A stretch of DNA of 64,000 nt from Acidiphilium multivorum AIU301. Lineage in GTDB: Bacteria > Pseudomonadota > Alphaproteobacteria > Acetobacterales > Acetobacteraceae. A program made the position numbers and the translations under genes. The stretch covers positions 2,853,001-2,917,000 of the forward strand of contig NC_015186.1 of the NCBI RefSeq assembly GCF_000202835.1, given 5' to 3'. The notes under the pieces were generated by a model. It did not search any database. It was not told the origin of the DNA and saw only the letters and a list, made by a program, of their open reading frames with translations. Each line of letters begins with the position of its first letter. The first letter of the stretch is position 1. Below are positions 1-64,000 of this stretch, piece by piece.

Positions 1-102
1 CGATTGTGGCCCGCCGGTTCCGCGTGGGATGGCTATATTTTGGATTTCACGGCGACGTTGGCGTGGTAGGTTTCGCTATTCCACAATGAGCTCTGGAGTC
101 GT

Positions 103-1874
103 GTGATGGCTGTGCGAGTAGCCTTGTATGCGAGGTATTCGACTGACTTGCAGAGTGATGCATCGGTGGAGGACCAGCTGCGGATCTGCCGGACGCGGGC
201 TGAGCGCGAGGGCTGGACGGTGGTGGAGAGCTACTCGGACCGAGCGATCTCGGGTGCGTCGATGCTCCGTCCCGGCATTCAGGCACTGATGGAGGACGCC
301 GGCCGGCGCCGGTTCGACGTGGTGCTGGCCGAGGCAATGGACCGGCTTTCCCGCGACCAGGAGGATATAGCGGCCCTGTTCAAGCGCCTGCGCTTTGCCG
401 GTGTTTCGATCGTGACGATCGCCGAGGGCGAGATCAACGAGATGCATATCGGCCTCAAGGGCACGATGAACGCGCTGGCCCTGAAGGATCTGGCCCAGAA
501 GACGCATCGCGGGCTACTCGGCCGGGTCGAAGCGGGCTTGTCCGCCGGGGACGTGCCTATGGCTATGACGTGGTCCGCCGCACCGACCGCAAGGGCGAGA
601 CGATCCGCGGCGAACGGGCGATCAACGAGGCCGAAGCGGCGGTCATCCGCCGGATTTTCACGATGGCGGCAGAGGGCGCGAGCCCGATTGCCATTGCCAA
701 GACTCTGAACGGCGCAAAAATCCCGGGACCCAACGGGCGTGCCTGGCAGGACACGACGATCCGGGGACATGCCGAGCGCGGCACCGGCATCCTGCGCAAC
801 GAACTCTATACCGGCGTCCAGGTCTGGAACCGGATGCACTACATAAAGGATCCGGCCACCGGCAAACGCGTCTCACGGATGAACCCAACAACGGAATGGG
901 TGCGCGAGGAGGTTCCGCATCTGCGGATCATCGACCAGGACCTTTGGGATTGTGTGCAGGAGCGCCTGGCCGCGGTGCGTATCGCCTCGGGCGCGGACAA
1001 GATCGACCGCGCGGTCTTTCATGAGCGGCGCCGGGCGAAGCACGTACTCACGGGCAAGGTGTTCTGCGGCGGCTGCGGTGGCAGCTTCGGCGCCGTTGGC
1101 CAGGATTATCTCTCCTGCACCGCCGCGCGGAAGCAGGGCACATGCGACAACCGGCGCGGCATCCGGCGGAGCGAGCTCGAGATCCTGATCCTCGACGCAC
1201 TGCGCCACCAGCTGATGCAGCCCGAGCACGTCGCCGAGTTCGTGACGGAATACACAGCCGAATACAACCGGCTCAATTCCGAACGCTCAGCCGCCCTCGC
1301 GTCGCATAAGCGCGAACTGGAGAGTGTCACCCGCAAACTGGACGGCCTGATCGATGCGATAGCAGAGGGGATGCGTGCACCGGGGCTGCAACAGAAGCTC
1401 GACACGCTGGAGGCGCGGAAGGTGGAACTGACCCGGCTGATCGAGACCGCCGGGATTTCGCTCCCGTTACTGCATCCGAACCTGGCGGAGACCTATCGCG
1501 AGCGGGTGACCGACCTTCACGCCGCCCTCACCCGCGAGGATGGCGGCACCGCGGCGCTGGAAGCGGTTCGCGCGCTGATCGAGCGCGTCGACGTGTCACC
1601 GCCTGACGGCGACGATCCCCGCTCTCTGCCGAAGATTGTGCTGACGGGTGCGATTGCGGCGATGGTCGGGCTGGCGTTGGAGCCTGGCTCCAGAACGTCA
1701 AAAGCCGCGCTGTGTGGCGCGGGTGTATCTGGTTTGTTCGCGAGTTCGGTAATGGTGGTTGCGGGGAACCGCAGCCATCATGACTTGCGCGGACTTCAGG
1801 GACTCGCGCGGGAGATCAAACTGGTCGCCGGCGAAGAATTTCAGCAGGACTTGCTTTTCCGGGCGGCAGCTTGA
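103..1874 (+). pseudogene. Large serine recombinase, split by a -1 frameshift
   Basis: Site-specific recombinase of the large serine family, probably the integrase or resolvase of the element. The first frame (from the GTG at 103 or the better ATG at 106) gives the N-terminal resolvase domain with ARYSTDLQSD, where the catalytic Ser sits. The second frame, entered at about 548, continues with RAYGYDVVRR, a recombinase domain, a zinc ribbon (CGGCGG then CTAARKQGTC) and a basic coiled region, ending at 1874. The join is clean if one G is restored in the G run at 547-550 (GGGG then ACGTGCC), so a single-base deletion or a sequencing error explains the break. Bases 1-102 hold nothing I can identify; a frame open from the left edge stops at 89. 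Confidence 0.85.
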
Positions 1875-1899
1875 TCCGTGGATGTTGAAGTGCCGACGC

Positions 1900-1938
1900 A
1901 AACCGAGGATGCAATCTCGGTTTGATTGCAAGTTTTTT
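1900..1938 (+). terminator. Rho-independent terminator with two alternative stems
   Basis: One stem pairs 1900-1907 with 1916-1923 (8 perfect base pairs). A second, mutually exclusive stem pairs GCAATC at 1911-1916 with GATTGC at 1924-1929 and is followed after 3 bases by six T (1933-1938), the classical terminator layout. It lies between the recombinase and the convergent transfer operon. Confidence 0.65.
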
Positions 1939-1948
1939 CGCATTGACC

Positions 1949-2257
1949 CTAAATTGTAGGATGATTTTTCGTACTCGTATCGCCGGGTGTCTCGCCACGC
2001 TTCGAGCCGGACTGATTGACCGTCTCTGACAAGCCCACCGCTTTCTTCTTCCGGCTCCGGAAACCCCTATCGGTCGTGATGAACCGCTCGACGATCAAGG
2101 GCACGAGTTTCTCGACCAGTGGGGCATCCGCCAAACTGTCCTGGGCGGCGATCGCGGCGGCATAGTCGCGCAGCAGATTATCCTGCGCGGCGGTGAAGGT
2201 AATGGTCCGTTTTACCGGCCGGTCGTCTGGCAGCGCACCGATACGAAGTTTTGCCAT
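1949..2257 (-). CDS. DUF2274-type protein, last gene of the trb operon
   Basis: A 102-residue soluble, basic protein starting MAKLRIGALPDDRPVK. This start and the following TFTAAQDNLLRDYA segment match what I remember of DUF2274 proteins, which commonly close alphaproteobacterial trb operons; biochemical role unknown. It lies 24 bases after trbI on the same strand. The C-terminal 35 residues are polar, low in complexity and probably disordered. The family assignment is from memory of the N-terminal pattern and the position, not from a search. Confidence 0.7.
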   Translation of the reverse strand: MAKLRIGALPDDRPVKRTITFTAAQDNLLRDYAAAIAAQDSLADAPLVEKLVPLIVERFITTDRGFRSRKKKAVGLSETVNQSGSKRGETPGDTSTKNHPTI

Positions 2258-2281
2258 TCTTTGCTCCCTCCCCCTTCGCTC

Positions 2282-3559
2282 TCACGACGCTGCGTAGGGC
2301 CGGAGTACGATATCGCGGTTGACCATCACGTCGAACGGAAACCCCGGCCGGACGGTCAAAGTCGGCTGCACGCCGAGGTCATGCGAGACGATCTGCTGGC
2401 CGGCCTGGTTGGTCGCCTGATCGCCGCTCTGGCCGAGCGAGATGATCAGATTGCCGGTACCGTGGCCGCCAACCACGTTGTTGGTCGCGAGCGCGCTGGA
2501 GACGCCGAGGAGCGATGACAGCGCGACGCCGCGCAGCAGCTTCCAGAAATGATAATCCACGCCGTCTCTGAGCCCCGCATAACCTTGCGGGTCGGCTGCG
2601 GGCAGATTGTCGAGCACGATCGAACTGCCATCCGGCATGATCAGCCGCGTCCAGATCAGCAGGACGCGCGATTGGCCGTAGGCGACGACGCTGTCATATT
2701 TGCCGATCAGCTTGGCGCCCTGCGGAACCAGGAGATAGTGACCGGTGACGCTGTCGTAGACGTCCTGCGTCACCTGGGCGATCACCGGGCCGGGCAGATC
2801 AGAATTCAGACCAGTGATCAGCGCGGCCGGAATGACGCTCCCGGCCATCAGCTCGTAGGGACTGATGGGTTTTTGCAGGCGGTCCGGCGAATAGACCGAG
2901 CGATCAACCGGGCTGTTCAGGAAGGCTTGTTTTTCTCCCTGCCCAGAATGGGTTTGTCTCGCGGCCAGTGTTGCACGCCGAGGATAGAATTGATCCGCTG
3001 GTCCACCGGGGGATGGATTTGCCGGTGCGCTGTTCGATACTGCTCCAGTCGAAGCGTCCTCACCGCCGGGGTTCGCGGTCATGGTGAAGAACACGCCGGC
3101 AAGGGCAGCCTGGTCATGGAGCCGGGCGGCTGCCTGTTCTGATGGATTGGTCGGCGCCGGCGCAAGATCGGGCGGCGCGGCCTGCCCGACCATCGGCGAT
3201 CCGAGATCGCCTTGCAGCGGCGGTCCGAGCTGGGGAGTTTTTGGTGACGTGGGAGGCGGTTTCGGCCCGGTCAGGCCGGCATACCCTTTCGGCAAGCCAT
3301 TCATTGCCTGGGCCGAGGGCCGGACATCGGTGTTGTAGAGCTGCTTGCCCGTGGTGATCTGAAGACTATGCAGCGCAAACGCCCACCATACGGCCCCGCC
3401 GATGCAAAGCGCGAGGCCGCCGGCCGCGATGACCAGTGTGCGGCGCGACAGCCGGGTCACGGCGCGCGGCGGCGCACGGATCGCAAACGACGCTGGATCG
3501 GCTTTTGGCGGCGGTGCCGAGGGGGGCACGGGCGCCTGGTTGTTCTCCGGGCCCGTCAT
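2282..3559 (-). CDS. trbI: Conjugal transfer protein TrbI (VirB10-like)
   Basis: A 425-residue inner-to-outer membrane scaffold of the type IV secretion channel. It has a short cytoplasmic N-terminus, one membrane helix near residues 43-62 (LVIAAGGLALCIGGAVWWAF), a long Pro/Gly-rich periplasmic linker and a C-terminal VirB10 beta-barrel domain from about residue 225, including SVIPAALITGLNSDLPG and VPQGAKLIGKYDS. Length is usual for TrbI. The start overlaps the stop of trbG by 4 bases (ATGA). Confidence 0.95.
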   Translation of the reverse strand: MTGPENNQAPVPPSAPPPKADPASFAIRAPPRAVTRLSRRTLVIAAGGLALCIGGAVWWAFALHSLQITTGKQLYNTDVRPSAQAMNGLPKGYAGLTGPKPPPTSPKTPQLGPPLQGDLGSPMVGQAAPPDLAPAPTNPSEQAAARLHDQAALAGVFFTMTANPGGEDASTGAVSNSAPANPSPGGPADQFYPRRATLAARQTHSGQGEKQAFLNSPVDRSVYSPDRLQKPISPYELMAGSVIPAALITGLNSDLPGPVIAQVTQDVYDSVTGHYLLVPQGAKLIGKYDSVVAYGQSRVLLIWTRLIMPDGSSIVLDNLPAADPQGYAGLRDGVDYHFWKLLRGVALSSLLGVSSALATNNVVGGHGTGNLIISLGQSGDQATNQAGQQIVSHDLGVQPTLTVRPGFPFDVMVNRDIVLRPYAAS

Positions 3560-4539
3560 CCGCTGCTGCCATCGGTGCGAGTGATCCGCACGATCTGCTG
3601 CGGCCCGGCGCCGAGGCGGAGCTCTGCTCCGGCGAACAGCCGATCGACGATCATCGTATTACCGCGCACCCGATAGTTGACGATCTCTGCCTTGCCGCCG
3701 GATGCGCCGAGGATGAACAGCGGCGGCATGTCGCCCTGGGCGATGCCGGGCGGGAACTGGATGTAGACCTTTGATCCGTCATCGAACACCTGCACGGGCC
3801 GCCACGGCGAGTGATCGCCGCTGATCCGGTACCGGAAATGTAAATCGGCAAGATCGACGTCACTCGCCGCGACGGTGCTGGCGTAATCGGTGGCGGCGGT
3901 GTTCTGCGCCTTGAGTGCCAGCAGATCATCCTGCGGGTAATTCCAGGACACCGCCGCCATGTAGGTCTGCTTCGTGGGATGGATCTCGAGGTGGTAGGCG
4001 CGCCGATTGGTCATGATGACGATGTTGTTCATCGGCAGATCGGCCGAGATCGGCTTGACTAGAACATGGACCTGCGTGGTCGGCCCGGACCCGCTGGTGG
4101 TATTGCCGATCTTCCATTGCACGGTATCGCCGGCGGCGATCGAGATCAGGCGCTCGCCGGGCTGCAGCGCGATATCGGTGACGTGCAGCGGTGAGGCGTA
4201 GATTTCATAGAGCGCGCCGGTCGACCAGGGGAACACCTGCATGGCGTTGATGTAGCCGTCGCGCGTCGGGTCGATCCGAGCGGCTTCATTGGCTGCAGCC
4301 ACGCGCGCGACCGGGTTCGCTGGCTGCGCTGGTTGCCGATACGCCGTGGCCGGGGGGAGTTTCTTCAACTGACCCGGCAAGGGCAGCGGTTCCGGCAGCT
4401 TCACCACCCGAACGGGCGGCGGGGGCGGTGCAATCAGATGGGCCGGTTGCGGATCGTCATAGGCGATTTTTGGCACTTGCTGCGCGCAGGCGGAGAGCGC
4501 CAAGGCGCCGGCGACCGGGAGCAGGAGCAAAAATCTCAT
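3556..4539 (-). CDS. trbG: Conjugal transfer protein TrbG (VirB9-like)
   Basis: A 327-residue outer-membrane-complex component. The N-terminus MRFLLLLPVAGALALSACAQ is a lipoprotein signal with a lipobox-like LSAC, followed by a Pro-rich stretch and the VirB9/TrbG domain, with DTVQWKIGNTTSGSG, MTNRRAYHLEI and a C-terminal beta domain. The frame is open far upstream, but the ATG at 4539 is chosen because it overlaps the trbF stop by 4 bases and gives the signal peptide. It pairs with TrbI and TrbF in the channel core. Confidence 0.93.
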   Translation of the reverse strand: MRFLLLLPVAGALALSACAQQVPKIAYDDPQPAHLIAPPPPPVRVVKLPEPLPLPGQLKKLPPATAYRQPAQPANPVARVAAANEAARIDPTRDGYINAMQVFPWSTGALYEIYASPLHVTDIALQPGERLISIAAGDTVQWKIGNTTSGSGPTTQVHVLVKPISADLPMNNIVIMTNRRAYHLEIHPTKQTYMAAVSWNYPQDDLLALKAQNTAATDYASTVAASDVDLADLHFRYRISGDHSPWRPVQVFDDGSKVYIQFPPGIAQGDMPPLFILGASGGKAEIVNYRVRGNTMIVDRLFAGAELRLGAGPQQIVRITRTDGSSG

Positions 4540-5246
4540 GGAGTGGATCCTTCGGTCTGGACGGTGTTGACCTCGCGGGCCCAGCTGATCGCGTCGATGT
4601 AGATGCCGAGCGGGTTTTGGCGCAGTGCGGCTTCGGTATGCGGGGTCTGGATCACCACGGTGAGGATGGCGGCCCAATGTTGGGCCGGCAAAGCGCTGCC
4701 ATCCTGGTAGGGATGTTCCACCCAGGCGACGCGGAAGGAACTCGGACTTGCGCGGACGACGCTGGTGACATCGACGGTAATGGCGCGCTTGCCGATCCGT
4801 CCGAACGGATCGGCCTTGCGGGCATAGGCATCGAGCATTGGTTTGGCGTGACTGGTGATCTGCGCGTAGGCATCGAGCCAGGCCTTGCGGACAACGACAG
4901 GATCGACCGAAAGGCCACGCACCCGCTCGATGAACTGTGCCAGAAAGTAAGCGATCTCGGTGTCGGTTGGCTGTACCTCGGTCTGCGCCGGCGCGACCGC
5001 CTGCACGGCACCCAGGTGGTTCACTTCGACGACGAAGGGCGTGACCATGGCGCGCGAATGGGCGCGAATATCGTCGGCGGTGACAACGGCCGCCAAGGCG
5101 AGGGAGCCGAAGGCCATCATCCGCCAGTTGGCGGCTTGAACCCGAGCCGAGCCGATTCGCTGATCCCAGAGCTGCCCGGCACGCTGATAGGCTGTGGCCG
5201 GGGTTTCGGTCTCGGACATCCGCGCGGAGAATCGCCGCCATCTCAT
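4536..5246 (-). CDS. trbF: Conjugal transfer protein TrbF (VirB8-like)
   Basis: A 236-residue bitopic inner-membrane protein of the VirB8 family. A cytoplasmic N-terminus (TPATAYQRAGQLWDQRIGSA) precedes one membrane helix at about residues 43-58, then the periplasmic NTF2-like domain with FVVEVNHLGAVQAV and SWAREVNTVQTEG at the end. Both ends overlap neighbours by 4 bases (trbL upstream, trbG downstream), so the start is well fixed. Confidence 0.93.
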   Translation of the reverse strand: MRWRRFSARMSETETPATAYQRAGQLWDQRIGSARVQAANWRMMAFGSLALAAVVTADDIRAHSRAMVTPFVVEVNHLGAVQAVAPAQTEVQPTDTEIAYFLAQFIERVRGLSVDPVVVRKAWLDAYAQITSHAKPMLDAYARKADPFGRIGKRAITVDVTSVVRASPSSFRVAWVEHPYQDGSALPAQHWAAILTVVIQTPHTEAALRQNPLGIYIDAISWAREVNTVQTEGSTP

Positions 5247-6592
5247 GTCCGGTCTCCTCGCAGATTGGGCCGCATCCCGCCGCCACCGGCTTCGCCCTCG
5301 CGGATAATTTGCTCCGCCGTCCGATAGGCTTGACGCCGCCGCAGATTTTCGGCCCAGGCTGGCGCGCCGGATCGAGCGGGAGTCCCCGTGGTCCCTGGGG
5401 GCACCGATGCGGATTCTGCACCGCCGCCCGAATCACCACCACCCGAACCACCAGCACCGGAGCCGCTGCCGCCGGTCGCCGCCCAACCGGCGCGCTGGCC
5501 GGCGGCAAAGCGATCGCGCAATCCCGACGTAGCGTTCAGGGCGATGCCGCGTAATCCGCTGCCAGCCGCACCGGCGGCACCACGGGCGACACCGCCGAGG
5601 CCGGCCGAGACGGAGCCGCCACCAGCGACGCTGCCCGCGGCGTAGGCACCGCTGGCACCGCCCGCGAGCGAGGTTCCGGCACCGACGCCGGAGGCCGCAG
5701 CGCGGGCCGCCGCGATCCCGCCCGTCCCGGCCAATGTGACAACACCGGCAGCGGCCCCGCCCGCTGCAGCAGTACTGCCAAGGCCAAGCTGCGGCGCGCC
5801 GGAGGTGATACCGGCCGCGAGGCGGTTCGCCGAGAAGGCGAGACCGGCGATGGTCATGGATGCCAGCAGGATGGTGAGCGCGTCCTGCAGCGACAGTACC
5901 GCCGACGGGTTGCTCGGCAGGATCTGACTGAACAACTGGGTGCCGATGCCGGTCACCACGGCAAACACCAGAACACGGACCCCAGAGGTGACGATCTGGC
6001 CGAGCACCGGCTCGGCGATGAAGGCGGTGCCGCGCCAGAGGGCGAAAGGAACGAGGATGAAGCCTTTGAGGGTCGTGAGCTTGAATTCGATAATGGCCAG
6101 GAACAGCAGGATCGCCAGCACGAAGAAGCCGAGCAGCGTGACGATCCAGGACAGACCCATGACCAGGATCTCGCCGAGGTTCCAGAAGATGTTCGGAAAC
6201 CCGGCGAGGCGCTGGATTTGCGAGAGCAGGACATCGGCGCCTTGCACCCCGGCTTGGGCGAGCAGGCCGGGATGGAGGAATTGGGCATAGGTAAGGGACG
6301 ATCCGGTTGCCTTCAGACCGAGCCCGGCAAAGCTGTTGAAGACGATCTCTGCCAGAAGCTGCCAGTTGTTCAGGATGAATGCAAAAAAGCCGACATACAG
6401 GACTTTCTTAGCGAAGGCTTGGATGACGTTGTCCTCGCCGAGAGCCCAGGCAAGCCCAGCCAGTGTCGCATCGATACCGATCAGAACAACGACCAGGAAG
6501 CCGACATCGGGCGAGATGAGCCCAAACCCAGAATTGATGTACTGACTGAAAACATTCAGAAAGTGGTCGATGATGGACGGATTACTACCCAT
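5243..6592 (-). CDS. trbL: Conjugal transfer protein TrbL (VirB6-like)
   Basis: A 449-residue polytopic inner-membrane protein. Residues 1-270 hold six or so hydrophobic helices with the TrbL pattern (VGFFAFILNNWQLLAEIV; KGFILVPFALWRGTAFIAEP). The C-terminal 170 residues are Ala/Gly/Ser-rich and low in complexity, as is common in the family, and probably lie in the cytoplasm. It overlaps the upstream entry-exclusion-like gene by 8 bases. Confidence 0.94.
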   Translation of the reverse strand: MGSNPSIIDHFLNVFSQYINSGFGLISPDVGFLVVVLIGIDATLAGLAWALGEDNVIQAFAKKVLYVGFFAFILNNWQLLAEIVFNSFAGLGLKATGSSLTYAQFLHPGLLAQAGVQGADVLLSQIQRLAGFPNIFWNLGEILVMGLSWIVTLLGFFVLAILLFLAIIEFKLTTLKGFILVPFALWRGTAFIAEPVLGQIVTSGVRVLVFAVVTGIGTQLFSQILPSNPSAVLSLQDALTILLASMTIAGLAFSANRLAAGITSGAPQLGLGSTAAAGGAAAGVVTLAGTGGIAAARAAASGVGAGTSLAGGASGAYAAGSVAGGGSVSAGLGGVARGAAGAAGSGLRGIALNATSGLRDRFAAGQRAGWAATGGSGSGAGGSGGGDSGGGAESASVPPGTTGTPARSGAPAWAENLRRRQAYRTAEQIIREGEAGGGGMRPNLRGDRT

Positions 6593-6923
6593 GCGGCGCT
6601 CCAGCCGCTAGTGGTGAAATTGCATGTTCATGTTCAGATGGAACGAACTTGTTTGGGGTATTTTTGAAGAGATTGACCGGCTTCTGCGTATAGGTCGGGG
6701 TATGACCGAAGAACCGCTTGTTCTCGGCCTGCCACGCGGTGTGGCAGCGCGCATCGGTATTGGCCGCCATGCCGAGCTGCTTGCAGCGATCGAGTTCGGC
6801 GGTAAGCATTTTGGGGTTGGCGACGAGTTGATCGATCGTCGGGGCGTTCGCCCATGCCGGCGCAGACAGACTGGGCAGACCGACAACAACAAATGAAATA
6901 GCGACAAGGGTTTTGACGTTCAT
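6585..6923 (-). CDS. TrbK/EexN-like entry-exclusion candidate
   Basis: A 112-residue exported protein: signal peptide (MNVKTLVAISFVVVGL, cleavage likely near AWANA) and a short mature domain. The segment IDQLVANPKMLTAELDRCKQLG then DARCHTAWQAEN resembles the two-cysteine pattern of EexN/TrbK-type proteins that block redundant conjugation, but I see no lipobox cysteine. Position between trbJ and trbL is the trbK position in related operons. The ATG at 6923 is chosen because it overlaps the trbJ stop (ATGA). Function is inferred from pattern and place. Confidence 0.65.
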   Translation of the reverse strand: MNVKTLVAISFVVVGLPSLSAPAWANAPTIDQLVANPKMLTAELDRCKQLGMAANTDARCHTAWQAENKRFFGHTPTYTQKPVNLFKNTPNKFVPSEHEHAISPLAAGAPHG

Positions 6924-7702
6924 GGTGCTGATCCTCCGAACAGATTGACCGGAGCAAAAGTATAGCCGACGCCGTTGCCGTAGAAGCGTTGCCATTCGGC
7001 TTGCGCGGCCGATCGGACCTCGGCATTTTGCATGGCATTCGCGGCCTGGGCACGGGCATCCGCGGCGATCAGGTCCTGGGTCGCGGAAAGCTGGCGCGAT
7101 TGCAGGGCGAGCAGCTGATTGCTGGACTGGATCGCCTGCAGCGCACCCACCGCGCCCTGGCTCGCGGTGACCAAGGATGAAAGATCGGCCTGATCGGCGG
7201 GGATCGCGGCGACGATCTGGCTTTGTACGTCCATCGTCTGTTGGAAGGTGTTGATCGAGGCCTGCCAGCGCGCATTGGCATCGGCCAGCAGGCTGGCCTG
7301 GGTGACATTGCCCTGGAATCCTGCCGATTGGTAGTTCGGATAGAGGGTGCGGAACTGTTGCTGCACCTGCTGGACGCTATAGGCAAGGCTTTGTGCCTGC
7401 CCCATCAGCTGGTTGATCTGCCCCATCGAGGATTGCAACTGGGACAGAACCGAGAACGGCAATGCGGTCAAATTACGCGCCTGATTCTCCAGCATGGAGA
7501 TGCCTTGCTGGAGCTGGGCGATCTGGTTGTTGACCTCGTCCAGCGTCCGCGCGGCTGTCAGCACGTTCTGGGTCAGGTTCGAAAAATCGATTACCGGGAT
7601 GGCGGCTTGCGTCGCGATCGGGACGGCGATCGCTAACACGGCGATCAACCCCATGCTGACGATCTTCTTCTGTCGGTGCCTAGACCGGGCGGGGCGATTC
7701 AT
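6920..7702 (-). CDS. trbJ: Conjugal transfer protein TrbJ (VirB5-like)
   Basis: A 260-residue periplasmic protein with a signal peptide (about residues 14-34, ending TQAAIPVID) and long amphipathic helices rich in Gln and Ala (VNNQIAQLQQGISMLENQA; LMGQAQSLAYSVQQVQQQ), which is the TrbJ/VirB5 minor-pilus pattern. The C-terminal FYGNGVGYTFAPVNLFGG is typical of the clade as I recall it. It overlaps trbE by 4 bases. Confidence 0.92.
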   Translation of the reverse strand: MNRPARSRHRQKKIVSMGLIAVLAIAVPIATQAAIPVIDFSNLTQNVLTAARTLDEVNNQIAQLQQGISMLENQARNLTALPFSVLSQLQSSMGQINQLMGQAQSLAYSVQQVQQQFRTLYPNYQSAGFQGNVTQASLLADANARWQASINTFQQTMDVQSQIVAAIPADQADLSSLVTASQGAVGALQAIQSSNQLLALQSRQLSATQDLIAADARAQAANAMQNAEVRSAAQAEWQRFYGNGVGYTFAPVNLFGGSAP

Positions 7703-10419
7703 GATGGGACCTCCATCGGGGGAGTGGTGCGCATGTTGGATTCGTGTTGCGCTTCGACATCATCGTCGAAAGGGAGATGCGGGTGCTGCAGGGGAGGCTC
7801 GACGCCGGCATCAAGCTGCAATCGATAACGAGTTTTTGCGCCGTCATTCGAATGATCCGAAGCCACGGCGTGTGAGGGTGGTAGAAGCTCCGCCGCCCAA
7901 GCGAGACCGCGCTCACGCAGCCAAGCCCTCGGAAAATCATCAGGTCCGTGGGTGGCCATTACCCGGTCGATCGCGGCGAGGTCTTCCGCCCGGCTGGCAC
8001 CGCAGAACGCCAGCGCGATGTCGCCGAGGCCGAGTTCGAATAGCCGGCAACCGGCGGCCGACTGGAACCAGTATTCGCGTTTGGGGACCGCGCGCGCGAT
8101 GGTCTCGATCTGCCGGTCATTGAGGCCGAGACGCGCATAGGCGTCCCGGCTCTCCGGTTCGATCGCGCGTGCATTTGGCAGGAAAATGCGCGACAGGCAG
8201 CTTTCGATCACCGCAGGGGCGACTGGCGAGCGGGTGACATCGGCGAGGCTCTGGGTCGAAAACAGCACCGAGGCATTCTTGCGCCGGAGCGTCTTGAGCC
8301 ATTCACGCAGTTTTGGCGCAAAGACCGGATCATCCAGGGCGAACCACGCCTCGTCGACCGCGATCAGGGTCGGCCGGCCGTCGAGCCCGGCTTCAATCCG
8401 GTGAAATAGATAGGTCAGCACGGCGCGCGCCGCGTGTTTCGAGCCGAGCAGATCCTCGGTCTCGAAGGCGAGTACGTCGGTGGTGCCGATGCTCTCCTGC
8501 TCGGCATCGAGCAGCCGGCCGAACGGTCCGGCGATCGTATAGGGCTCCAGCGCCGCCTTGAGCCGGTTGGCCTGCAACAACGCGGCAAAACCCGATAGTG
8601 TGCGCTCCGGCCATGGCGCCGTCGCCAGCGAACCGAGCGCTGACCAGATGGCACCGCGAACCTCGGGCGTGAGTTCGATGCTCTCCTGGACGAACAGGGT
8701 GGCGATCCAGTCCGCTGCCCAGGCCCGCTCGGCGGCATCATCGATCCGCGCCAGCGGCTGGAAGGCGACGGCGTGATCATGCTGGTGCGAGACATCACCG
8801 CCAAGCGCGAGATCGTGGAATGCCCCGCCCATGCCAAGCACGGTCGCCTTGGAGGATCGTCCCTTGTCGAAGATCACCACGCGCGCGCCGGGATAGTGGC
8901 GGAACTGCAGCGCGATCAGCGCCAGAAGTACGCTCTTGCCGGCGCCGGTGGGGCCGACGATCAGCGTGTGCCCCACGTCCCCCTGGTGCAACACCAAGCG
9001 GAACGGCGTCGATCCGGCGGTATGGGCGATCAGCAGCGGCGGACCGTCGAGATGCGTGTTGCGCTCCGGTCCCGCCCAGACCGCCGAGAGCGGCAGCAGG
9101 TGGACGAGGTTGAGCGAGGAGACCAGCGGCTGGCGGATATTGGCGTAGCACTGGCCGGGCAGGCTGCCGAGCCAGGCTTCCACCGCGTTCAGGGTTTCTT
9201 CGACGGCGACGAAACCCTGCGCGCGCATCGCGCGACCGACCTGGCGGATCTTTTCGGCGACCGCTGCTTCGTCGGTATCCCAGACCGTCACCGTCGCGGT
9301 GAAATAGCCGAAGCTGACGGCATCGGAGCCGAGTTCCTGGAGCGCAATATCGGCGTCGAGCGACTGGTTCTCCGCGTCGGTATCGACGAGCCGTGTCTCC
9401 TGCTGCCAGATCACCTCGCGCAGCAGGGCGGCGATGCCTTTGCGCTTGGCCCACCAATGCCGGCGCTTGCGGCCAAGTTCCTTTTGCGCCTCGGGTTTTT
9501 CCAGAGGCAACCAGCGCGCGACCCAGCGGTATTCGATCGGCACGCGGTTGAGTTCGTCCAGCAATCCCGGCCAGGTCCGGTCTGGCAAGCCACGAAGCGT
9601 GATGGTGCGCAGATGGCAGCGCCCGAGCATCGGCGCGACGCCGGGCGTCAGATCGCAGTCGGGCAAAAGCCCATCGAGATAGAATGGCACCTCCGGCACG
9701 GCGACCGGATGATACCCATTGGTCGAGATCGTGGCATGGAGATAGGTCAATGTCTCGGCGTCATCGAGCCACGCGCAATCCGGCATGAGGGAGGCGAGCA
9801 GGTCGAGCACCCGGTCGGTCTCGGCGATGAAGCCGTCCAGAATGCCGCGCCAGTCGATATTGTTTGAATCGCCCTGCCATCTCCCGCCGCTTCGTGCGGC
9901 GGGTTGGCATTGGTGTTGGTGTTGGTGCTGGTTTTCATGTTGGCCGCGCATCTGCCCCTGGCGGCGGGGTTGGCGCTGATCCGGTTGATGGCCCCGCTCG
10001 TAGAGCAGGCGATTGGTTTGCTCGGCGCGTTCCGGTGGCGCGAGATAGCAGAACGTCAGATAATACCGGCTCTCGAAATGCGCCCCCTCCTCCTCGAAGC
10101 CGTGCCGGCGTTCCTCGTCGACCAGCCACGACACCGGATCGGGGAATGGGCTCGCCGGATAGCCCGGAGCGGCGGATCGTGCGGCCTCGACAAAGATCGC
10201 CCAGCCTTCACCGAGCCGCTTGAGCGCGTTATTTACCCGCGCGGTCACCGCGATCAATTCGGCTGCGGTGCTGGAATCGAGATCAGGACCGCGGAATTGC
10301 GCGGTACGCTGGAAGGCACCGTCCTTGTTCAGCACGAAGCCCGGACCGACCAGCCCCGCCCAAGGCAGAAAGTCGGCGAGTTCCCTGCGTCTGGTTTGAT
10401 ATTCCCGAAGGTCGAGCAT
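7699..10419 (-). CDS. trbE: Conjugal transfer ATPase TrbE (VirB4-like)
   Basis: A 906-residue cytoplasmic ATPase that energises pilus assembly and transfer. It has the CagE/TrbE/VirB N-terminal domain, then Walker A GPTGAGKS near residue 490, Walker B LIAVDEAWFAL near 688 and STQSLADVTRSP shortly after. It is longer than usual because of an insertion at about residues 145-190 rich in Gln, His and Arg, encoded by TTGGTG-type repeats (see the repeat at 9910). The ATPase motifs are intact. Confidence 0.95.
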   Translation of the reverse strand: MLDLREYQTRRRELADFLPWAGLVGPGFVLNKDGAFQRTAQFRGPDLDSSTAAELIAVTARVNNALKRLGEGWAIFVEAARSAAPGYPASPFPDPVSWLVDEERRHGFEEEGAHFESRYYLTFCYLAPPERAEQTNRLLYERGHQPDQRQPRRQGQMRGQHENQHQHQHQCQPAARSGGRWQGDSNNIDWRGILDGFIAETDRVLDLLASLMPDCAWLDDAETLTYLHATISTNGYHPVAVPEVPFYLDGLLPDCDLTPGVAPMLGRCHLRTITLRGLPDRTWPGLLDELNRVPIEYRWVARWLPLEKPEAQKELGRKRRHWWAKRKGIAALLREVIWQQETRLVDTDAENQSLDADIALQELGSDAVSFGYFTATVTVWDTDEAAVAEKIRQVGRAMRAQGFVAVEETLNAVEAWLGSLPGQCYANIRQPLVSSLNLVHLLPLSAVWAGPERNTHLDGPPLLIAHTAGSTPFRLVLHQGDVGHTLIVGPTGAGKSVLLALIALQFRHYPGARVVIFDKGRSSKATVLGMGGAFHDLALGGDVSHQHDHAVAFQPLARIDDAAERAWAADWIATLFVQESIELTPEVRGAIWSALGSLATAPWPERTLSGFAALLQANRLKAALEPYTIAGPFGRLLDAEQESIGTTDVLAFETEDLLGSKHAARAVLTYLFHRIEAGLDGRPTLIAVDEAWFALDDPVFAPKLREWLKTLRRKNASVLFSTQSLADVTRSPVAPAVIESCLSRIFLPNARAIEPESRDAYARLGLNDRQIETIARAVPKREYWFQSAAGCRLFELGLGDIALAFCGASRAEDLAAIDRVMATHGPDDFPRAWLRERGLAWAAELLPPSHAVASDHSNDGAKTRYRLQLDAGVEPPLQHPHLPFDDDVEAQHESNMRTTPPMEVPS
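9910..9927. repeat. Three tandem copies of a 6-bp unit inside trbE
   Basis: TTGGTG is repeated three times without error, with degenerate flanking copies. On the coding strand it gives the His/Gln run in the TrbE insertion. The pattern suggests replication slippage in a surface loop. Confidence 0.8.
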
Positions 10420-10437
10420 CTCCCGTTCCGCTCCTGG

Positions 10438-10710
10438 TCAGGTGTCGAGATGATGCCGCGCGGCGCGCAGATGCCGCGCGAAGACCGGCCCGAATTGCGG
10501 GTCCTGGCGGGTCAGGAACAACGCTGCGGTATGGCCGATCAGATAGATCGCGATCCCCGCCAGCCAGAGCTGCAGTCCGAGTCCGATCGCCGCCGCCAGC
10601 GTGCCGATCGCGATCGCCATGCCGCGCGGGATGCCCGCGAGCAGGATCGGCTCGGTCAGGCTGCGATGCAGCGGCACCGACCAGCCGGGGATGTCTGCCG
10701 GGTTGCTCAT
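10438..10710 (-). CDS. trbD: Conjugal transfer protein TrbD (VirB3-like)
   Basis: A 90-residue inner-membrane protein with a short N-terminal segment (GWSVPLHRSLTEPILLAGIPR), one or two adjacent membrane helices and a charged tail (DPQFGPVFARHLR). The pattern and length match TrbD/VirB3, which partners with the VirB4 ATPase. The ATG at 10710 overlaps the trbC stop by 4 bases and removes a spurious upstream extension. Confidence 0.93.
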   Translation of the reverse strand: MSNPADIPGWSVPLHRSLTEPILLAGIPRGMAIAIGTLAAAIGLGLQLWLAGIAIYLIGHTAALFLTRQDPQFGPVFARHLRAARHHLDT

Positions 10711-11111
10711 CCGACCAACGCCCCGCCGGAGAAATTGAAGAAGGTCAGGAAGAAACTCGCAGCGGCGAAGGCGATCGACAGGCCGAAGACGATCTGGATC
10801 AGACGGCGCATGCCACCGGAGCTTTCGCCAAAGGCGAGACCAAGGCCGGTGCCGATAATGATCAGCACGGCGATGATTTTTGCCACCGGCCCCTCGATCG
10901 AATTCAGGATTTGTTGGAGCGGCTGCTCCCACGGCATATTTGATCCAGCCGCCAGGGCGGAGGCCGGCCACAACATCGCGCCGGCCAGAATGGCGATCAG
11001 GTTCGGCTGCCAAGGATGGACCGGGGTCGTCAAATGCTTGGAAGGTCCGGGCGTTTGGGGCGCCTTGAGTGCATCGGACGTTTTAAGTTTCTGGAGCGAT
11101 TTGAGTGTCAT
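10707..11111 (-). CDS. trbC: Conjugative pilin TrbC (VirB2-like)
   Basis: A 134-residue prepilin. A long N-terminal leader ends at a hydrophobic stretch with an ASALAAGS-type cleavage site near residue 55. It is followed by the mature pilin with two membrane helices (GPVAKIIAVLIIIGTGLGLAFG; LIQIVFGLSIAFAAASFFL) joined by a short polar loop. In this system TraF, present at 60887-61426, is expected to process and cyclise the pilin. It overlaps trbB and trbD by 4 bases each. Confidence 0.93.
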   Translation of the reverse strand: MTLKSLQKLKTSDALKAPQTPGPSKHLTTPVHPWQPNLIAILAGAMLWPASALAAGSNMPWEQPLQQILNSIEGPVAKIIAVLIIIGTGLGLAFGESSGGMRRLIQIVFGLSIAFAAASFFLTFFNFSGGALVG

Positions 11112-12115
11112 GGATGGCTCCCGGGCTGGAGGAGAAAAACATTGGAATCTGGGGCCGACCCGATCTCGGCGAGAGCGTAGTCGCCGGCGGTCAGCGTCTT
11201 GGCGACCTGCCAGAGTCCAGCGAGGCGGCGGTGCCGGCCGCGGCCGTGCAGAACGGCGATCAGGTCGATGGTCTCGGCGATCAGCGGGCGCGGCACGTTG
11301 ACCACCGTCTCCTGGATCAGCTGCTCCAGCCGGCGCAGCGCGCCGAGGGCAGAGCCCGCATGGATCGTACCGATCCCGCCGGGATGGCCGGTGCCCCAGG
11401 CCTTCAGCAGGTCGAGCGCCTCTGCTCCGCGGACTTCGCCGATCGGAATCCGATCGGGCCGCAGGCGCAGGCTGGAGCGGACCAGATCGGCGAGCGAACA
11501 GACGCCATCCTTGGTGCGGAGTGCAACAAGGTTCGGTGCTTCGACCTGGAGTTCACGGGTATCCTCGATCACCACGACGCGATCGCCGGTGTCGGTGACC
11601 TCCTTGAGCAGCGCATTGGCGAGCGTGGTCTTGCCGGTCGAGGTGCCCCCGGCGACCAGAATGTTCCAGCGTTCGGTGATGGCGGTGCGCAGCAGGGCTG
11701 CCTGACCCGGCAGCATGATCCCGGCCGCGGCGTAATCGTCCAGCGAGAACACCGCGATGGCGGGTTTGCGGATGGCGAACGTCGGGCCTGCCACGACCGG
11801 TGGCAGCAGACCCTCGAAGCGTTCGCCGGTCTCGGGCAGCTCAGCCGAGATGCGCGGGTTACGGGCATGGGCCTCGAGCCCGACATGATGGGCAACCAGG
11901 CGGATGATCCGTTCGCCATTGGCGGGCTGCATGATCAGGCCGGTATTGGCGAGGCCTGTGCCGAGCCGGTCCACCCAGAGCTTACCGTCCGGATTGAGCA
12001 TCACCTCGACGATCTCCGGGTCTGCCAGCAGCGCCGCGATTGCCGGACCCAATGCTGTGCGCAGCATGCGCACCGAGCGGGTCAGCAGGACCCCTGCCCC
12101 GTCAGAGATCGACAT
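11108..12115 (-). CDS. trbB: Conjugal transfer ATPase TrbB (VirB11-like)
   Basis: A 335-residue hexameric secretion ATPase of the VirB11/GspE family. The N-terminal domain ([21 protein letters not shown]) is followed by Walker [10 protein letters not shown] near residue 155, the Asp box ([10 protein letters not shown]) and the His box ([20 protein letters not shown]). The ATG at 12115 is preferred over one at 12175 because it is preceded by a strong ribosome binding site and matches normal family length. Confidence 0.95.
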
Positions 12116-12704
12116 GGCTACCCTCCGTCCCGGCCAAATCCTCACCGGCGCGTGCAAAGTCGGTCCCTGCGGCATTTGGAGCTGCGCTCCCTGCCCAGTT
12201 TGTCGTCATGCTGGTCGAAGGATCTGCCTGATCCGGATCGGGCATGTCGTATCGATCCGGATCTCTGGCGGTTGGAACAGCGTCAGCACTGTCGTATCGC
12301 TCTGGCCAGATCTCTCGGCTGATCTCGCGGACCAGGGAGTCACCGCGCTGCAGCCGTCTGCCAAGTGTCTCGATGAAACTCTGGTAGCGGCTGGCGCCGC
12401 GCGCCTTGGCGGCCTCCTGATGGTCGGGCGGGATCGGCGGCGAGGCCGATAGCCAGAACCGCACGAACTGGGCCTGCACCTCGATGGCGATGGCCAGATC
12501 GCGCTCGATCCGCTCCATCTGCCGCGACAGGCGATCGAGCCGACGGATGAAGGCGGCTTCGCGGCGATCCAGCGCGTCGGGCGAGAGGAACGCCATCACC
12601 GCCGCCTCGACCAATTGCGACCGATGGATGCCCTGGCGCAGCGCAAAGGTGGTGAGCTGGTCGGCTAGTTTGGGTTCGAAGTAGCAATTCAGTCGGCTCT
12701 TCAT
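12102..12704 (-). CDS. CopG-family ribbon-helix-helix protein of the transfer operon
   Basis: A 200-residue protein starting MKSRLNCYFEPKLADQL, a ribbon-helix-helix-like N-terminus (FALRQGIHRSQLVEAAVMAF), then a coiled stretch (RRLDRLSRQMERIERDLAIA) and a polar, Asp/Pro-rich tail. Such a gene regularly sits between traG and trbB, where it may regulate the operon or act at oriT; which is not shown here. The tail overlaps the trbB start by 14 bases. Confidence 0.8.
   Translation of the reverse strand: MKSRLNCYFEPKLADQLTTFALRQGIHRSQLVEAAVMAFLSPDALDRREAAFIRRLDRLSRQMERIERDLAIAIEVQAQFVRFWLSASPPIPPDHQEAAKARGASRYQSFIETLGRRLQRGDSLVREISREIWPERYDSADAVPTARDPDRYDMPDPDQADPSTSMTTNWAGSAAPNAAGTDFARAGEDLAGTEGSHVDL
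12121..12126 (-). promoter_or_regulatory. Ribosome binding site of trbB
   Basis: GGAGGG on the minus strand, 5 bases before the ATG at 12115. It lies inside the end of the CopG-like gene and decides the trbB start. Confidence 0.7.
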
Positions 12705-12707
12705 GAT

Positions 12708-14735
12708 CTACATCCCCAGTCCCATGCCGTCGTCATGATCCATCGCGACGGCGCGCACGGCTTGGCGCTGCATCGCCGCGATTGTCCGCTGGCGCTGCGG
12801 CTCGTCGTCCGGATCATCTTCCGGGAAATCGAATTCATGAGCCGGCTCGCGCACCGGCACGATGGCCTCGTGCTCCGGGAGTTCCGGCTCCTGACGAATG
12901 CCGCCATTGGCCGGATCGGCAGGTGCTTCGTCTGCCTTGCTGAATTCGAAGCCGCGGGTTCCGATCGCGGCTATTCCGGTCCAGTCATCGCCGCGCGATG
13001 GCGGGCGATCACCATAGCCGTGTTCCGACAGCACTGGCGCAGGCAGCATCCGGTCCCGGAACGCTGGTTCCTCATAGTATCGCAGCTTCTTGGCCCGGAT
13101 CGGCGGCAGGCCGGCGATCATGATGATCTCGTCGGTCGGCGGCAGCTGCATCACCTCGCCAGGCGTCAGCAGCGGTCGCGCCGTCTCCTGGCGACTGACC
13201 ATCAGATGCGACAGCCATGGTGCCAGCCGATGGCCGGCGTAATTCTTCATGGCGCGGAGTTCGGTCGCGGTGCCGAGCGCGTCGGACACACGCTTGGCGG
13301 TCCGTTCGTCGTTGGTCGCGAAGCAGACCCGGACATGGCAATTATCCAGGATCGCGTCGTGCTCGCCATAGGCTTTCTGGATCTGGTTAAGCGACTGCGC
13401 GATCAGAAAGGCGCGAATGCCATAGCCAGCCATGAAGGCGAGCGTGGACTCGAAGAAGTCCAGCCTTCCCAATGCCGGGAATTCATCGAGCATCAAGAGC
13501 AACCGCGATGAATTTGCCCTGGCGGCGCGCCGCATGGGGTCGTCCAGCGTCTCGGTAAGACGCCGGCCGATCTGGTTGAGCACCAGGCGGATCAACGGCT
13601 TGGTGCGCGAGATATCCGAGGGTGGCACGACGAGATAGAGCGAGACCGGGCGTTCCACCGACGCCAGATCGGCGATTCGCCAATCGGAGTGGGAGGTGAC
13701 CTTCGCCACCACCGGGTCGCGATAGAGACCGAGGAACGACATCGCCGTGCTGAGCACGCCGGAACGCTCGTTCTCCGATTTGTTCAGGAGTTCGCGTGCC
13801 GACTGCGCGATGACCGGATGCACGCCGCCCGCACCCAGATGCCGTGTGGTCATCATCGCGCGCAGCGTCCGCTCGATCGGCCGCGTCGGGTCGGAGAGGA
13901 AGGTGGCGACACCGGCCAGGGTCTTGTCCGGCTCGGCGTAGAGCACGTGCAGGATCGCGCCGACCAGCAGCGAGTGGCTGGTTTTCTCCCAATGGTTGCG
14001 CCGCTCCAGCGCGCCCTCGGGATCGACCAGCACATCGGCGATGTTCTGCACATCCCGCACCTCCGATTCGCCGCGGCGAACTTCGAGCAGCGGGTTGTAG
14101 GCGGCGGAGCGCGGGTTGGTCGGGTCGAACAACAGACAGTGGCTGAACTGGGCACGCCAGCCGGCGGTCAGGGTCCAGTTCTCGCCTTTGATGTCGTGGA
14201 CGATCACGCTGCCGGTCCATGACAGCAATGTCGGCACGACTAGGCCGACGCCCTTGCCCGAACGGGTGGGGGCGAAGCACAGCACGTGCTCCGGCCCGTC
14301 GTGATGGAGCGTGTGCGCGCTCATCCGCCCGAGATGGACACCGGTGCCACGGAACAAGCCCGCTGTTTCGATATCGCGCTTATCCGCCCAGCGGGCGGAG
14401 CCGTAGGTGGTGACGTGGCGGGCGTGCCGCGCGCGGAGCACCGAAGCCGCAATCGCCAGCAGCGCCGCGCCAAGACCGCCAGCGGACGCGATCACCGCTC
14501 CCTTGGCAAAAACTCCGGGCGCATAGACATCAAAATGGTACCACCAGGCGAAGAACAGTTGCGGCTGGTAGAGCCTGGTAGATCCAAGGCGGAGCCAGGG
14601 CACCCCGAGCGCAGGCTGAAAGCCAAGCCGCCAGGCGGTCCACTCCGTCGCCACCCAACAGCCGAGCAGCACGATCGCCAGCGCTCCCAGCATCTGGCCC
14701 CAGAGAATTTTCGTTCCGCTCATCAACCCGCTCAT
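12708..14735 (-). CDS. traG: Conjugal transfer coupling protein TraG (VirD4-like)
   Basis: A 675-residue type IV coupling protein that brings the relaxase-DNA complex to the channel. Two N-terminal membrane helices (about residues 12-30 and 60-90) are followed by GSARWADKRDI, Walker A APTRSGKGVG near residue 155 and Walker B LLMLDEFPALG near 415, with AFLIAQSLNQIQKAYG beyond. The C-terminal 100 residues are acidic and probably flexible. Two start candidates, 14735 (MSGLMSGTK) and 14723, are equivalent by eye. It is the first gene of the operon that runs down to 1949. Confidence 0.95.
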   Translation of the reverse strand: MSGLMSGTKILWGQMLGALAIVLLGCWVATEWTAWRLGFQPALGVPWLRLGSTRLYQPQLFFAWWYHFDVYAPGVFAKGAVIASAGGLGAALLAIAASVLRARHARHVTTYGSARWADKRDIETAGLFRGTGVHLGRMSAHTLHHDGPEHVLCFAPTRSGKGVGLVVPTLLSWTGSVIVHDIKGENWTLTAGWRAQFSHCLLFDPTNPRSAAYNPLLEVRRGESEVRDVQNIADVLVDPEGALERRNHWEKTSHSLLVGAILHVLYAEPDKTLAGVATFLSDPTRPIERTLRAMMTTRHLGAGGVHPVIAQSARELLNKSENERSGVLSTAMSFLGLYRDPVVAKVTSHSDWRIADLASVERPVSLYLVVPPSDISRTKPLIRLVLNQIGRRLTETLDDPMRRAARANSSRLLLMLDEFPALGRLDFFESTLAFMAGYGIRAFLIAQSLNQIQKAYGEHDAILDNCHVRVCFATNDERTAKRVSDALGTATELRAMKNYAGHRLAPWLSHLMVSRQETARPLLTPGEVMQLPPTDEIIMIAGLPPIRAKKLRYYEEPAFRDRMLPAPVLSEHGYGDRPPSRGDDWTGIAAIGTRGFEFSKADEAPADPANGGIRQEPELPEHEAIVPVREPAHEFDFPEDDPDDEPQRQRTIAAMQRQAVRAVAMDHDDGMGLGM

Positions 14736-14840
14736 GGATAAGAACGGGCATAGATAGAGAGCCAGAAAATCAGCCGCGCAACAGGAAAAACTCTTTGTCG
14801 TAAAAGATCGAAGAAATAGAAACGGACGGCGGCGTGCTTG

Positions 14841-14853
14841 ATAACTACGTTAT
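14841..14853. promoter_or_regulatory. Short palindrome in the traG / sensor kinase intergenic region
   Basis: ATAAC-TAC-GTTAT, a perfect 5-bp inverted repeat with a 3-bp spacer, in the AT-richer gap 14736-14914 upstream of traG. The gap must hold the transfer-operon promoter, so this is a possible operator. I see no convincing -35/-10 pair. Confidence 0.3.
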
Positions 14854-14914
14854 GTCACATGTTGGGGTCGCGCGAAGAATCCGCGGCCGGGGAGAATTCC
14901 CACACATCCCATGC

Positions 14915-16342
14915 TTATCGCGGCAGGGTTACTCGGACCGAGAGGCCGCCGCTGGAGCGGTTCGCGAGTTGGATCGTGCCACCATGCGCCTCGACAACGG
15001 CCAACGCGATGGCGAGACCGAGGCCACTGCCGCCGGTCTCTCGGCTGCGCGATTCCTCGATCCGGTAGAACGGCTCGAAGACCTTGGAAAGCTCGGCAGC
15101 GGGAATGCCCGGTCCATGATCATCGATCGTGACCGTCACCGTATGCCGATCGGACGCGATTGCCACATCCGCCGACCCACCATATTTGACGGCATTATCA
15201 AGCAGGTTAACAAACGCACGACGCAGCGCGACTGGCTGGCAGCTCATCGTGACCGGTGCGGCCGGTGCTATTGCCACGTTCAAACCGGCATCGGCCAGAT
15301 CATCGACGATCGCAACCAGCAGTGCTGCCAGATCGATGCGCCGGAGCGGTTCGACTGCTGCGTCATCGCGGGCGAAAGCGAGTGTCGCTTCAATCATCTG
15401 GTTCATCGACGCGATGGCCGCCACCATGCGTTCGCGTTCCTCGACTTCCTGCACATCCTCAACGCGCAACTGCAGCAAGGTGAGCGGGGTGCGGAGATCG
15501 TGTGAGAGCGCCGCCAGCATGCGGGTGCGGCTTTCCACCAATTGCCGCAGACGGGCCTGCATCAAGTTGAACGCATGCGCCGCCTGGCGCGTCTCCGTAC
15601 TGCCGATCTCGGCAAGTGGCGGTGCTGCAACATCGCGACCCAGCCGCTCGGCCGCCTCGGCCAGCGTCCTGAGTGGCGCGGTGACCCGCCGCACCGCCCA
15701 TACGGAAGCCGGGACGACGATCATGCCCATCGCTACCAAAGCGATCAGGAATGGCCAGGAGAGCCCAAACCCGCTTGGGGGGAGCACAACGGCGAAAGTG
15801 ACCCACGGTCCGCTGGGAAGCCTCACCGCCGCCCGCATGCGACGCCCAGCCATCATGCCCGGCATCCCTGAACGATCCATCATCGGCATGCCCCGCAACG
15901 ATGGCTGGTGCATCATCGCCATCATGCCATGCGGCGCGGTCAGCGCCCGAAGCGACGCGGTTCCAACGGTGACGTGCAAGCTGTTCGTCAGGTTCGGCGG
16001 CAACTGGCGGGCCAGGAACGCGTGAATCGTCCGCGCCCCCGCGCCCGTTGCCCGAATCTTCGCCCAGGATGGGCGGTGGGTCGATAACGTGATCTGTAGC
16101 GTCTCGCCACTTGCCGCCCTGACGAGCCGGCCGCCCCAATCGGCCGGCACGTCATCGATCAGGCGCGCCAGATTAACGATCCGCTGGGTGGCCGCGAAGG
16201 CACCCATTTCGCGCACGACCGTCGCTTGGTTGAAGGCAAGGATCGAGATCCCGAGCAGGGCCGAGAACACCAGCCCGGCCAGCAGGATCAGTACGGTCTG
16301 GCCGAACAACGTGGCTGGAGCCAAACGGGGCATCCGCGACAT
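14915..16342 (-). CDS. Two-component sensor histidine kinase with Met-rich periplasmic loop
   Basis: A 475-residue membrane kinase. The first helix is at about residues 12-36, then a periplasmic domain that includes a Met-rich stretch at about 138-168 (11 Met and 2 His in roughly 31 residues), a second helix (PFLIALVAMGMIVVPASVWA), HAMP, the H-box ALSHDLRTPLTLLQ near residue 280, N-box DNAVKYGG, and G-boxes DHGPGIP and GSGLGLAIA. The ATG at 16342 shares one base with the response-regulator stop (TGATG). The frame is open further upstream, but that part is antisense to the regulator. Met-rich periplasmic segments typically bind Cu(I) or Ag(I), so a copper-type signal is inferred. Confidence 0.9.
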   Translation of the reverse strand: MSRMPRLAPATLFGQTVLILLAGLVFSALLGISILAFNQATVVREMGAFAATQRIVNLARLIDDVPADWGGRLVRAASGETLQITLSTHRPSWAKIRATGAGARTIHAFLARQLPPNLTNSLHVTVGTASLRALTAPHGMMAMMHQPSLRGMPMMDRSGMPGMMAGRRMRAAVRLPSGPWVTFAVVLPPSGFGLSWPFLIALVAMGMIVVPASVWAVRRVTAPLRTLAEAAERLGRDVAAPPLAEIGSTETRQAAHAFNLMQARLRQLVESRTRMLAALSHDLRTPLTLLQLRVEDVQEVEERERMVAAIASMNQMIEATLAFARDDAAVEPLRRIDLAALLVAIVDDLADAGLNVAIAPAAPVTMSCQPVALRRAFVNLLDNAVKYGGSADVAIASDRHTVTVTIDDHGPGIPAAELSKVFEPFYRIEESRSRETGGSGLGLAIALAVVEAHGGTIQLANRSSGGLSVRVTLPR

Positions 16343-17067
16343 CAATCGCCCCGCCGGAGCGGCTCGGCCGCGGGTGTGAACATGTAGCCGCTGCCCCAGA
16401 TCGTCTTGATCAGTTGCGGCTCGGAGACGTCCCGCTCGATCTTGCGGCGCAACCGGCTGATTTGGGTATCGATGCTGCGATCGAGCGGGGCAGCATTGCG
16501 CCCACGCGCCAGATCGAGCAATTGTTCGCGGCTCAGGACACGCTGGGGCCGTTCGACCAACACCAGAAGCAGGTCGAACTCGCCGGAACTCAGGGGCACG
16601 CTTACACCGTCCTCGCCCAATAATTCCCGGCGTTCGACATCCAGCACCCAACGATCGAAGCGGTATCGCCCGGCTTGCCGCCCAGGCTCGCTGACAAACG
16701 GGGCGCGACGCAAGACCGCCCGGATCCGGGCGATCAGCTCACGGCTGCCAAACGGCTTCGGCAGATAGTCATCAGCGCCCATCTCTAAGCCGATGACCCG
16801 ATCGACCTCTTCGCCCTTGGCCGTCAGCATGATGATCGGCACGCGGCTTTCCGTGCGCACCGAGCGACAGAGCGACAGCCCATCCTCGCCCGGCAGCATG
16901 AGGTCGAGCAGGATCAGGTCGATCCGGTTGTCGGCCAGCAGTTTGCGCATGGCGCGGCCGTCGGCCGCCAGACTGACCCGGAACCCTTCGCGTTGCAGCA
17001 CCCGCTGCACCAGATCGCGAATTTCGCGATGGTCTTCGACGAGCAGGATATGTGGGGCTTCGTTCAT
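16342..17067 (-). CDS. OmpR-family response regulator
   Basis: A 241-residue regulator: receiver domain with the acidic pocket (LVEDHREIRD), phosphoacceptor Asp in LILLDLMLPGEDG, conserved Thr/Lys (MLTAKGEE; LPKPFGSREL), and a winged-helix domain (VPLSSGEFDLLLVLVE; SIDTQISRLRRKIE; IKTIWGSGYMF). It is the upstream partner of the kinase. The gap in front of it holds direct repeats (regulatory region at 17139) that are plausible binding sites for it. Confidence 0.93.
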   Translation of the reverse strand: MNEAPHILLVEDHREIRDLVQRVLQREGFRVSLAADGRAMRKLLADNRIDLILLDLMLPGEDGLSLCRSVRTESRVPIIMLTAKGEEVDRVIGLEMGADDYLPKPFGSRELIARIRAVLRRAPFVSEPGRQAGRYRFDRWVLDVERRELLGEDGVSVPLSSGEFDLLLVLVERPQRVLSREQLLDLARGRNAAPLDRSIDTQISRLRRKIERDVSEPQLIKTIWGSGYMFTPAAEPLRRGD

Positions 17068-17138
17068 GTTCGTGATCTAGCCGGGCACAGCAGAACATGC
17101 CTCAACAAATATGTGTCAGGTTGTGTCGGATGCCCGGC

Positions 17139-17265
17139 GTGGCAGGAATTGTCACAGCTTTGCCTCCCGCTGACAATCTTCGGTGACAAATGATCCGTAT
17201 ATTGCTTCTCGGCGGGCAAGGTTCTGCCGTTGCGGCAGACGGGGGATATCCGTTGGATCGCGACG
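17139..17265 (+). promoter_or_regulatory. Regulatory region, copy A (before the Met-rich gene)
   Basis: About 125 bp that aligns along its whole length with 23319-23441, by eye at roughly 75 percent identity. Shared elements are a pair of direct repeats (GCTGACAA and GGTGACAA) whose TGACA cores start at 17171 and 17184, 13 bp apart; a TATAT box near 17198; and a palindrome CTGCCG-TTG-CGGCAG at 17224-17238. Tandem direct repeats are the usual site type for OmpR-family regulators, and the regulator gene is adjacent. Confidence 0.6.
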
Positions 17266-17302
17266 AGCCCCTTTGCCTGCGCCAGGAAGAAGGAAAAATG
17301 CC

Positions 17303-17644
17303 ATGAAGATTCTGTCCGCTATGCTGCTCTCGGTGGCTGTGGTCGCGACGGCGGTCCCGGCTCTGGCCGCAACCACGCCCCCGACACCGCCCGTGTCTGC
17401 ATCCCAGTCCAACCGCGCCGGGACCATGCCGCGGTGGAATGGCATGTCGGGTGGCTGGATGATGGGAGGCAGGATGATGTCCTATCGGGGTGGCCAGAGC
17501 GGGATAATGGGTCCCATGATGGTCATGATGCGGATGATGACCACGGTGCGCGGAACCTCGAACCGGGCGGGTTCTATGCCGGGCTATTCGATGATGGGCA
17601 GACCGCCGGCCAGACCGGCCGGGACGCAGTCCCAGTCGCATTAA
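17303..17644 (+). CDS. Small exported Met-rich protein
   Basis: A 113-residue protein with a clear signal peptide (MKILSAMLLSVAVVATAVPA, cleavage after ALA near residue 23) and a mature part very rich in Met, Gly and Arg (WMMGGRMMSYRGG; MGPMMVMMRMMTTV). No domain recognised. Met-rich exported proteins commonly bind Cu(I). It is preceded by an AGGAAG-like ribosome site and by regulatory copy A, which suggests control by the divergent two-component system. Function is inferred. Confidence 0.8.
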   Translation: MKILSAMLLSVAVVATAVPALAATTPPTPPVSASQSNRAGTMPRWNGMSGGWMMGGRMMSYRGGQSGIMGPMMVMMRMMTTVRGTSNRAGSMPGYSMMGRPPARPAGTQSQSH

Positions 17645-17679
17645 CGACCCGAAATGGTGGTCAAACGCTGCGGAGAGTC

Positions 17680-17718
17680 CTCGACTGGCTTGACCACAGG
17701 TGGTCAGGCCAGTCCGAG
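17680..17718 (+). other. Strong hairpin between the two Met-rich genes
   Basis: Left arm 17680-17697 and right arm 17700-17718 pair over about 17 base pairs with one bulge and one mismatch around a very short loop. No T run follows, so it looks less like a terminator than like a processing or stability element that could set the ratio of the two genes. Confidence 0.55.
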
Positions 17719-17750
17719 GAGCCTGCAACGAACCATGGGAAAGTAAGACA

Positions 17751-17891
17751 ATGATGGGCGCCGGCATGATGAATGGTTGGGGATGGGGCATGATGGGAGG
17801 TGCCAGCCTGGTTTGGCTCCTGATCGTGATCCTCGTCATTCTCGCAATCGTCGCGTTGGCTAAATACGTCTTTTCGGGACGACGCGACTGA
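17751..17891 (+). CDS. Small Met-rich membrane protein
   Basis: A 46-residue protein: Met/Gly/Trp-rich N-terminus (MMGAGMMNGWGWGMMGG), one membrane helix (LVWLLIVILVILAIVALAKY) and a basic end. The ATG at 17751 is chosen over an in-frame upstream start because only the short form has this compact single-helix organisation. It lies 106 bases after the other Met-rich gene and is probably co-transcribed with it. Role unknown; metal handling is likely from composition and neighbours. Confidence 0.65.
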   Translation: MMGAGMMNGWGWGMMGGASLVWLLIVILVILAIVALAKYVFSGRRD

Positions 17892-17946
17892 CCGCCGATG
17901 TCACTCTCTCGAATGCCGGTTGCACTGTGGTCCAAAGATACCAAGA

Positions 17947-18005
17947 GACCAAATCGCGAATCTCGTGATGGCCCCCACGATCAGGATATGCGGGACGTCG
18001 CTCAT
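17947..18005 (-). pseudogene. Remnant of a second OmpR-type regulator gene (5' end)
   Basis: From the ATG at 18005 the minus strand reads MSDVPHILIV, close to the start of the regulator at 17067 (MNEAPHILLV). One base later in another frame it continues HHEIRDLV against HREIRDLV in the intact gene. So about 19 codons survive, with a one-base deletion, and the rest is gone. Confidence 0.65.
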
Positions 18006-18051
18006 CTCCCTAATCGTTATGAATAAGCATGAAAATGCAGCCTTCTCTGCC

Positions 18052-19311
18052 TCACTGCAAGTCTTGCCGCGTCGTGCTTGCTTTCTCGACCGCGCCGGAC
18101 GGAATCTCTGACCGGAAGAGCGCGACCGCCGCCAGGGCTGCGGCGGCCTCTACCGCGGCAAAAGCCCCAAGCGCAGGCCCGAAGCCGAGGCGGAGCACTT
18201 CGCCAAAAACGAGGCTTCCAAAACCGAAACCGGTAAACAAAAAGAACACGTTGAGGCCCATGGCCTGCCCCGGCCGCTTGCCGCCAAGCGACGTGACGAT
18301 TCCGGCAAACAGCGGCTGTGTCATGTCGTAGCCGAGCGACAGGATCGTGACCGCGATCGCGGCGGCAAGTAGTGGCAGGCCGAGGATCAGTGCCGCCGTG
18401 GCGAGGGCACCAAGCCCAAGTCCGATCGGAAGGAGCCGGCCCCGGCCCAGCCGGTCCGCTGCTCGCCCGATCGCCGGACCGAACAGAAAGCCCGGAACGC
18501 CATAGCCCAGCAGCGCTAGGCCAATACCAATCGGGCCGAGGTTGTAGCGGCGCTCGAAGTAGACACCGAGCCAGGTGAACACGCCGGACTGGAACACGGA
18601 ATTGAGCAAAACATAGCCGTAGGTGCGCCGTCCTCGTGGCGTACCGAGCAGATTCCGGTAGCCCCGGAACAGATCGCCCAAGGTCGCGGCCGCTTGGCAC
18701 GGGCGTGCATCGATGAAACTGCGGTAGGGCAGCAGCAGAAGTAGGACGCCCGCGCCGACGATACCGACGAGGAGAAACAAGCCCCGCCAGCCGACATAAG
18801 GCTCCAGCACGGCACCGAAGGTCGAGCCGAACGCCATGCCGCCAGCCATGGCGCCGAACAGCCAGCCAAGCGGCCGACCTCTTTGCTCGTAGGGGAACAT
18901 GCCACCGACCAGCACGAGTGCGAGCGGCACAACCCCACTCGCGCCGAGACCGGTCAGCACGCGCCATGCCGCCAGCGCCGCGACGGAATGCGCCGTCGCG
19001 GTCAGAACCGTGAGCACCGCGAAGGCGGCGAGCGAGGCGAAGATGAGAGAACGGATGCCGAGTCGGTCCGCGAGCAGACCGTAGGCCAACGTCGCGATCC
19101 CATAGGGAATCAGATAGGCGGGAACGATCAGACCGACGGCTTCTGGAGACACACCGAAGGCCGCGGAGAGCTGCGGGATGATCGGCGCCACCATGAACGC
19201 CTGAAAGAAGATGACGAAGGTTGCCAGCGCGAGCACCAGCAGGAGACGCTCGCGCTCGGTGCGGGCACCTGATTGGCCTTCTGCCGCCGCGCCCGCTAGC
19301 ATCCCGTTCAT
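18052..19311 (-). CDS. Major facilitator superfamily transporter
   Basis: A 419-residue inner-membrane transporter with about 12 helices. MFS signatures are visible: GLLADRLGIRSLIF after helix 2, RVLTGLGASGVVPLALVLVGGMFP in the first half, and GRAADRLGRGRLLPIG in the second. It is the last gene of the MerR-led operon, 10 bases after the P-type ATPase. The substrate is unknown; an exporter of a metal complex or a drug is possible. Confidence 0.85.
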   Translation of the reverse strand: MNGMLAGAAAEGQSGARTERERLLLVLALATFVIFFQAFMVAPIIPQLSAAFGVSPEAVGLIVPAYLIPYGIATLAYGLLADRLGIRSLIFASLAAFAVLTVLTATAHSVAALAAWRVLTGLGASGVVPLALVLVGGMFPYEQRGRPLGWLFGAMAGGMAFGSTFGAVLEPYVGWRGLFLLVGIVGAGVLLLLLPYRSFIDARPCQAAATLGDLFRGYRNLLGTPRGRRTYGYVLLNSVFQSGVFTWLGVYFERRYNLGPIGIGLALLGYGVPGFLFGPAIGRAADRLGRGRLLPIGLGLGALATAALILGLPLLAAAIAVTILSLGYDMTQPLFAGIVTSLGGKRPGQAMGLNVFFLFTGFGFGSLVFGEVLRLGFGPALGAFAAVEAAAALAAVALFRSEIPSGAVEKASTTRQDLQ

Positions 19312-19321
19312 ACTATTCTCT

Positions 19322-21778
19322 TCACGCCGCGCTCAGCGTGACTGCGGTCTCCGCCGAATGTCCGACGCTCATGACCGCGTTGAAGAACAGGCGCGGCCGT
19401 CCCCAGAGCGAGTTGAGGAAAATCGCCGTGACGCTGACCGCCATCGCGACCATTGCCCAGACCGGGTAGATCATCCCGGTCGCCGCGACCGGGATGCCGA
19501 TCACGTTGAACAGAAAGGCCAGGGAGATGTTCTGCAGCATCTTGCGGTAGCTGTTCCGGCTGATCATCCGGGCGACCGGAAGCGCGTCGATCCGATTGGA
19601 GAGGATGATGATGTCGGCGGCCTCGATGGCGATGTCGGTGCCGCCGCCCATCGCGATCCCGACATCCGCCTGCATCAGTGCCGGCGCATCGTTGATGCCG
19701 TCGCCCACCATCGCAACCCTGCTCCGGTCGGCCTGCAGGCGGCGCACGATTTCCGCCTTGCCGTCGGGCAGTATTCCCGCATGCACCTCGTCAATGCCGA
19801 GATCGCTGGCGACGCGGCGAGCCGCGCGCGCATTGTCGCCGGTGACCATGATCGGCACCATTCCCGCCTTGCGCAGCGCCTGGATCGCCCCGCTAGCCTC
19901 GGACCGGATGGTGTCGCCCAAAGCCAGGCAGCCGAGAGCACGCCCGTTGCGCGCCACCGCGATCACCGTCCGCCCGGCCTCTTCAAGCGAACGGATACGC
20001 TCGGCCAGCGCTGTCAGGTCAACGCCGCGCTCCGTCAGAAAGCGCGGATTGCCAACCAGCACGTCGTATCCTTCAATGCGCGCGACCACGCCCTTGCCGG
20101 GCATCGCCTCGAAGGAGTCAACCTCGGGCGGGACGGCGCCGCGCTCGAACGCCGCCTTGACCACCGCCTGCGCGAGCGGATGTTCCGAGGACGCCTCGGC
20201 AGCGGCGGTAAAAGCGAGAAGCTCGTCCGCCCCGATCCCATCGAGTGTCTCGACCTCGTGCAGGACAGGACGGCCCTCGGTGAGGGTACCAGTCTTGTCG
20301 AGGACGATCTTGCGGACCAGGCGGAAGCCTTGGAATGCCTCGCCGGTGCGCATCAGGATGCCCTGTTCGGCGGCCTCGCCGGCGCCGCGCACGATGGAGA
20401 GCGGCGCGGAGATGCCGACGGCGCACGGATAGCCCATGACCAGCACGCTCAAGCCGGCGAATACCGCCCGCTCCACATCAATGTGCCCAGTGCCGAGCCA
20501 GGAGCCGATGAGCCAGCCCACGAAGGCCGTCATCGCGACGAGCAGCACCGTCGGGGTATAGACGCGCAACACGCGGTCAACCAGGTGCAGCAGACCCGGC
20601 TTGAGTGCCCGCGAATCCTCGACCTCGCGGATGACCTTGTTCAGGAAGCTGGCCTCGCCGACCGCCGTGACCTGCACCAGCAGCGTGCCGGTGCCGTTGA
20701 TCGAGCCGCCGATGACGGCGGCGCCTTCCGCTTTCTCGACCGGGATTGGTTCCCCGGTCACGAGGGATTGGTCAACACCGGAGCGACCGCTCACGACAAC
20801 GCCGTCCACGGGCACGCGCTCGCCGGGGCGAACCCGCACCAGATCGCCAACTTTCACCTCCGCGAGCGGCACCTCGATTTCGATCTCACCCCGCAGGATG
20901 CGGGCCGTCTCCGGCTGCAGGTCGAGCAGCTTCTTCACCGCCTGCGAGCTGCGCGTCTTGACGATGAGCGACAGCCACTCCGAGAAGATGTGATAGGTCA
21001 TGACCATCACCGAGACGGCGAAGAACGGCGCGGTCGGGTAACCCGGCTGCTTCAGCACGAGTCCGATGATGCCGCCGGCCATGCCCGCAAAAGCACCGAT
21101 TTCGAGCAGCACATGCTGGTTGAGGATGCCGCGCCGCAGTGCCTGATACGCCATCACCAGGATGTGCTGACCGATGCCGAAGACCAGGACCAGGGCCAGC
21201 GCGGCGACAATCCAGGGCGTTGCTCCGACAACCCAACCAAGCTGCCGCGCGAGGAGCAGCGCGACCACCGCACCGGCCAGCACCGCAGTGCCAAAAACCG
21301 CCGTGGCGAGGCCGCGAGCGCGCAATACGAGGAAGACCAAACCAAACAGACTCGCGAACACGGCAACACTGAGCGTGATCGCGGCGGAAACGTTGGCCGG
21401 GTTCGCGATCAACGCGATCGCCAGCAGGCTGAACGCCGTCGCGGTGAGAAAGCGCCGCCCCTCGCGGACCAGGTCGCGCTCCTCGTCCTCGAAGGGGCGC
21501 AGCTTGCGCGGGTCCGAGACGGTATAGCCGATCTCGCGCAATATCTGGAGCAGTTGGTCAGGGCGCGCGACACCCGGATCGTATTCGACGAGAGCCTGCT
21601 CATGGGTGAGGCTGACCGACACCTTATCGACACCCGGCTGGCGCCCGAGCGCCTTCTCGATGGTTCCGGTGCAGAGCGAGCAGTGCAAGCCACCGATCCG
21701 GGCGCGGATCTTGCGCCGGTTGGGCCGGTTTGACGGTTCTTCGGTCCAGAACGCTTCAGTAGAAATTGTTTCTGACAT
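19322..21778 (-). CDS. Heavy-metal P1B-type ATPase with a YPC motif
   Basis: An 818-residue metal-transporting ATPase. Residues 28-95 form an HMA domain with C33 and C36 (HCSLC). Eight membrane helices follow, with the actuator TGEPIPVEKAEG, the transmembrane metal motif YPC near residue 451 (GYPCAVGISAP), the phosphorylation site DKTGTLTEG near 494, the SEHPLA nucleotide-binding motif, and MVGDGINDAPAL. The usual motif at this place is CPC in copper and cadmium/zinc pumps or SPC in the cobalt type, so substrate cannot be assigned from it. It is co-directional with merR, the HMA protein and the CcdA-like gene. Confidence 0.92.
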   Translation of the reverse strand: MSETISTEAFWTEEPSNRPNRRKIRARIGGLHCSLCTGTIEKALGRQPGVDKVSVSLTHEQALVEYDPGVARPDQLLQILREIGYTVSDPRKLRPFEDEERDLVREGRRFLTATAFSLLAIALIANPANVSAAITLSVAVFASLFGLVFLVLRARGLATAVFGTAVLAGAVVALLLARQLGWVVGATPWIVAALALVLVFGIGQHILVMAYQALRRGILNQHVLLEIGAFAGMAGGIIGLVLKQPGYPTAPFFAVSVMVMTYHIFSEWLSLIVKTRSSQAVKKLLDLQPETARILRGEIEIEVPLAEVKVGDLVRVRPGERVPVDGVVVSGRSGVDQSLVTGEPIPVEKAEGAAVIGGSINGTGTLLVQVTAVGEASFLNKVIREVEDSRALKPGLLHLVDRVLRVYTPTVLLVAMTAFVGWLIGSWLGTGHIDVERAVFAGLSVLVMGYPCAVGISAPLSIVRGAGEAAEQGILMRTGEAFQGFRLVRKIVLDKTGTLTEGRPVLHEVETLDGIGADELLAFTAAAEASSEHPLAQAVVKAAFERGAVPPEVDSFEAMPGKGVVARIEGYDVLVGNPRFLTERGVDLTALAERIRSLEEAGRTVIAVARNGRALGCLALGDTIRSEASGAIQALRKAGMVPIMVTGDNARAARRVASDLGIDEVHAGILPDGKAEIVRRLQADRSRVAMVGDGINDAPALMQADVGIAMGGGTDIAIEAADIIILSNRIDALPVARMISRNSYRKMLQNISLAFLFNVIGIPVAATGMIYPVWAMVAMAVSVTAIFLNSLWGRPRLFFNAVMSVGHSAETAVTLSAA

Positions 21779-21781
21779 TTT

Positions 21782-22492
21782 CTATCCTCTCATTCCCGGC
21801 ATTGCCATTCCGGGCATCGGGTGGCGGATCGAGACGAACAATCCGAACCAGATCGACCAGAGGCCAACGGCAATCAGGACCAGCCCCGTGATGATCGGCA
21901 TGCGGCGCGACAGGCCGCCCAGCCAATCGATCACCCGGCGCGCCGGCGCGAACAGAACAGCGACGACGAGCGGCAGCGACAGCGCCAGGCCGAACAGCGC
22001 GAGCGAAAGAAATCCCGCGGCGAGCGGCCTGCCGTCCGCACCACCCGCCGCGGCCGTGCCAAGCAGGGCAACGACAAGAGGCGCGGCGCAGGAAGGAATG
22101 TTAAAGCCGAACAGCACGCCCAGGCCGAGCGATCCACGCAGGTTCGACAGACGGGCGAGGCTGGGACCGAGCGCGACCATCAGACGTCCTGCCTGGCCAG
22201 TAAGAACAAGTAGGCCGAGAATGGCATAAAGGCTGCCCAGGGCGATCCAGACATCCTTCTGCATCCCCAGAAACTGGCTGCCCAGAAACGCCGCGAGCAG
22301 GCCGAACAAGCCGATCGTCCCGGCGCGGGACAAAGTGAACCCGATCGTCTCGACCAGCTTGCGTCGGGCACTTTTGCTTTCGAGAAATCCGACGAACACC
22401 AACGTAGTGCCCAGCGTGCAGGGTTCGACGAAACCCAGCAGACCGAGCCCGATCGGCAGCAGAACGGTCGTGACAGCGACATTCGACGTCAT
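21782..22492 (-). CDS. CcdA/DsbD-type thiol-electron transporter
   Basis: A 236-residue protein with six hydrophobic segments. The two conserved cysteines of the CcdA fold are present in Pro-containing motifs, GFVEPCTLG (C25) and FNIPSCAAPLV. It should carry reducing equivalents from cytoplasmic thioredoxin to the periplasm. The C-terminal tail MPGMAMPGMRG is Met-rich, which suggests metal contact. It overlaps the HMA gene by 4 bases and is followed after 3 bases by the ATPase gene. Confidence 0.85.
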   Translation of the reverse strand: MTSNVAVTTVLLPIGLGLLGFVEPCTLGTTLVFVGFLESKSARRKLVETIGFTLSRAGTIGLFGLLAAFLGSQFLGMQKDVWIALGSLYAILGLLVLTGQAGRLMVALGPSLARLSNLRGSLGLGVLFGFNIPSCAAPLVVALLGTAAAGGADGRPLAAGFLSLALFGLALSLPLVVAVLFAPARRVIDWLGGLSRRMPIITGLVLIAVGLWSIWFGLFVSIRHPMPGMAMPGMRG

Positions 22493-22704
22493 TGTCGGGC
22501 CGTGACCCGGTAGCCTGGGCGTTCGATGGTCGCTGCGAGACGATCTTCCGTGACGATTCCTGGATCATACAAAACGCGAGCCTCGCCGCTTGCGAACGAG
22601 ACCGAAACCGCCTTCACGCCCGGCTCCTTGTCCAGCAATACCTTGATGGTGCTGGCGCACCCGTCGCAGCGCAGACCCTCGATCCTGAAAATCGTGTTCT
22701 TCAT
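22489..22704 (-). CDS. HMA-domain metal-binding protein (CopZ/MerP-like, cytoplasmic)
   Basis: A 71-residue protein made of a single HMA domain with the metal motif LRCDGCAST and the beta-alpha pattern (VKAVSVSFASGEARVLYDPG). There is no signal peptide, so it resembles a CopZ-type chaperone or an exportless MerP. Both ends overlap neighbours by 4 bases (merR upstream, CcdA-like downstream). It probably hands metal to the HMA domain of the ATPase. Confidence 0.88.
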   Translation of the reverse strand: MKNTIFRIEGLRCDGCASTIKVLLDKEPGVKAVSVSFASGEARVLYDPGIVTEDRLAATIERPGYRVTARQ

Positions 22705-23195
22705 CGCGTGTTCTCTTTTTTATGCTTTGTGCAGGACGATTTTCTCGGGTTGGTGTGCTGGCGCCTCCCATTCTCGGCGCACCCGCCGGAGCGAGGCGTC
22801 AGGGCGTCCATGATCGAGCACGCCTGTAAGGCGCCTTGGCCAGGGCAGGCCGCAATCAGCCGCTCCAGCGCGGCGCCGATATCCTGGAGCCGCTGGATCT
22901 TCCGCCGCACGTCAGCAAGTTTCGTGGTGGCCTGCTCCCGGACTTCCGAGCAGTCGGCAGCGGGATCGGCCCGCAGGGCCAGCAGTTCGTGGATCTCGCG
23001 CAGCGAGAAGCCGAGCTCCTGGGCTTCCTTGATGAACCGGATGCGCCCGACCGTATCGGCGGAATAGCGCCGCGCGCCCGAACCGTCCGGCTTCGGCGGC
23101 TGTCGGACCAGATGCTGCCGCTCATAGAAGCGGATCGTCTCGACGCCGACGCCCGCCTCACGCGCGGCCATCCCAATGGTCAAATCTGCTCTCAT
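22701..23195 (-). CDS. merR: MerR-type regulator with the Hg(II) cysteine triad
   Basis: A 164-residue activator. The winged-helix N-terminus (TIGMAAREAGVGVETIRFYE) is followed by the long dimer helix and a metal loop. Cysteines fall at residues 82, 117 and 126, exactly the three Hg ligands of Tn501/Tn21 MerR. The tail after residue 135 is longer and basic. It is the first gene of an operon that lacks merT and merA, and its own promoter (23213-23244) has a mer-type operator. Hg is therefore the likeliest inducer; other thiophilic metals cannot be excluded. Confidence 0.9.
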   Translation of the reverse strand: MRADLTIGMAAREAGVGVETIRFYERQHLVRQPPKPDGSGARRYSADTVGRIRFIKEAQELGFSLREIHELLALRADPAADCSEVREQATTKLADVRRKIQRLQDIGAALERLIAACPGQGALQACSIMDALTPRSGGCAENGRRQHTNPRKSSCTKHKKENTR

Positions 23196-23212
23196 CTTTC
23201 CACCTCGTGCCC

Positions 23213-23244
23213 ACTATGGCATCCGTACCATAGTACGGAGTCAA
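23213..23244 (-). promoter_or_regulatory. mer-type promoter/operator of the merR-HMA-ATPase operon
   Basis: Minus strand: -35 TTGACT (23239-23244), perfect dyad CCGTAC-TATG-GTACGG (23223-23238) filling the spacer, and -10 CATAGT (23213-23218). The spacer is 20 bp (19 if CCATAG is used), the over-long spacing that MerR activators correct. The dyad has the sequence type of the Tn501/Tn21 mer operator. Confidence 0.85.
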
Positions 23245-23318
23245 GGGGGATCGGCAGACGTCGCTCGATGGACGATTCGAACGCGCAACCGCAATGCCCC
23301 GCTCCAGATGCGCGTGGC

Positions 23319-23441
23319 ACAAATTGGCACAGTTTCCCGTCCCGCTGACAAATTCTGGTGACACATAGTCCCTATATCTTGCTTTCGGCGGCCAAAGCTC
23401 TGCCGCGGCAGCACACGGAGATTCTCCGTAGGATAGCACGT
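23319..23441 (+). promoter_or_regulatory. Regulatory region, copy B (before the persulfide dioxygenase gene)
   Basis: Diverged copy of 17139-17265. The TGACA cores of the direct repeats start at 23346 and 23359, again 13 bp apart; a TATAT box lies near 23373; the palindrome is CTGCCGCGGCAG at 23400-23411, without the 3-base loop of copy A. Conservation of the spaced elements while the linker drifts suggests a functional, shared regulator. Confidence 0.6.
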
Positions 23442-23472
23442 CTTTGCCAGATCGAAACTCGATGGAAGCACC

Positions 23473-24363
23473 ATGACCGAAAACGCTCCCCGGCTCCAAG
23501 CATTCTTCGACGAAGCCACCCATACGGTGAGCTATCTCGTGGCCGACCCTGCCACCCGCCGTGCCGCGGTAATCGATCCCGTGCTCGATTACGACGCAGG
23601 GTCAGGCGAGGTAGACACGCGCCCCGTCGAGGCAATCCTGCGCGCCGCCGAGGCGGATGGGCTCGTCATCGAGCACGCGTTGGAAACCCACGCCCACGCC
23701 GATCATTTGTCGGGCGCTCCGTTCATCAAAATGCATACCGGCGCGCAGATCGGAATCGGCGAGCATATTCGTGATGTGCAGCGTATTTTCCGGCCGGTTT
23801 TCAATGCGACCGACGTGAAGGCCGATGGCGGCGATTTCGATTGCCTGTTTCGCGATGGTGAACGCTTCCGCATCGGCGGTCTGGAGGTGGAAGTGCTGCA
23901 CGTTCCGGGCCACACGCCTGCCGATATCGCGTATAAAATCGGCGATGCGGTGTTCGTGGGCGACAGTCTGTTCATGCCCGATTACGGCACGGCGCGCGCC
24001 GATTTTCCTGGTGGTGACGCGCATCAGCTCTACCGTTCAATCCACCGCCTGCTCGCACTACCCCTGAAAACGCGGCTGTTCATGTGCCACGACTACAAGG
24101 CGCCTGGACGCGATCACTACGCCTGGGAGACCACGGTGGCCGAGCAGCGCGCCGGCAACAAGCACGTCCATGACGGCGTCACCGAAGACGAGTTCGTCGC
24201 GATGCGAGAAGCGCGTGACGCGACCCTCGCCGCTCCAGCGCTTTTGCTGCCGTCAATCCAGGTCAATATCCGCGCCGGTCGCTTTCCGCCCGCTGAGTCC
24301 AACGGCGTGCGCTACCTGCTCATCCCTGTGAAATCCAAGGGTGAAGCGGTTACGACTTTCTGA
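23473..24363 (+). CDS. Persulfide dioxygenase-like metallo-beta-lactamase-fold protein
   Basis: A 296-residue enzyme of the ETHE1/Blh type, which oxidises glutathione persulfide to sulfite with a mononuclear iron. Visible are the metal motif THAHADHLSG near residues 72-81, HVPGHTPAD, VFVGDSLFMPDYGTARADFPGG and LFMCHDYKAPGRD. There is no fused rhodanese domain. It stands alone on the plus strand behind regulatory copy B. A role in clearing persulfides formed when thiols meet soft metals would suit the setting; that is inference. Confidence 0.85.
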   Translation: MTENAPRLQAFFDEATHTVSYLVADPATRRAAVIDPVLDYDAGSGEVDTRPVEAILRAAEADGLVIEHALETHAHADHLSGAPFIKMHTGAQIGIGEHIRDVQRIFRPVFNATDVKADGGDFDCLFRDGERFRIGGLEVEVLHVPGHTPADIAYKIGDAVFVGDSLFMPDYGTARADFPGGDAHQLYRSIHRLLALPLKTRLFMCHDYKAPGRDHYAWETTVAEQRAGNKHVHDGVTEDEFVAMREARDATLAAPALLLPSIQVNIRAGRFPPAESNGVRYLLIPVKSKGEAVTTF

Positions 24364-24382
24364 CCGGTTCGGCCGATCTATG

Positions 24383-24396
24383 GCAGCGAAGGCTGC
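24383..24396 (+). terminator. Weak terminator-like hairpin
   Basis: GCAGC at 24383-24387 pairs with GCTGC at 24392-24396 and is followed by TTTAAATAAAA. The stem is only 5 bp, so this is tentative. It follows the persulfide dioxygenase gene. Confidence 0.3.
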
Positions 24397-24486
24397 TTTA
24401 AATAAAAAGTTACTAACCTGCCGCTAGAAACTCGGTCGAAGCGGAAAAATCCAAAACTTGTACCGTTACCATTAAGGATGGATGCT

Positions 24487-25059
24487 ATGAAACGTCGTAC
24501 CGTTGCCGCTGGACTCGGCGGGCTTATTTCTGGCTGGCTCGCGCTTGTCGGGTTCGGTCGCAAAGAGGCTCTTGCCGACTCATCTGGAGACGCCACCGGA
24601 GGCATGATGGGTGGAATGATGTCCGGCAATGGCATGCAGGACATGATGTCGCGCGGCAACATGATGGGGCCGATGAAGCTCGGCATGCAACTGTTCGAAC
24701 GCCATGCGGAAATCCAGCGCGCCACCGAATATCTGCCGAACGGCATCATCGATGCCACGGCTTCGAGCAACCCCAAAACCGCTGGCATCATCCAGGCGCA
24801 TGTGATCGAAATGTATAATCGCATGGCGGCCAACCGGCCGTTCAATTACATGATGAGCCCCAGTGCCAGCACGATGTTGCAGAACGCCGATAAATATCAG
24901 CGCTCATACCGCCTGTTGCCGACCGGCATCGAAGTGACCGAGACCTCGGATGATCCGGAAATGGTCAAGGTGATCTACGCTCATGCCAAAGAGCTTGATC
25001 GTTTTGCCAAAGAGGGCATGCCCGCCATGATGCGCGGTATGATGGGTAACAGGATGTAG
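24487..25059 (+). CDS. Exported Met-rich protein with a duplicated helical domain
   Basis: A 190-residue protein. The N-terminus MKRRTVAAGLGGLISGWLAL is a Tat-like signal. A Met/Gly-rich linker (GGMMGGMMSGNGMQDMM) leads to two related segments of about 45 residues: one with LPNGIIDATASSNPKTAGIIQAH, the other with LPTGIEVTETSDDPEMVKVIYAH, each headed by a helix and ending at a His. A Met-rich end follows (MPAMMRGMMGNRM). The ATG at 24487 is chosen over 24478 because AAGGA lies 8 bases before it. I do not know the family; metal or heme binding through the two His-ended repeats is a guess. The 25060-25295 gap that follows holds nothing recognised. Confidence 0.75.
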   Translation: MKRRTVAAGLGGLISGWLALVGFGRKEALADSSGDATGGMMGGMMSGNGMQDMMSRGNMMGPMKLGMQLFERHAEIQRATEYLPNGIIDATASSNPKTAGIIQAHVIEMYNRMAANRPFNYMMSPSASTMLQNADKYQRSYRLLPTGIEVTETSDDPEMVKVIYAHAKELDRFAKEGMPAMMRGMMGNRM

Positions 25060-25295
25060 CGATCAGGGAGCGTCAGATTGTTGATAGGCAGGACGACGCA
25101 AAAGAAGGGATGGCCGAGAACACCGGCTTAATTTGGCTCGCGTCAGCAACAATAGTATTGGTGATTACCTGTGAATCGAATCAGCTCGCATCGCTCAGAA
25201 AGGAAGAAACCCATTACTAATCACAAGATCACTTCTGTCGCCATTTCGATTGCCATCGGCATGTGATCGGCGAATTAAGGCTTAAATCCGACTCG

Positions 25296-26787
25296 AGAGT
25301 CCAAGGTTCTGCGGGGGCTCCGGCTCAGGAGGCTAACCGGAATACCTCCATTTTATCGGGATCCTGTCGTTCGACGACGAATTTTGCGAAGTTGTTGCCT
25401 GAGGCGGCATTCATGAGAAATTCCGGCATGCTGTGGCGCAGGGCATTGGCCACGACCAACTCCGAGGGCGGGATGCCGGGCCCAGCCAGGAGCCGAAGGA
25501 GGCCCAGACGCGCTGCGGGAAGGCGACGGCCAGGTACTGAAGCAGCCCCTGGCAGACGACAGCCGCCTGGATGAAGACGTGGTAGGCATGCAGCTTGCGC
25601 CTGACGGCGTCGCGGTATTCGGGCGACGCGCGATGGAGGTGCTGGTTGCCGCTGCGGCGGCGCACCGGCTTCATGTCGGACATCCAGAAGTGGTAGCTGA
25701 ACGAGCCGATCAGCCGCACCGCCTGCTTGAACGTATGCTCGATCTTGAAGCGCAGGCCGTAGAGACGAATGATCTCGATGGCCGCCAAGGACGTGTCGGT
25801 GCACATCAGGAGGCACGAGCCTCTGGTGGGATGGATCACCGCGACGAAACGCACGAGCCGGCCAGCCGGGCGCCACAGCAGGTCGCGGACCTTATATTGG
25901 ATGACCACCTGGTGCTCGCCGTAGACGGGACTTTTGGCCTGTTGGCGGCCCTTGGACTCTTCCAGCAGCGACCTGAGCCTGACCTTGCGGCCATAGACCT
26001 TGGGCCTGCCCCTCTTTCGCGGGCCGGGCTGCTGATGGACGGTGTAGGCGACGGCGTTGGACTTCACCCGGGTGACCAAATGATTGTCCTGCTCGAGCAA
26101 GCCGGCGACGATCTTGCCCGCGGCGTAGTAGGCGTCGGCGACGAAGTAGCAGGGTTGAGCGATGGCGACGATGCCGAGCAGGGCGAGCATCTTGTCGAGC
26201 AAGGTGCGGCGGTCGCGATTGGACCACAGCACGCCCTCGTGGATTCGAACGGCGAGCGGCACGGCGAAGACGCTGGCGGCGGCGTGAACCAGCAGGCTGA
26301 CGGCCTGGAGGGAGTGTCCCATGATGTATTCGGGCTTGGTGTTCGACTCGGACTGCTGATGCAGGAGTTTGACCCCCGGCATCTTGCGGCCGCGCTTCGG
26401 TACCTTGATGCCGTCGCCGACCACGACATACCGGCCGTTGATGCGCAGCGGCTGCGGGAACAGCCGCAGCACCGCCTGGGTCCACAGCGCGGTAAGACGG
26501 TCGAGCTTCACCGCGGGGCTGTGAAAGTGATCGACCAGCTTGTTGTAGAAGCGGGCGTCGAGCTTCAGCGCGCGCACCAGGCTGGTCACGCCGAGCAATT
26601 CGGTACGCACGGTGAAGCCTGCGACGGCGGTGGCGAACCAAAGGAAGGTGCGCAGGCGGGAGAACGCCGGGCGCAGCCGCCAGATCGCGTTCCACCAGGG
26701 TATCCACAGTGACATCGGGGCCGCCTCGCTGCTGTTGTTGATGAACAGTGTGCGTACCCCGGGAATCACTGTAACAATGTTGACTCT
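25296..26787. mobile_element. Insertion sequence with a DDE transposase, ends approximate
   Basis: About 1.49 kb. Imperfect inverted ends are seen: AGAGTCCAAGGTTCTG on the left and AGAGTCAACATTGTTACAG (reverse strand) on the right. I could not find a convincing target duplication. The transposase inside is frameshifted near its 3' end. The family is not certain (IS4/IS701-like fold by eye). Confidence 0.6.
25325..26715 (-). pseudogene. IS transposase with a C-terminal frameshift
   Basis: The ATG at 26715 begins MSLWIPWWNAIWRLRPAFSR. A DDE-type core is visible: VVVGDGIKVPKRGRKMPGVK, a second acidic position in CYFVADAYYAAG, and RLYGLRFKIEHTFKQAVRL as the likely Glu region. At about 25480 the conserved ending (GIPPSELVVANALRHSMPEF to the stop at 25325) lies in another frame, as expected for a one-base deletion in GGGCCC. 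No slippery heptamer is in phase there, so loss of function is more likely than programmed frameshifting. The frame is open upstream to 27123, but that part is not transposase. Confidence 0.75.
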
Positions 26788-26831
26788 ATCGTGAGTCTCG
26801 CCACAATGGCCGGCGATGCTATCCTGACCCC

Positions 26832-27215
26832 ATGGGCAAGCGGCGCGCGAAACACCCGTTCGAGGATAACCCCGGCATCGACGGCTTTCTCGCATGGATG
26901 GACGCACCCGAGGGACAACAGTCGATCGAGGCATTGGATCTGGTGTTCGATGCATTGGAACATGCCGGCGTCGACGCCGGGCAGCGCAAGATCGTCTGGG
27001 CCGACGGAAAACGGCTATCGATCGAGCAGTCGGCGGAGCGTATTCACGCCGAGCATCCGGACGTGTCTCGCGACCTGATCGAAACTCACGTACTGGGTTG
27101 GCTGGAAAGCTGTGCGCCGGCAACCTACTCGGAACGCCAGATCGAGGAACTCGACCGGATCATCGAACCCTGGCTCGACGACTATGAGCGCACGTCACGA
27201 GCCGCCAGAAAGTAG
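26832..27215 (+). CDS. Hypothetical acidic protein
   Basis: A 127-residue soluble protein, rich in Asp, Glu and Trp (FLAWMDAPEGQQSIEALDLVFDALEH; VLGWLESC). No motif or family recognised. The segment near residues 67-80 (SIEQSAERIHAEHPD) looks like a helix pair. It lies between the IS end and lgt on the same strand, 66 bases before lgt. The coding pattern and lack of a better overlapping frame support it as a gene. Confidence 0.6.
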   Translation: MGKRRAKHPFEDNPGIDGFLAWMDAPEGQQSIEALDLVFDALEHAGVDAGQRKIVWADGKRLSIEQSAERIHAEHPDVSRDLIETHVLGWLESCAPATYSERQIEELDRIIEPWLDDYERTSRAARK

Positions 27216-27281
27216 CCGAGAACTCGGCACTCTCGAGATCCGACATCGGATGGAATATTCTCCGGAGCTATGGAGCTATCG

Positions 27282-28109
27282 ATGAATCATGTGTATGTCT
27301 GGCCGCATTTCGATCCTATCCTGGTGAAATTCGGCCCGTTTGCCATTCATTATTATGCGCTTGCCTACATCACGGCGCTGGTCGTCGGCTGGCGGCTGAT
27401 GCGCCGCCTGGTACGCGAAAAGCCGACGGTCGCGACTCATGAGCAGGTTGACGATTTTCTGTCATGGGCAACGCTGGGCGTCGTTCTCGGCGGACGGATC
27501 GGCTATATTCTGTTCTATCAGCCGGTCTATTTTCTCCACCATCTCGACCGCACTTACGCCGTATGGGACGGGGGAATGAGCTTTCATGGCGGGCTGATCG
27601 GCGTTGCGGTCGCGATCCTGATTTATTGCCACCGGCGGGGTCTCGATCCGTGGCAGTTCGCCGATCGGGTTGCCGTACCGGTGCCAATCGGGCTGTTTTT
27701 AGGTCGGATCGCCAATTTCATCAATGGCGAGTTATGGGGACGCCCAGCGCCCGCTTGGTTTCCGTTTCGCATGATCTACCCGCAATCCGGGTCTGACGTG
27801 CCGCGCTATCCGTCGGAACTGATCGAAGCGACTTTGGAAGGACTGGTTCTATTCATCGTACTTTATACGGTATCACGCAGCGAGCGGATACGCAGCCAAC
27901 CCGGCTATCTCGCAGGGATATTCGTAATGGGCTACGGGATTGCGCGGACCACGGCGGAGTTTTTCCGCCAGCCAGACTGGTTTCTCGGCTACCTGATGTT
28001 CGGCTTGACTATGGGCCAATTGCTGTCGATTCCGATGATCGCGATCGGCGCGGTCATGATCTGGCGGGCGCGCCGTGCTGCCCGAACTCAGACAGCCCTA
28101 ACAGCGTGA
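27282..28109 (+). CDS. lgt: Prolipoprotein diacylglyceryl transferase
   Basis: A 275-residue inner-membrane enzyme that adds diacylglycerol to the lipobox Cys of prolipoproteins. Family motifs: FAIHYYALAYITALVVGW, GGRIGYILFYQP, the active-site MSFHGGLIG, and the Lgt signature GRIANFINGELWGRP, with about seven helices. The ATG at 27282 (GGAG 8 bases upstream) is preferred to an in-frame ATG at 27270; both are possible. Chromosomal lgt is normally single and essential, so this is presumably an extra, mobile copy. Confidence 0.93.
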   Translation: MNHVYVWPHFDPILVKFGPFAIHYYALAYITALVVGWRLMRRLVREKPTVATHEQVDDFLSWATLGVVLGGRIGYILFYQPVYFLHHLDRTYAVWDGGMSFHGGLIGVAVAILIYCHRRGLDPWQFADRVAVPVPIGLFLGRIANFINGELWGRPAPAWFPFRMIYPQSGSDVPRYPSELIEATLEGLVLFIVLYTVSRSERIRSQPGYLAGIFVMGYGIARTTAEFFRQPDWFLGYLMFGLTMGQLLSIPMIAIGAVMIWRARRAARTQTALTA

Positions 28110-28256
28110 TCCGGTCTGAAGGTCGCCGCCAGTCCAGATACAAGGCGAAGATTGGCCCCGCAGTGACGGTCATATCAATGTGAGGCACGGGCGGCATCAT
28201 GGGGAATGTCCTTTAACGTTGTGCTCCGATCATCAGTAGTACCTGTGGATAGCGAA

Positions 28257-29255
28257 TCAAAGCCACGGAGTAACGGGCAGGTTCTTACCGCGCAGGAATT
28301 CGGGGTTGAACAGTTTGGTCTGATAACGCGCGCCACCGTCGCATAGGATCGTGACCACTGTATGCCCGGAGCCAAGATCGCGGGCGATGCGAATCGCCGC
28401 GGCGACGTTGACCCCCGTCGATCCGCCAACCGAAAGCCCCTCGTGGATCATGAGATCGAAGACCTGTTCCAGTGCCTCCGCGTCGGGAATTTTCAACGCA
28501 TCGTCGATCGGCGCGCCGTCCAGATTGGCGGTGACGCGCGACTGGCCAATTCCCTCGGTGATCGATGAACCGCTCGGCGTGAGATCGCCAGATTTCACCC
28601 ACCCGTGCAGTCCGCTGCCCTCCGGGTCCGCCAGCACGATCCGCACCTCCTTGCGGCACGCCTTCAGGGCCATGCCGACACCGGCCAGCGTTCCGCCGGT
28701 GCCGCAGGAGCAGGTAAACGCGTCGACGCGGCCGCCGGTTTGCGCCCAGATTTCGGCGCCGGTGGTCAGACGATGACCTTCCCGGTTCGCGATGTTGTCG
28801 AACTGATTGGCCCAGAAACCGCCGATTTCCTCGGCGATCCGTCGCGAGACATGCACGTAATTGCCCGGATCGCGGTAGGGTTTCGCGGGCACCAGCCGGA
28901 GATCGGCACCGATCATCCGCAGGAAGTCGATCTTTTCCCTGCTCTGGGTCTCCGGCATCACGACGACCGACCGGTAGCCGCGCGCATTGGCGACGAGGGT
29001 CAGCCCGATTCCGGTGTTGCCGGCGGTCCCTTCGACGATGGTACCGCCCGGCCGCAGCGCGCCCGTCCGCTCCGCGTCCTCGATGATGGCGATGGCGGCA
29101 CGGTCCTTCACCGAGCCGCCGGGATTCATGAATTCCGCCTTGCCAAGAATGTCGCAGCCGGTCGCGGCGGAAGCCCGCTTCAGCCGGATCAGCGGCGTGT
29201 TGCCGATCGCGCCGACCAGTCCGTCGGCGATCGTGGTCTCATTCACCGTATGCAC
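28257..29255 (-). CDS. cysK: Cysteine synthase (O-acetylserine sulfhydrylase type)
   Basis: A 332-residue PLP enzyme forming cysteine from O-acetylserine and sulfide. Motifs: the PLP Lys in NPGGSVKDRAA, the substrate loop GTAGNTGIG, the phosphate loop CGTGGTLAG, and SVGGSTGVN near the C-terminus. The GTG at 29255 is chosen because GAGGAA lies just upstream and the product has normal length; the frame is open further upstream. It is divergent from copA, and a CueR-type promoter at 29373-29403 points at it, so copper-induced thiol supply is inferred. Confidence 0.9.
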   Translation of the reverse strand: MHTVNETTIADGLVGAIGNTPLIRLKRASAATGCDILGKAEFMNPGGSVKDRAAIAIIEDAERTGALRPGGTIVEGTAGNTGIGLTLVANARGYRSVVVMPETQSREKIDFLRMIGADLRLVPAKPYRDPGNYVHVSRRIAEEIGGFWANQFDNIANREGHRLTTGAEIWAQTGGRVDAFTCSCGTGGTLAGVGMALKACRKEVRIVLADPEGSGLHGWVKSGDLTPSGSSITEGIGQSRVTANLDGAPIDDALKIPDAEALEQVFDLMIHEGLSVGGSTGVNVAAAIRIARDLGSGHTVVTILCDGGARYQTKLFNPEFLRGKNLPVTPWL

Positions 29256-29372
29256 TGCGTTCCTCTTGTTCGGTTGACGTGTTTTGAATCCAGTGTGTAG
29301 CAGTCCTAACCTGCGGGACGTTCGGGGGCGATGCCGGAGTAAGATATGTTCGAGCATGTGGGCACGCAAACA

Positions 29373-29403
29373 AATGTGGGGCTTCCAACGCAGGAAGGGT
29401 CAA
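29373..29403 (-). promoter_or_regulatory. CueR-type promoter directed at the cysteine synthase gene
   Basis: Minus strand: -35 TTGACC (29398-29403), perfect dyad CTTCC-TGCGTT-GGAAG (29382-29397), spacer of exactly 19 bp, -10-like CACATT (29373-29378). This is the layout of CueR-controlled promoters. It would leave a leader of about 110 bases before the GTG at 29255. Confidence 0.6.
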
Positions 29404-29467
29404 GACCTGTTCCTTCCCCTGAAGAACCCGAGATTTCCCGCTGAGCTCCGTGCGGTGAGTTTAAGGC

Positions 29468-29498
29468 TTGACCTTCCTATTGTAGGAACCTGTAACCA
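29468..29498 (+). promoter_or_regulatory. CueR-type promoter of copA
   Basis: Plus strand: -35 TTGACC (29468-29473), perfect dyad TTCCTA-TTG-TAGGAA (29474-29488), spacer of 19 bp, -10-like TAACCA (29493-29498). It is directed at copA and at cueR, which follows copA. Confidence 0.7.
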
Positions 29499-29553
29499 TG
29501 GATTTGCTACCGGTGATCAGATCCGGTGTCGATTCAGTTGAAAGATTCTTACG

Positions 29554-31860
29554 ATGCTTGAAACGGCTCTGCCCAGCCGCCATCCCAGCCGCCGCCAAAT
29601 GGATGTCCTCGATCTCGGCATTGAGGGCATGACCTGCGCCTCCTGCGTGGGGCGAGTCGAAAAGGCGATCCGCAGACTGCCGGGCGTTGCCACCGTGGCG
29701 GTCAATCTCGGCACTGAACGGGTGCGGGTAACGGGTGCGGACGTCGATGCGTCGACATTGATCGCTGCCATCGAAAAGGCGGGCTATGGTGCGCACGCGA
29801 TCCCGGAGGGTGGCGATGCGGATGCGGAAGCAGCGAAACGGCAAGAGACGCAGCGCGAACTGATTCATGCCGGCATCGCCGCCGCGTTGACTGCACCACT
29901 TCTCGTTGCAATGATCCTCCACGTTGCAGGGGTGAGCATAGCACTTCCAGGCTGGGTGGAGCTTGTCCTTGCTACTCCGGTGCAGTTCTGGCTCGGCGCG
30001 CGATTCTACCGCGCAGGCTGGACGGCAGTGCGGGCTCATACCGGCAACATGGACCTGCTGGTCGCGCTTGGCACTTCAGCGGCTTATCTTCTCAGCCTCT
30101 ACATGCTCCTGAGATCCTGGACTTATGGCGGCACGCCGACGCTCTATTTCGATTCGTCCGCGATCGTCATTACGCTTATTCTGTTCGGCAAGTGGCTGGA
30201 GGCTCGCGCCAAGCGGCAGACTGGCGCAGCTCTGCGAGCACTGTCCGCGCTACGGCCAGAGCGCGCGCGGCTGCGTGCCACCGACGGTTCAGAGCGGGAG
30301 GTGTCGATTGACAGGGTCGCCGTGGGGAATCTTGTAGTGGTATGGCCAGGCGAGCGGATTCCCGTCGATGGCCTGATCCGTGAGGGTGAGAGTTCGGCCG
30401 ACGAATCGATGCTGACGGGGGAAAGCTTGCCGGTGACCAAGTGTGTGGGTCACAAGGTCACTGGCGGCGCAATCAATGGCGACGGTCTCTTGCTCATCGA
30501 AACCACGGCGGTAGGCGCCGAATCAACGCTCGCGCGCATCGTCCGATTGGTGGAGAATGCGCAGGCGGCCAAGGCGCCGATCCAGAAGCAGGTCGATCGG
30601 GTTGCCGCCGTTTTCGTACCGGTCGTGCTCGTTATCGCCTGGATCGCTTTTGTGGGGTGGTGGCTCGTCACCGGCGATATCGAGCAGGCAATCTTGAGCG
30701 CAGTTGCTGTCCTCGTCATTGCTTGCCCGTGTTCCCTTGGCCTCGCTACCCCGACCGCAGTCATGGCGGGAACCGGGGTTGCGGCCCGATACGGAATCTT
30801 GATCAAGGATGCCGAAACGCTGGAGGAAGCACACGGCATTGACACCGTGGCCTTCGATAAGACCGGCACCTTGACCGAAGGCAACCCATCTATAATCGCT
30901 CTCGAGCCCGCCGACGGGCTCAACGGCTTCGAATTGCTGCGTCTCGCCGCAGCCGTACAGCATGGCAGCGAACATCCTCTCGCCAAGGCCGTGCCCACAA
31001 GGGCGGAAGCCGAAGGTGTACGGGCGCCTACGGCAACCGCTGTAAAAGCTCTGCCGGGTCGCGGCATTACCGCCATGGTCGAGGGCCGCAACCTCGTGCT
31101 CGGAAGCAGCCGGTTGCTGTCCGAGCACGGCATCGATGCCGACGCACTTGCCGGGCGTGCCGAAGCCCTGCAACGTGAGGGTCGCACTGTGTCCTGGTTG
31201 CTTGATGTTAGCACAACGACCCCGCGCGTCCTTGGCCTGATCGGCTTCGGCGACGCGCTGAAGCCGACGGCGCATGACGCCGTCGGCTCTCTGCGTGCCA
31301 TGGGCTTGCGCGTCATAATGCTGACCGGGGACAACCAGGGCAGCGCCGACGCCGCAGCCCGAATTCTCGGTATCGACGAGGCGATTGCCGAGATCCTGCC
31401 CGAGCACAAAACGGATGTCGTGAATGAACTCCGGCGTGCCGGCCGCAAGGTTGCGATGGTCGGAGATGGCGTCAACGATGCACCGGCGCTTGCCGCCGCC
31501 CACGTCGGCATCGCCATGTCGACCGGCTCCGACGTCGCTATCCACACGGCGGGGATCACGCTGATGCGCGGCGATCCGGCCCTGGTGGCGGCCGCGCTTG
31601 ATATATCACGCGCGACTTTCAGCAAGATTCGTCAGGGACTGTTCTGGGCATTCATCTACAATGTCGTTGGTCTTCCGCTTGCGGCGCTCGGTTATCTCAG
31701 CCCGGTGGTTGCTGGCGCCGCCATGGCGTTTTCGAGCGTCAGCGTCGTATCAAATGCGCTCCTGCTGCGCCGCTGGCACCCGAGAGGCAGCACGGTTTCG
31801 CGAATCACCGGTGCCTCGGCCCTCCCGCGAGGCCGTCTGATCGAGAAAGCAGCAGAATGA
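29554..31860 (+). CDS. copA: Copper-exporting P1B-1 ATPase CopA
   Basis: A 768-residue Cu(I) exporter. One HMA domain with GMTCASC (C28, C31) is followed by eight helices, the actuator TGESLPVTK, the CPC motif near residues 391-393 ([14 protein letters not shown]), DKTGTLTEG near 435, SEHPLAKA and [18 protein letters not shown] 29554 is the longest start; ATG 29599 ([10 protein letters not shown]) is also possible. A CueR-type promoter lies upstream, and the stop overlaps the cueR start (ATGA). Confidence 0.95.
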
Positions 31861-32333
31861 CCTCTATGACGATCGGCGACGCCGCGAAAGCCTCCGGCGT
31901 TCCTGCCAAAATGATCCGTTACTACGAAAGCATCGGTCTTATCCCGAAAGCCGTTCGAAACGATAGTGGCTATCGCTACTACGCGATTACCGATGTCCAC
32001 ACGCTCCGCTTCATTCGCCGTGGCCGCGATCTCGGATTTTCGATCGACGCTATCATGCGGCTACTGGCCCTCTGGCGAGACCACCACCGTGCGAGTGCCG
32101 ACGTCAAGCGGATTGCTCTCGACCACGCCGCCGCGTTGCGGAGCAAAATCGCGGATCTCGAGGCCATGCTAGGTCCGATTGAATATCTGGCCGATCATTG
32201 CCAAGGCGACCATCGGCCAGATTGTCCGATCATGGATGACCTCGCGGATCACGTCGCGCGCTCCGAGCATGAGGCACGAGAAACACGCCCCCGCCACACC
32301 AAAACCACCCAACGGCGCGGCGTTTCCACGTGA
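31857..32333 (+). CDS. cueR: CueR-type copper-responsive MerR regulator
   Basis: A 158-residue MerR-family activator ([21 protein letters not shown]). The metal loop CQGDHRPDC places cysteines at 115 and 123, 8 apart as in E. coli CueR (112 and 120). Ser80 lies 35 residues before the first Cys, the place of CueR Ser77, which is Cys in Hg and Zn sensors. This points to a monovalent metal, Cu(I) or Ag(I). It is co-transcribed with copA. Two CueR-type promoters lie 2.4 kb upstream. The 247-bp gap to 32580 holds only short open frames that I do not trust. Confidence 0.92.
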
Positions 32334-32580
32334 CGCGTCAAGGATCAGCGTGGTTCTCCGCTTTTCCCGCCGTTTATCGGAGCGGGTACTCGATAGGGTG
32401 CGTCAATAGAACTTTAATGACAAAGCACGACTTTCGCGAATCGGTGGTGACTGCCGCGACGATGGGAGCCTGCCCGATGAAGAACCGGAAACGTTTAATC
32501 ATCCTTGGGAGATTGCCATGATTAGCCCGTTATCCCGTCGGACCCTGCCGACCCGTTCGGCAACGGTCTGAGGCGGTTTC

Positions 32581-33144
32581 ATGGCGACATCACAAATCTC
32601 CCGCCGATTGATGCTCGGTATTCCGCTCGCCACCGTGGCGGTGGGCGGGATCGGGTTCTACGCGCTCTTGGAACGGATGCGCACCGGCACTTACAACCCG
32701 CAGGCGTTCAACAATCCGCTGGTCGGTCACAAAGTGCCTCCTTTCACTCTGCCGGGGGTCGATGGCAACAAAGGGTTCGACCAGGCTGCGCTGGTTGCCC
32801 AGAAGCGCCCGGTGCTGGTCAATTTCTTTGCGTCCTGGTGCGTCGCCTGTAAGGCGGAGGCGCCGTATCTCGTCGGCATCGCGAAATCGGGGCTGGATAT
32901 CTGGGGCATCGCCTACCAGGACAAACCGAAACCGCTCGCACTGTATCTCGCAGAATACGGCAACCCGTATCGGCGGATTGCGTCCGATCTGAGCGGACGG
33001 GTCGCGATCAACTGGGGGGTCTATGGCGTGCCGGAAAGTTTCCTGGTCACTCCTGGTGGCATGGTGCGCTGGCATACTGCCGGGCCTCTGTTCCCAGAGA
33101 TCATCGAAAATCAGCTTAAACCCGCCTTGCGCCTCTTGTCGTAA
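32581..33144 (+). CDS. CcmG/DsbE-like periplasmic thioredoxin
   Basis: A 187-residue membrane-anchored thioredoxin: N-terminal helix (LMLGIPLATVAVGGIGFYAL), then LVGHKVPPFTLPGVDG, the active site FFASWCVACKAEAPYL, IWGIAYQDKP and YGVPESFLVTPGG. This is the CcmG/DsbE pattern, used in cytochrome c maturation to reduce apocytochrome or heme-handling thiols. No other ccm gene is in the window, so here it may serve copper-protein assembly. It is followed by a second thioredoxin-like gene. Confidence 0.88.
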   Translation: MATSQISRRLMLGIPLATVAVGGIGFYALLERMRTGTYNPQAFNNPLVGHKVPPFTLPGVDGNKGFDQAALVAQKRPVLVNFFASWCVACKAEAPYLVGIAKSGLDIWGIAYQDKPKPLALYLAEYGNPYRRIASDLSGRVAINWGVYGVPESFLVTPGGMVRWHTAGPLFPEIIENQLKPALRLLS

Positions 33145-33450
33145 GTGCCGCGCCATGATGGGTAATGCCATGAAGAAAACGGCTCGGCCATGAAGCCGGT
33201 CTCGCGACGATCATTATTCGGCTTGGTAGGTATGCCGGCTGTCGGCTGGATGACGCCGAGTGCGCAGGCCGCCCAGAGCGCGCTACCTCCAGCGTTCTAC
33301 AGCTACGATGGTCAGTACACTCAAATTGTCCCGGAACGGCCGGTGCCGACCAAGCCGATCGTGACCACCGGCGGCAGTACCATCGACTTCCAGCGCCTGC
33401 GCGGCAGCGTCGTTCTCGTCAATTTCTGGGCAACCTGGTGTGTACCCTGC

Positions 33451-33459
33451 GTCTATGAG
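33451..33459. repeat. 9-bp target duplication, left copy
   Basis: GTCTATGAG, identical to 34909-34917 on the other side of the IS4-type element. Confidence 0.9.
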
Positions 33460-34908
33460 CTACGGGATTCACGGATTTGACTGAGCTGCGATGAAGAAGC
33501 CTGTGGCCATAGAAGCGAAGCGTGCCCACCCTGCGCGCATGGTCTTTGGTCCTGGCGGCTTGTAGTAGCAATTCCAGCCGCCGAGGCGGGCGATGATCCA
33601 GGCGAGCCATGCGAGGGATCGGGGTGGATGGGGGTTTTTCTGTCGCGGCGTCTTGCCTTCGAGAGTGGGGGCAATGGCATCGGCGGCCGGGAGTAATCCG
33701 GGATCGATGACATCGGTTGCCGGCCGGTTGCTGCCGTCGCGGGCATCGACGAGTTGTACGGTGCGGGTCGCAGCGGCGAGGCCGATCAGGGCCAGCTTGA
33801 ACAGCCGTCCGGCATCTTGCATCTGGGTTTCTTCAAGCCTGAGACCGTCACTTTTCAAAGACCGGAACACTTCCTCGATTCTCCATCTCAGCCGGTAGAG
33901 GCGTACGATTTCGGCGGCACCGTCTGCGTCGATGGTCTCGATCGTGGTCAGCAGGCGCCACAAGAGCGGGACGCTTTCGCCATTCCCGTCAACCTCGCGC
34001 GCCTCGACCATGGTCAGGGACAGATGCTCTGGCCCTTCCGTGTCGCTGGCATGGCGCGGCCTGCGGATCGTCACTGTTCCAGCCCGCAGCGCCACGGTTG
34101 CGATCCGTGCGGCGACGCCGGTGCGCGAGGGGGCGACACGAACCGAGGTCCGGGTCAGTTCGGGCCAGGCTGCCGGGGCGGTGAACAGGCGGCGACCGTC
34201 ATCCAGAACACGATCCTGGGCGGCACGGACGATCAGGTCGACCGATGCCGGACGCCTGGCAAAGCCCGCATAGATGTCACTCTCGCGGTCGGCCACGACC
34301 ACGACCGAGGCGGCACCGCTCAGACGCCCGGCGGCGCGCGCAGCACCGTCCAGCCACCGCATGCTCTCCTTGTCTTCCAGCGCCCGCTCGCGTGCAGGGG
34401 TCGCATCGAACTCATCCGAACGGGTCCAGATCTTCGCGTCCACCAGGCCGAGCACCGCCTCCGTCTCACTGTCGATGGCGATCACCGGATGCAGGAAAAA
34501 TCCCGCCGATACCCCATCACCGGCCGGTCCAAGCCCACGGCGACGCGCCTCACGGCCGGAAAAATTGATCTCCGTCGTGTCCTGCGCGGCCACAATCCGA
34601 CGCCCCCGGCAGGCAGCGGCCGTGCGATCCGCCAGCGTCTCCACCATCTCCGCACACGTGACCGACGGGGCTGACAGGAAGCGATGGATCGCAATCTCCC
34701 GCGCTCGTGTGCCACCAAGCTTGCGGATGACCAGAGACCCGGTCTCCACCACCCGTTCAACCAGCGTGCTGCCCATCGCCGCACGTCGCGCATCTCCGAA
34801 GTAACCCAAATCTCCAGCACGTAACGCCACCATCTTCTCCATCAGCCTCAAAATCATGGAGAATCAGGCGCAAGCTACCTGCGCAAGTAAAATCCGTGAA
34901 TGCCGTAG
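33460..34908. mobile_element. IS4-family insertion sequence, 1449 bp, complete
   Basis: Terminal inverted repeats: left CTACGGGATTCACGGATTT, right (reverse strand) CTACGGCATTCACGGATTT, one mismatch in 19. It is flanked by perfect 9-bp duplications, a size usual for IS4 elements. It carries one transposase gene filling nearly the whole element. Confidence 0.95.
33469..34857 (-). CDS. IS4-family transposase
   Basis: A 462-residue DDE transposase. Catalytic acids are seen in AAQDTTEINFSG and VVADRESDIY, and the IS4 YREK signature in YRLRWRIEEVFRSLKSD has exact spacing (Y-2-R-3-E-6-K). No frameshift or stop is visible, so the element may still be active. It is inserted antisense to the tlpA-like gene. 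Confidence 0.93.
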   Translation of the reverse strand: MILRLMEKMVALRAGDLGYFGDARRAAMGSTLVERVVETGSLVIRKLGGTRAREIAIHRFLSAPSVTCAEMVETLADRTAAACRGRRIVAAQDTTEINFSGREARRRGLGPAGDGVSAGFFLHPVIAIDSETEAVLGLVDAKIWTRSDEFDATPARERALEDKESMRWLDGAARAAGRLSGAASVVVVADRESDIYAGFARRPASVDLIVRAAQDRVLDDGRRLFTAPAAWPELTRTSVRVAPSRTGVAARIATVALRAGTVTIRRPRHASDTEGPEHLSLTMVEAREVDGNGESVPLLWRLLTTIETIDADGAAEIVRLYRLRWRIEEVFRSLKSDGLRLEETQMQDAGRLFKLALIGLAAATRTVQLVDARDGSNRPATDVIDPGLLPAADAIAPTLEGKTPRQKNPHPPRSLAWLAWIIARLGGWNCYYKPPGPKTMRAGWARFASMATGFFIAAQSNP

Positions 34909-34917
34909 GTCTATGAG
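34909..34917. repeat. 9-bp target duplication, right copy
   Basis: GTCTATGAG, identical to 33451-33459; the host reading frame resumes at 34918. Confidence 0.9.
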
Positions 34918-35396
34918 ATGCCGTTGCTGGATCGGCTACAAGCGAAACTGAAAGGGACGAAGGCCACGATCCTGCCGATTGCAGTCGATGACGGTGGCAA
35001 GGCCAATGTGGAAGCCTTCTACAAACAGCACGATCTGACTCATCTGAAGGTGATCGTCGACCCCGACCAACAGGTTGGTTATTTCTATGCCGCCAATCCG
35101 GGACGTGGGATTTTCCCGCTCTATGCTCTACCGATCACTTATGTCATCGATCCGGGCGGTTTGATTGTCGGATATATACCGGGTGCGGCGCCTTGGGATT
35201 CTCCGAGTGCAATGACTTTGATCTCTTATTTGGCGTCGCACTAACAAGCTTCGACAGAATGCTTCGACGTTGCTTTGGTCTGCTTTGTTGGGTCGATGCA
35301 GGATTTTCCAGGATTTTCCGGGAGTCCGGGACGGAGTCATCCCGCCGCGAGCAGTTCTGGTCACCTGATAAAGCTGTAGATCCAAGGACTTATTTC

Positions 35397-35404
35397 CCGT
35401 GTTC
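35397..35404. repeat. 8-bp target duplication, left copy
   Basis: CCGTGTTC, identical to 37094-37101 across the IS66-type element. Confidence 0.88.
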
Positions 35405-37093
35405 GTAACTGGGGCAAAACTCCGGGCAATTTTGTTTCAAGCTTGGGGGGCGCGAGCTCTGAGTAGATCCGGCAGGTAGGGAACGGCGGCCTGATCGGGG
35501 ACGTGGAGACGATCGCCGAGGTAATCCCAGAACGAGCAGCCGAGCTTGGCGGCGGTGCGCATGAGGCCGAGAAAGGCGTCGCGGCAGTCGCGGCCGAGGG
35601 TCACCTGGGTGCCACCGCTGATCTTGCGCCTTGTGACGTGCAGGCGGATGTCGCGCTCGGAGCCGTTGGTATGGAGCGGGATCTCCGGGCGGTCGAGCAC
35701 GGCCAGCAGTTCCGCCTTGTTGGCGTGCAGGCGCGCAAGCAGGCGGTCGAGGGTGGCGAAGCCGGTGCGCCTTCGGAAGATGCGATCGAAGCGGGCGCGC
35801 AGCTCGCTTCGTCGCCGCGGACTGGGATCGGCACAGTAGGCCTTGAGGTCGCTGTAGTACCACCAGATCAAATTGCGGATATGCGCCTGCGCGGCTCTAT
35901 GCCAGTCGGTGAAGGTGTCGAGCCTGTGCACCAGCCGCTCAGCATGCACCCAGCACAGCGCGTGTCTGCCGACCACGAACTGGCCGGCATCGTCGCTGAC
36001 GATAACGGTGTCGTGCAGGAACCCATGGGCCCGGACGCTGCCCCAGAGCGCGCCTTCGGTGGCGATCCGGACCGGGTCGGGATGGATCTTGAGCGCGCTG
36101 ATGCCGAGCCGGTCCAGATGCGCCTGCCAGGCTCCACGATCGGTGAACGCCTTCTCCGTGGCGTCGGCGAGAGCGCGGATCACCGGGCCGGCGAGCGCGC
36201 GCCCGCGCATGTAATCAAGCGCCATGTCGTTGACGACATAATCGGTGTACCCGGCGCGCAGCAGGTCGAGGAAGTTCAGCCGGCTCTTGCTCTCCCTCGT
36301 GCCGAACCAAGCGAAATCGTCATTGCCGATATGGGTACAGAACCCGTTCAGGCCGGCATGCCGCGCGCCGGTGTCGTCCACAGTCACCCAGGCCGCCGTC
36401 GCAAGCCCCGCCCGCAGGACGTCGCGGTTCTCCGCAAGGAAACCGTCCTGCCCCTCGATCAGCAGCCGCATCACCTGCCGCTTCGAAATCGCCACCCCAA
36501 AGGCCCGCAACTGCGCGGTCAACCGCTCCACCGTCACCTGGCCCTGGTGATGCAGCATCAGTGCGAAACGTCGTAGTTCCGCGCCGAAATGGCCCACCAC
36601 CCCCGCCGGCAGCGGCGCGAGGATCGTCCATCCCTCCGGCGTCACCCAGCGTTCCCGCCGGTAGTGGATCGCTCGCGCCCGCAGAACCAGATCCTGAACC
36701 AGAAAACTCTCATACCCCTTGAAGCGCGAGCCCGCCGGTGCATCCGCTGCGATGGTCCGTTCCTCGATGTCGATCCGGGGCGTGAATTTGCCGCGCCCTT
36801 GGTCCCGTCGCCCTTGCGGCGATGTCCCGCGCTCCATCCCGCTCGGCCGGCTCGGCGGCTTGATGTCGGGAGGGCCCTTCAGCCCCTTCAGACGCGCGAT
36901 CTCCTCGCGCAACGCCGCAATCTGACGCTTCTGCTCCGCGTTCTCCGCCAGCAGCTGAAGCACCAGATGCTTCAGCTCACTCGCAGGCAGATCGTCAAAG
37001 TCGGACGGCTCGGTCACCCGAAGTTTGAATCAGCCAGAACCGTGACCGTGCAAGCAAAAAATCATCCCCCGCCCAGGATTTTGCCCCGGTTAC
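35405..37093. mobile_element. IS66-type insertion sequence, 1689 bp, single ORF
   Basis: Inverted ends begin GTAACTGGGGCAAAACTCC on the left and GTAACCGGGGCAAAATCC on the right (reverse strand). The 8-bp target duplication CCGTGTTC flanks it, the size typical of IS66. It lacks the accessory tnpA/tnpB genes of full IS66 elements, as in the ISBst12-like subgroup. Confidence 0.92.
35437..37017 (-). CDS. IS66-family transposase
   Basis: A 526-residue transposase. The N-terminal leucine-rich coiled segment (LVLQLLAENAEQKRQIAALR) precedes a Pro-rich linker and the DDE domain: AAWVTVDDTGARH, HALCWVHAERLVHRL, and LHTNGSERDIRLHVTRRKISGG around the Glu. Intact, so potentially active. Confidence 0.93.
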   Translation of the reverse strand: MTEPSDFDDLPASELKHLVLQLLAENAEQKRQIAALREEIARLKGLKGPPDIKPPSRPSGMERGTSPQGRRDQGRGKFTPRIDIEERTIAADAPAGSRFKGYESFLVQDLVLRARAIHYRRERWVTPEGWTILAPLPAGVVGHFGAELRRFALMLHHQGQVTVERLTAQLRAFGVAISKRQVMRLLIEGQDGFLAENRDVLRAGLATAAWVTVDDTGARHAGLNGFCTHIGNDDFAWFGTRESKSRLNFLDLLRAGYTDYVVNDMALDYMRGRALAGPVIRALADATEKAFTDRGAWQAHLDRLGISALKIHPDPVRIATEGALWGSVRAHGFLHDTVIVSDDAGQFVVGRHALCWVHAERLVHRLDTFTDWHRAAQAHIRNLIWWYYSDLKAYCADPSPRRRSELRARFDRIFRRRTGFATLDRLLARLHANKAELLAVLDRPEIPLHTNGSERDIRLHVTRRKISGGTQVTLGRDCRDAFLGLMRTAAKLGCSFWDYLGDRLHVPDQAAVPYLPDLLRARAPQA

Positions 37094-37341
37094 CCGTGTT
37101 CTGGCCCAAGGAGAAGCCATAGCCCGGCCAGGAAGCCCACGACATAAGCGCTCACGCCCGCGATGCCAAAATTCCAGCGGGGCGCCAAAATCACTATACC
37201 CATCGAGATGGCCATCAGAACCAAACCGGATCCGGCGCGACGGCCACGCGCAAGCGGGATGATACCGATCAGTCCCCCGAGGCCAAGCGCAAGAACGAAT
37301 AGGTGGGTCAGAAGACCGGCCAGTTGGAACGAGTTCAACAT
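37090..37341 (-). CDS. Small membrane protein whose stop codon comes from the IS66 end
   Basis: An 83-residue protein with two to three hydrophobic segments (LLTHLFVLALGLGGLIGIIPLA; SAYVVGFLAGLWLLLG). No family recognised. The last codons read PEHG, then TAA from the IS end. Across the left IS flank the original would read PEHGK and then TAA, so the insertion removed one residue only and the protein should be functional. It lies 29 bases after the CtaG-like gene and may belong to the oxidase operon. Confidence 0.6.
   Translation of the reverse strand: MLNSFQLAGLLTHLFVLALGLGGLIGIIPLARGRRAGSGLVLMAISMGIVILAPRWNFGIAGVSAYVVGFLAGLWLLLGPEHG
37094..37101. repeat. 8-bp target duplication, right copy
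   Basis: CCGTGTTC, identical to 35397-35404; it lies inside the 3' end of the small membrane protein gene at 37090-37341. Confidence 0.88.
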
Positions 37342-37370
37342 CTATCGAGGAGCGGTTTCGATGGCTGAGA

Positions 37371-38552
37371 TCACGGCTTATCAGACTGCGGTGACTTGGA
37401 CGTCAATCTGACCTCGTGAGCAGACGGGCCATTAAGCGTCCTTGCTCTCATTTGACTAAAAGCCGCAGCGTCGGCTTGGTGGTTCGTCATGTGATCGTAA
37501 ACGACGGCAGCGATCATGGTGCCGATCAACATGAAACCGACAAATCCGACCAATCCGAAAGCGAGGTTGCGGTTATTCCGCCGCTTCCCGACGTGGAATT
37601 CGCTGCCGCGCACCGGCTTGGCGCCGACAAGGGCGATGCGGCGACCGGCGGTGCGGTCTTCGTGGCTGGCAATTCGGTAGAGCGCGATCAGGGCACCGAG
37701 TGCGATCATTGTCGAACCGTCGATCCACATGGTCAGACCGCCGAAGCGCTCGTCGCCCAGCGCCGAAATATGCCAGAAAGGCGCCATACGCCCGTAGGCA
37801 TCGTAGAGGACGACGGATTTGGCGCTGAGATAGAAACCGAACAGAATGAAGTTCATCTCGGCTACAAAGCACATCAGTATGCGAGCGAGCAGCGGCGCGC
37901 CGAGTGGGACTGACCGCGGATCAAGAAGACGGAAGAAAAAGATCAAGCCGCTTGCGAAGAGCGTGACGTGCCAGAGATCGTGGATCAACGGGACGCGCAA
38001 CGAGGCATCGTGAATCCGCGGGATCATCCAGAAATCACTGGTTCCGACGAACACAAGGCTCGCCGGAATCGGCTGGCTGATTGTGGCGAAGGTGCGATGG
38101 AACGCGCCATTACCCATGATGCCGGGCACAAGTTTATGGCGTAGCCACCCCGGCATACCGCGCAACAGGGCCGCTTGCGGGGCTGCCAGCATCAGAAGCA
38201 TGGGTGCGATCATATCGAGCGTCATGTGCTCGACTTGGTGGATGGTAAGGAATTGATCGGAAAAACCTTCGATCGGCGATTGTAGAACCAGGAACAGCAA
38301 CAGTATCGCCGCTACGAAGAAAGCGTCCCGCGCTCCGATCGCTTGTCCGCTCCGGCGCCGACCGCGCACGTACCAGACCACGACATAGACCATCGGAATG
38401 ATAATAATCGGCGTAAACTGCCATACGAGCCAAGGTGTCGCTGCGAGCGCCGCCGCTCCATCCGGCAAGTAGGAGTCGATGACCTCCAATGTTACCCAGC
38501 CAAGGAGGGTAACGGCGAGCCAAATGAAGATTACCGGTCGGTTGCGAGTCAT
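37371..38552 (-). CDS. CtaG-type cytochrome c oxidase assembly factor (caa3_CtaG family)
   Basis: A 393-residue polytopic protein with about nine helices. It has the caa3_CtaG pattern: LTIHQVEHMTLDMIAPMLLM with the conserved His/Glu/His, HDLWHVTLFASGLIFF, and MLAAPQAALLRG. The family is implicated in copper delivery to oxidase. It ends the coxB-coxA-copC-copD series. A 60-residue C-terminal extension carries one more helix (LAFGLVGFVGFMLIGTMIAAV). Confidence 0.82.
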   Translation of the reverse strand: MTRNRPVIFIWLAVTLLGWVTLEVIDSYLPDGAAALAATPWLVWQFTPIIIIPMVYVVVWYVRGRRRSGQAIGARDAFFVAAILLLFLVLQSPIEGFSDQFLTIHQVEHMTLDMIAPMLLMLAAPQAALLRGMPGWLRHKLVPGIMGNGAFHRTFATISQPIPASLVFVGTSDFWMIPRIHDASLRVPLIHDLWHVTLFASGLIFFFRLLDPRSVPLGAPLLARILMCFVAEMNFILFGFYLSAKSVVLYDAYGRMAPFWHISALGDERFGGLTMWIDGSTMIALGALIALYRIASHEDRTAGRRIALVGAKPVRGSEFHVGKRRNNRNLAFGLVGFVGFMLIGTMIAAVVYDHMTNHQADAAAFSQMRARTLNGPSAHEVRLTSKSPQSDKP

Positions 38553-38674
38553 CGTGATCTTTCCACCACGTCAATCCCACGTTTTGCCAGGGACCGGATT
38601 ACGCCCTCGCCTTCGCGATTTTTGCCGTGCTCCGTACCCGAGGTTACGATATCCGTTGCCCGGAAAGCAGCCAT
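38549..38674 (-). CDS. Possible small ORF coupled to the CtaG-like gene
   Basis: A 41-residue frame starting MAAFRATDIVTSGTEHGKN and ending VERSR, whose stop overlaps the next ATG by 4 bases, as for other genes here. No family, no signal peptide or helix. It sits in the 217-bp gap between copD and the CtaG-like gene. The coupling is the only argument; it may be chance. Confidence 0.3.
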   Translation of the reverse strand: MAAFRATDIVTSGTEHGKNREGEGVIRSLAKRGIDVVERSR

Positions 38675-38769
38675 CCCCAATGGACGGCCACCGGCCAGCC
38701 GGTCGACGCTTGAGTGACAAGGCGTCAAGACAGGCGATGCGCTAGTGAGAACGTTACTCAACGAGTTTG

Positions 38770-39705
38770 CTAACCGGTCATATTCATTTTCGCGATGTCC
38801 ATGGCGGGCGGAAGTTCCATCAGAATGCCTGCGAGCACGACGACGGTGAGGCCGATCGCTGTTTCGATCGCAATGGATTTGTATAGAAAATCCTTGGCGC
38901 GCTGACCGCGCAACGTCGTAAGGCGGGACGTCTGCCATCGGTTCATCGCTGCGATCGCCAAGAGGATCAGGAATAATGCAAGTTTTCCGCCCGCGACCAA
39001 TCCATAGGCCGTGCCGGTCAAGGCGGGGATGCTGCCGATCAGATACCAGCCCTGAATCGCCGCCGTCACGGCGATGGTGATCACGCAGGCGATGCCCAGG
39101 CGGGAAAACCACGTCGCCGCGCGAAAGGCCGCTTCGGGCGTGACGGCTTTGACGACGATGAGAAGGGAAACCAGGCCGCCGAGCCACAGTCCCGCGGCGA
39201 GCAGATGCAGGATCAGGGTCGCGAGCAGCAGATGTCCCTCCGCCCCGCCCATGGCGGCACCGTGCCCAAGCCCGGCCTGCAACGCGACGGCGACGGCGGC
39301 AAAGCTTCCGGCCAACAGGACGCGACGGTTACTCTGTCCGTGGCCGAATACCAACACGGCACCAGCCATCAAGATCATCCGGATAATGAGAAGGTGACCA
39401 AAGTTCGTGTCGCGCAGCAACGGCAGAATGGCATCAAAACCAGAGGTGATCTGGTTTGATCCCGAGGCATAGATGGCTTCGCAGAGGAGCCAGATCAAAC
39501 CAGCGATGACCGCCACAGCGAAACTTGCACGTAGAAACTTGACGATTGCGTTCTGAGCGTTGCGTGCGGCCGATGATTTGTCACGCTGCAAGCCGGCCTG
39601 AGCAAATAGGCGATAACCTGCGGTGGTGCCGAGAATGGCGAGCGAAGCCGCGACATGAATGCCGCGGGCGGCACCTCGAACGAGCAGATCGGTGGAGACG
39701 CTCAC
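38770..39705 (-). CDS. copD: CopD-family copper resistance membrane protein
   Basis: A 311-residue inner-membrane protein with eight or so helices, including GIHVAASLAILGTTAGYRLF, GHLLIIRMILMAGAVLVFG, ATLILHLLAAGLWLGGLVSL and TAAIQGWYLIGSIPALTGTA. These match the CopD fold, thought to bring copper into the cytoplasm with CopC. The GTG at 39705 overlaps the copC stop (GTGA) and is chosen over an upstream extension that is antisense-like and hydrophilic. Confidence 0.88.
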   Translation of the reverse strand: MSVSTDLLVRGAARGIHVAASLAILGTTAGYRLFAQAGLQRDKSSAARNAQNAIVKFLRASFAVAVIAGLIWLLCEAIYASGSNQITSGFDAILPLLRDTNFGHLLIIRMILMAGAVLVFGHGQSNRRVLLAGSFAAVAVALQAGLGHGAAMGGAEGHLLLATLILHLLAAGLWLGGLVSLLIVVKAVTPEAAFRAATWFSRLGIACVITIAVTAAIQGWYLIGSIPALTGTAYGLVAGGKLALFLILLAIAAMNRWQTSRLTTLRGQRAKDFLYKSIAIETAIGLTVVVLAGILMELPPAMDIAKMNMTG

Positions 39706-40070
39706 GGCGTCACTTGAAAACTGTAACGTCCATGCGTTCGATGCCCGTCGGATGCGAGCGCATGCCAAAGAACAGTATAGCGCCCGGCTCGATTTGATCG
39801 ACGCAGATGGATGACCAGTGTCTTGGGGTCGTTGCGTTCTAACGTCGCCTCGCCGTGACTGACTTGTTTGCCATTCGGTCCTTGGACCACGATACCGCTG
39901 AAATGCCGGTTGACGGTCTCGGTGAAGTTGATTGAGACCTCGCCGGGAAGCAGTTTCAGCACAGCACCCGACGGTGGCGTTTCGTGAGCAGGATAGGCAT
40001 GGGCCATTGCCAATACCGGTACCGCAAGAAGAGCCGCGACGACGGGAGCTGACTTCAGGGATTTTCTCAT
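39702..40070 (-). CDS. copC: Periplasmic copper-binding protein CopC
   Basis: A 122-residue protein with a signal peptide ending AMA near residue 22. The mature protein begins with the copper-ligand His (HAYPAHETPPSGAVL), has the beta-sandwich pattern, and ends with the second ligand region (LASDGHRTHGRYSFQV). This is the Cu(II)-only CopC type, without the Met-rich loop. It lies between coxA and copD. Confidence 0.92.
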   Translation of the reverse strand: MRKSLKSAPVVAALLAVPVLAMAHAYPAHETPPSGAVLKLLPGEVSINFTETVNRHFSGIVVQGPNGKQVSHGEATLERNDPKTLVIHLRRSNRAGRYTVLWHALASDGHRTHGRYSFQVTP

Positions 40071-40121
40071 ATTACCTCGCTTTGCATATTGCCTTGACTT
40101 CCAGGATGGCTGGCGATGACC

Positions 40122-41735
40122 TCATCGGATCACCGGCACATCCTCGAAGGTGTGGTGCGGCGCGGGGGACGGCACGGTCCATTCCAGCGTCGTCGCACCC
40201 TCGCCCCAGTAATTGTCGGCCAGAGCCTGCTTGCCGGTGAAAATACGGAACAGCACGTAGAAAAAGATCAGCGTGCTGATCCCGGAGATGATCGTTCCCA
40301 CCGACGAGACGTAGTTCCAGCCTGCGAACGCGGTCGGGTAGTCGGGGTAGCGGCGCGGCATCCCGGCGAGGCCGAGGAAATGCTGCGGGAAGAAGGTCAG
40401 GTTCACGCCGATGAAGAAGGTCCAGAAATGCAGCTTGCCGGCCCATTCGGGATATTGCCGGCCGTACATCTTGCCGATCCAGTAATAGAACCCGGCGAAG
40501 ATCGCGAATACCGACCCCATCGACAGCACGTAGTGGAAATGCGCGATGATGAAATAGGTGTTGTGCAATTCGGTATCGAGCCCGGCATTGGCGATCACCA
40601 CGCCGGTCGCACCGCCGACCACGAACATGAAAATCATGCCGATCGCCCAGAGCATCGGCGTCTTCAGCTCGATCGACCCGCCCCACATCGTCGCGATCCA
40701 GGAAAACACTTTTACCCCGGTCGGCACCGCGATGACGAGCGTTGCCGCCTCGAAATACACTTTCGAGTCCACCGAAATGCCCGAGACGAACATGTGATGC
40801 GCCCAGACCACGAAGCCGACGAAGCCGATCGCGACCATCGCATAGACCATGCCGAGATAGCCGAAGATCGGCTTTTTCGAGAAGGTCGAGACCACGTGGC
40901 TGACAATGCCGAACGCCGGCAGAATCATGATGTAGACCTCGGGGTGGCCGAAGAACCAGAACAGATGCTGGAACAGCACCGGATCGCCGCCGCCGCCCGG
41001 CTCGAAGAACGAGGTGCCGAAATTGCGGTCCATGATCAGCATGGTGATCGCGCCCGCGAGCACCGGAATCGCCAGCAGCAGCAGGAACGCGGTCACCAGG
41101 ATGCCCCAGACGAACAGCGGCATCTTGTGCATCGTCATGCCGGGGGCGCGCATGTTCAGGATGGTCGCGATGAAGTTGATCGCGCCGAGCAGCGAGGAAA
41201 TCCCGGCCAGATGCAGCGAGAACAGGGTGAAATCGACCGCCGGCCCAGGCTGGTAGGTGATGTCGGACAGCGGCGGATACAGCGTCCAGCCGATCCCCGA
41301 ACCCGCGCCCACCATCAGGCCGAGATTGACGAAAATGAAGCCCATGAACAGGAACCAGAAGCTCATGTTGTTGAGCCGCGGGAACGCCATGTCCGGCGCG
41401 CCGATCATCATGGGCACGAACCAGTTGCCGAACCCGCCGATCAGCGCCGGCATCACCATGAAGAAGATCATCAGCAGCCCGTGCGCGGTGACGATCGCGT
41501 TCCAGGTCTGGCCCGAGGTGATCAGCGTGTTGTTCGGATGCATCAACTGCATCCGCATGATTTCCGACAGCACCCCGCCTTCGATCCCGGCGATGATCGC
41601 CCAGGTGATGTAGAGCGTGCCGATATCCTTGTGGTTCGTGCTCATCAGCCAGCGGCGGACGAACCCCGGATAATGGGCGTCATGCGCATGGGCGGCGTGG
41701 GCGTGATCGTCCGAGGCGGCGGTGGACATGGTCAT
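40122..41735 (-). CDS. coxA: Cytochrome c oxidase subunit I (aa3, A-type)
   Basis: A 537-residue heme-copper oxidase subunit with 12 helices. Heme and CuB ligands are in [32 protein letters not shown] and [11 protein letters not shown]. The D-pathway Asp/Asn ([12 protein letters not shown]) and the helix-VI Glu (GHPEV) are intact, so a proton-pumping A1-type enzyme is expected. The N-terminus is His-rich ([12 protein letters not shown]). It follows coxB by 25 bases. No subunit III gene is in the window. Confidence 0.96.
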
Positions 41736-41760
41736 GGTCTCCTGATGATCGCCGGCACCG

Positions 41761-42717
41761 TCATTGCGATGCGGCTATCGGCGCCGCGCTGGCGAGCGCG
41801 ACACCCGGATGCGAGAGCGAGGCGGCCTTGGCGGCTGCTTCCGCCAGCACTTCATATTTATGCACCTTCGGCACGTTGCCTTGCGCCGCGTCCTTCTTGG
41901 CCTCGACGAGCCAGGCCTGGAACTGCTTCATCGGCAGGGCGACGATCTCGATCGGCATGTTATCATGGTTCAAGCCGCAAATCTGGTTGCATTCGCCATA
42001 ATAAACCCCCGGCGCGTCGATTTGCGTCCATTGGCGCCAGTACTGACCGGGAATCGCATAGCGCTGCACGCCGAGCGAGGGGACGAAGAAACTGTGTATT
42101 ACGTCCTTGCTGGTGATCTGGAACACCACTTTCTTGCCGGCCGGCAGCACCAGCGGATGGTTGACGGAAAGCTGGCGGATCTCGCCCGGTTTCAACTGGT
42201 TCGGCGGAATCACATAGGAGGTGAAATCGACTCCCTTGGCACCGAGATAGTCGTATTCCCAGAACCATTGATGGCCGATCACCCGCACCGTCATGTAGCG
42301 GTGCTTATAGTTGGATTGCTGATAGATCATGTTGAGCGAGGGCACGAAAATCACGATCAGCAGCAGCGCGGGCACCACCGTCCACAGCACCTCGATCACC
42401 GTATTGTGCGTGGTGGTGGTCGGCACCGGGTGCCGGGACGCGTGGAACCGCACCATCACGATGCCGAGCAGCACGCCGACCAGCGCGACCACGGCGAACA
42501 TGATCCACAGCACGAACTGCATCATCCAGTCGATCGCCTTCGCGTTCGGACTTGAAGGCGGCTGGAACCACCACTCCCACGGGCGCGGCGCATGGATCGG
42601 AAACCCGGCAGCATTTTTTACGAATTCCGCCGCCGCGGCGTCCCGGAAGGACAGCATCAAAGCAATCGAGATAAATCCGCCTATCCAACCTATCATGCGC
42701 TTCGTCACTGTACTCAT
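41761..42717 (-). CDS. coxB: Cytochrome c oxidase subunit II
   Basis: A 318-residue protein with a signal peptide, two membrane helices ([39 protein letters not shown]) and the CuA cupredoxin domain. The CuA ligands are complete: HSFFVPSLG for His and [14 protein letters not shown] for the two Cys, Glu, His and Met. No fused cytochrome c domain. The C-terminus is Ala-rich. The ATG at 42717 ([11 protein letters not shown]) is preferred to 42786. Confidence 0.95.
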
Positions 42718-42830
42718 CGCTATGATCCGGGTCCCTACCATCGGGGATCCTCGATGGATTGTGTGAAGAGCTATACGGCCCCACAAAAATTAGGCATATG
42801 TGGGGCCGGTTTGGCGTCATGTCGGCGCGA

Positions 42831-43478
42831 TCACTGCCGATGCGGTAGTCTGGGTTGGGCGACCATGCGAAGATAGGGCCGCAGGGTTCTCCAGCCCTCC
42901 GGGAAGCGGGTCTTTGCGTCATCGTCGGAGAGGCTTGGGAGGATGATGACCTCATCGCCATCATTCCAGTTCACCGGCGTCGCCACCTTGTGCGCATCGG
43001 TGAGTTGCAGGCTGTCGATGACCCGGATGATTTCGTCGAAGTTTCGGCCGGTGCTGGGCGGATAGGTGATGATGAGCCGAACCTTTTTGTTGGGATCGAT
43101 GATGAACACGCTGCGCACCGTGACCGTGGGGTCGGCTTCCGGGTGGATCATGCCGTAGAGATGGGAGACCTTGCGATCGGCATCGGCCAGAAGCGGAAAA
43201 TTGAGTGATTGACCTTGGGTTTCCTTGATGTCGTCTTCCCAGCCCTTATGGCTGTCGGCAGGATCGACCGAAAGCCCGATCGGCTTGGCGTGTCGTTTGT
43301 CCCATTCGGGCTTCAACCGCGCGACTTCGGCAAGTTCGGTGGTGCAGACCGGTGTATAATCCTTCGGGTGGCTGAACAGCACACCCCAGGAGTCGCCGAG
43401 CCATTGGTGGAATTTGATCGTGCCTTGGGTGCTGACTTGCTCGAAGTCGGGTGCGATCTGACCAAGTTGGATACTCAT
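42831..43478 (-). CDS. 1-Cys peroxiredoxin (Prx6-like)
   Basis: A 215-residue peroxidase. The active site is C45 in HPKDYTPVCTTEL, followed by GLSVDPADSHKGWEDDI, FPLLADADRKVSHLYGM and the long C-terminal Prx6-type domain (LTDAHKVATPVNWNDGDEV). It reduces peroxides in the cytoplasm. The ATG at 43478 has GGAA 8 bases upstream. It lies 113 bases before coxB and could be the first gene of the oxidase unit. Confidence 0.92.
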   Translation of the reverse strand: MSIQLGQIAPDFEQVSTQGTIKFHQWLGDSWGVLFSHPKDYTPVCTTELAEVARLKPEWDKRHAKPIGLSVDPADSHKGWEDDIKETQGQSLNFPLLADADRKVSHLYGMIHPEADPTVTVRSVFIIDPNKKVRLIITYPPSTGRNFDEIIRVIDSLQLTDAHKVATPVNWNDGDEVIILPSLSDDDAKTRFPEGWRTLRPYLRMVAQPRLPHRQ

Positions 43479-43521
43479 GCGCGTATTCCTTTCATTTTGA
43501 TTTGACTGAATGAAGCTGATT

Positions 43522-43881
43522 TCAAGTGACATTCTGACTTTGACGGTGGGCGATCGACGGGACAGCGGACGACGGCATCGAGTCACCCCGGCGGACTGTG
43601 CCATCACCATTCTGGATCGCTGCGTCGATGGCTGGTGCGGCGTTCGATTTCGATTTGTTCATGCCCATCATGCAGAGCCCGAGGCCGCACATGACAAGAC
43701 AGGGCAGCAGCGACAGGATGATCGGCGCCAAACCGGCGGCAACCAGCCAGCCCCAGCCGCCAACGGCAAGACCACCGCCGGCGATGACAACAAGGCCGAC
43801 GACGATCGCAATCCGTCCGGTCAAGAAGCGCCGCCAGCCGGATCGGCGCGTAGTGCCGGTGTTATCGCAACATGCATTCAT
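43522..43881 (-). CDS. Small Cys- and Met-containing membrane protein
   Basis: A 119-residue protein. It starts MNACCDNTG with a vicinal Cys pair, then two membrane helices (IAIVVGLVVIAGGGLAVGGW; APIILSLLPCLVMCGLGLCM). The second holds three Cys at 4- and 5-residue steps and ends MMGMNKSKSN. A polar tail follows. Family not recognised. The Cys/Met pattern in a helix suggests metal or thiol chemistry. It lies 18 bases after the TlpA-like gene. Confidence 0.65.
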   Translation of the reverse strand: MNACCDNTGTTRRSGWRRFLTGRIAIVVGLVVIAGGGLAVGGWGWLVAAGLAPIILSLLPCLVMCGLGLCMMGMNKSKSNAAPAIDAAIQNGDGTVRRGDSMPSSAVPSIAHRQSQNVT

Positions 43882-43899
43882 GGTTGAAAACTCCTTGGT

Positions 43900-44520
43900 T
43901 CAGGTGGGTGATTTCGACGAGATCACATGGGTCAGGAATCTGACCATGCGCGGGCTGTCCCAGACGGCGGTGCCGGATCGGAGACCGATCGCCTCGCCAT
44001 CCGAGTTGATCAGAAAGCTGACCGGAATTTCCTGAAGATTGAGGATTTCCATGGCGCTGCCGCTCGGATCGAGAAAAATGCCAAGATGCTGGATCTTGAA
44101 TCGGGTGTAGAATTCCTTGACCGGAGCCAATCCGCCGGTATCGATCGACACGGGAACGATCTGGAAGTGCGGACCGCCGAGTTTGGCCTGTAGCCGATCC
44201 AGCGTGGCCATCTCCTTTTGGCAGGGGATGTACCAGGTCGCCCAGATGCTGAGCAGCACGAACTTGCCGTGAAAGGATGCCAGCGAGATGTGCTGACCGG
44301 CTTCATCCAGGAACCTGAGTGCCGGAAATGTTTTTGGTGCAAAAAGCTGGAGTGGCGGATGTGCGGGGACCGCGGCGGATGCCGAGCCAGACGTCACGAT
44401 CGCATCGCCGGTCACCAGAAGGGACAGTCCGAGCAATTCACGCCGCGAGGCGGGCAATCGAGACCAAATCCCGTCTTCTGGCCGACACGCAGTCCTGGTG
44501 TTCCGTCTTTGGTTATTCAT
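43900..44520 (-). CDS. TlpA-like thioredoxin with Tyr in place of the first active-site Cys
   Basis: A 206-residue exported protein (hydrophobic segment LLGLSLLVTGDAIV) with the TlpA fold: LASFHGKFVLLSIWATW, then YIPCQKEMATLDRLQAKLGG, and LQEIPVSFLINSDG. The motif is WYIPC, against WCIPC in its neighbour at 44513. The attacking Cys is therefore absent, so ordinary disulfide exchange is not expected. The frame is intact and overlaps the neighbour by 8 bases. It could be a copper-binding or regulatory paralogue, or an early pseudogene. Confidence 0.88.
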   Translation of the reverse strand: MNNQRRNTRTACRPEDGIWSRLPASRRELLGLSLLVTGDAIVTSGSASAAVPAHPPLQLFAPKTFPALRFLDEAGQHISLASFHGKFVLLSIWATWYIPCQKEMATLDRLQAKLGGPHFQIVPVSIDTGGLAPVKEFYTRFKIQHLGIFLDPSGSAMEILNLQEIPVSFLINSDGEAIGLRSGTAVWDSPRMVRFLTHVISSKSPT

Positions 44521-45073
44521 GGGAAAGCCCGGCTATCTGATGGGTCATAAATCTGACCACCGAAGGACTGTCCCAGACCACGGCGCCGGTTTCGCGGCCG
44601 ATCTGCCTGCCGTTCGGGTCGATCAGAAAACTGGTCGGGACACCCTCTAGATTGAGGACCTGCATGGCGCTGCCGCTCGGGTCGAGAAAGATGCCGAGAT
44701 GTTTGATCTTGATCTCGGCATAGAATTTCCTGACCGCTTTCAGCCCACCGGAATCGATCGAGACCGGCACCACTTCGAAATGCGGACCGCCAAGTCGGGC
44801 TTGGAGCCGGTCCAAAGTCGGCATTTCCTTGCGGCAGGGGATGCACCAGGTCGCCCAGATGTTGAGGAGTAAAAGTTTGCCGTGGAAATCGGCGAGCGTG
44901 AGGGGATGACCGGATGCGTCGGAGAATTTGAATGTCGGCAACGGCTTTGGTGTGGTGATATAAAGCGGCGGGGCGTTCGGGATGGCGGCTGCCCCGGATC
45001 GCGGCAGGCCAAGCGCCGCGCCGGAAGCTGCGAGGGCAAGAAAATCACGCCGTGAGGATGGCGACAGGGTCAT
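44513..45073 (-). CDS. TlpA-like periplasmic thioredoxin
   Basis: A 186-residue exported thioredoxin. A Tat-like signal (RRDFLALAASGAALGLPRSG) is followed by LADFHGKLLLLNIWATWCIP, CRKEMPTLDRLQARLGG and LEGVPTSFLIDPNG. WCIPC is intact. It is a tandem paralogue of the gene at 43900 (shared DRLQAKLGGPHF/DRLQARLGGPHF and LGIFLDPSGSAM). Next to SCO it may keep copper-site cysteines of CoxB or SCO reduced, which is the role known for TlpA. Confidence 0.9.
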   Translation of the reverse strand: MTLSPSSRRDFLALAASGAALGLPRSGAAAIPNAPPLYITTPKPLPTFKFSDASGHPLTLADFHGKLLLLNIWATWCIPCRKEMPTLDRLQARLGGPHFEVVPVSIDSGGLKAVRKFYAEIKIKHLGIFLDPSGSAMQVLNLEGVPTSFLIDPNGRQIGRETGAVVWDSPSVVRFMTHQIAGLSHE

Positions 45074-45792
45074 TGGGCGATCGCCTTTTTCATGATGTGG
45101 ACGAGTTGCGGTACCGTGATGGACACCGGGAACAGATTCTCGAACTTTCCGTTCGGCGCCATCAAATAAATGAAGGTTGAATGACTGATCAGGCTCTGGC
45201 CGGAGGCTTCGTGATCGGTCGTGTTGAAATAGGCGTCGTATTCGCGGGCGACCTTGGCGATCTCCGGTACCGGCCCGGTGAGACCGATGATCTTGTTGCT
45301 GAACTTGGGCAGATATGTCCTAAGCACCGCCGGCGTATCATGGGTGGGATCGACGGTGATAAAGACGGGAGCAACATGTTTGGCGAGCTTCCCCAGCGCG
45401 TTCATCATGATCGCCATTTTTTCGAGTGTCAGAGGGCAGTCGTCCGGGCAGCGCGAGTAACCAAAATAGACCAGCATCCAGCGCCCGCGAAAACTTGCCG
45501 GTGTCATCGCCTGGCCGAACTGGTTTGTCAGGGTGAACGGGCCGCCGATCGGCGCGCCGGGAGAGATCGCCGAGTCGGTGGTGGTTGCCAGCCGGCCATG
45601 CGGCCTGCTCCAGCCGAGCAGATGCGCCAGAGTCTCGAGCGTATTGTGTTCCGTCACCCCGATAATGCCGGGATCGATGGCGATGGCGGTCAGTGCCGCA
45701 CCGAGGCCAATCGCCCCGCCGATCGCGATCCGCCGCCCGATCCGGTGACCACGCCGGGGCTGATAATCTGAATATTCGCTCCGGTCGGTCAT
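45070..45792 (-). CDS. SCO1/SenC-family copper chaperone
   Basis: A 240-residue protein anchored by an N-terminal helix (IAIGGAIGLGAALTAIAID). The SCO thioredoxin fold has the metal motif YFGYSRCPDDCPLTLEK (CxxxC) and the His ligand in SLISHSTFIYLM. SCO proteins deliver copper to the CuA site of subunit II, encoded 2.4 kb downstream on the same strand. It overlaps the neighbours on both sides by 4 bases. Confidence 0.93.
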   Translation of the reverse strand: MTDRSEYSDYQPRRGHRIGRRIAIGGAIGLGAALTAIAIDPGIIGVTEHNTLETLAHLLGWSRPHGRLATTTDSAISPGAPIGGPFTLTNQFGQAMTPASFRGRWMLVYFGYSRCPDDCPLTLEKMAIMMNALGKLAKHVAPVFITVDPTHDTPAVLRTYLPKFSNKIIGLTGPVPEIAKVAREYDAYFNTTDHEASGQSLISHSTFIYLMAPNGKFENLFPVSITVPQLVHIMKKAIAQ

Positions 45793-46403
45793 ACGGGATG
45801 GGCCTTGCCTTCATAGAGATAATTATGCGTCCGCGGACCCGGCATCCGGTCATGCGACAGGCGCTCCATGTGAAACCCGGCCTCCATAATCAACGCGTCG
45901 ATCTTGCGGTTGATATGGCAGCCGCCGGCGATCAGTCCCCAGGGGCGATCGAGCCGATCCTGCCAGCGCGCAATGCCGGGTTCCGGCGCGCGGCCATGCT
46001 CGATGAACAGAAGCGTGCCGCCAGGCTTGAGCACCCGCCGCGCCTCGCGCAGCGCCTGCACCGCGTTCGGGATGGTGCAGAGCGTCCAGGTGGTGACGAC
46101 ACTATCAATGCTTGCAGTGTCGATCGGCAAAGTCTCCGCCGAAGCCTCGATCAGTTCGACTGGCACGATGGCGCTCGTGACACGATCCTGCGCCATGCCC
46201 AACAAGGCGGACGAAGGATCGACGCCGGTGACCGATGTCACACCGGCGCCATAAAGCGGCAGGTTGAGGCCGGAGCCGACGCCGAATTCCAACACGCGTC
46301 CCTGTGCCGCGCCGATGACGCGCGTGCGGAATGGCACCAGCGCCTGCTGCCGCATCATAAAATTCAGAACATGAGGAAGAATCCTTCGGTCGTAGAAATT
46401 CAT
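45789..46403 (-). CDS. Class I SAM-dependent methyltransferase
   Basis: A 204-residue cytoplasmic methyltransferase: motif I VLEFGVGSGLNLPLYG, acidic VTGVDPSSALLG, SIDSVVTTWTLCTI and VLKPGGTLLFIEHG. It resembles UbiE/phospholipid N-methyltransferase-like enzymes (type 11). The substrate cannot be read from sequence. Its 4-base overlaps with SCO and the DsbD-like gene make it part of the same operon, an unexplained but apparently fixed member. Confidence 0.85.
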   Translation of the reverse strand: MNFYDRRILPHVLNFMMRQQALVPFRTRVIGAAQGRVLEFGVGSGLNLPLYGAGVTSVTGVDPSSALLGMAQDRVTSAIVPVELIEASAETLPIDTASIDSVVTTWTLCTIPNAVQALREARRVLKPGGTLLFIEHGRAPEPGIARWQDRLDRPWGLIAGGCHINRKIDALIMEAGFHMERLSHDRMPGPRTHNYLYEGKAHPV

Positions 46404-48553
46404 CGTGCGGCCTCCGTACGGGGTGGTGGTCCGGCCGCGCGCCGGAATGCCTGCATGACGACGCCCGGTGTCAGCAGAGACGGCAGCATGATGCCGGATG
46501 GTGCGCCGGGGCCGTAGACCACGTCGAGCGGCACTCCATACCGTCCGAAGCTGCGCAAATAGGCGGTGATCGGCGCACTGGGGCGGGTCCAGTCGGCGCG
46601 CATCGCGACCACGCCGGGCGCGCGCAACTGCCGCGCCACCGGGTTACGGTCCAACACCGTGAGCGCATTGACCTTGCAGATCAGGCACCATGCGGCGGTG
46701 ACATCAACGAAGACAATCTTGTTTTCGCCAATCAACGTGACGATGCGGGCCTGGTCGAATGTCTGCCAGATCGTGTTGTCGGCGCGTTGTCTGGTGGGTG
46801 CCAAGCTGGCCGGGGTGACCGACGGTTCGATAATGGCAAGGGCGACGGCAGCAATCACCGCGAAGGCTCCGATGCGGCGCAATCGGCCCTGGCTATTCCC
46901 GAGACGATGACGCCAGAACAGCAGCGCAAGCATGACGAGAATTGTAGCGCCGATGACCAGTGCGGCCATGGGCGAGACGACCGCTTCGATGATCCAGACC
47001 AGCCAGATCGCCGTGCCCAGCAGGGCAAAACCGAGAAGAACGCGGAGCACAACCATCCAGCGCCCGGGCTTTGGCATCCAGCGCACCAGGCCGGGGAAAG
47101 CCGCGACCAGCAGGTAGGGCAGCGCCATGCCGATCCCGAGGGCTGCGAAAATGCCCAGAATGACCAGTGGCGCGCGAGCGAGCGCGAAACCGACCGCGAC
47201 GCCGATAAAAGGTGCGGTGCAGGATGTGGCAAGAAGCGTCGCAAAGACGCCGGTCAGAAACGCTGCGGTTCTGGCACTGGCTTCGCTGCCCATGGTCGCG
47301 GTTCGTGCCGCAAGCCCGGGGAGCGGGATCGGCAGCCACTCCCACAGGCTTGCGGCGAACAGCGTGGTGATCGCCGCCATCGCGCCGAGAAACCAGGGTT
47401 GCTGGAACTGGATGCCCCAGCCGATTGTGGCACCCACCGCCTTCAACACGATGATAATGAAGGCGAGAGCCGCGTAGGAAACAATGATCCCCAGCGCGGT
47501 TGCCAGTAGCGTGATCCGTAAATCCCGCCGCGCGCCGCCCGATGCTCCGGCGAAGCTCATGAGTTTGAGCGACAGGACCGGGAGCGTGCAAGGCATCACG
47601 TTCAGGATCAGACCGCCGAGCAGCGCGATCGCGAGGATCAGCATGATGCTCACACCGGTGCCATGTGCGGGCACGGGGCCGAACACCGGGGTTGCCGAAA
47701 ACGCCGCCGCACCCAATCCGTTTTCCAGCGTGAATCGCAGTTTTCTTCCGGCGATGGCGGCCGCTTTTTCGCCCTTGAGGGTCACACTCAGCACGCCGCG
47801 CCGATGTCCGGTATCGAGCCAGATTTTTGGGGCACCCGGCGTTGCGGTCGAAAAATGGTTCTGGATGAACAGATCGGGGCGCGACAGGCGGGCGCCATGC
47901 GCATCGACAACAAGGGACAATATCGTCGTATTCTTGTGTCCAGGCGATTTGGACACCACCACTTGCAACAGGCTCAACCCCGCTTGAGCCAGCGTGCCTG
48001 GCACGCGTGTCCAGGCCTTGGCGATCAGGGGCGCTTGCGGTCCGGGGCTCGCGAGGCCCGCAGGCAGGGGAAGCACAAGCTTGGCGGTGTAGGGGATGCA
48101 GATCGTCTTGCACGCCGAATAATGCACGAGCGCGTGCAGAACCATCGGCGCGCCGGGGTGTTTCGGCACGATCGATAGCGGCAGGACAACGCCGTGCTCG
48201 TAGCCCTGGGTAACCAGGCCATAGAGCAGATAGCGGTGCGGTGCAGGCCAGTACATTTTGGTCGATTTGACGTTGGTCGATCCCGCCCAGTCGATCGAGG
48301 GCGGAATGCCCGCGGCACCCGGATTGCGCCAATAGGCGTGCCAGCCACGCTCGAGCCTGATCTGCAAACCTGCGTCGATCTGCGGTGCGTTGCCCACAGC
48401 CTCGGTCGCGGTGATCAACCGCGCCGCCGCGTGCCGGTTGCCGACCCATTGGGTGCTTGCGGCTAAAGCAGATGTTATCGAAAACACCCCCAGCATGAAT
48501 GTCAGGATGAGTATCAGAATGGCGGCAAGACGCGGCTGCGACCGGATGATCAT
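46400..48553 (-). CDS. DsbD/ScsB-type thiol:disulfide interchange protein
   Basis: A 717-residue protein. A signal peptide leads to an N-terminal periplasmic domain (with YSACKTICIPYTAKLVL holding a CxxxC), a CcdA-like membrane core of eight helices with Cys in LNVMPCTLPVLSLK and TSCTAPFIGVAVG, and a C-terminal thioredoxin domain with TAAWCLICKVNAL. It passes electrons from the cytoplasm to periplasmic thioredoxins; ScsB types are linked to copper tolerance. The ATG at 48553 overlaps the upstream gene's stop by 4 bases and gives a proper signal peptide. Confidence 0.9.
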   Translation of the reverse strand: MIIRSQPRLAAILILILTFMLGVFSITSALAASTQWVGNRHAAARLITATEAVGNAPQIDAGLQIRLERGWHAYWRNPGAAGIPPSIDWAGSTNVKSTKMYWPAPHRYLLYGLVTQGYEHGVVLPLSIVPKHPGAPMVLHALVHYSACKTICIPYTAKLVLPLPAGLASPGPQAPLIAKAWTRVPGTLAQAGLSLLQVVVSKSPGHKNTTILSLVVDAHGARLSRPDLFIQNHFSTATPGAPKIWLDTGHRRGVLSVTLKGEKAAAIAGRKLRFTLENGLGAAAFSATPVFGPVPAHGTGVSIMLILAIALLGGLILNVMPCTLPVLSLKLMSFAGASGGARRDLRITLLATALGIIVSYAALAFIIIVLKAVGATIGWGIQFQQPWFLGAMAAITTLFAASLWEWLPIPLPGLAARTATMGSEASARTAAFLTGVFATLLATSCTAPFIGVAVGFALARAPLVILGIFAALGIGMALPYLLVAAFPGLVRWMPKPGRWMVVLRVLLGFALLGTAIWLVWIIEAVVSPMAALVIGATILVMLALLFWRHRLGNSQGRLRRIGAFAVIAAVALAIIEPSVTPASLAPTRQRADNTIWQTFDQARIVTLIGENKIVFVDVTAAWCLICKVNALTVLDRNPVARQLRAPGVVAMRADWTRPSAPITAYLRSFGRYGVPLDVVYGPGAPSGIMLPSLLTPGVVMQAFRRAAGPPPRTEAAR

Positions 48554-49056
48554 CGGCAGGTCTCGACGGACAATGCGCAAGGGCGGCGATACGCGAACCA
48601 AAGCGCCACTCCCGGCACGACGACCCATTGCAGGAAAGGCGATAGACCGGTGCCGAGCACCGGCAGAACCGGCATCGCCGGGCTATAGGCCCACGCGCCG
48701 CGCACCACGACGTTGAGCCACTCGCTGAACATTGTATAGGCGACACCGCTCGTGAGCGTGACGAGAACGGCACGCCCGCCATTTGCAAACGGCCATTGCC
48801 GCCCGGCCGCAATGATCCCGAACAGCATCGTGACGGAGCCGATCAGCAGATCGCCGATCCAGCAATGCAGCACGGCAAAAGCAAGATAGGCGAAGCGTGC
48901 CGTCCGCCAGATCGTGTAAAACGGCAGTTGCATCGTTTCCCAGACAAGATTGCCGATCGCCATGGTGACGAAATACCGGCGCAGCACGGTGCGGCCAGCC
49001 ACGGTGGTCAACTGCGTTGGCAACCCTAACATCGCGAGACGGCAATTGATGCGCAT
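48550..49056 (-). CDS. Four-helix membrane protein of unknown function
   Basis: A 168-residue protein with four hydrophobic segments (FVTMAIGNLVWETMQLPFY; VLHCWIGDLLIGSVTMLFGI; VLVTLTSGVAYTMFSEWLNV; FLQWVVVPGVALWFAYR). Conserved-looking polar residues in helices (WETMQLP, HCWIGD, SEWLNV) suggest a transport or ligand role. No family recognised. Translationally coupled to the DsbD-like gene. Confidence 0.65.
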   Translation of the reverse strand: MRINCRLAMLGLPTQLTTVAGRTVLRRYFVTMAIGNLVWETMQLPFYTIWRTARFAYLAFAVLHCWIGDLLIGSVTMLFGIIAAGRQWPFANGGRAVLVTLTSGVAYTMFSEWLNVVVRGAWAYSPAMPVLPVLGTGLSPFLQWVVVPGVALWFAYRRPCALSVETCR

Positions 49057-49122
49057 GTCGTTTGTCCAGAAGGTAGACGGCCCGGTGACGCGGAGAGCAG
49101 CGCGTCCCCGGGCGCCGATCCG

Positions 49123-49449
49123 TTACGACTTTTTCGGGGCGGCTTTGCCCATCATGGTGCCATGATGAGCGCCCATCGTGCCATGACCCATGTTGTCGGC
49201 CATCTTGTTCATCACGCGGGTGCAGGCGTTCATCATCGCCATCATGCCCATCATGCCAGCCATACCACCGCCCGCCATGCCGGCACCGGTCTTGCCCTTA
49301 CCGGTCATCTTGCCCCCCGACATCATGCCGCCGCTGTTCGTGGTTTTGGCCTGTGGCGCGGGTGTGGTCGCGGCATTGGCGATCATCGGCGCGGCGAAGA
49401 CCGCGACGGACATTGTGGCCGCGATGAGTGAAGTCCTGAATTTCAGCAT
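49123..49449 (-). CDS. Exported Met-rich protein
   Basis: A 108-residue protein. A signal peptide (SLIAATMSVAVFAAPMIANA) is followed by Met/Gly/Lys-rich repeats (GGMMSGGKMTGKGK; MAGGGMAGMMGMMAMMNACT) and a Met/His end (MADNMGHGTMGAHHGTMMG). A single Cys lies in MNACTRVM. No fold predicted; probable Cu(I) buffer in the periplasm. It lies 35 bases after the DUF411 gene. Confidence 0.75.
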   Translation of the reverse strand: MLKFRTSLIAATMSVAVFAAPMIANAATTPAPQAKTTNSGGMMSGGKMTGKGKTGAGMAGGGMAGMMGMMAMMNACTRVMNKMADNMGHGTMGAHHGTMMGKAAPKKS

Positions 49450-49484
49450 TTGTGAGTTCTTTCTGTGATTGCCGAGCACAATGC

Positions 49485-49970
49485 TCAATTGACGGTTGCG
49501 AACACGACCGGTTTCGGCGTGCCGACCAGATAGACCGCGATCGGCTCGGCTTTCATGCCTGCCATCGCCGGCATTCCCGGCAGACCGACCGGCATTCCCG
49601 GAATCGCCAGCCCTTTGGCCGAGGACGGTTCGGCCAGGAATTTCTTGATGAGCGGGGCCGGAATGTGGCCTTCGAAGACATGGCCGGCGAGCTTGGTCAA
49701 ATGACAACCGACCAGCGACTTAGGAACGCCGGCTGCCAAAGTGACCTGCTCGAGATTGGGTGTTGGAATCACCGTCACCTTGAAGCCGTTCTTGTCGAGA
49801 TATTTGGCATAGGCTTCGCAGCACGAGCAGGACGGATCCTTGTAGAGCGTTGCCTTGATCGGCGCGGCGGCAAGCGCCGAGACCGGCGCCAAGGCGGCCA
49901 AGGCTACGGTGGCATTGAGCAGGGTGCGTCGGTTCATCGGTTTGACTTTCATCTTTGGTTTGAGGGTCAT
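49485..49970 (-). CDS. DUF411-type periplasmic metal-binding protein
   Basis: A 161-residue exported protein. The signal (MNRRTLLNATVALAALAPVS) precedes the DUF411 core: ATLYKDPSCSCCEAYAKYL with a CxCC metal motif, VPKSLVGCHLTKLAGHVFEG and the end VFATVN. The family is repeatedly found beside copper-resistance genes. The Met-rich loop GMPVGLPGMPAMAGMKAE is notable. The ATG at 49970 overlaps the multicopper oxidase stop by 4 bases; 49952 and 49937 are alternatives. Confidence 0.85.
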   Translation of the reverse strand: MTLKPKMKVKPMNRRTLLNATVALAALAPVSALAAAPIKATLYKDPSCSCCEAYAKYLDKNGFKVTVIPTPNLEQVTLAAGVPKSLVGCHLTKLAGHVFEGHIPAPLIKKFLAEPSSAKGLAIPGMPVGLPGMPAMAGMKAEPIAVYLVGTPKPVVFATVN

Positions 49971-51382
49971 GCCACGCGGATCACCGTCATCAGCCCGTTC
50001 GCCTGGTGCTCGATGACGTGACAATGGAACATCCAGTCGCCCGGATTGGTGGCGGCGAAGGCGATTTCGACCGTATCCTTCGGGCGCAGGATCACGGTGT
50101 CGCGCAGGTGCGGATAAGGCTCTTTCACACCGTTGCGCGACAGCACCGAGAAACTGTAGCCGTGCAGATGCATCGGGTGCCAGAACGCGGTGTGGTTCAC
50201 CAGCGTCAGCAGCGCGGTCCGGCCGAGCGGAATCGTGAAGATCGGCGCCATGCCGTCACTCGTCCGGCTGCCGTCCTTGATACCCCAGATGGGAGCGGGC
50301 TTGCCGTCGGCTGTCATGCCCATGCCGCCCATCATGCCGCCAACGATATCCAGATGGTGGCGGATCGGGTTGCTGAGATCGGGCTTGGGCACTGGATTTG
50401 GCGGCAGGATGATCGGCTGTGCCGGCAAGGAGCGCCGGCGCGGTTGCTGCTTCGTGTAAGCCAGCGTCACCAGCCGATAGGTCGCATGCCGGCCGTAGAA
50501 ATCGTCGATGACGGGATAATCGCGGCCGGGCTGGCCGGTCGTATCGAGCTGCAGATCGACCCGCTGGGCCGGTGCAATGATGACCTGTCCGTTGGCGGGC
50601 TGGAAAGGATGACAAGGCTGACCGTCGAGCGCGATCACCGTGACCCGATGCCCCGTGAACCGCAGTGCCATGAACCGGGCGAGGCAGGCATTGACCATTC
50701 GGATGCGGAGCCGTTCCCCGGCACGCAGCTTGATCGGTCCGGGGACGACACCGTTGATGGTCACTACGCTGCCGATCCGCCCACTCATCGCCGCTTCCAT
50801 CGGCGTGTCGAAACCCGGCACGAACTGATCGTTCGGCTCGAACGCCCAGTCCTGGAGCACCCAGAGCAATTCGCGGTCGAACGGTGGCGGTTCCGGCTCT
50901 TTGACGATCAAGGCCCCGGCCATGCCGCGACCCATCTGGTGCGCCGTATGTTCGTGCGGGTGATACCAGAAGGTGCCGGCATCGGGTGGGGTAAACGCGT
51001 AGTGGAAATCGGCACCCGGCCGGATTGGCTTCTGGGTCAGGAACGGCACGCCGTCCATATCGTTCGGCAGCCGGATGCCGTGCCAGTGCACCGTGGTGCC
51101 CTGGTCGAGGCCGTTGGTCACTGTGGATTGGAATGGGACGGCCTGGTGCATGGTCACCACCGGGCCGGACACCGTTCCGTTATAGGCGAGAACATCGGTT
51201 TTGGGGCGGTTTGCACCCAGGATCGCGGCCTTGGCAGGAGCTGGCCGCAGATCGGCGGTGATGGCACGGCTGGTTGCCGCGTCGGCAGGCGCCGCCCAGG
51301 GTAGCACGGCAGCCGAGGCGGCAGCGCCGCCCAGCTTCAGCAGAGTCCGTCGTCGCACGACGGACGGATATTCGATCGTCAT
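49967..51382 (-). CDS. Multicopper oxidase (CueO/CopA-laccase type)
   Basis: A 471-residue Tat-exported oxidase (RRRTLLKLGGAAASAAVLPW). All four copper-ligand segments are present: TVHWHGIRLP, FWYHPHEHTAHQ, FWHPMHLHGYSF, and HCHVIEHQANGLMTV with the type 1 Cys and axial Met. A short Met-rich loop (GGMMGGMGMTADG) lies before domain 3, as in CueO where it binds Cu(I). It probably oxidises Cu(I) in the periplasm. First of a run of copper genes. Confidence 0.93.
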   Translation of the reverse strand: MTIEYPSVVRRRTLLKLGGAAASAAVLPWAAPADAATSRAITADLRPAPAKAAILGANRPKTDVLAYNGTVSGPVVTMHQAVPFQSTVTNGLDQGTTVHWHGIRLPNDMDGVPFLTQKPIRPGADFHYAFTPPDAGTFWYHPHEHTAHQMGRGMAGALIVKEPEPPPFDRELLWVLQDWAFEPNDQFVPGFDTPMEAAMSGRIGSVVTINGVVPGPIKLRAGERLRIRMVNACLARFMALRFTGHRVTVIALDGQPCHPFQPANGQVIIAPAQRVDLQLDTTGQPGRDYPVIDDFYGRHATYRLVTLAYTKQQPRRRSLPAQPIILPPNPVPKPDLSNPIRHHLDIVGGMMGGMGMTADGKPAPIWGIKDGSRTSDGMAPIFTIPLGRTALLTLVNHTAFWHPMHLHGYSFSVLSRNGVKEPYPHLRDTVILRPKDTVEIAFAATNPGDWMFHCHVIEHQANGLMTVIRVA

Positions 51383-51443
51383 AAAATCTGATCCCACGCA
51401 GACCGTGGATCGGGCATTTGGCAGGCCGGATCACGGTCAGGTT

Positions 51444-51459
51444 GGGCGCGTCAGCGCCC
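51444..51459. other. Perfect hairpin upstream of the multicopper oxidase
   Basis: GGGCGC at 51444-51449 and GCGCCC at 51454-51459 around GTCA. No T run on either strand. It lies in the 158-bp gap before the multicopper oxidase gene; role unknown. Confidence 0.35.
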
Positions 51460-51540
51460 GAACAAAGCGGCTACGCAAACCACCGGAGATTTGCGCACAC
51501 AACCAATGCTAGCCGCCGGTCCGGGAAAACCGGAAGGCGG

Positions 51541-51894
51541 TCAGCTCAGCGCGAGGGATCGAGGTGGCGGCGCGTCCGGTATGGGACGCAGACCGAGATG
51601 GGATGACGCGGCTAGCGGGTGATACGTCGTCAACACAGTGTCGATGAGCGCGACAGCGCTTGCCCCGCTTATCGGTAATGCCACCGCACTGGTGCAGGTC
51701 GGGGCGATGCAGCGCGCGCCCATGGGACGATGGTGCGCCTGGCCCGGACTGTGATGACCCGAGCAATCATGACCAATGCAGACAGGTGCCGTCGCGACCG
51801 CCTGTGTCATCGGCATCGCGCGCGCGAACGCCGGCACGCTCGTGGCGAGCACGAGAGCAAGGGCGATCAGGAAGTGTGTCATGGTTCGGAACAC
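51541..51894 (-). CDS. Small exported Cys/His-rich protein
   Basis: A 117-residue protein. A signal peptide (THFLIALALVLATSVPAFA) is followed by VCIGHDCSGHHSPGQAHHRP and CIAPTC, which give four Cys and five His within 45 residues, then a Pro-rich end (PIPDAPPPRSLALS). This resembles small copper-associated exported proteins (CopL/DUF2946-like), but the assignment is loose. ATG 51882 is an alternative start. It lies between merT and the multicopper oxidase on the same strand. Confidence 0.6.
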   Translation of the reverse strand: MFRTMTHFLIALALVLATSVPAFARAMPMTQAVATAPVCIGHDCSGHHSPGQAHHRPMGARCIAPTCTSAVALPISGASAVALIDTVLTTYHPLAASSHLGLRPIPDAPPPRSLALS

Positions 51895-51980
51895 GGATTA
51901 TGCATATGTCTCGCGCGACAGTCTGGCAAGGGGGAGAACTTGGCGGCGTGACCTGCAGGTAGAACCACGACACCTCACGA

Positions 51981-52337
51981 TCACAGGAAATCGGTGAAAT
52001 TTGCGTGTTCGACCATCAAGGTGCCGGCAAGTAGGATCACGCCGAGCATCAGGATCAGCGGTGTAACGGCATAGGTCTTGACCGAAAACTGAAAATGGCC
52101 GCGCGCGGCGAGCCGTCGCATCTCGCATCCCCAAGAAACCGCCCCAAAGGCCAGCAGAATTATCGATCCCCACAACCACCAACGCTCATAGGGACCGACG
52201 AGCAATTGCAGGTGCAGCGTCCACGCGCCGGCAAGGCCGGTGCCGGCCAGCATGATCGGCAGCGCGCAGCACGCCGCACAGCCGAACGATGAGACCAGAC
52301 CCGTGAGGCTCAGCGTCGGGGACCATCGGCGCGTCAT
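51981..52337 (-). CDS. merT: MerT-like mercuric ion transporter
   Basis: A 118-residue protein with three helices. Helix 1 carries the vicinal pair in GCAACCALPIMLAGTGLAGAW, and LLVGPYERWWLWGSIILLAF aligns with MerT after its first loop (VLEPYRPLF). The second, cytoplasmic Cys pair of classical MerT is not seen, only one Cys (WGCEMRR). The ATG at 52337 overlaps a remnant stop codon by 4 bases, the same junction as in the paralogous locus at 54249. Hg(II) uptake towards MerA is inferred. Confidence 0.75.
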   Translation of the reverse strand: MTRRWSPTLSLTGLVSSFGCAACCALPIMLAGTGLAGAWTLHLQLLVGPYERWWLWGSIILLAFGAVSWGCEMRRLAARGHFQFSVKTYAVTPLILMLGVILLAGTLMVEHANFTDFL

Positions 52338-52375
52338 TCGGGAAACCCGTAATTGCAATAGAGAATGTACCTCGG
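52334..52375 (-). pseudogene. 3' remnant of a copy of the CC membrane protein gene
   Basis: The 13 codons before the merT start read PRYILYCNYGFPE then TGA. The intact gene at 54246 ends ARRVLYCECRPVK then TGA, at the same distance from a merT-like start. Nucleotide similarity spans about 65 bp over the junction. Only the 3' end of the gene survives here. Confidence 0.6.
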
Positions 52376-52440
52376 TTTGGTTTGAGTCGGATGACCGTTG
52401 GGTGCCATTTCACGGATTATACCAGATCGAGAGAAATGTT

Positions 52441-54045
52441 TCAGATTTTGGTGGCTGTCGGGATTTGTACTTGCGATGTGGCGATCGACGCCTTCGCTTC
52501 CGCCGGATCGGGAAGGCCGGCGCGCGCGGCAATAATTAAAATCGCGACACTGAACAGCACCAGCACCACCGACAGGGCAGCATCCGACAGCGCGCCGGTT
52601 CCTGCGGTTAGGTTCTTCGGCCCCAAATTAGCCAGCGCCCATAGCCCCGCGAAATATGGCGCGATCCACCACGCGCCCGCGATTTCCAGATGCCCGAACC
52701 CGCCATACATCACGCGCTGTGTAATCGCGTAAAGCGCCGCGACGATCAGCACGTACAGCATGATCACGTTGGCAGTGTGCGCGCCGGTCCACACGATGAT
52801 GAAATTGGCCACGATGAACGCTAATCCCGCGACCGGTATTGCGAGCGGCAGTTGGAACGGGCGCGGATAGCGCGCGACCGGCATGGTGCGGCGCAGCGTG
52901 ATCAACGAAACCGAGGCCATGCCGTAGGACAGCAGGGCTGCCGCCGATACCACCTTGATGATCGCCCGCCAGGACGGCAAAGGCAGCAGAAAAATCACCC
53001 CGATCGCAAAAGCGGCAAGCACACCGACGATCGGCACACCGGCGCCCGAAAGCCGGGCGAATGGTCCGCGAACCAGGCCCTCGCGGCCGGCGGCGTAGAA
53101 CAGGCGCGGTGTCGAGGTATAAGCGATGATGCCGGTGCCGGCCGGTGACACGGCGGAGTCGATATACAGCAGAACTGCCAGCCAGCTCATGCCCATCAAG
53201 GTCGCGAGGCCCGCGAACGGGCCGGACAGGCCGGTGAAATGCAGTTTGCCCCAGCCCTGCGCCAGCGCGTGCGGCGACAAGGCGCCGATGAAGACGGTCT
53301 GCAACGCCGCGTAGAGCAGACAGCCGATCACCACCGAGCCGATGATCGCGATCGGCAGATCGCGCTTCGGATGGCGGGATTCGCCCGCGAGCTCGACCGC
53401 CTGACGAAACCCAGTATAGGCGTAGATCACGCCAGAGGTGGCGACGGCCGAAAAAATGCCCGCGACCCCGTGCGGGGCAAAACCGTGCGCGGTGAAATTT
53501 CTGGGGTGAAAGCGTGCGAGCAGAAGGGCGATGGCGGTCAGCGCCGGAATTGCCAGTTTCCAAATCGTGACGATCCCGTTGATCCGCAGAACCAGCCTTA
53601 TCGCCAGCGTGTTGATCAGGGCGAACATCGCCAGCAGAGCGACCGCGGCCAGAAAACCCGACTGGCTCAGCACGCCGCCCGGCGACACCAAGCCGTGATA
53701 ATAATTGTTCGCATAGGTGACCACGGCCGTGGCTTCGGCCGGCGCCGAGGTCAGGTAGCCCAACAGCACCACCCAACTCATCACGGTGGCGAGCAGCTTG
53801 CCGTGACTGAGCTTGGGCAGCGCGATCACCGCGCCCGCACGCGGAAATGCGGTGGTGAGTTCGGCATAAACGAACGCGAGCAGCAGGATGGCGAACCCGC
53901 CGATCGCCCAGGCGATCAGCGATGCCGGCCCGGCCGATTTCGCGGCATTCAACGGGCCGAACAACCAGCCTGAGCCCACGATGCCGCCCAGACTGGCGAG
54001 GATCAGACCAAGGACACCCGCGTCACGCTTAAGACCACCACTCAT
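52441..54045 (-). CDS. APC-family amino acid permease
   Basis: A 534-residue transporter with about 12-14 helices. The APC pattern is clear: LGGIVGSGWLFGPLNAAKSAGP in helix 1, FVYAELTTAFPRAGAVIALP, AVELAGESRHPKRDLPIAI and RLFYAAGREGLVRGPFARLS. The substrate is unknown. It lies between two merT-type loci, and its uptake role might be to supply thiol precursors, but nothing in the sequence shows that. Confidence 0.9.
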   Translation of the reverse strand: MSGGLKRDAGVLGLILASLGGIVGSGWLFGPLNAAKSAGPASLIAWAIGGFAILLLAFVYAELTTAFPRAGAVIALPKLSHGKLLATVMSWVVLLGYLTSAPAEATAVVTYANNYYHGLVSPGGVLSQSGFLAAVALLAMFALINTLAIRLVLRINGIVTIWKLAIPALTAIALLLARFHPRNFTAHGFAPHGVAGIFSAVATSGVIYAYTGFRQAVELAGESRHPKRDLPIAIIGSVVIGCLLYAALQTVFIGALSPHALAQGWGKLHFTGLSGPFAGLATLMGMSWLAVLLYIDSAVSPAGTGIIAYTSTPRLFYAAGREGLVRGPFARLSGAGVPIVGVLAAFAIGVIFLLPLPSWRAIIKVVSAAALLSYGMASVSLITLRRTMPVARYPRPFQLPLAIPVAGLAFIVANFIIVWTGAHTANVIMLYVLIVAALYAITQRVMYGGFGHLEIAGAWWIAPYFAGLWALANLGPKNLTAGTGALSDAALSVVLVLFSVAILIIAARAGLPDPAEAKASIATSQVQIPTATKI

Positions 54046-54170
54046 GCAGCCGCGTGGGCCATGGTCTTCGTTGCTATGTCAAGGTCGAGCATCAGTTCCG
54101 ATAATCTGATCCGCCACTCCGACGGCGGACCCAGGGAGGTGGACGAGGTGGCGCATGTATCGATGATGCA

Positions 54171-54249
54171 TAAACCGGTGCCTGCCAGCAAGGGCGGCAA
54201 CACGCTGCACGCCCGTGCGGCTCAGCATCGGAGCCCATCGGCGGTTCAT
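54171..54249 (-). pseudogene. 5' remnant of a second merT-like gene
   Basis: From the ATG at 54249 the strand reads MNRRWAPMLSRTG, against MTRRWSPTLSLTG in the intact merT. After a gap and a frame change it continues CSVLPPLLAGTGL against CCALPIMLAGTGL. About 26 codons survive with a deletion and frameshift. The start overlaps the stop of the upstream membrane protein gene by 4 bases, as at the other locus. Confidence 0.7.
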
Positions 54250-54785
54250 TTTACTGGCCTGCACTCGCAATAGAGAACGCGCCTCGCGTTGCCCTGAAGC
54301 CCCCAGGCCATCAGCACGATGGCTGCTGCATAAAATTCGAGCTCATGCGTGGCAATGAAGCCTTGCAACGGCGTGGCGGCAGCGCCGACCGCCGGCAGGC
54401 TTGCCGCGATCGCGGCGATCGTGATCGGCAGAATCGGCGAGCAGCACAGCAACGGCGCAATCAGGGCGACGATCGAGCCCGACGCACTGCCGACGACACC
54501 GCCGCCTGAGCCCATGCGCCAGCCATAGACGCCGAGCGGTAGGGTCAGCGCCAGCAGGCCAGCCATCACGATCGCCAGGAACACGTCCTGGACGGTCAGA
54601 AACGGCAGCGCAACCAGACCGACGGCGCCCCCGGTTTCGCTTGCCGGCAGCAGCATGAGGTAGAAAGTGAGCAGGACGATAAAACTGATCGCCGCCCACA
54701 TGCGATAGCCGGGGTGCCCAAACACCAGCCGCAACGCCCGGGGTATGACCATCGATCGGGCGCGGATAACCGCAGTCGCACTCAT
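54246..54785 (-). CDS. Membrane protein with a vicinal Cys pair, mercury locus
   Basis: A 179-residue protein with four to five helices (MWAAISFIVLLTFYLMLLPA; VFLAIVMAGLLALTLPLGVYG; SIVALIAPLLCCSPILPITI; FYAAAIVLMAWGL). The helix motif APLLCCSPILPI is reminiscent of the MerT Cys pair, and YCEC lies near the C-terminus. Family not recognised. It was once followed by a merT-like gene, now a remnant, and is preceded by the thioredoxin-like gene with a 4-base overlap. A mercury or copper transport function is inferred. Confidence 0.7.
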   Translation of the reverse strand: MSATAVIRARSMVIPRALRLVFGHPGYRMWAAISFIVLLTFYLMLLPASETGGAVGLVALPFLTVQDVFLAIVMAGLLALTLPLGVYGWRMGSGGGVVGSASGSIVALIAPLLCCSPILPITIAAIAASLPAVGAAATPLQGFIATHELEFYAAAIVLMAWGLQGNARRVLYCECRPVK

Positions 54786-55390
54786 TTTGAATCCGACGCA
54801 ATGAAATGCTCGATCTTTCCGAATGTCACCGAAGGTGCCGAGGACGTGGCGACGATCTGGTTCTGGGCGTCGATCAGCTGATAGATGTCCACGTAATGGT
54901 GTGGATCATACGCGGCTGCCAGTTCTTTTGTCGCATCGCCGAACACGAAATGCGGGTCTTTGAGCAACGTGGGCGCGACCTGTGCGGCAAATTTTTCGAT
55001 CGTGATCCCCGGATAACCGCCGTTCTTGTAGTCGCGCAGCACAATGATCTTCAGGTTCGACCGGTCGATCAGTGCTTGATGATGCGCGAATGCTTTCAGA
55101 CCTGCTTTGCAACTGCCGCACCAGGTCGCGACTTCCCAAATGATCAGCTTCTGACCGTGATAGGTCGCCAGTCTCACCAGATGCCCCCCCGACCGGAACG
55201 ACGCGTCCGGAGCTGTCTTGGCCGATGTGACCGGCGGATTCTCAGGTGCCATCATCGGGGAAGGCGTCGCATGTGCGTAGGCCGGAACCAGAGCGGCGGC
55301 GGCAAACGCCAGGACAAAAATTGTAGATTTCGGGGTGAGATGACGTAAGCGTTTCATGGCGTTGGTTGCCTTCGGGTTGATGGTGGTCAT
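54782..55390 (-). CDS. Exported thioredoxin-like protein
   Basis: A 202-residue protein. The signal peptide runs over IFVLAFAAAALVPAYAHA. The fold is TlpA-like with EVATWCGSCKAGLKAFAHHQ as active site, followed by IIVLRDYKNGGYPGIT and DATKELAAAYDPHHYVDIYQ. The CxxC is intact. The ATG at 55390 overlaps merA by 4 bases; ATG 55357 (MKRLRHLTPK) is an alternative. A periplasmic thiol partner in mercury detoxification is plausible. Confidence 0.8.
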   Translation of the reverse strand: MTTINPKATNAMKRLRHLTPKSTIFVLAFAAAALVPAYAHATPSPMMAPENPPVTSAKTAPDASFRSGGHLVRLATYHGQKLIIWEVATWCGSCKAGLKAFAHHQALIDRSNLKIIVLRDYKNGGYPGITIEKFAAQVAPTLLKDPHFVFGDATKELAAAYDPHHYVDIYQLIDAQNQIVATSSAPSVTFGKIEHFIASDSK

Positions 55391-56826
55391 CCGGCGCAGC
55401 AGGAGAGTTTGGCGACATCCTTCTGGAATCCCAGCGACGCGAGCTTCAGCCCCTCGACCGTGGTCAGATACGGGAACAATGTATCCGCCAGATCGGTGAC
55501 CGTGAGGTCATGCTTGATCGCGAGCACGGCGGTCTGGATGCTGTCGGCGCTCTCGGGTGCCAGAATATGCGCGCCGAGCAGCCGCAGGCTGCCCGCCTCG
55601 GCGACGAGTTTGATCAGCCCACGTGTATCACGTGCCGCGAGCGCGCGTGGTACCTGGACAAGATCAAGCCTGACGGTGCGGATATCCTGGCCCTGACGGC
55701 GTGCTTCGGTCTCGGTAAGGCCGACGCTGGCAACCTGCGGATCGGTGAACACCACCTCGGGCATCGCCCGCGAGTCGTACCGGAGGATGTCACCATTCAG
55801 GGCATTCTCGGTCGCGAGCTTCGCGCCATAGGCTGCCATGTAGACATACTGGTCCCGCCCGGTAACATCGCCCGCCGCATAGATTCCGGGCCGGTTGGTG
55901 GCGAGATGCTCATCGGTCGTGATCGCGCCGTTCCGATCGAGCGCGATTCCGGCGGTGCCTAGACCCATACCGCTTGTGTTCGCGCGCCGCCCGGTGGCGA
56001 TCAGAACTTGTTCAGCTTCGATGGTCTGGGCGGTTTCACCCGCCAAGAGGTCGAGTGCGACACCTGCTTCCGTCTGTCTGATTTGCCGATATGTTACGCC
56101 GCATTCGATCGTGACGCCCTCGTCACGCAAATAGCCGGCAAGTGCATCACTGATCTCCGGCTCAAATCCCGGCAACAAGCGCGAGCGGCAGACGATGGTG
56201 ACGGCAACGCCAAACCGTGCGAACATCTGACCCAGTTCACAGCCGATCACCCCGCCGCCGATGATCAGGAGGGATTTGGGCAAACGGTCCAGCGCGAGCG
56301 CTGTGGTGCTGGTGAGATAGGGAACCTCGTCCATTCCGGGAATCGCGGGCACGGCGGCCGAGGCGCCGGTGGCGATCACCACACGATCGGCTGGGAAAAT
56401 TGCACCGCCCGCCTCAATCCCCGCATCGGTAAACCGCGCGCGGCCCTGAACATAGCGGATGGTCTCGTATTCCGGGAGCAGCGCCTGGTATTTGGCCCCG
56501 CGCAGATCGGCGACGAGCTGGTCCTTCTGTGCCATCAGGGCCGACCAATCATTGATCCGCGCAGCACCCGCGATGCCGGCGAAGCGGCTGGAAGATTTGG
56601 CATGATGCAACGCCTCGGCCGCGCGGATCAGGGTTTTCGACGGCACGCAACCGATATTCACGCAGGTGCCACCGATCGTGCCATGACCGATCAAGGCCAC
56701 GTTCGCGCCGAGTTCGCTCGCCCGGATCGCGGCGGAAAACCCCGCCGATCCAGCACCGATCACCACCAGATCGGGGGTCGTGGCGCGGGAGGATGCGCAG
56801 CAATCATGTGTCGTCACAGCGTCCAT
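55387..56826 (-). CDS. merA: Mercuric reductase
   Basis: A 479-residue flavoprotein disulfide reductase that reduces Hg(II) to Hg(0) with NADPH. FAD motif VVIGAGSAGFSAA, redox-active pair C55/C60 in GGTCVNIGCVPSK, NAD(P)-binding IIGGGVIGCELGQMFARFG, ATGRRANT and AAGDVTGRDQYVY, and the C-terminal vicinal pair C476-C477 (LSCCAG) that binds Hg. The N-terminal HMA (NmerA) domain is absent, but a CC pair sits at residues 9-10. Divergent from merR. Confidence 0.93.
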   Translation of the reverse strand: MDAVTTHDCCASSRATTPDLVVIGAGSAGFSAAIRASELGANVALIGHGTIGGTCVNIGCVPSKTLIRAAEALHHAKSSSRFAGIAGAARINDWSALMAQKDQLVADLRGAKYQALLPEYETIRYVQGRARFTDAGIEAGGAIFPADRVVIATGASAAVPAIPGMDEVPYLTSTTALALDRLPKSLLIIGGGVIGCELGQMFARFGVAVTIVCRSRLLPGFEPEISDALAGYLRDEGVTIECGVTYRQIRQTEAGVALDLLAGETAQTIEAEQVLIATGRRANTSGMGLGTAGIALDRNGAITTDEHLATNRPGIYAAGDVTGRDQYVYMAAYGAKLATENALNGDILRYDSRAMPEVVFTDPQVASVGLTETEARRQGQDIRTVRLDLVQVPRALAARDTRGLIKLVAEAGSLRLLGAHILAPESADSIQTAVLAIKHDLTVTDLADTLFPYLTTVEGLKLASLGFQKDVAKLSCCAG

Positions 56827-56870
56827 GCCGTTGGTCCTTGTGGTGAGATCTGGATGGGCCTAGGCGACGA

Positions 56871-56901
56871 TGTATGGGATCTGTAGTAGGTTCAGGTGCA
56901 A
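56871..56901 (-). promoter_or_regulatory. Probable MerR-type promoter of merA
   Basis: Minus strand: TTGCAC (56896-56901), a 19-bp spacer and CATACA (56871-56876), 45 bases before the merA start. The 19-bp spacing fits MerR control by the divergent gene, but the dyad in the spacer is poor. Confidence 0.4.
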
Positions 56902-56951
56902 GCGAAAAAAATGCCCGCGCGCTCACAAAGGTGCGAGACGCGTTGGAACCG

Positions 56952-57350
56952 ATGATCCTGATTGGCGCGCTAGCCACGCAAACGCGGTGCAATATCGAGA
57001 CGATCCGGTTCTACGAGAAGATTGGCGTGTTGCCAAAACCGGCGCGCACCGAGGGCGGCCATCGAATGTATGGCCCCGCCCACGTCAAGCGCCTCAGCTT
57101 CATCCGCCGCGCGCGTGAACTCGGCTTCACGCTCGACGAGGTGCGCGCTTTGCTGCGCCTGGCAGACGAGCGCGATCGCCCCTGCGGCGAGGTAAAATTG
57201 GTCGCCGAGGCTCATCTCGCGGAAGTGCGGATCAAAATCACCGATCTGCGCGCCATGCAAAAGGCGCTGACCACTTTGGTCACGCAATGCGACGCCGGCG
57301 ACGGAACCGATTGTGCGCTCCTCGAAGCCCTATTACGTCAGCGAACCTGA
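56952..57350 (+). CDS. MerR-family regulator, divergent from merA
   Basis: A 132-residue regulator (GALATQTRCNIETIRFYEKIG). Possible ligands are C78, C113 and C121. The 35-residue step from C78 to C113 matches MerR (82 to 117), while the last step is 8 rather than 9, as in CueR-type loops. Cys at the 77/82 place points to a divalent metal such as Hg or Zn. The ATG at 56952 is chosen; the frame is open to 56874, but that would overlap the promoter. The gap 57351-57504 to the convergent relaxase holds nothing recognised. Confidence 0.85.
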   Translation: MILIGALATQTRCNIETIRFYEKIGVLPKPARTEGGHRMYGPAHVKRLSFIRRARELGFTLDEVRALLRLADERDRPCGEVKLVAEAHLAEVRIKITDLRAMQKALTTLVTQCDAGDGTDCALLEALLRQRT

Positions 57351-57504
57351 TGGCGTAAAGCCGGTCGCGCTTTCTATGCATAGATGCAACCGAGCCCTGA
57401 AATTAATCGATTTGACTGATCTACCCGACCGCATGCTGGGCACCTTGACGATGAGCCAGATGACCCAGACTGGGCAGCTTCGGGTCGGAGAGGGCTGATC
57501 GCCA

Positions 57505-59550
57505 TCAAAGGCCCAATCCACGGTCCCGACCGAGCTGCCAGGAAATCCCGCCCTCGGTGACGAGTCCGACAACGTCTCGGCCAAGACTACGCTCGATGAC
57601 CGGCCGCCAAGGCACGAGGAGGAACTCCTTGGCGTTTTCGATCAGCGCATAGCGGCCCGAAGCAAGCTGCACCGTCTCGCGATAGATGCCGCGGATCGTC
57701 TCGCCTCGCGTCGCCAACCGGAACGGCTGGTCCCGCGTTGTGGCAATCTCCGCGCCAACTCGCGCCAACTCTCGGCCTTCGAGCGTTGCCAACAAATCTC
57801 GCCGGTAGAACACCCTTCCCTTCCCGTCCCGGCGCGCATCGCCGTGCGCAATGTGATGTTGCCGGCGTTGCTCCAGCGCCGTTTCAATTTCCGCGCCGAA
57901 GCCGGCCATGGTAACCGGCAGGCGGTCCCTGCCGATGAGTTGGCGATCCAGCCAGACGGCACCGTCGCTGGCGATCTGCGCCTCAAGGTCAAGCGTCGAT
58001 AACACGCGCAGGCTGCCGCCTGGCGATCGTCCGGCATCATGGAGAGTGGCACTTTGTTCGAACCCGGTTGGAATGCGCCAATGATCGGCATCCACCCGCT
58101 CGACAAGTCCCGCGCGCCGCAGCGCTTCCAGCCGGCGGATATGCGCCTCAACATAGGCGTCTGGATCGACGATCCCCCGATCCGCGCGCACTACTGCGAA
58201 GTGATCTGCGGTCCGATATATGCCGTCGTTCTCTCTCGCGAGGTGCGCGATATTTTGATCGGCCGCGCGCGGTTCGCGACCTGCGGCGCCAACCTCGAGG
58301 ATGGCGCCGATCGGTGTGGTCTCGATGATCATCACTCCAGTCGGAAGCTCGATATAATGGGTGCGGCCGTCGATACCGTCGATGATCAGATGAACGCGAT
58401 CACCCAATTCGTCGGCACCAAGCCCACGACCAAGAAGGCGGCCGGTGATCGGGGTTTCGATCGCCTCATCCTTGCCATGAATGACGATCTGTTCCGCACC
58501 GCGCTGAACCTTTTGGCTCGCCATCGCGCGATGCATGGTTTTGATAATGTCGCCCTGCTCATTGAGCTGGCGGAGGGTCTGCTCCATCTGAGGCTTCAGC
58601 AACCAGCGGCCAGTATCGATCTCCTGGGCAAGACCAAGCCGTTGCAGCACTTGCAATCGCGCTATCCGGAGGTGTCGATCAGAATCGGCATGACGATTAT
58701 TTCCGGTGGCTCGCGTGTCGACGATACCGTCCGCCATCTGGCCGGCTTCCCGCAGCAGGGCACGGTCGATCCGGGTCAGTTTTTCCCGATCGATTTCGCG
58801 AGAGAGTTTCTGCTGCCGCTCGAGCATGGTTTCTGGACCAAGTTCGATTGTCGCAAGTTCCGACGCGCGTTCGCGGATGCCGTGCGCGAGATAGGCTCCG
58901 GCGATTATCAGGTTCTCGCCCAGTTCATCGACGCCGCGGATTACGATGTGCGTATGTGGATGGCCAGTGTTGAAGTGATCGACGGCAACCCAGTCGAGCT
59001 TTGTCGCAAGATCCTGCTCAACCTGATGCATCAGGTCGCGCGTGAAGGATCGGAGATCCGATAGCTGCGGTCCATCCTCGGGCGCCACGATCAGCCGGAA
59101 CTGGCGCGGATCTCCCTCTGCCCGATCCAGAAAGGCAGAACCATCGGCGCGATCGGACGTCGCCGAGTAGAGGCGGCCCCAAGCACCATCGCGGGTCACG
59201 CCATCGCGCTGGAGATAGCGAAGATGCACCGCGGCGGCGCGGCTGCCGGCGCGCATCGGGACGTAGCGCGCCTTGACCACGACCCTGCGGGCACCTGGTC
59301 TGATGTTCGACCAACCATGGGGGGATGCTGCCCGTCCGCGCGTGAAAGTGGCGCCACGGCCGCGCTTCGCGGGAAGGCTGGCAATATGACGACCGGCGTC
59401 CGTTGATGGAGCTGCAGTTGATCGGGTGAGCGATCCCGCGCGGGAGATCGCGCGTTTGATTTGCGCCGATGCCAGAGCCCGGCGGTCATCTCGGCTACGC
59501 TTCCGTCCAAACCGGGGGCGAAGGGGTAAATCATCTTCATTGTGAGCCAT
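57505..59550 (-). CDS. Relaxase/mobilisation protein (DUF3363-type, VirD2-like)
   Basis: A 681-residue DNA relaxase that nicks oriT and is transferred with the strand. The N-terminal basic region is followed by the catalytic domain: ARYVPMRAGSRAAAVHLRYL, then the HUH-like metal motif HFNTGHPHTHIVIRGVDE near residue 205. The long C-terminal part is the DUF3363 region (GRDRLPVTMAGFGAEIE; LVPWRPVIERSLGRDVVG). The ATG at 59550 (MAHNEDDLPLRPRFG) is the likely start; an upstream extension to 59736 lacks family character. Confidence 0.88.
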   Translation of the reverse strand: MAHNEDDLPLRPRFGRKRSRDDRRALASAQIKRAISRAGSLTRSTAAPSTDAGRHIASLPAKRGRGATFTRGRAASPHGWSNIRPGARRVVVKARYVPMRAGSRAAAVHLRYLQRDGVTRDGAWGRLYSATSDRADGSAFLDRAEGDPRQFRLIVAPEDGPQLSDLRSFTRDLMHQVEQDLATKLDWVAVDHFNTGHPHTHIVIRGVDELGENLIIAGAYLAHGIRERASELATIELGPETMLERQQKLSREIDREKLTRIDRALLREAGQMADGIVDTRATGNNRHADSDRHLRIARLQVLQRLGLAQEIDTGRWLLKPQMEQTLRQLNEQGDIIKTMHRAMASQKVQRGAEQIVIHGKDEAIETPITGRLLGRGLGADELGDRVHLIIDGIDGRTHYIELPTGVMIIETTPIGAILEVGAAGREPRAADQNIAHLARENDGIYRTADHFAVVRADRGIVDPDAYVEAHIRRLEALRRAGLVERVDADHWRIPTGFEQSATLHDAGRSPGGSLRVLSTLDLEAQIASDGAVWLDRQLIGRDRLPVTMAGFGAEIETALEQRRQHHIAHGDARRDGKGRVFYRRDLLATLEGRELARVGAEIATTRDQPFRLATRGETIRGIYRETVQLASGRYALIENAKEFLLVPWRPVIERSLGRDVVGLVTEGGISWQLGRDRGLGL

Positions 59551-59959
59551 TGCCTGATCATGCCGATGACCTCGGAAATCGAGAAGGTGCCTCGATAGCA
59601 CGGCAGAATCTGAGGCGAGAACACCCGAATCGCCAAGATGGCCGTACTCTCCCGCGAACATTTGGCACGGTGCGTAGTCTCGATAACCCAATGTGCAGAC
59701 ACGAAAATCGCAGCGGTCAGGGCCGTGTGGTGCCATGCACCTTTATCTTGCCCTCCGTTAAACTGCAAAATCTCTTCTGAATCCCGGGAACTTTGTCAGT
59801 CGCCGATTCTTGCCAAATGACGTTTCTGATGCGCTCGGTCACTATTTCAGCCGTCAGAGCGCGCCATATTGCTGGCCCCGCTTAAACAATAGTCGGTGCG
59901 CAAAGTCGATGCAAAGAACACGCAGTCTGCCGGCGCAAATGCGGGCAATTTTGCCGCTT
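59551..59959. other. Intergenic region upstream of the relaxase
   Basis: About 410 bases without a gene I can support; open frames here are short and unlike any family. It is the expected place for oriT and the relaxase promoter, and it contains the nic-like sequence listed at 59738. Confidence 0.5.
59738..59753 (+). other. Candidate nic site of oriT
   Basis: CACCTTTATCTTGCCC resembles the RP4 nic region (CACCTATCCTGCCC) apart from a 2-base insertion and one substitution. It lies 190 bases upstream of the relaxase start. No clear adjacent inverted repeat was found, so confidence is low. Confidence 0.35.
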
Positions 59960-60673
59960 TCATGGTGTCGCAGCAAACGATTCTTGCTGTCTGACCGAGT
60001 CAACTCTTGCCACGAACAGACCACTATCGGCGCTTGGTGCAGGATGTAGGATCGTCCGCAAATCAGTCGCGGATTGGTAGCTGAATATCGAAACCGGCGC
60101 GCGACTTTCGCTGATCTGCGGCGTCTCCATCGATGCATTGATCTCCTGCGCGACTGCCGCAAGATAGCGCTGCGTTTGCGCCGGTAGTGCGCGATCGGTG
60201 AGCAGCGCTCGCTCAAGCCGAGCCGGACCAGCGTTATAGGCCGCCAGGAACCACGGCGCGCCAAATCGATCGAACATCTCGCGGAGATACGCCGTGCCGG
60301 CCATGATGTTGTTGCGCGGCGCATAGGGATTGGCGCCGAGATCGTAGCGGGCGCGCAGTGCGGCGTAGGTCTGTGGCATCACCTGCATCAGGCCCATGGC
60401 GCCCGCAGATGATCGGATTGGCTGGCCGTCCAGCATCAAATGACCGCCACTTTCGACGCGCATCACGGCTGTGATCCAACGTTCCGGCACACCAAATCGA
60501 CGCGATGCAGCCGCGATGTCGGGCTGCCAAACGGCGCTACTGGCGCGGCTATGGCCGACCACGCTTGCCCTCGGGATCTGGCAATGGGGCGATCCATGGA
60601 GCGGGATGAACAGCGCTGCTTTGGCAGCAAGACCGCACGTCGCGACCAAGGTTACGAGGCCCATGGTTCGCAT
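59960..60673 (-). CDS. Lytic transglycosylase of the transfer system (VirB1-like)
   Basis: A 237-residue exported muramidase. After a signal segment (GLVTLVATCGLAAKAALFI) comes the SLT domain: FGVPERWITAVMRVESGG with the catalytic Glu near residue 72, SAGAMGLMQVMPQTYAALRA and NIMAGTAYLREMFDRFG, then FLAAYNAGPARL. It opens peptidoglycan for the channel. The last 60 residues are variable. Confidence 0.93.
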   Translation of the reverse strand: MRTMGLVTLVATCGLAAKAALFIPLHGSPHCQIPRASVVGHSRASSAVWQPDIAAASRRFGVPERWITAVMRVESGGHLMLDGQPIRSSAGAMGLMQVMPQTYAALRARYDLGANPYAPRNNIMAGTAYLREMFDRFGAPWFLAAYNAGPARLERALLTDRALPAQTQRYLAAVAQEINASMETPQISESRAPVSIFSYQSATDLRTILHPAPSADSGLFVARVDSVRQQESFAATP

Positions 60674-60735
60674 CTCCAGGTGATGAAAATGTCCGATGAC
60701 GCCGCAGGGAAAAGCGCTGCCAGCGTGCTCGCCGC

Positions 60736-60789
60736 GGTCAAGGGTAAAGCGCGCCCGGGCGCGCCGCCTGAACCGCGCCGCCCTTGACC
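60736..60789. repeat. Nested inverted repeats between the transglycosylase and traF
   Basis: Outer arms GGTCAAGGG (60736-60744) and CCCTTGACC (60781-60789) are perfect. Between them lies a perfect 16-bp palindrome, GCGCGCCC-GGGCGCGC (60749-60764). It lies in the 213-bp gap 60674-60886, which has no supported gene. Confidence 0.65.
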
Positions 60790-60886
60790 TTCGCTGTGCG
60801 TGCCGGCGATGCGGAAATCAGCCGGGACGGCAGGATGACCGTCCCTTGGCCAAACAACAGGATGGTTGGGAAAGGATGCTTGCCGG

Positions 60887-61426
60887 TCATGGCAGATGGC
60901 TTCCGGGCGTCCAGAGCGGGATCACCCGGCCAATGATGCTGCTGATCGGCGTCGGCCCGAAATAGCGTCCGTCGAGCGATGTCGGCACGTTGGGGATCAG
61001 CACGAAGATGGAATCGGAGCGGAGCGGTCCGCAGCCGCTCCAGGCAACAAGTTTGCGCCCACGCCCGTCGCGTTTGAGCGCCTCGGCGACGTGGCGGCCG
61101 TCGATCGAGACCTGTCCGCCGCGCTCACAAACGATTTGCCCAGCGATGGCGGCGACGCGCTTGAGCAGCGGCACGCCAAGCGGCAGATAATCGCGCTTCG
61201 CGAACAGAATCGCGCTTCGCCGGTCCGGCCAGAACAACACATAGTCACCGACCCGCAAGTGATCGCGGCTCGATCTGGGCAGCACATGCCACAGACCGAT
61301 CGGTGTGCTGGCTGTGGCATTCCAGACGATCAGCGGTCGCCCGTGCAGCGAGGATGCTGCCATCAAGCTCAGGCCGGTAATGATAACGAACAAGAGTCTG
61401 GGCATCGAATTTAAGCGGCGCGTCAT
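60887..61426 (-). CDS. traF: TraF-type signal peptidase (S26), pilin maturation
   Basis: A 179-residue membrane protease. N-terminal helix (LLFVIITGLSLMAASSL), catalytic Ser40 in NATASTPIGLW and Lys89 in VPLLKRVAAIAGQIV, the Ser/Lys dyad of S26 peptidases. In Trb systems it processes and cyclises TrbC. The ATG at 61426 overlaps the DUF2840 stop by 4 bases. Confidence 0.92.
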   Translation of the reverse strand: MTRRLNSMPRLLFVIITGLSLMAASSLHGRPLIVWNATASTPIGLWHVLPRSSRDHLRVGDYVLFWPDRRSAILFAKRDYLPLGVPLLKRVAAIAGQIVCERGGQVSIDGRHVAEALKRDGRGRKLVAWSGCGPLRSDSIFVLIPNVPTSLDGRYFGPTPISSIIGRVIPLWTPGSHLP

Positions 61427-61899
61427 GATACGCCCATCCGGCGGCAGCGCTGCCAGGCTCGGTGTTGATCGTCCTGATACGGCCGCGGCGCCGCGTCGCA
61501 GGTCGGTCGGTTGTGGGCATGCCGCCAATAATGCGGCGCGATGTCCGCCGGATCGAAGCCGACGGTCTCGATCACCCCGATCGTGGCGAACACATGCTGA
61601 ACGCGCGACCAACCCGACTGGCGGAGCAAAATCTCGCCGCCGGAATCGACGCCAGAGACGGTCGAGCATGGCTCGGCAGGCGTGCAGGCGCGGAGGATAT
61701 CGACAAGCGACACAACCGTTCCGAAGTCATTTAGCCACCAGCGGAACGAAGCAAACTCCGCACCGAGGGCGAACCAGTTCAGACGTCGGCGCCGATCAAG
61801 AATCTGCTCACGCACATCATGACCAAAGCGCAGCCAGTGCTCAACACAACGACGGATTAACACCAGCATCACGCTGTTCAGAGGTTCGTGCTGGCTCAT
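61423..61899 (-). CDS. DUF2840-type protein
   Basis: A 158-residue soluble protein, Trp- and Arg-rich: VEHWLRFGHDVREQILDRRR, FAPGAEF-like FALGAEFASFRWWLNDFGT and LRQSGWSRVQHVFATIG. I recall this as the DUF2840 family, regularly found next to traF in alphaproteobacterial conjugative elements; function unknown. Coupled to both neighbours by 4-base overlaps. Confidence 0.75.
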   Translation of the reverse strand: MSQHEPLNSVMLVLIRRCVEHWLRFGHDVREQILDRRRRLNWFALGAEFASFRWWLNDFGTVVSLVDILRACTPAEPCSTVSGVDSGGEILLRQSGWSRVQHVFATIGVIETVGFDPADIAPHYWRHAHNRPTCDAAPRPYQDDQHRAWQRCRRMGVS

Positions 61900-62285
61900 C
61901 GCCGTTGCCTCCCATCGTCCGGTGGAAGGTGGGATCTGAACTCGTCCAACAACGCGGCACAGACGCGGTCAAGGTGGCGCTGCCCTCCCCACAGCCTGCT
62001 CCTCAATGCCGCTTGCTTGAAGCGCGCTCGGCGGCGCGATGGTGGAGCTGAGCGGGTCGACCAATCCCGGTCATCTGGGACGATCCGAACGCCGATTTTT
62101 GGCCCTCGGCCGCCTACTATAACAAGGTAAGACTCAGTACTAGATTCAGTAAGAAAGTAGGGGCGTGAAAATCGCCGGCAACTGGTTGATTTACTTTGCC
62201 GATTTTTTCTGGCGTCCGTTTGATAGGCCGCGCAATTACGTTTGATCGGCCGTGGACCGTCGGGTGATAGGCCGTGGTCGTTCAC
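61896..62285 (-). CDS. Small basic protein upstream of the DUF2840 gene, start uncertain
   Basis: A frame of up to 129 residues with a single Met (62285), inside the iteron region, so the true start may be an alternative codon further in. The C-terminal half looks protein-like (ARFKQAALRSRLWGGQRHLDRV; LLDEFRSHLPPDDG), and the stop overlaps the next gene by 4 bases. No family recognised. In related elements, as I recall them, a parA gene stands near here; none is present. Confidence 0.45.
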   Translation of the reverse strand: MNDHGLSPDGPRPIKRNCAAYQTDARKNRQSKSTSCRRFSRPYFLTESSTESYLVIVGGRGPKIGVRIVPDDRDWSTRSAPPSRRRARFKQAALRSRLWGGQRHLDRVCAALLDEFRSHLPPDDGRQRR

Positions 62286-62286
62286 A
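62221..62286. repeat. Three direct repeats with a 22-bp period (iteron-like)
   Basis: The conserved head TGAT(A/C)GGCCG starts at 62221, 62243 and 62265, exactly 22 bp apart; the other 12 bases vary. The third copy overlaps the repA stop codon. The flank 62100-62220 is AT-richer. Iterons of about 22 bp next to a replication initiator gene are the usual binding sites for that protein. Confidence 0.65.
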
Positions 62287-63127
62287 CTGGGTCCCCCCGG
62301 TTTGGGAACAAAAACCCCGGGTTATCCCCAGGCACCAATATGGCACTGTGGATGGGCACGGCATATCGACCGATCCGCACCGCCTCTTTGCCACGGTGCC
62401 AGACCGGGTCGAGCCGATACGTCAGCAGCCGCCCGGAGCGCGCCAGTCTGCGCAAGGCTGCGACAAAGTCGCCGTGCCGTGCGGCGCTTCCGGAACGGGC
62501 GTGCAACAGGTCGAACGAAACGACCCAGCCTGTGGATTGTTGGGCGGCGTGCTTGCGCGCGAGCAGCCAGAGCCATCGCTGGATGCCTCCCGTCAGACCG
62601 AAATAGTCCGGATCGATGGACAAGACTCGGCGCTGTCGCACCGACATGAGCAACCATTCCGGGAGGGTCAGCAGGACGCCCGCCGGCGTCGTTTCCCAGG
62701 CTTCGATCCAGCGGAACCGGACTGATGCGTTTTCAGTGGCGCCGAGCGTGGTCTCGACTTGGGTGCCCGCCAGACGGCCGATGGCGGCGGCCAGCCTGAC
62801 ATACTGGCTGCGGCCAGTATCACGCCCCAGGAAGCCCAGAATGCGGCTTGCCTGCGCAATCAGCCGGGTCGAGATGGTCAGCCGCTCATCCTGCGCCTGA
62901 ACGAGCTGTGCGATGGCCCAGATCAGGATGTCGGCATCCCAGATCGTCGCGATGGCGGTGGCACCCGCCACCGGTGCGACGTGAACGGAATGCTTCTTCC
63001 CCTGATAGAGGATCGGTGCTTTCCGTGGCGTCTTGGCGAGGCTGAACCAGGGCCAGTTCATCAGATCGACCGGAATCCGCGGACGGGCGTGTTCGAGGAT
63101 CGCCGGCAAGGGTTGATCACCGCTCAT
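62282..63127 (-). CDS. repA: Replication initiator protein RepA-like
   Basis: A 281-residue protein of the RPA/RepA type: NWPWFSLAKTPRKAPILYQG, DADILIWAIAQLVQA, a winged-helix-like pair (ISTRLIAQASRILGFLG and LARSGRLLTYRL), and SVRQRRVLSIDPDYFGLTGG. Iteron-like repeats lie at its 3' end. It indicates a replication ability, as a plasmid or as an excised ICE. The start shares bases with the stop of the upstream helix-turn-helix gene (TGATG type). Confidence 0.85.
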   Translation of the reverse strand: MSGDQPLPAILEHARPRIPVDLMNWPWFSLAKTPRKAPILYQGKKHSVHVAPVAGATAIATIWDADILIWAIAQLVQAQDERLTISTRLIAQASRILGFLGRDTGRSQYVRLAAAIGRLAGTQVETTLGATENASVRFRWIEAWETTPAGVLLTLPEWLLMSVRQRRVLSIDPDYFGLTGGIQRWLWLLARKHAAQQSTGWVVSFDLLHARSGSAARHGDFVAALRRLARSGRLLTYRLDPVWHRGKEAVRIGRYAVPIHSAILVPGDNPGFLFPNRGDPV

Positions 63128-63405
63128 CAGGTCACAAGCCTGGCCGGACGTCCTGGTCCGCGGGCGACGCGGGTGCCTGGATCAGAGGTCGATTGCCGAG
63201 CGCCGGATTCGGCCCAGTCCTGCAGGTCAGCCAATCGATAGACAACCCGGCCGCCGATCTTACGATAGGCCGGCCCGCTGCCGAAGCTGCGGTGTTTCTC
63301 CAGCGTTCGGCCGGAAAGTCCGAGAAACCGTGCCGCCTCTGGTGTGCGCAGGTAGCGCGGCGGAAGATTCGGCAGAGCGTCCTGGTGCATGGTGGCGATC
63401 TCCAT
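63127..63405 (-). CDS. AlpA/excisionase-like helix-turn-helix protein
   Basis: A 92-residue DNA-binding protein: RYLRTPEAARFLGLSGRTLE, then AYRKIGGRVVYRLADLQDWA, the winged-helix pattern of AlpA/MerR-like excisionase domains. A Gly/Arg/Pro-rich basic tail follows. ATG 63405 and ATG 63390 are both possible; the frame is open further but without family features. It is the first gene of the repA operon and may control excision or replication. Confidence 0.85.
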   Translation of the reverse strand: MEIATMHQDALPNLPPRYLRTPEAARFLGLSGRTLEKHRSFGSGPAYRKIGGRVVYRLADLQDWAESGARQSTSDPGTRVARGPGRPARLVT

Positions 63406-63583
63406 CGGGCGGCCGGCAACCGGCTCGCATCGCCACGCAGGATCGGCGTTCTGGGGCGCATTGCTCAGGGCCGTTTTTGGGGGGAGGCCAAAATCGGCCG
63501 GTAGGCCCCGGGTGACTCGGCAGCGTCGGGGATTAAAGCACGCTACATTGACATCCCGGGAGGCGGCGGCTTCACTCCGCGCC

Positions 63584-64000
63584 ATGACGTATCGTCAGCT
63601 CAACGCAGCGCAGCTTCGCGTCACGATTACGGATATCGAACCGCCAATCTGGCGGCAGCTGATCGTGCCGCTGACGTGGGATCTCGGGATGCTGCATCTG
63701 GTCATCCAGGCGGCGTTCAACTGGTGGAACAGCCATCTGCACGAGTTCCAGATTGGCGGTCTGTCCTACGGCGATCCTGATGTCATCAATGAATTCGGAT
63801 CGGAGGAACACCGGGCCTTCAGCGAAAACGAGGTCCGTCTTTGCGATTTCCGTCGCGAGCCGGGGTTGATGTTTATCTACAACTATGATTTCGGCGACAA
63901 TTGGAACCACTTGGTAGAGATCGAGGATTTTCTGGCATTCGACTTGGTTCCACGATTTGCGACCTGCATCGCCGGAGCGCGCGCTCGTCCACCCGAGGAT
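63584..64000 (+). CDS. pRiA4b ORF-3-type protein, cut by the window end
   Basis: The first 139 codons of a gene divergent from the repA operon. Starts MTYRQLNAAQLRVTITDIEP, then PIWRQLIVPLTWDLGMLHLV, IQAAFNWWNSHLHEF, and FIYNYDFGDNWNHLVEIEDF. This Trp/His/Asp pattern is the pRiA4b ORF-3 family, common on plasmids and ICEs; molecular role unknown. The frame is still open at 64000. The region 63406-63583 before it must hold the divergent promoters; none is clear. Confidence 0.85.
   Translation, partial: MTYRQLNAAQLRVTITDIEPPIWRQLIVPLTWDLGMLHLVIQAAFNWWNSHLHEFQIGGLSYGDPDVINEFGSEEHRAFSENEVRLCDFRREPGLMFIYNYDFGDNWNHLVEIEDFLAFDLVPRFATCIAGARARPPED

Follow-up and report, generated by a model that had tools for sequence, protein, structure and literature searches.

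Core respiratory subunits are usually regarded as being inherited vertically with their operon. In the cutFOG operon of Rhodobacter capsulatus, published descriptions place an exported leader protein with a Cys motif and a C-terminal proline motif ahead of a multicopper oxidase, which is in turn followed by CutG (PMC8456105; PMC9973294). A report on Pseudomonas aeruginosa describes CcoN4 as a core oxidase subunit that is encoded away from its partners and enters alternative enzyme forms (PMC5697931). Here, we describe a copper-resistance and periplasmic-thiol island that sits on a conjugative element in the chromosome of the acid-mine bacterium Acidiphilium multivorum AIU301 (NC_015186.1) and carries two oxidase subunit genes, coxB and coxA. 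Among the open-licence PMC papers that literature searches listed, none was seen to describe coxBA within a copper island of Acidiphilium.

The head of the island resembles cutFOG in its succession of an exported, Cys-motif leader with a C-terminal proline motif, a multicopper oxidase and a protein in the position of CutG. Compared with the R. capsulatus operon, the Cys pairs of the leader read CxxxxC rather than CxxxC, the gap between leader and oxidase is 158 rather than 40 bases, and the island continues into a long tail of thiol, SCO and oxidase genes (PMC8456105; PMC9973294).

Gene content of the island and its element

Coordinates are positions in the window, the whole analysed stretch of 64,000 nucleotides (NC_015186.1, 2,853,001-2,917,000, forward strand). 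Sixteen minus-strand genes run from the multicopper oxidase to a CtaG-type factor, with island families assigned by Pfam.

57505..59736, minus: RlxS-like relaxase, on one side of the island (NF041267, 667.8 bits, below the curated cut-off of 850)
51541..51894, minus: CutF-like exported leader protein carrying two Cys pairs, ending in a C-terminal PDAPPPR motif (motif and place)
49967..51382, minus: multicopper oxidase in CutO-like position (three Cu-oxidase domains above cut-off)
49485..49937, minus: DUF411 protein in CutG-like position (PF04214 above cut-off)
49123..49449, minus: Met-rich exported protein (sequence; no Pfam family)
48550..49056, minus: small membrane protein kept across the cluster (synteny; no Pfam family)
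46400..48553, minus: DsbD/ScsB-type thiol reductase (DsbD_N, DsbD_TM and Thioredoxin_7 above cut-off)
45789..46403, minus: Class I methyltransferase (Methyltransf_11)
45070..45792, minus: SCO1/SenC copper chaperone (PF02630)
44513..45073, minus: TlpA-like thioredoxin 1 (AhpC-TSA, Redoxin)
43900..44520, minus: TlpA-like thioredoxin 2, its CxxC written as WYIPC (Redoxin; sequence)
43522..43881, minus: small membrane protein kept across the cluster (synteny; no Pfam family)
42831..43478, minus: 1-Cys peroxiredoxin (AhpC-TSA, 1-cysPrx_C)
41761..42717, minus: coxB with its own leader (COX2, COX2_TM)
40122..41735, minus: coxA (COX1, 531 bits; motifs)
39702..40070, minus: copC (PF04234)
38770..39705, minus: copD (PF05425)
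37371..38552, minus: Caa3_CtaG-type assembly factor (PF09678, 140 bits)
12708-14735, minus: TraG, on the other side of the island
2282..14735, minus: conjugation genes TrbI, CagX, TrbL, CagE_TrbE_VirB, TrbC, T2SSE ATPase and TraG

These assignments bear out the gene list of an earlier note on this DNA, which had read the genes from multicopper oxidase to CtaG as a single-strand package between traG and the relaxase. TraG and the relaxase do flank the island, and the conjugation genes and copper families support both the mobile context and the copper theme that the note proposed. Within the island, five junctions are 4-base overlaps and one is an 8-base overlap; the remaining gaps measure 18-66 bases with two exceptions, 113 bases before coxB and 217 before the CtaG-type gene, so that a single transcript across the whole island is not certain. 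An inverted repeat, read by eye and absent from the earlier note, lies in the gap between peroxiredoxin and coxB. Given this repeat within the 113-base gap and the 217 bases before CtaG, coxBA may be off the island transcript.

The CutF-like leader, also absent from that note, matches no Pfam family at 0.001. In sister islands (58-100%) and in Acidocella (30-33%), relatives of this leader stand ahead of the multicopper oxidase.

A relaxase (below its curated cut-off), a coupling protein and a T4SS ATPase are all found on the element, and the conjugation region retains 86-99% DNA identity in three other Acidiphilium genomes. Parts of a serine recombinase occupy two frames (103-708 and 570-1874), with a PF07508 match in the second, the sole frame scanned. 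The flanking 20 kb on each side form a patchy mix of element-like, repeated and core-like pieces, in which no border was set. Relaxase similarity between the element of A. multivorum and that of A. iwatense reaches only 88%, so the two elements are not simply one copy. None of 15 stretches fitting a pattern of viral carriage was confirmed by tblastn. Between island and relaxase lies a further block, which the earlier note did not mention; it encodes a mercuric reductase homologue, an amino-acid permease and a TlpA-like protein.

The coxBA insert and its origin

Junction alignment places the two oxidase genes in a discrete insert, of the same strand and order as the surrounding island genes.

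40105..42750, minus: insert holding coxB-coxA, 2.65 kb (junction alignment; missing from three sister islands)

Five islands of this kind occur in 13 Acidiphilium genomes, and three of the five lack coxBA at the same insertion point. The wider comparison covers the best 80 of 575 loci, 76 of them outside the genus, many of which stop at contig ends, where absence is weak. Multicopper oxidase, DUF411 and DsbD occur together in 11 of these 76, none of which (0/11) has a CoxA match. The cluster of copper and thiol genes is the older part, and coxBA joined it later by insertion. 

Four Acidocella clusters (L172, L173, L174 and L178) keep the order of leader, multicopper oxidase, DUF411, DsbD, methyltransferase, SCO, TlpA and small protein. 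Unlike the island, they have no CoxA, CoxB, peroxiredoxin, CopD or CtaG match and no second TlpA in the order, and CopC is represented only by a 49-residue piece in L172. Two further loci among the best 80 of 575, L193 and L195, have CoxA and a DsbD relative roughly 7 kb apart; they are without multicopper oxidase, DUF411 and SCO matches and were left uncounted. Pairs of SCO and TlpA1 relatives (80-86%) without DsbD are present in G153 and G232.

The frames of the element coxB and coxA are open, and alignment confirms the intact ligand motifs reported earlier. CoxA retains its heme and CuB histidines together with GHPEVY, AHHMF and AHFHY, which we take to be A-family (aa3-type) motifs, and CoxB retains CNQIC with the following H and M, taken as the CuA site.

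Sequence comparison points to an A. iwatense-like relative as the donor, whose chromosome supplied the insert; this origin is well supported. The insert matches A. iwatense contig C67 at 94.5% DNA identity over 1647 bases, and element coxA has a dS of 0.022 to C67 (255 codons), values to be read in the light of the A. iwatense contigs breaking inside coxBA, so that part of C67 could be element copy. To every other copy where it was computable, dS is at least 0.434, and chromosomal flanks of A. multivorum and A. iwatense are 74-83% identical. Additionally, the last 13 bases of the insert agree at 12 of 13 positions with the bases that follow the coxA stop at the A. iwatense chromosomal locus, and these are common to none of 12 other coxA loci compared. 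The host's own coxBA is ruled out as the source by 83.7% DNA identity and a dS of 0.471. A distant origin was likewise rejected, as the best off-element CoxA matches fall within the genus, the best plasmid match reaches 68.9% protein identity and no plasmid record among the 78 giving a match covers 80% of the island; the best CoxA match per genome is 89-92% in five of six same-genus genomes, coxA of the sixth (G196) being cut by contig ends. The first ~140 bases of the insert, the coxB leader, were found only on two elements, those of A. multivorum and A. iwatense; the search for a chromosomal source within the genus gave, beyond these two, a best match of 31 bases (E 0.003). A repeat search over 36900-43000 revealed no clean duplication at the insert.

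According to one publication, the operon for this oxidase is not complete in A. iwatense, an ‘incomplete COX operon’ (PMC10715153). The A. iwatense contigs C67 and C73 break off and pick up again within coxA, and a stretch of exactly 123 bases is common to contig ends and element contigs, as expected from two near-identical copies. Judged from these contigs, the published gap looks like contig breaks at the coxBA duplicate.

Host partners and possible roles

The island genes that were scanned include no subunit III, ctaA or ctaB. Subunit III and heme A synthesis are encoded elsewhere in the host, which can supply both; this supports the borrowing that the earlier note had proposed beside a two-subunit form. 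The host carries coxC, ctaB, SURF1 and two CtaA-family genes, and its separate complete oxidase locus at C6:2668512, about 225 kb from the element, means that the element coxBA is not its only oxidase locus, the case that would have counted against the earlier note. Caa3_CtaG is present in all 13 Acidiphilium genomes and Cox11 in none of the 13; the literature names Caa3_CtaG only tentatively as a CuB factor (PMC9145763).

The anatomy is well supported. For function, we consider it modestly probable that coxBA is a copper-inducible spare core-subunit pair that would draw on the host for subunit III and heme A; we infer its induction by copper, its partnership with CoxC of the host and its benefit. 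By analogy with Rhodobacter, the CutF-like leader would sense periplasmic copper, leading to production of the multicopper oxidase and downstream genes. The multicopper oxidase, DUF411 protein, CopC and CopD would handle copper, while DsbD and the TlpA-like proteins would hold the cysteines of SCO and CoxB reduced. SCO would load CuA, CtaG may aid CuB, and element CoxB-CoxA, once joined to subunit III and heme A from the host, could form a second aa3 oxidase maintained in copper stress. The pair, known here from its genes, may be likened to orphan subunits that would associate with host CoxC. CcoN4 differs in being cbb3-type, chromosomal and outside copper islands (PMC5697931).

It is also possible, if more tentatively, that the conjugative copper island shuttles oxidase alleles, having taken coxBA from one Acidiphilium species to another and exchanging tracts with resident coxBA. 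Slightly less probable is the capture of coxBA by chance recombination as a passenger that brings no benefit itself, its frames being kept open through exchange with copies on the chromosome. The islands without coxBA are evidently viable, the genes lie behind the 113-base gap, and dS measured against a single A. iwatense contig contrasts sharply between coxB (0.246) and coxA (0.022), all of which would suit such a passenger. Set against this are the intact frames and ligand motifs, the agreement of the insert with island strand and order, and a pattern of replacement and silent changes in CoxB on the element branch (18 and 15) that does not go beyond that of the A. iwatense branch (12 and 8), with 25 further unclear cells set aside.

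That detoxification and oxidase assembly evolved as one unit, the view of the earlier note, is improbable: shared order and strand agree with it, and SCO, CtaG and the thiol proteins are plausible oxidase helpers, but it is largely refuted by the islands without coxBA; the 11 comparable non-genus loci (among the best 80 of 575) lack it too, and the nearest kin of coxBA is a chromosomal locus. Highly improbable is a role of coxBA in providing DNA homology by which the element could integrate into the host chromosome or exchange with it. An exact stretch of 523 bases within coxA that is shared with C67, compared with at most 67 at six other chromosomal loci, speaks for this role; against it, conjugation genes are present on the element itself, host coxBA is about 225 kb away, and C67 may be mixed through the repeat.

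Two copper-binding subunits on a conjugative copper island, with copper-loading factors adjoining and the rest supplied by the host, offer a natural and testable case of a mobile, possibly hybrid oxidase. Core respiration genes may travel together with metal-resistance genes. Should the island prove to be a shuttle for oxidase alleles, selection for copper resistance would also move and remodel the aa3 oxidase.

The copper island and its conjugative element

Pfam matches bear out the gene list that the earlier note had read from the sequence, all of it on the minus strand. Four-base overlaps join the membrane protein to DsbD, DsbD to the methyltransferase, the methyltransferase to SCO, SCO to the first TlpA-like protein (TlpA1) and CopC to CopD; TlpA1 and TlpA2 overlap by 8 bases, and the remaining gaps are of 18-66 bases, excepting 113 before coxB and 217 before CtaG. 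At the head lies a gene not named before, whose short product looks exported, has two Cys pairs and bears PDAPPPR at its C-terminus. Sister islands and Acidocella have relatives of it ahead of the multicopper oxidase, and a Pfam search at 0.001 matched no family. By motif and place only, it fits the description of CutF-like proteins, relatives of which carry CxxxC or a variant (PMC8456105, in part). Rhodobacter CutF is described as an extracytoplasmic copper sensor gating multicopper oxidase translation (PMC9973294).

Features of the element, in window positions
51541-51894: CutF-like head gene
51382 to 37371, minus strand: island, multicopper oxidase to Caa3_CtaG
42750 to 40105, minus strand: insert with coxB-coxA
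29554-32333 and 19322-23195: heavy-metal P-type ATPases, a MerR-type regulator near each
14915-17067: sensor kinase/response regulator pair
103-1874: serine recombinase apparently in two reading frames (103-708, 570-1874), which may be broken

Conjugation genes stand on both sides of the island: TrbI, CagX, TrbL, CagE_TrbE_VirB, T2SSE ATPase, TraG and TrbC, together with an RlxS-like relaxase and a TraF-like peptidase that both score below their own curated cut-offs. Between A. multivorum and A. iwatense the island is 97-98% alike and the T4SS 97-99%, whereas the relaxase is only 88% alike; thus, the elements have also recombined. The host genome assembly has 4.21 Mb in 9 contigs, the chromosome (C6) being 3,749,411 bases; the strain, from Matsuo, Iwate, Japan, is reported with 8 plasmids and 4.21 Mb (PMC7677001, in part). 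A second, diverged T4SS-like region (77-84% DNA) lies at chromosomal positions 483968-496158, and an IS-like stretch of about 1.09 kb (L037:328-1415) occurs over 20 times in the genome in near-identical form.

coxBA within the island

Judged from gene content and junctions, coxBA is a late insert in the island. We compared the 14-kb stretch with 13 genus genomes including its own (4 of the 13 less than 90% complete), scoring 23 candidates per genome. Close DsbD copies (at least 79%) occur in four of the 13 genomes at five places: the window, A. iwatense, the metagenome-assembled SKS3.bin60 and two in Acidiphilium sp. PA. SKS3.bin60 matches query positions 3-8647 and 11293-12630, the two matches lying about 10 bases apart, and both Acidiphilium sp. 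PA copies skip the same part; junction alignment bounds the insert at 40105-42750. As T4SS, island and relaxase all lie on a single SKS3.bin60 contig, this genome has an element of the same kind that lacks coxBA. The island CtaG is also absent from SKS3.bin60. Of the 80 named loci in which a DsbD relative occurs (the best 80 of 575), four are these Acidiphilium islands; multicopper oxidase, DUF411 and DsbD occur together in 11 of the other 76, none of the 11 with a CoxA match. In two further loci of these best 80 (L193 and L195), CoxA and DsbD lie about 7 kb apart, with neither multicopper oxidase nor DUF411.

Source of coxBA and possible exchange between copies

The insert is 94.5% identical over 1647 bases to A. 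iwatense contig C67, which carries chromosomal coxB and coxA up to codon 255, and 83.7% identical to the host chromosomal coxBA; flanking chromosomal DNA is 74-83% alike between the two species. For coxA, dS is 0.022 to C67 (255 codons), 0.124 to a 35-codon piece on C73 and at least 0.434 to every other copy for which it is computable, two being saturated. In the CoxB tree the window and A. iwatense fall together, with support of 94/99 (not starred). The 13 bases after the coxA stop are those following coxA in the A. iwatense chromosome, with one difference in the window and 13 of 13 identical in the A. iwatense element; they are absent from the 12 other coxA loci compared (11 coxBA loci and the second coxA of genome G304). 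This footprint is independent of C67. For roughly the first 140 bases of the insert, which encode the CoxB leader, the two elements gave the only matches.

Against C67, dS for coxB is 0.246, and mismatches number 38/751 in the coxB body and 6/765 in coxA (Fisher p 3e-7), the hypervariable coxB end being in neither part. The longest exact match with C67, 523 bases, lies in coxA, compared with at most 67 for six other chromosomal loci. This pattern suggests that the element and chromosomal copies have exchanged tracts, a reading limited by the A. iwatense contigs breaking at coxBA, so that the middle part of C67 may belong to one copy or the other. The last 123 bases of C87 recur in C67, and C118 and C73 start with the same 123 bases; both A. 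iwatense coxBA copies look near-identical. C73 continues from the coxA end into a stretch matching the host ctaB-coxC region, and about 740 coxA bases between the C67 and C73 pieces were not found in the A. iwatense genome. A contig break at a duplicate would explain this missing middle of the gene, in a species said to have an incomplete operon for this oxidase (PMC10715153, in part).

Host supply and proposed working

Subunit III and heme A genes, which the earlier note thought the enzyme might have to borrow, are present in the host: its own locus holds coxB, coxA, coxC and SURF1, with a UbiA-family gene at the ctaB position, and two CtaA-family genes lie at C6:1428651-1430665. Cox11 (PF04442) was found in none of 13 genus genomes and, among 14 control genomes, in Caulobacter only; Caa3_CtaG, tentatively a CuB assembly factor (PMC9145763, in part), occurs in all 13. 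On this gene distribution, the element brings the copper side of the enzyme (CoxB, CoxA, SCO and CtaG); heme A and subunit III would come from the host. Downstream of the host cox locus, a carboxypeptidase Taq (M32) gene is apparently split by an IS110-type transposase (L034:4761-7648). A further coxA, 78-87% identical to that of the window and with no CoxB match nearby, is present in several Acidiphilium genomes (L125:8303-9844, L126, L042 and L128); the one in L128 lies about 6 kb from a peroxiredoxin relative (70%).

What we take to be the oxidase ligand motifs of CoxA and CoxB are intact in alignment of the element copies. All Acidiphilium CoxA rows in that alignment (L038-L043) read HNTYF at the position of HDTYY, the usual CoxA form. 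Parsimony on CoxB, leaving out cells that were ambiguous (13), third-state (7) or thinly covered (5), placed 18 replacement changes and 15 silent ones on the element branch and 12 and 8 on the A. iwatense branch; these small counts give no sign of decay in the element CoxB relative to the chromosomal copy.

Past gene identity, we infer the working steps as follows. The CutF-like leader would sense periplasmic copper, which the multicopper oxidase and DUF411 protein would detoxify; DsbD with the TlpA-like proteins may hold the SCO and CoxB cysteines reduced; SCO would load CuA, with CtaG helping CuB; and the element CoxB-CoxA pair may join host CoxC. Taken together, the observation in the earlier note is confirmed, and its interpretation, that copper enzymes, thiol control and oxidase assembly form one functional, mobile package, is supported in part: the copper island is of a known kind, and what is new is an oxidase core captured into it, together with a trace of the donor.
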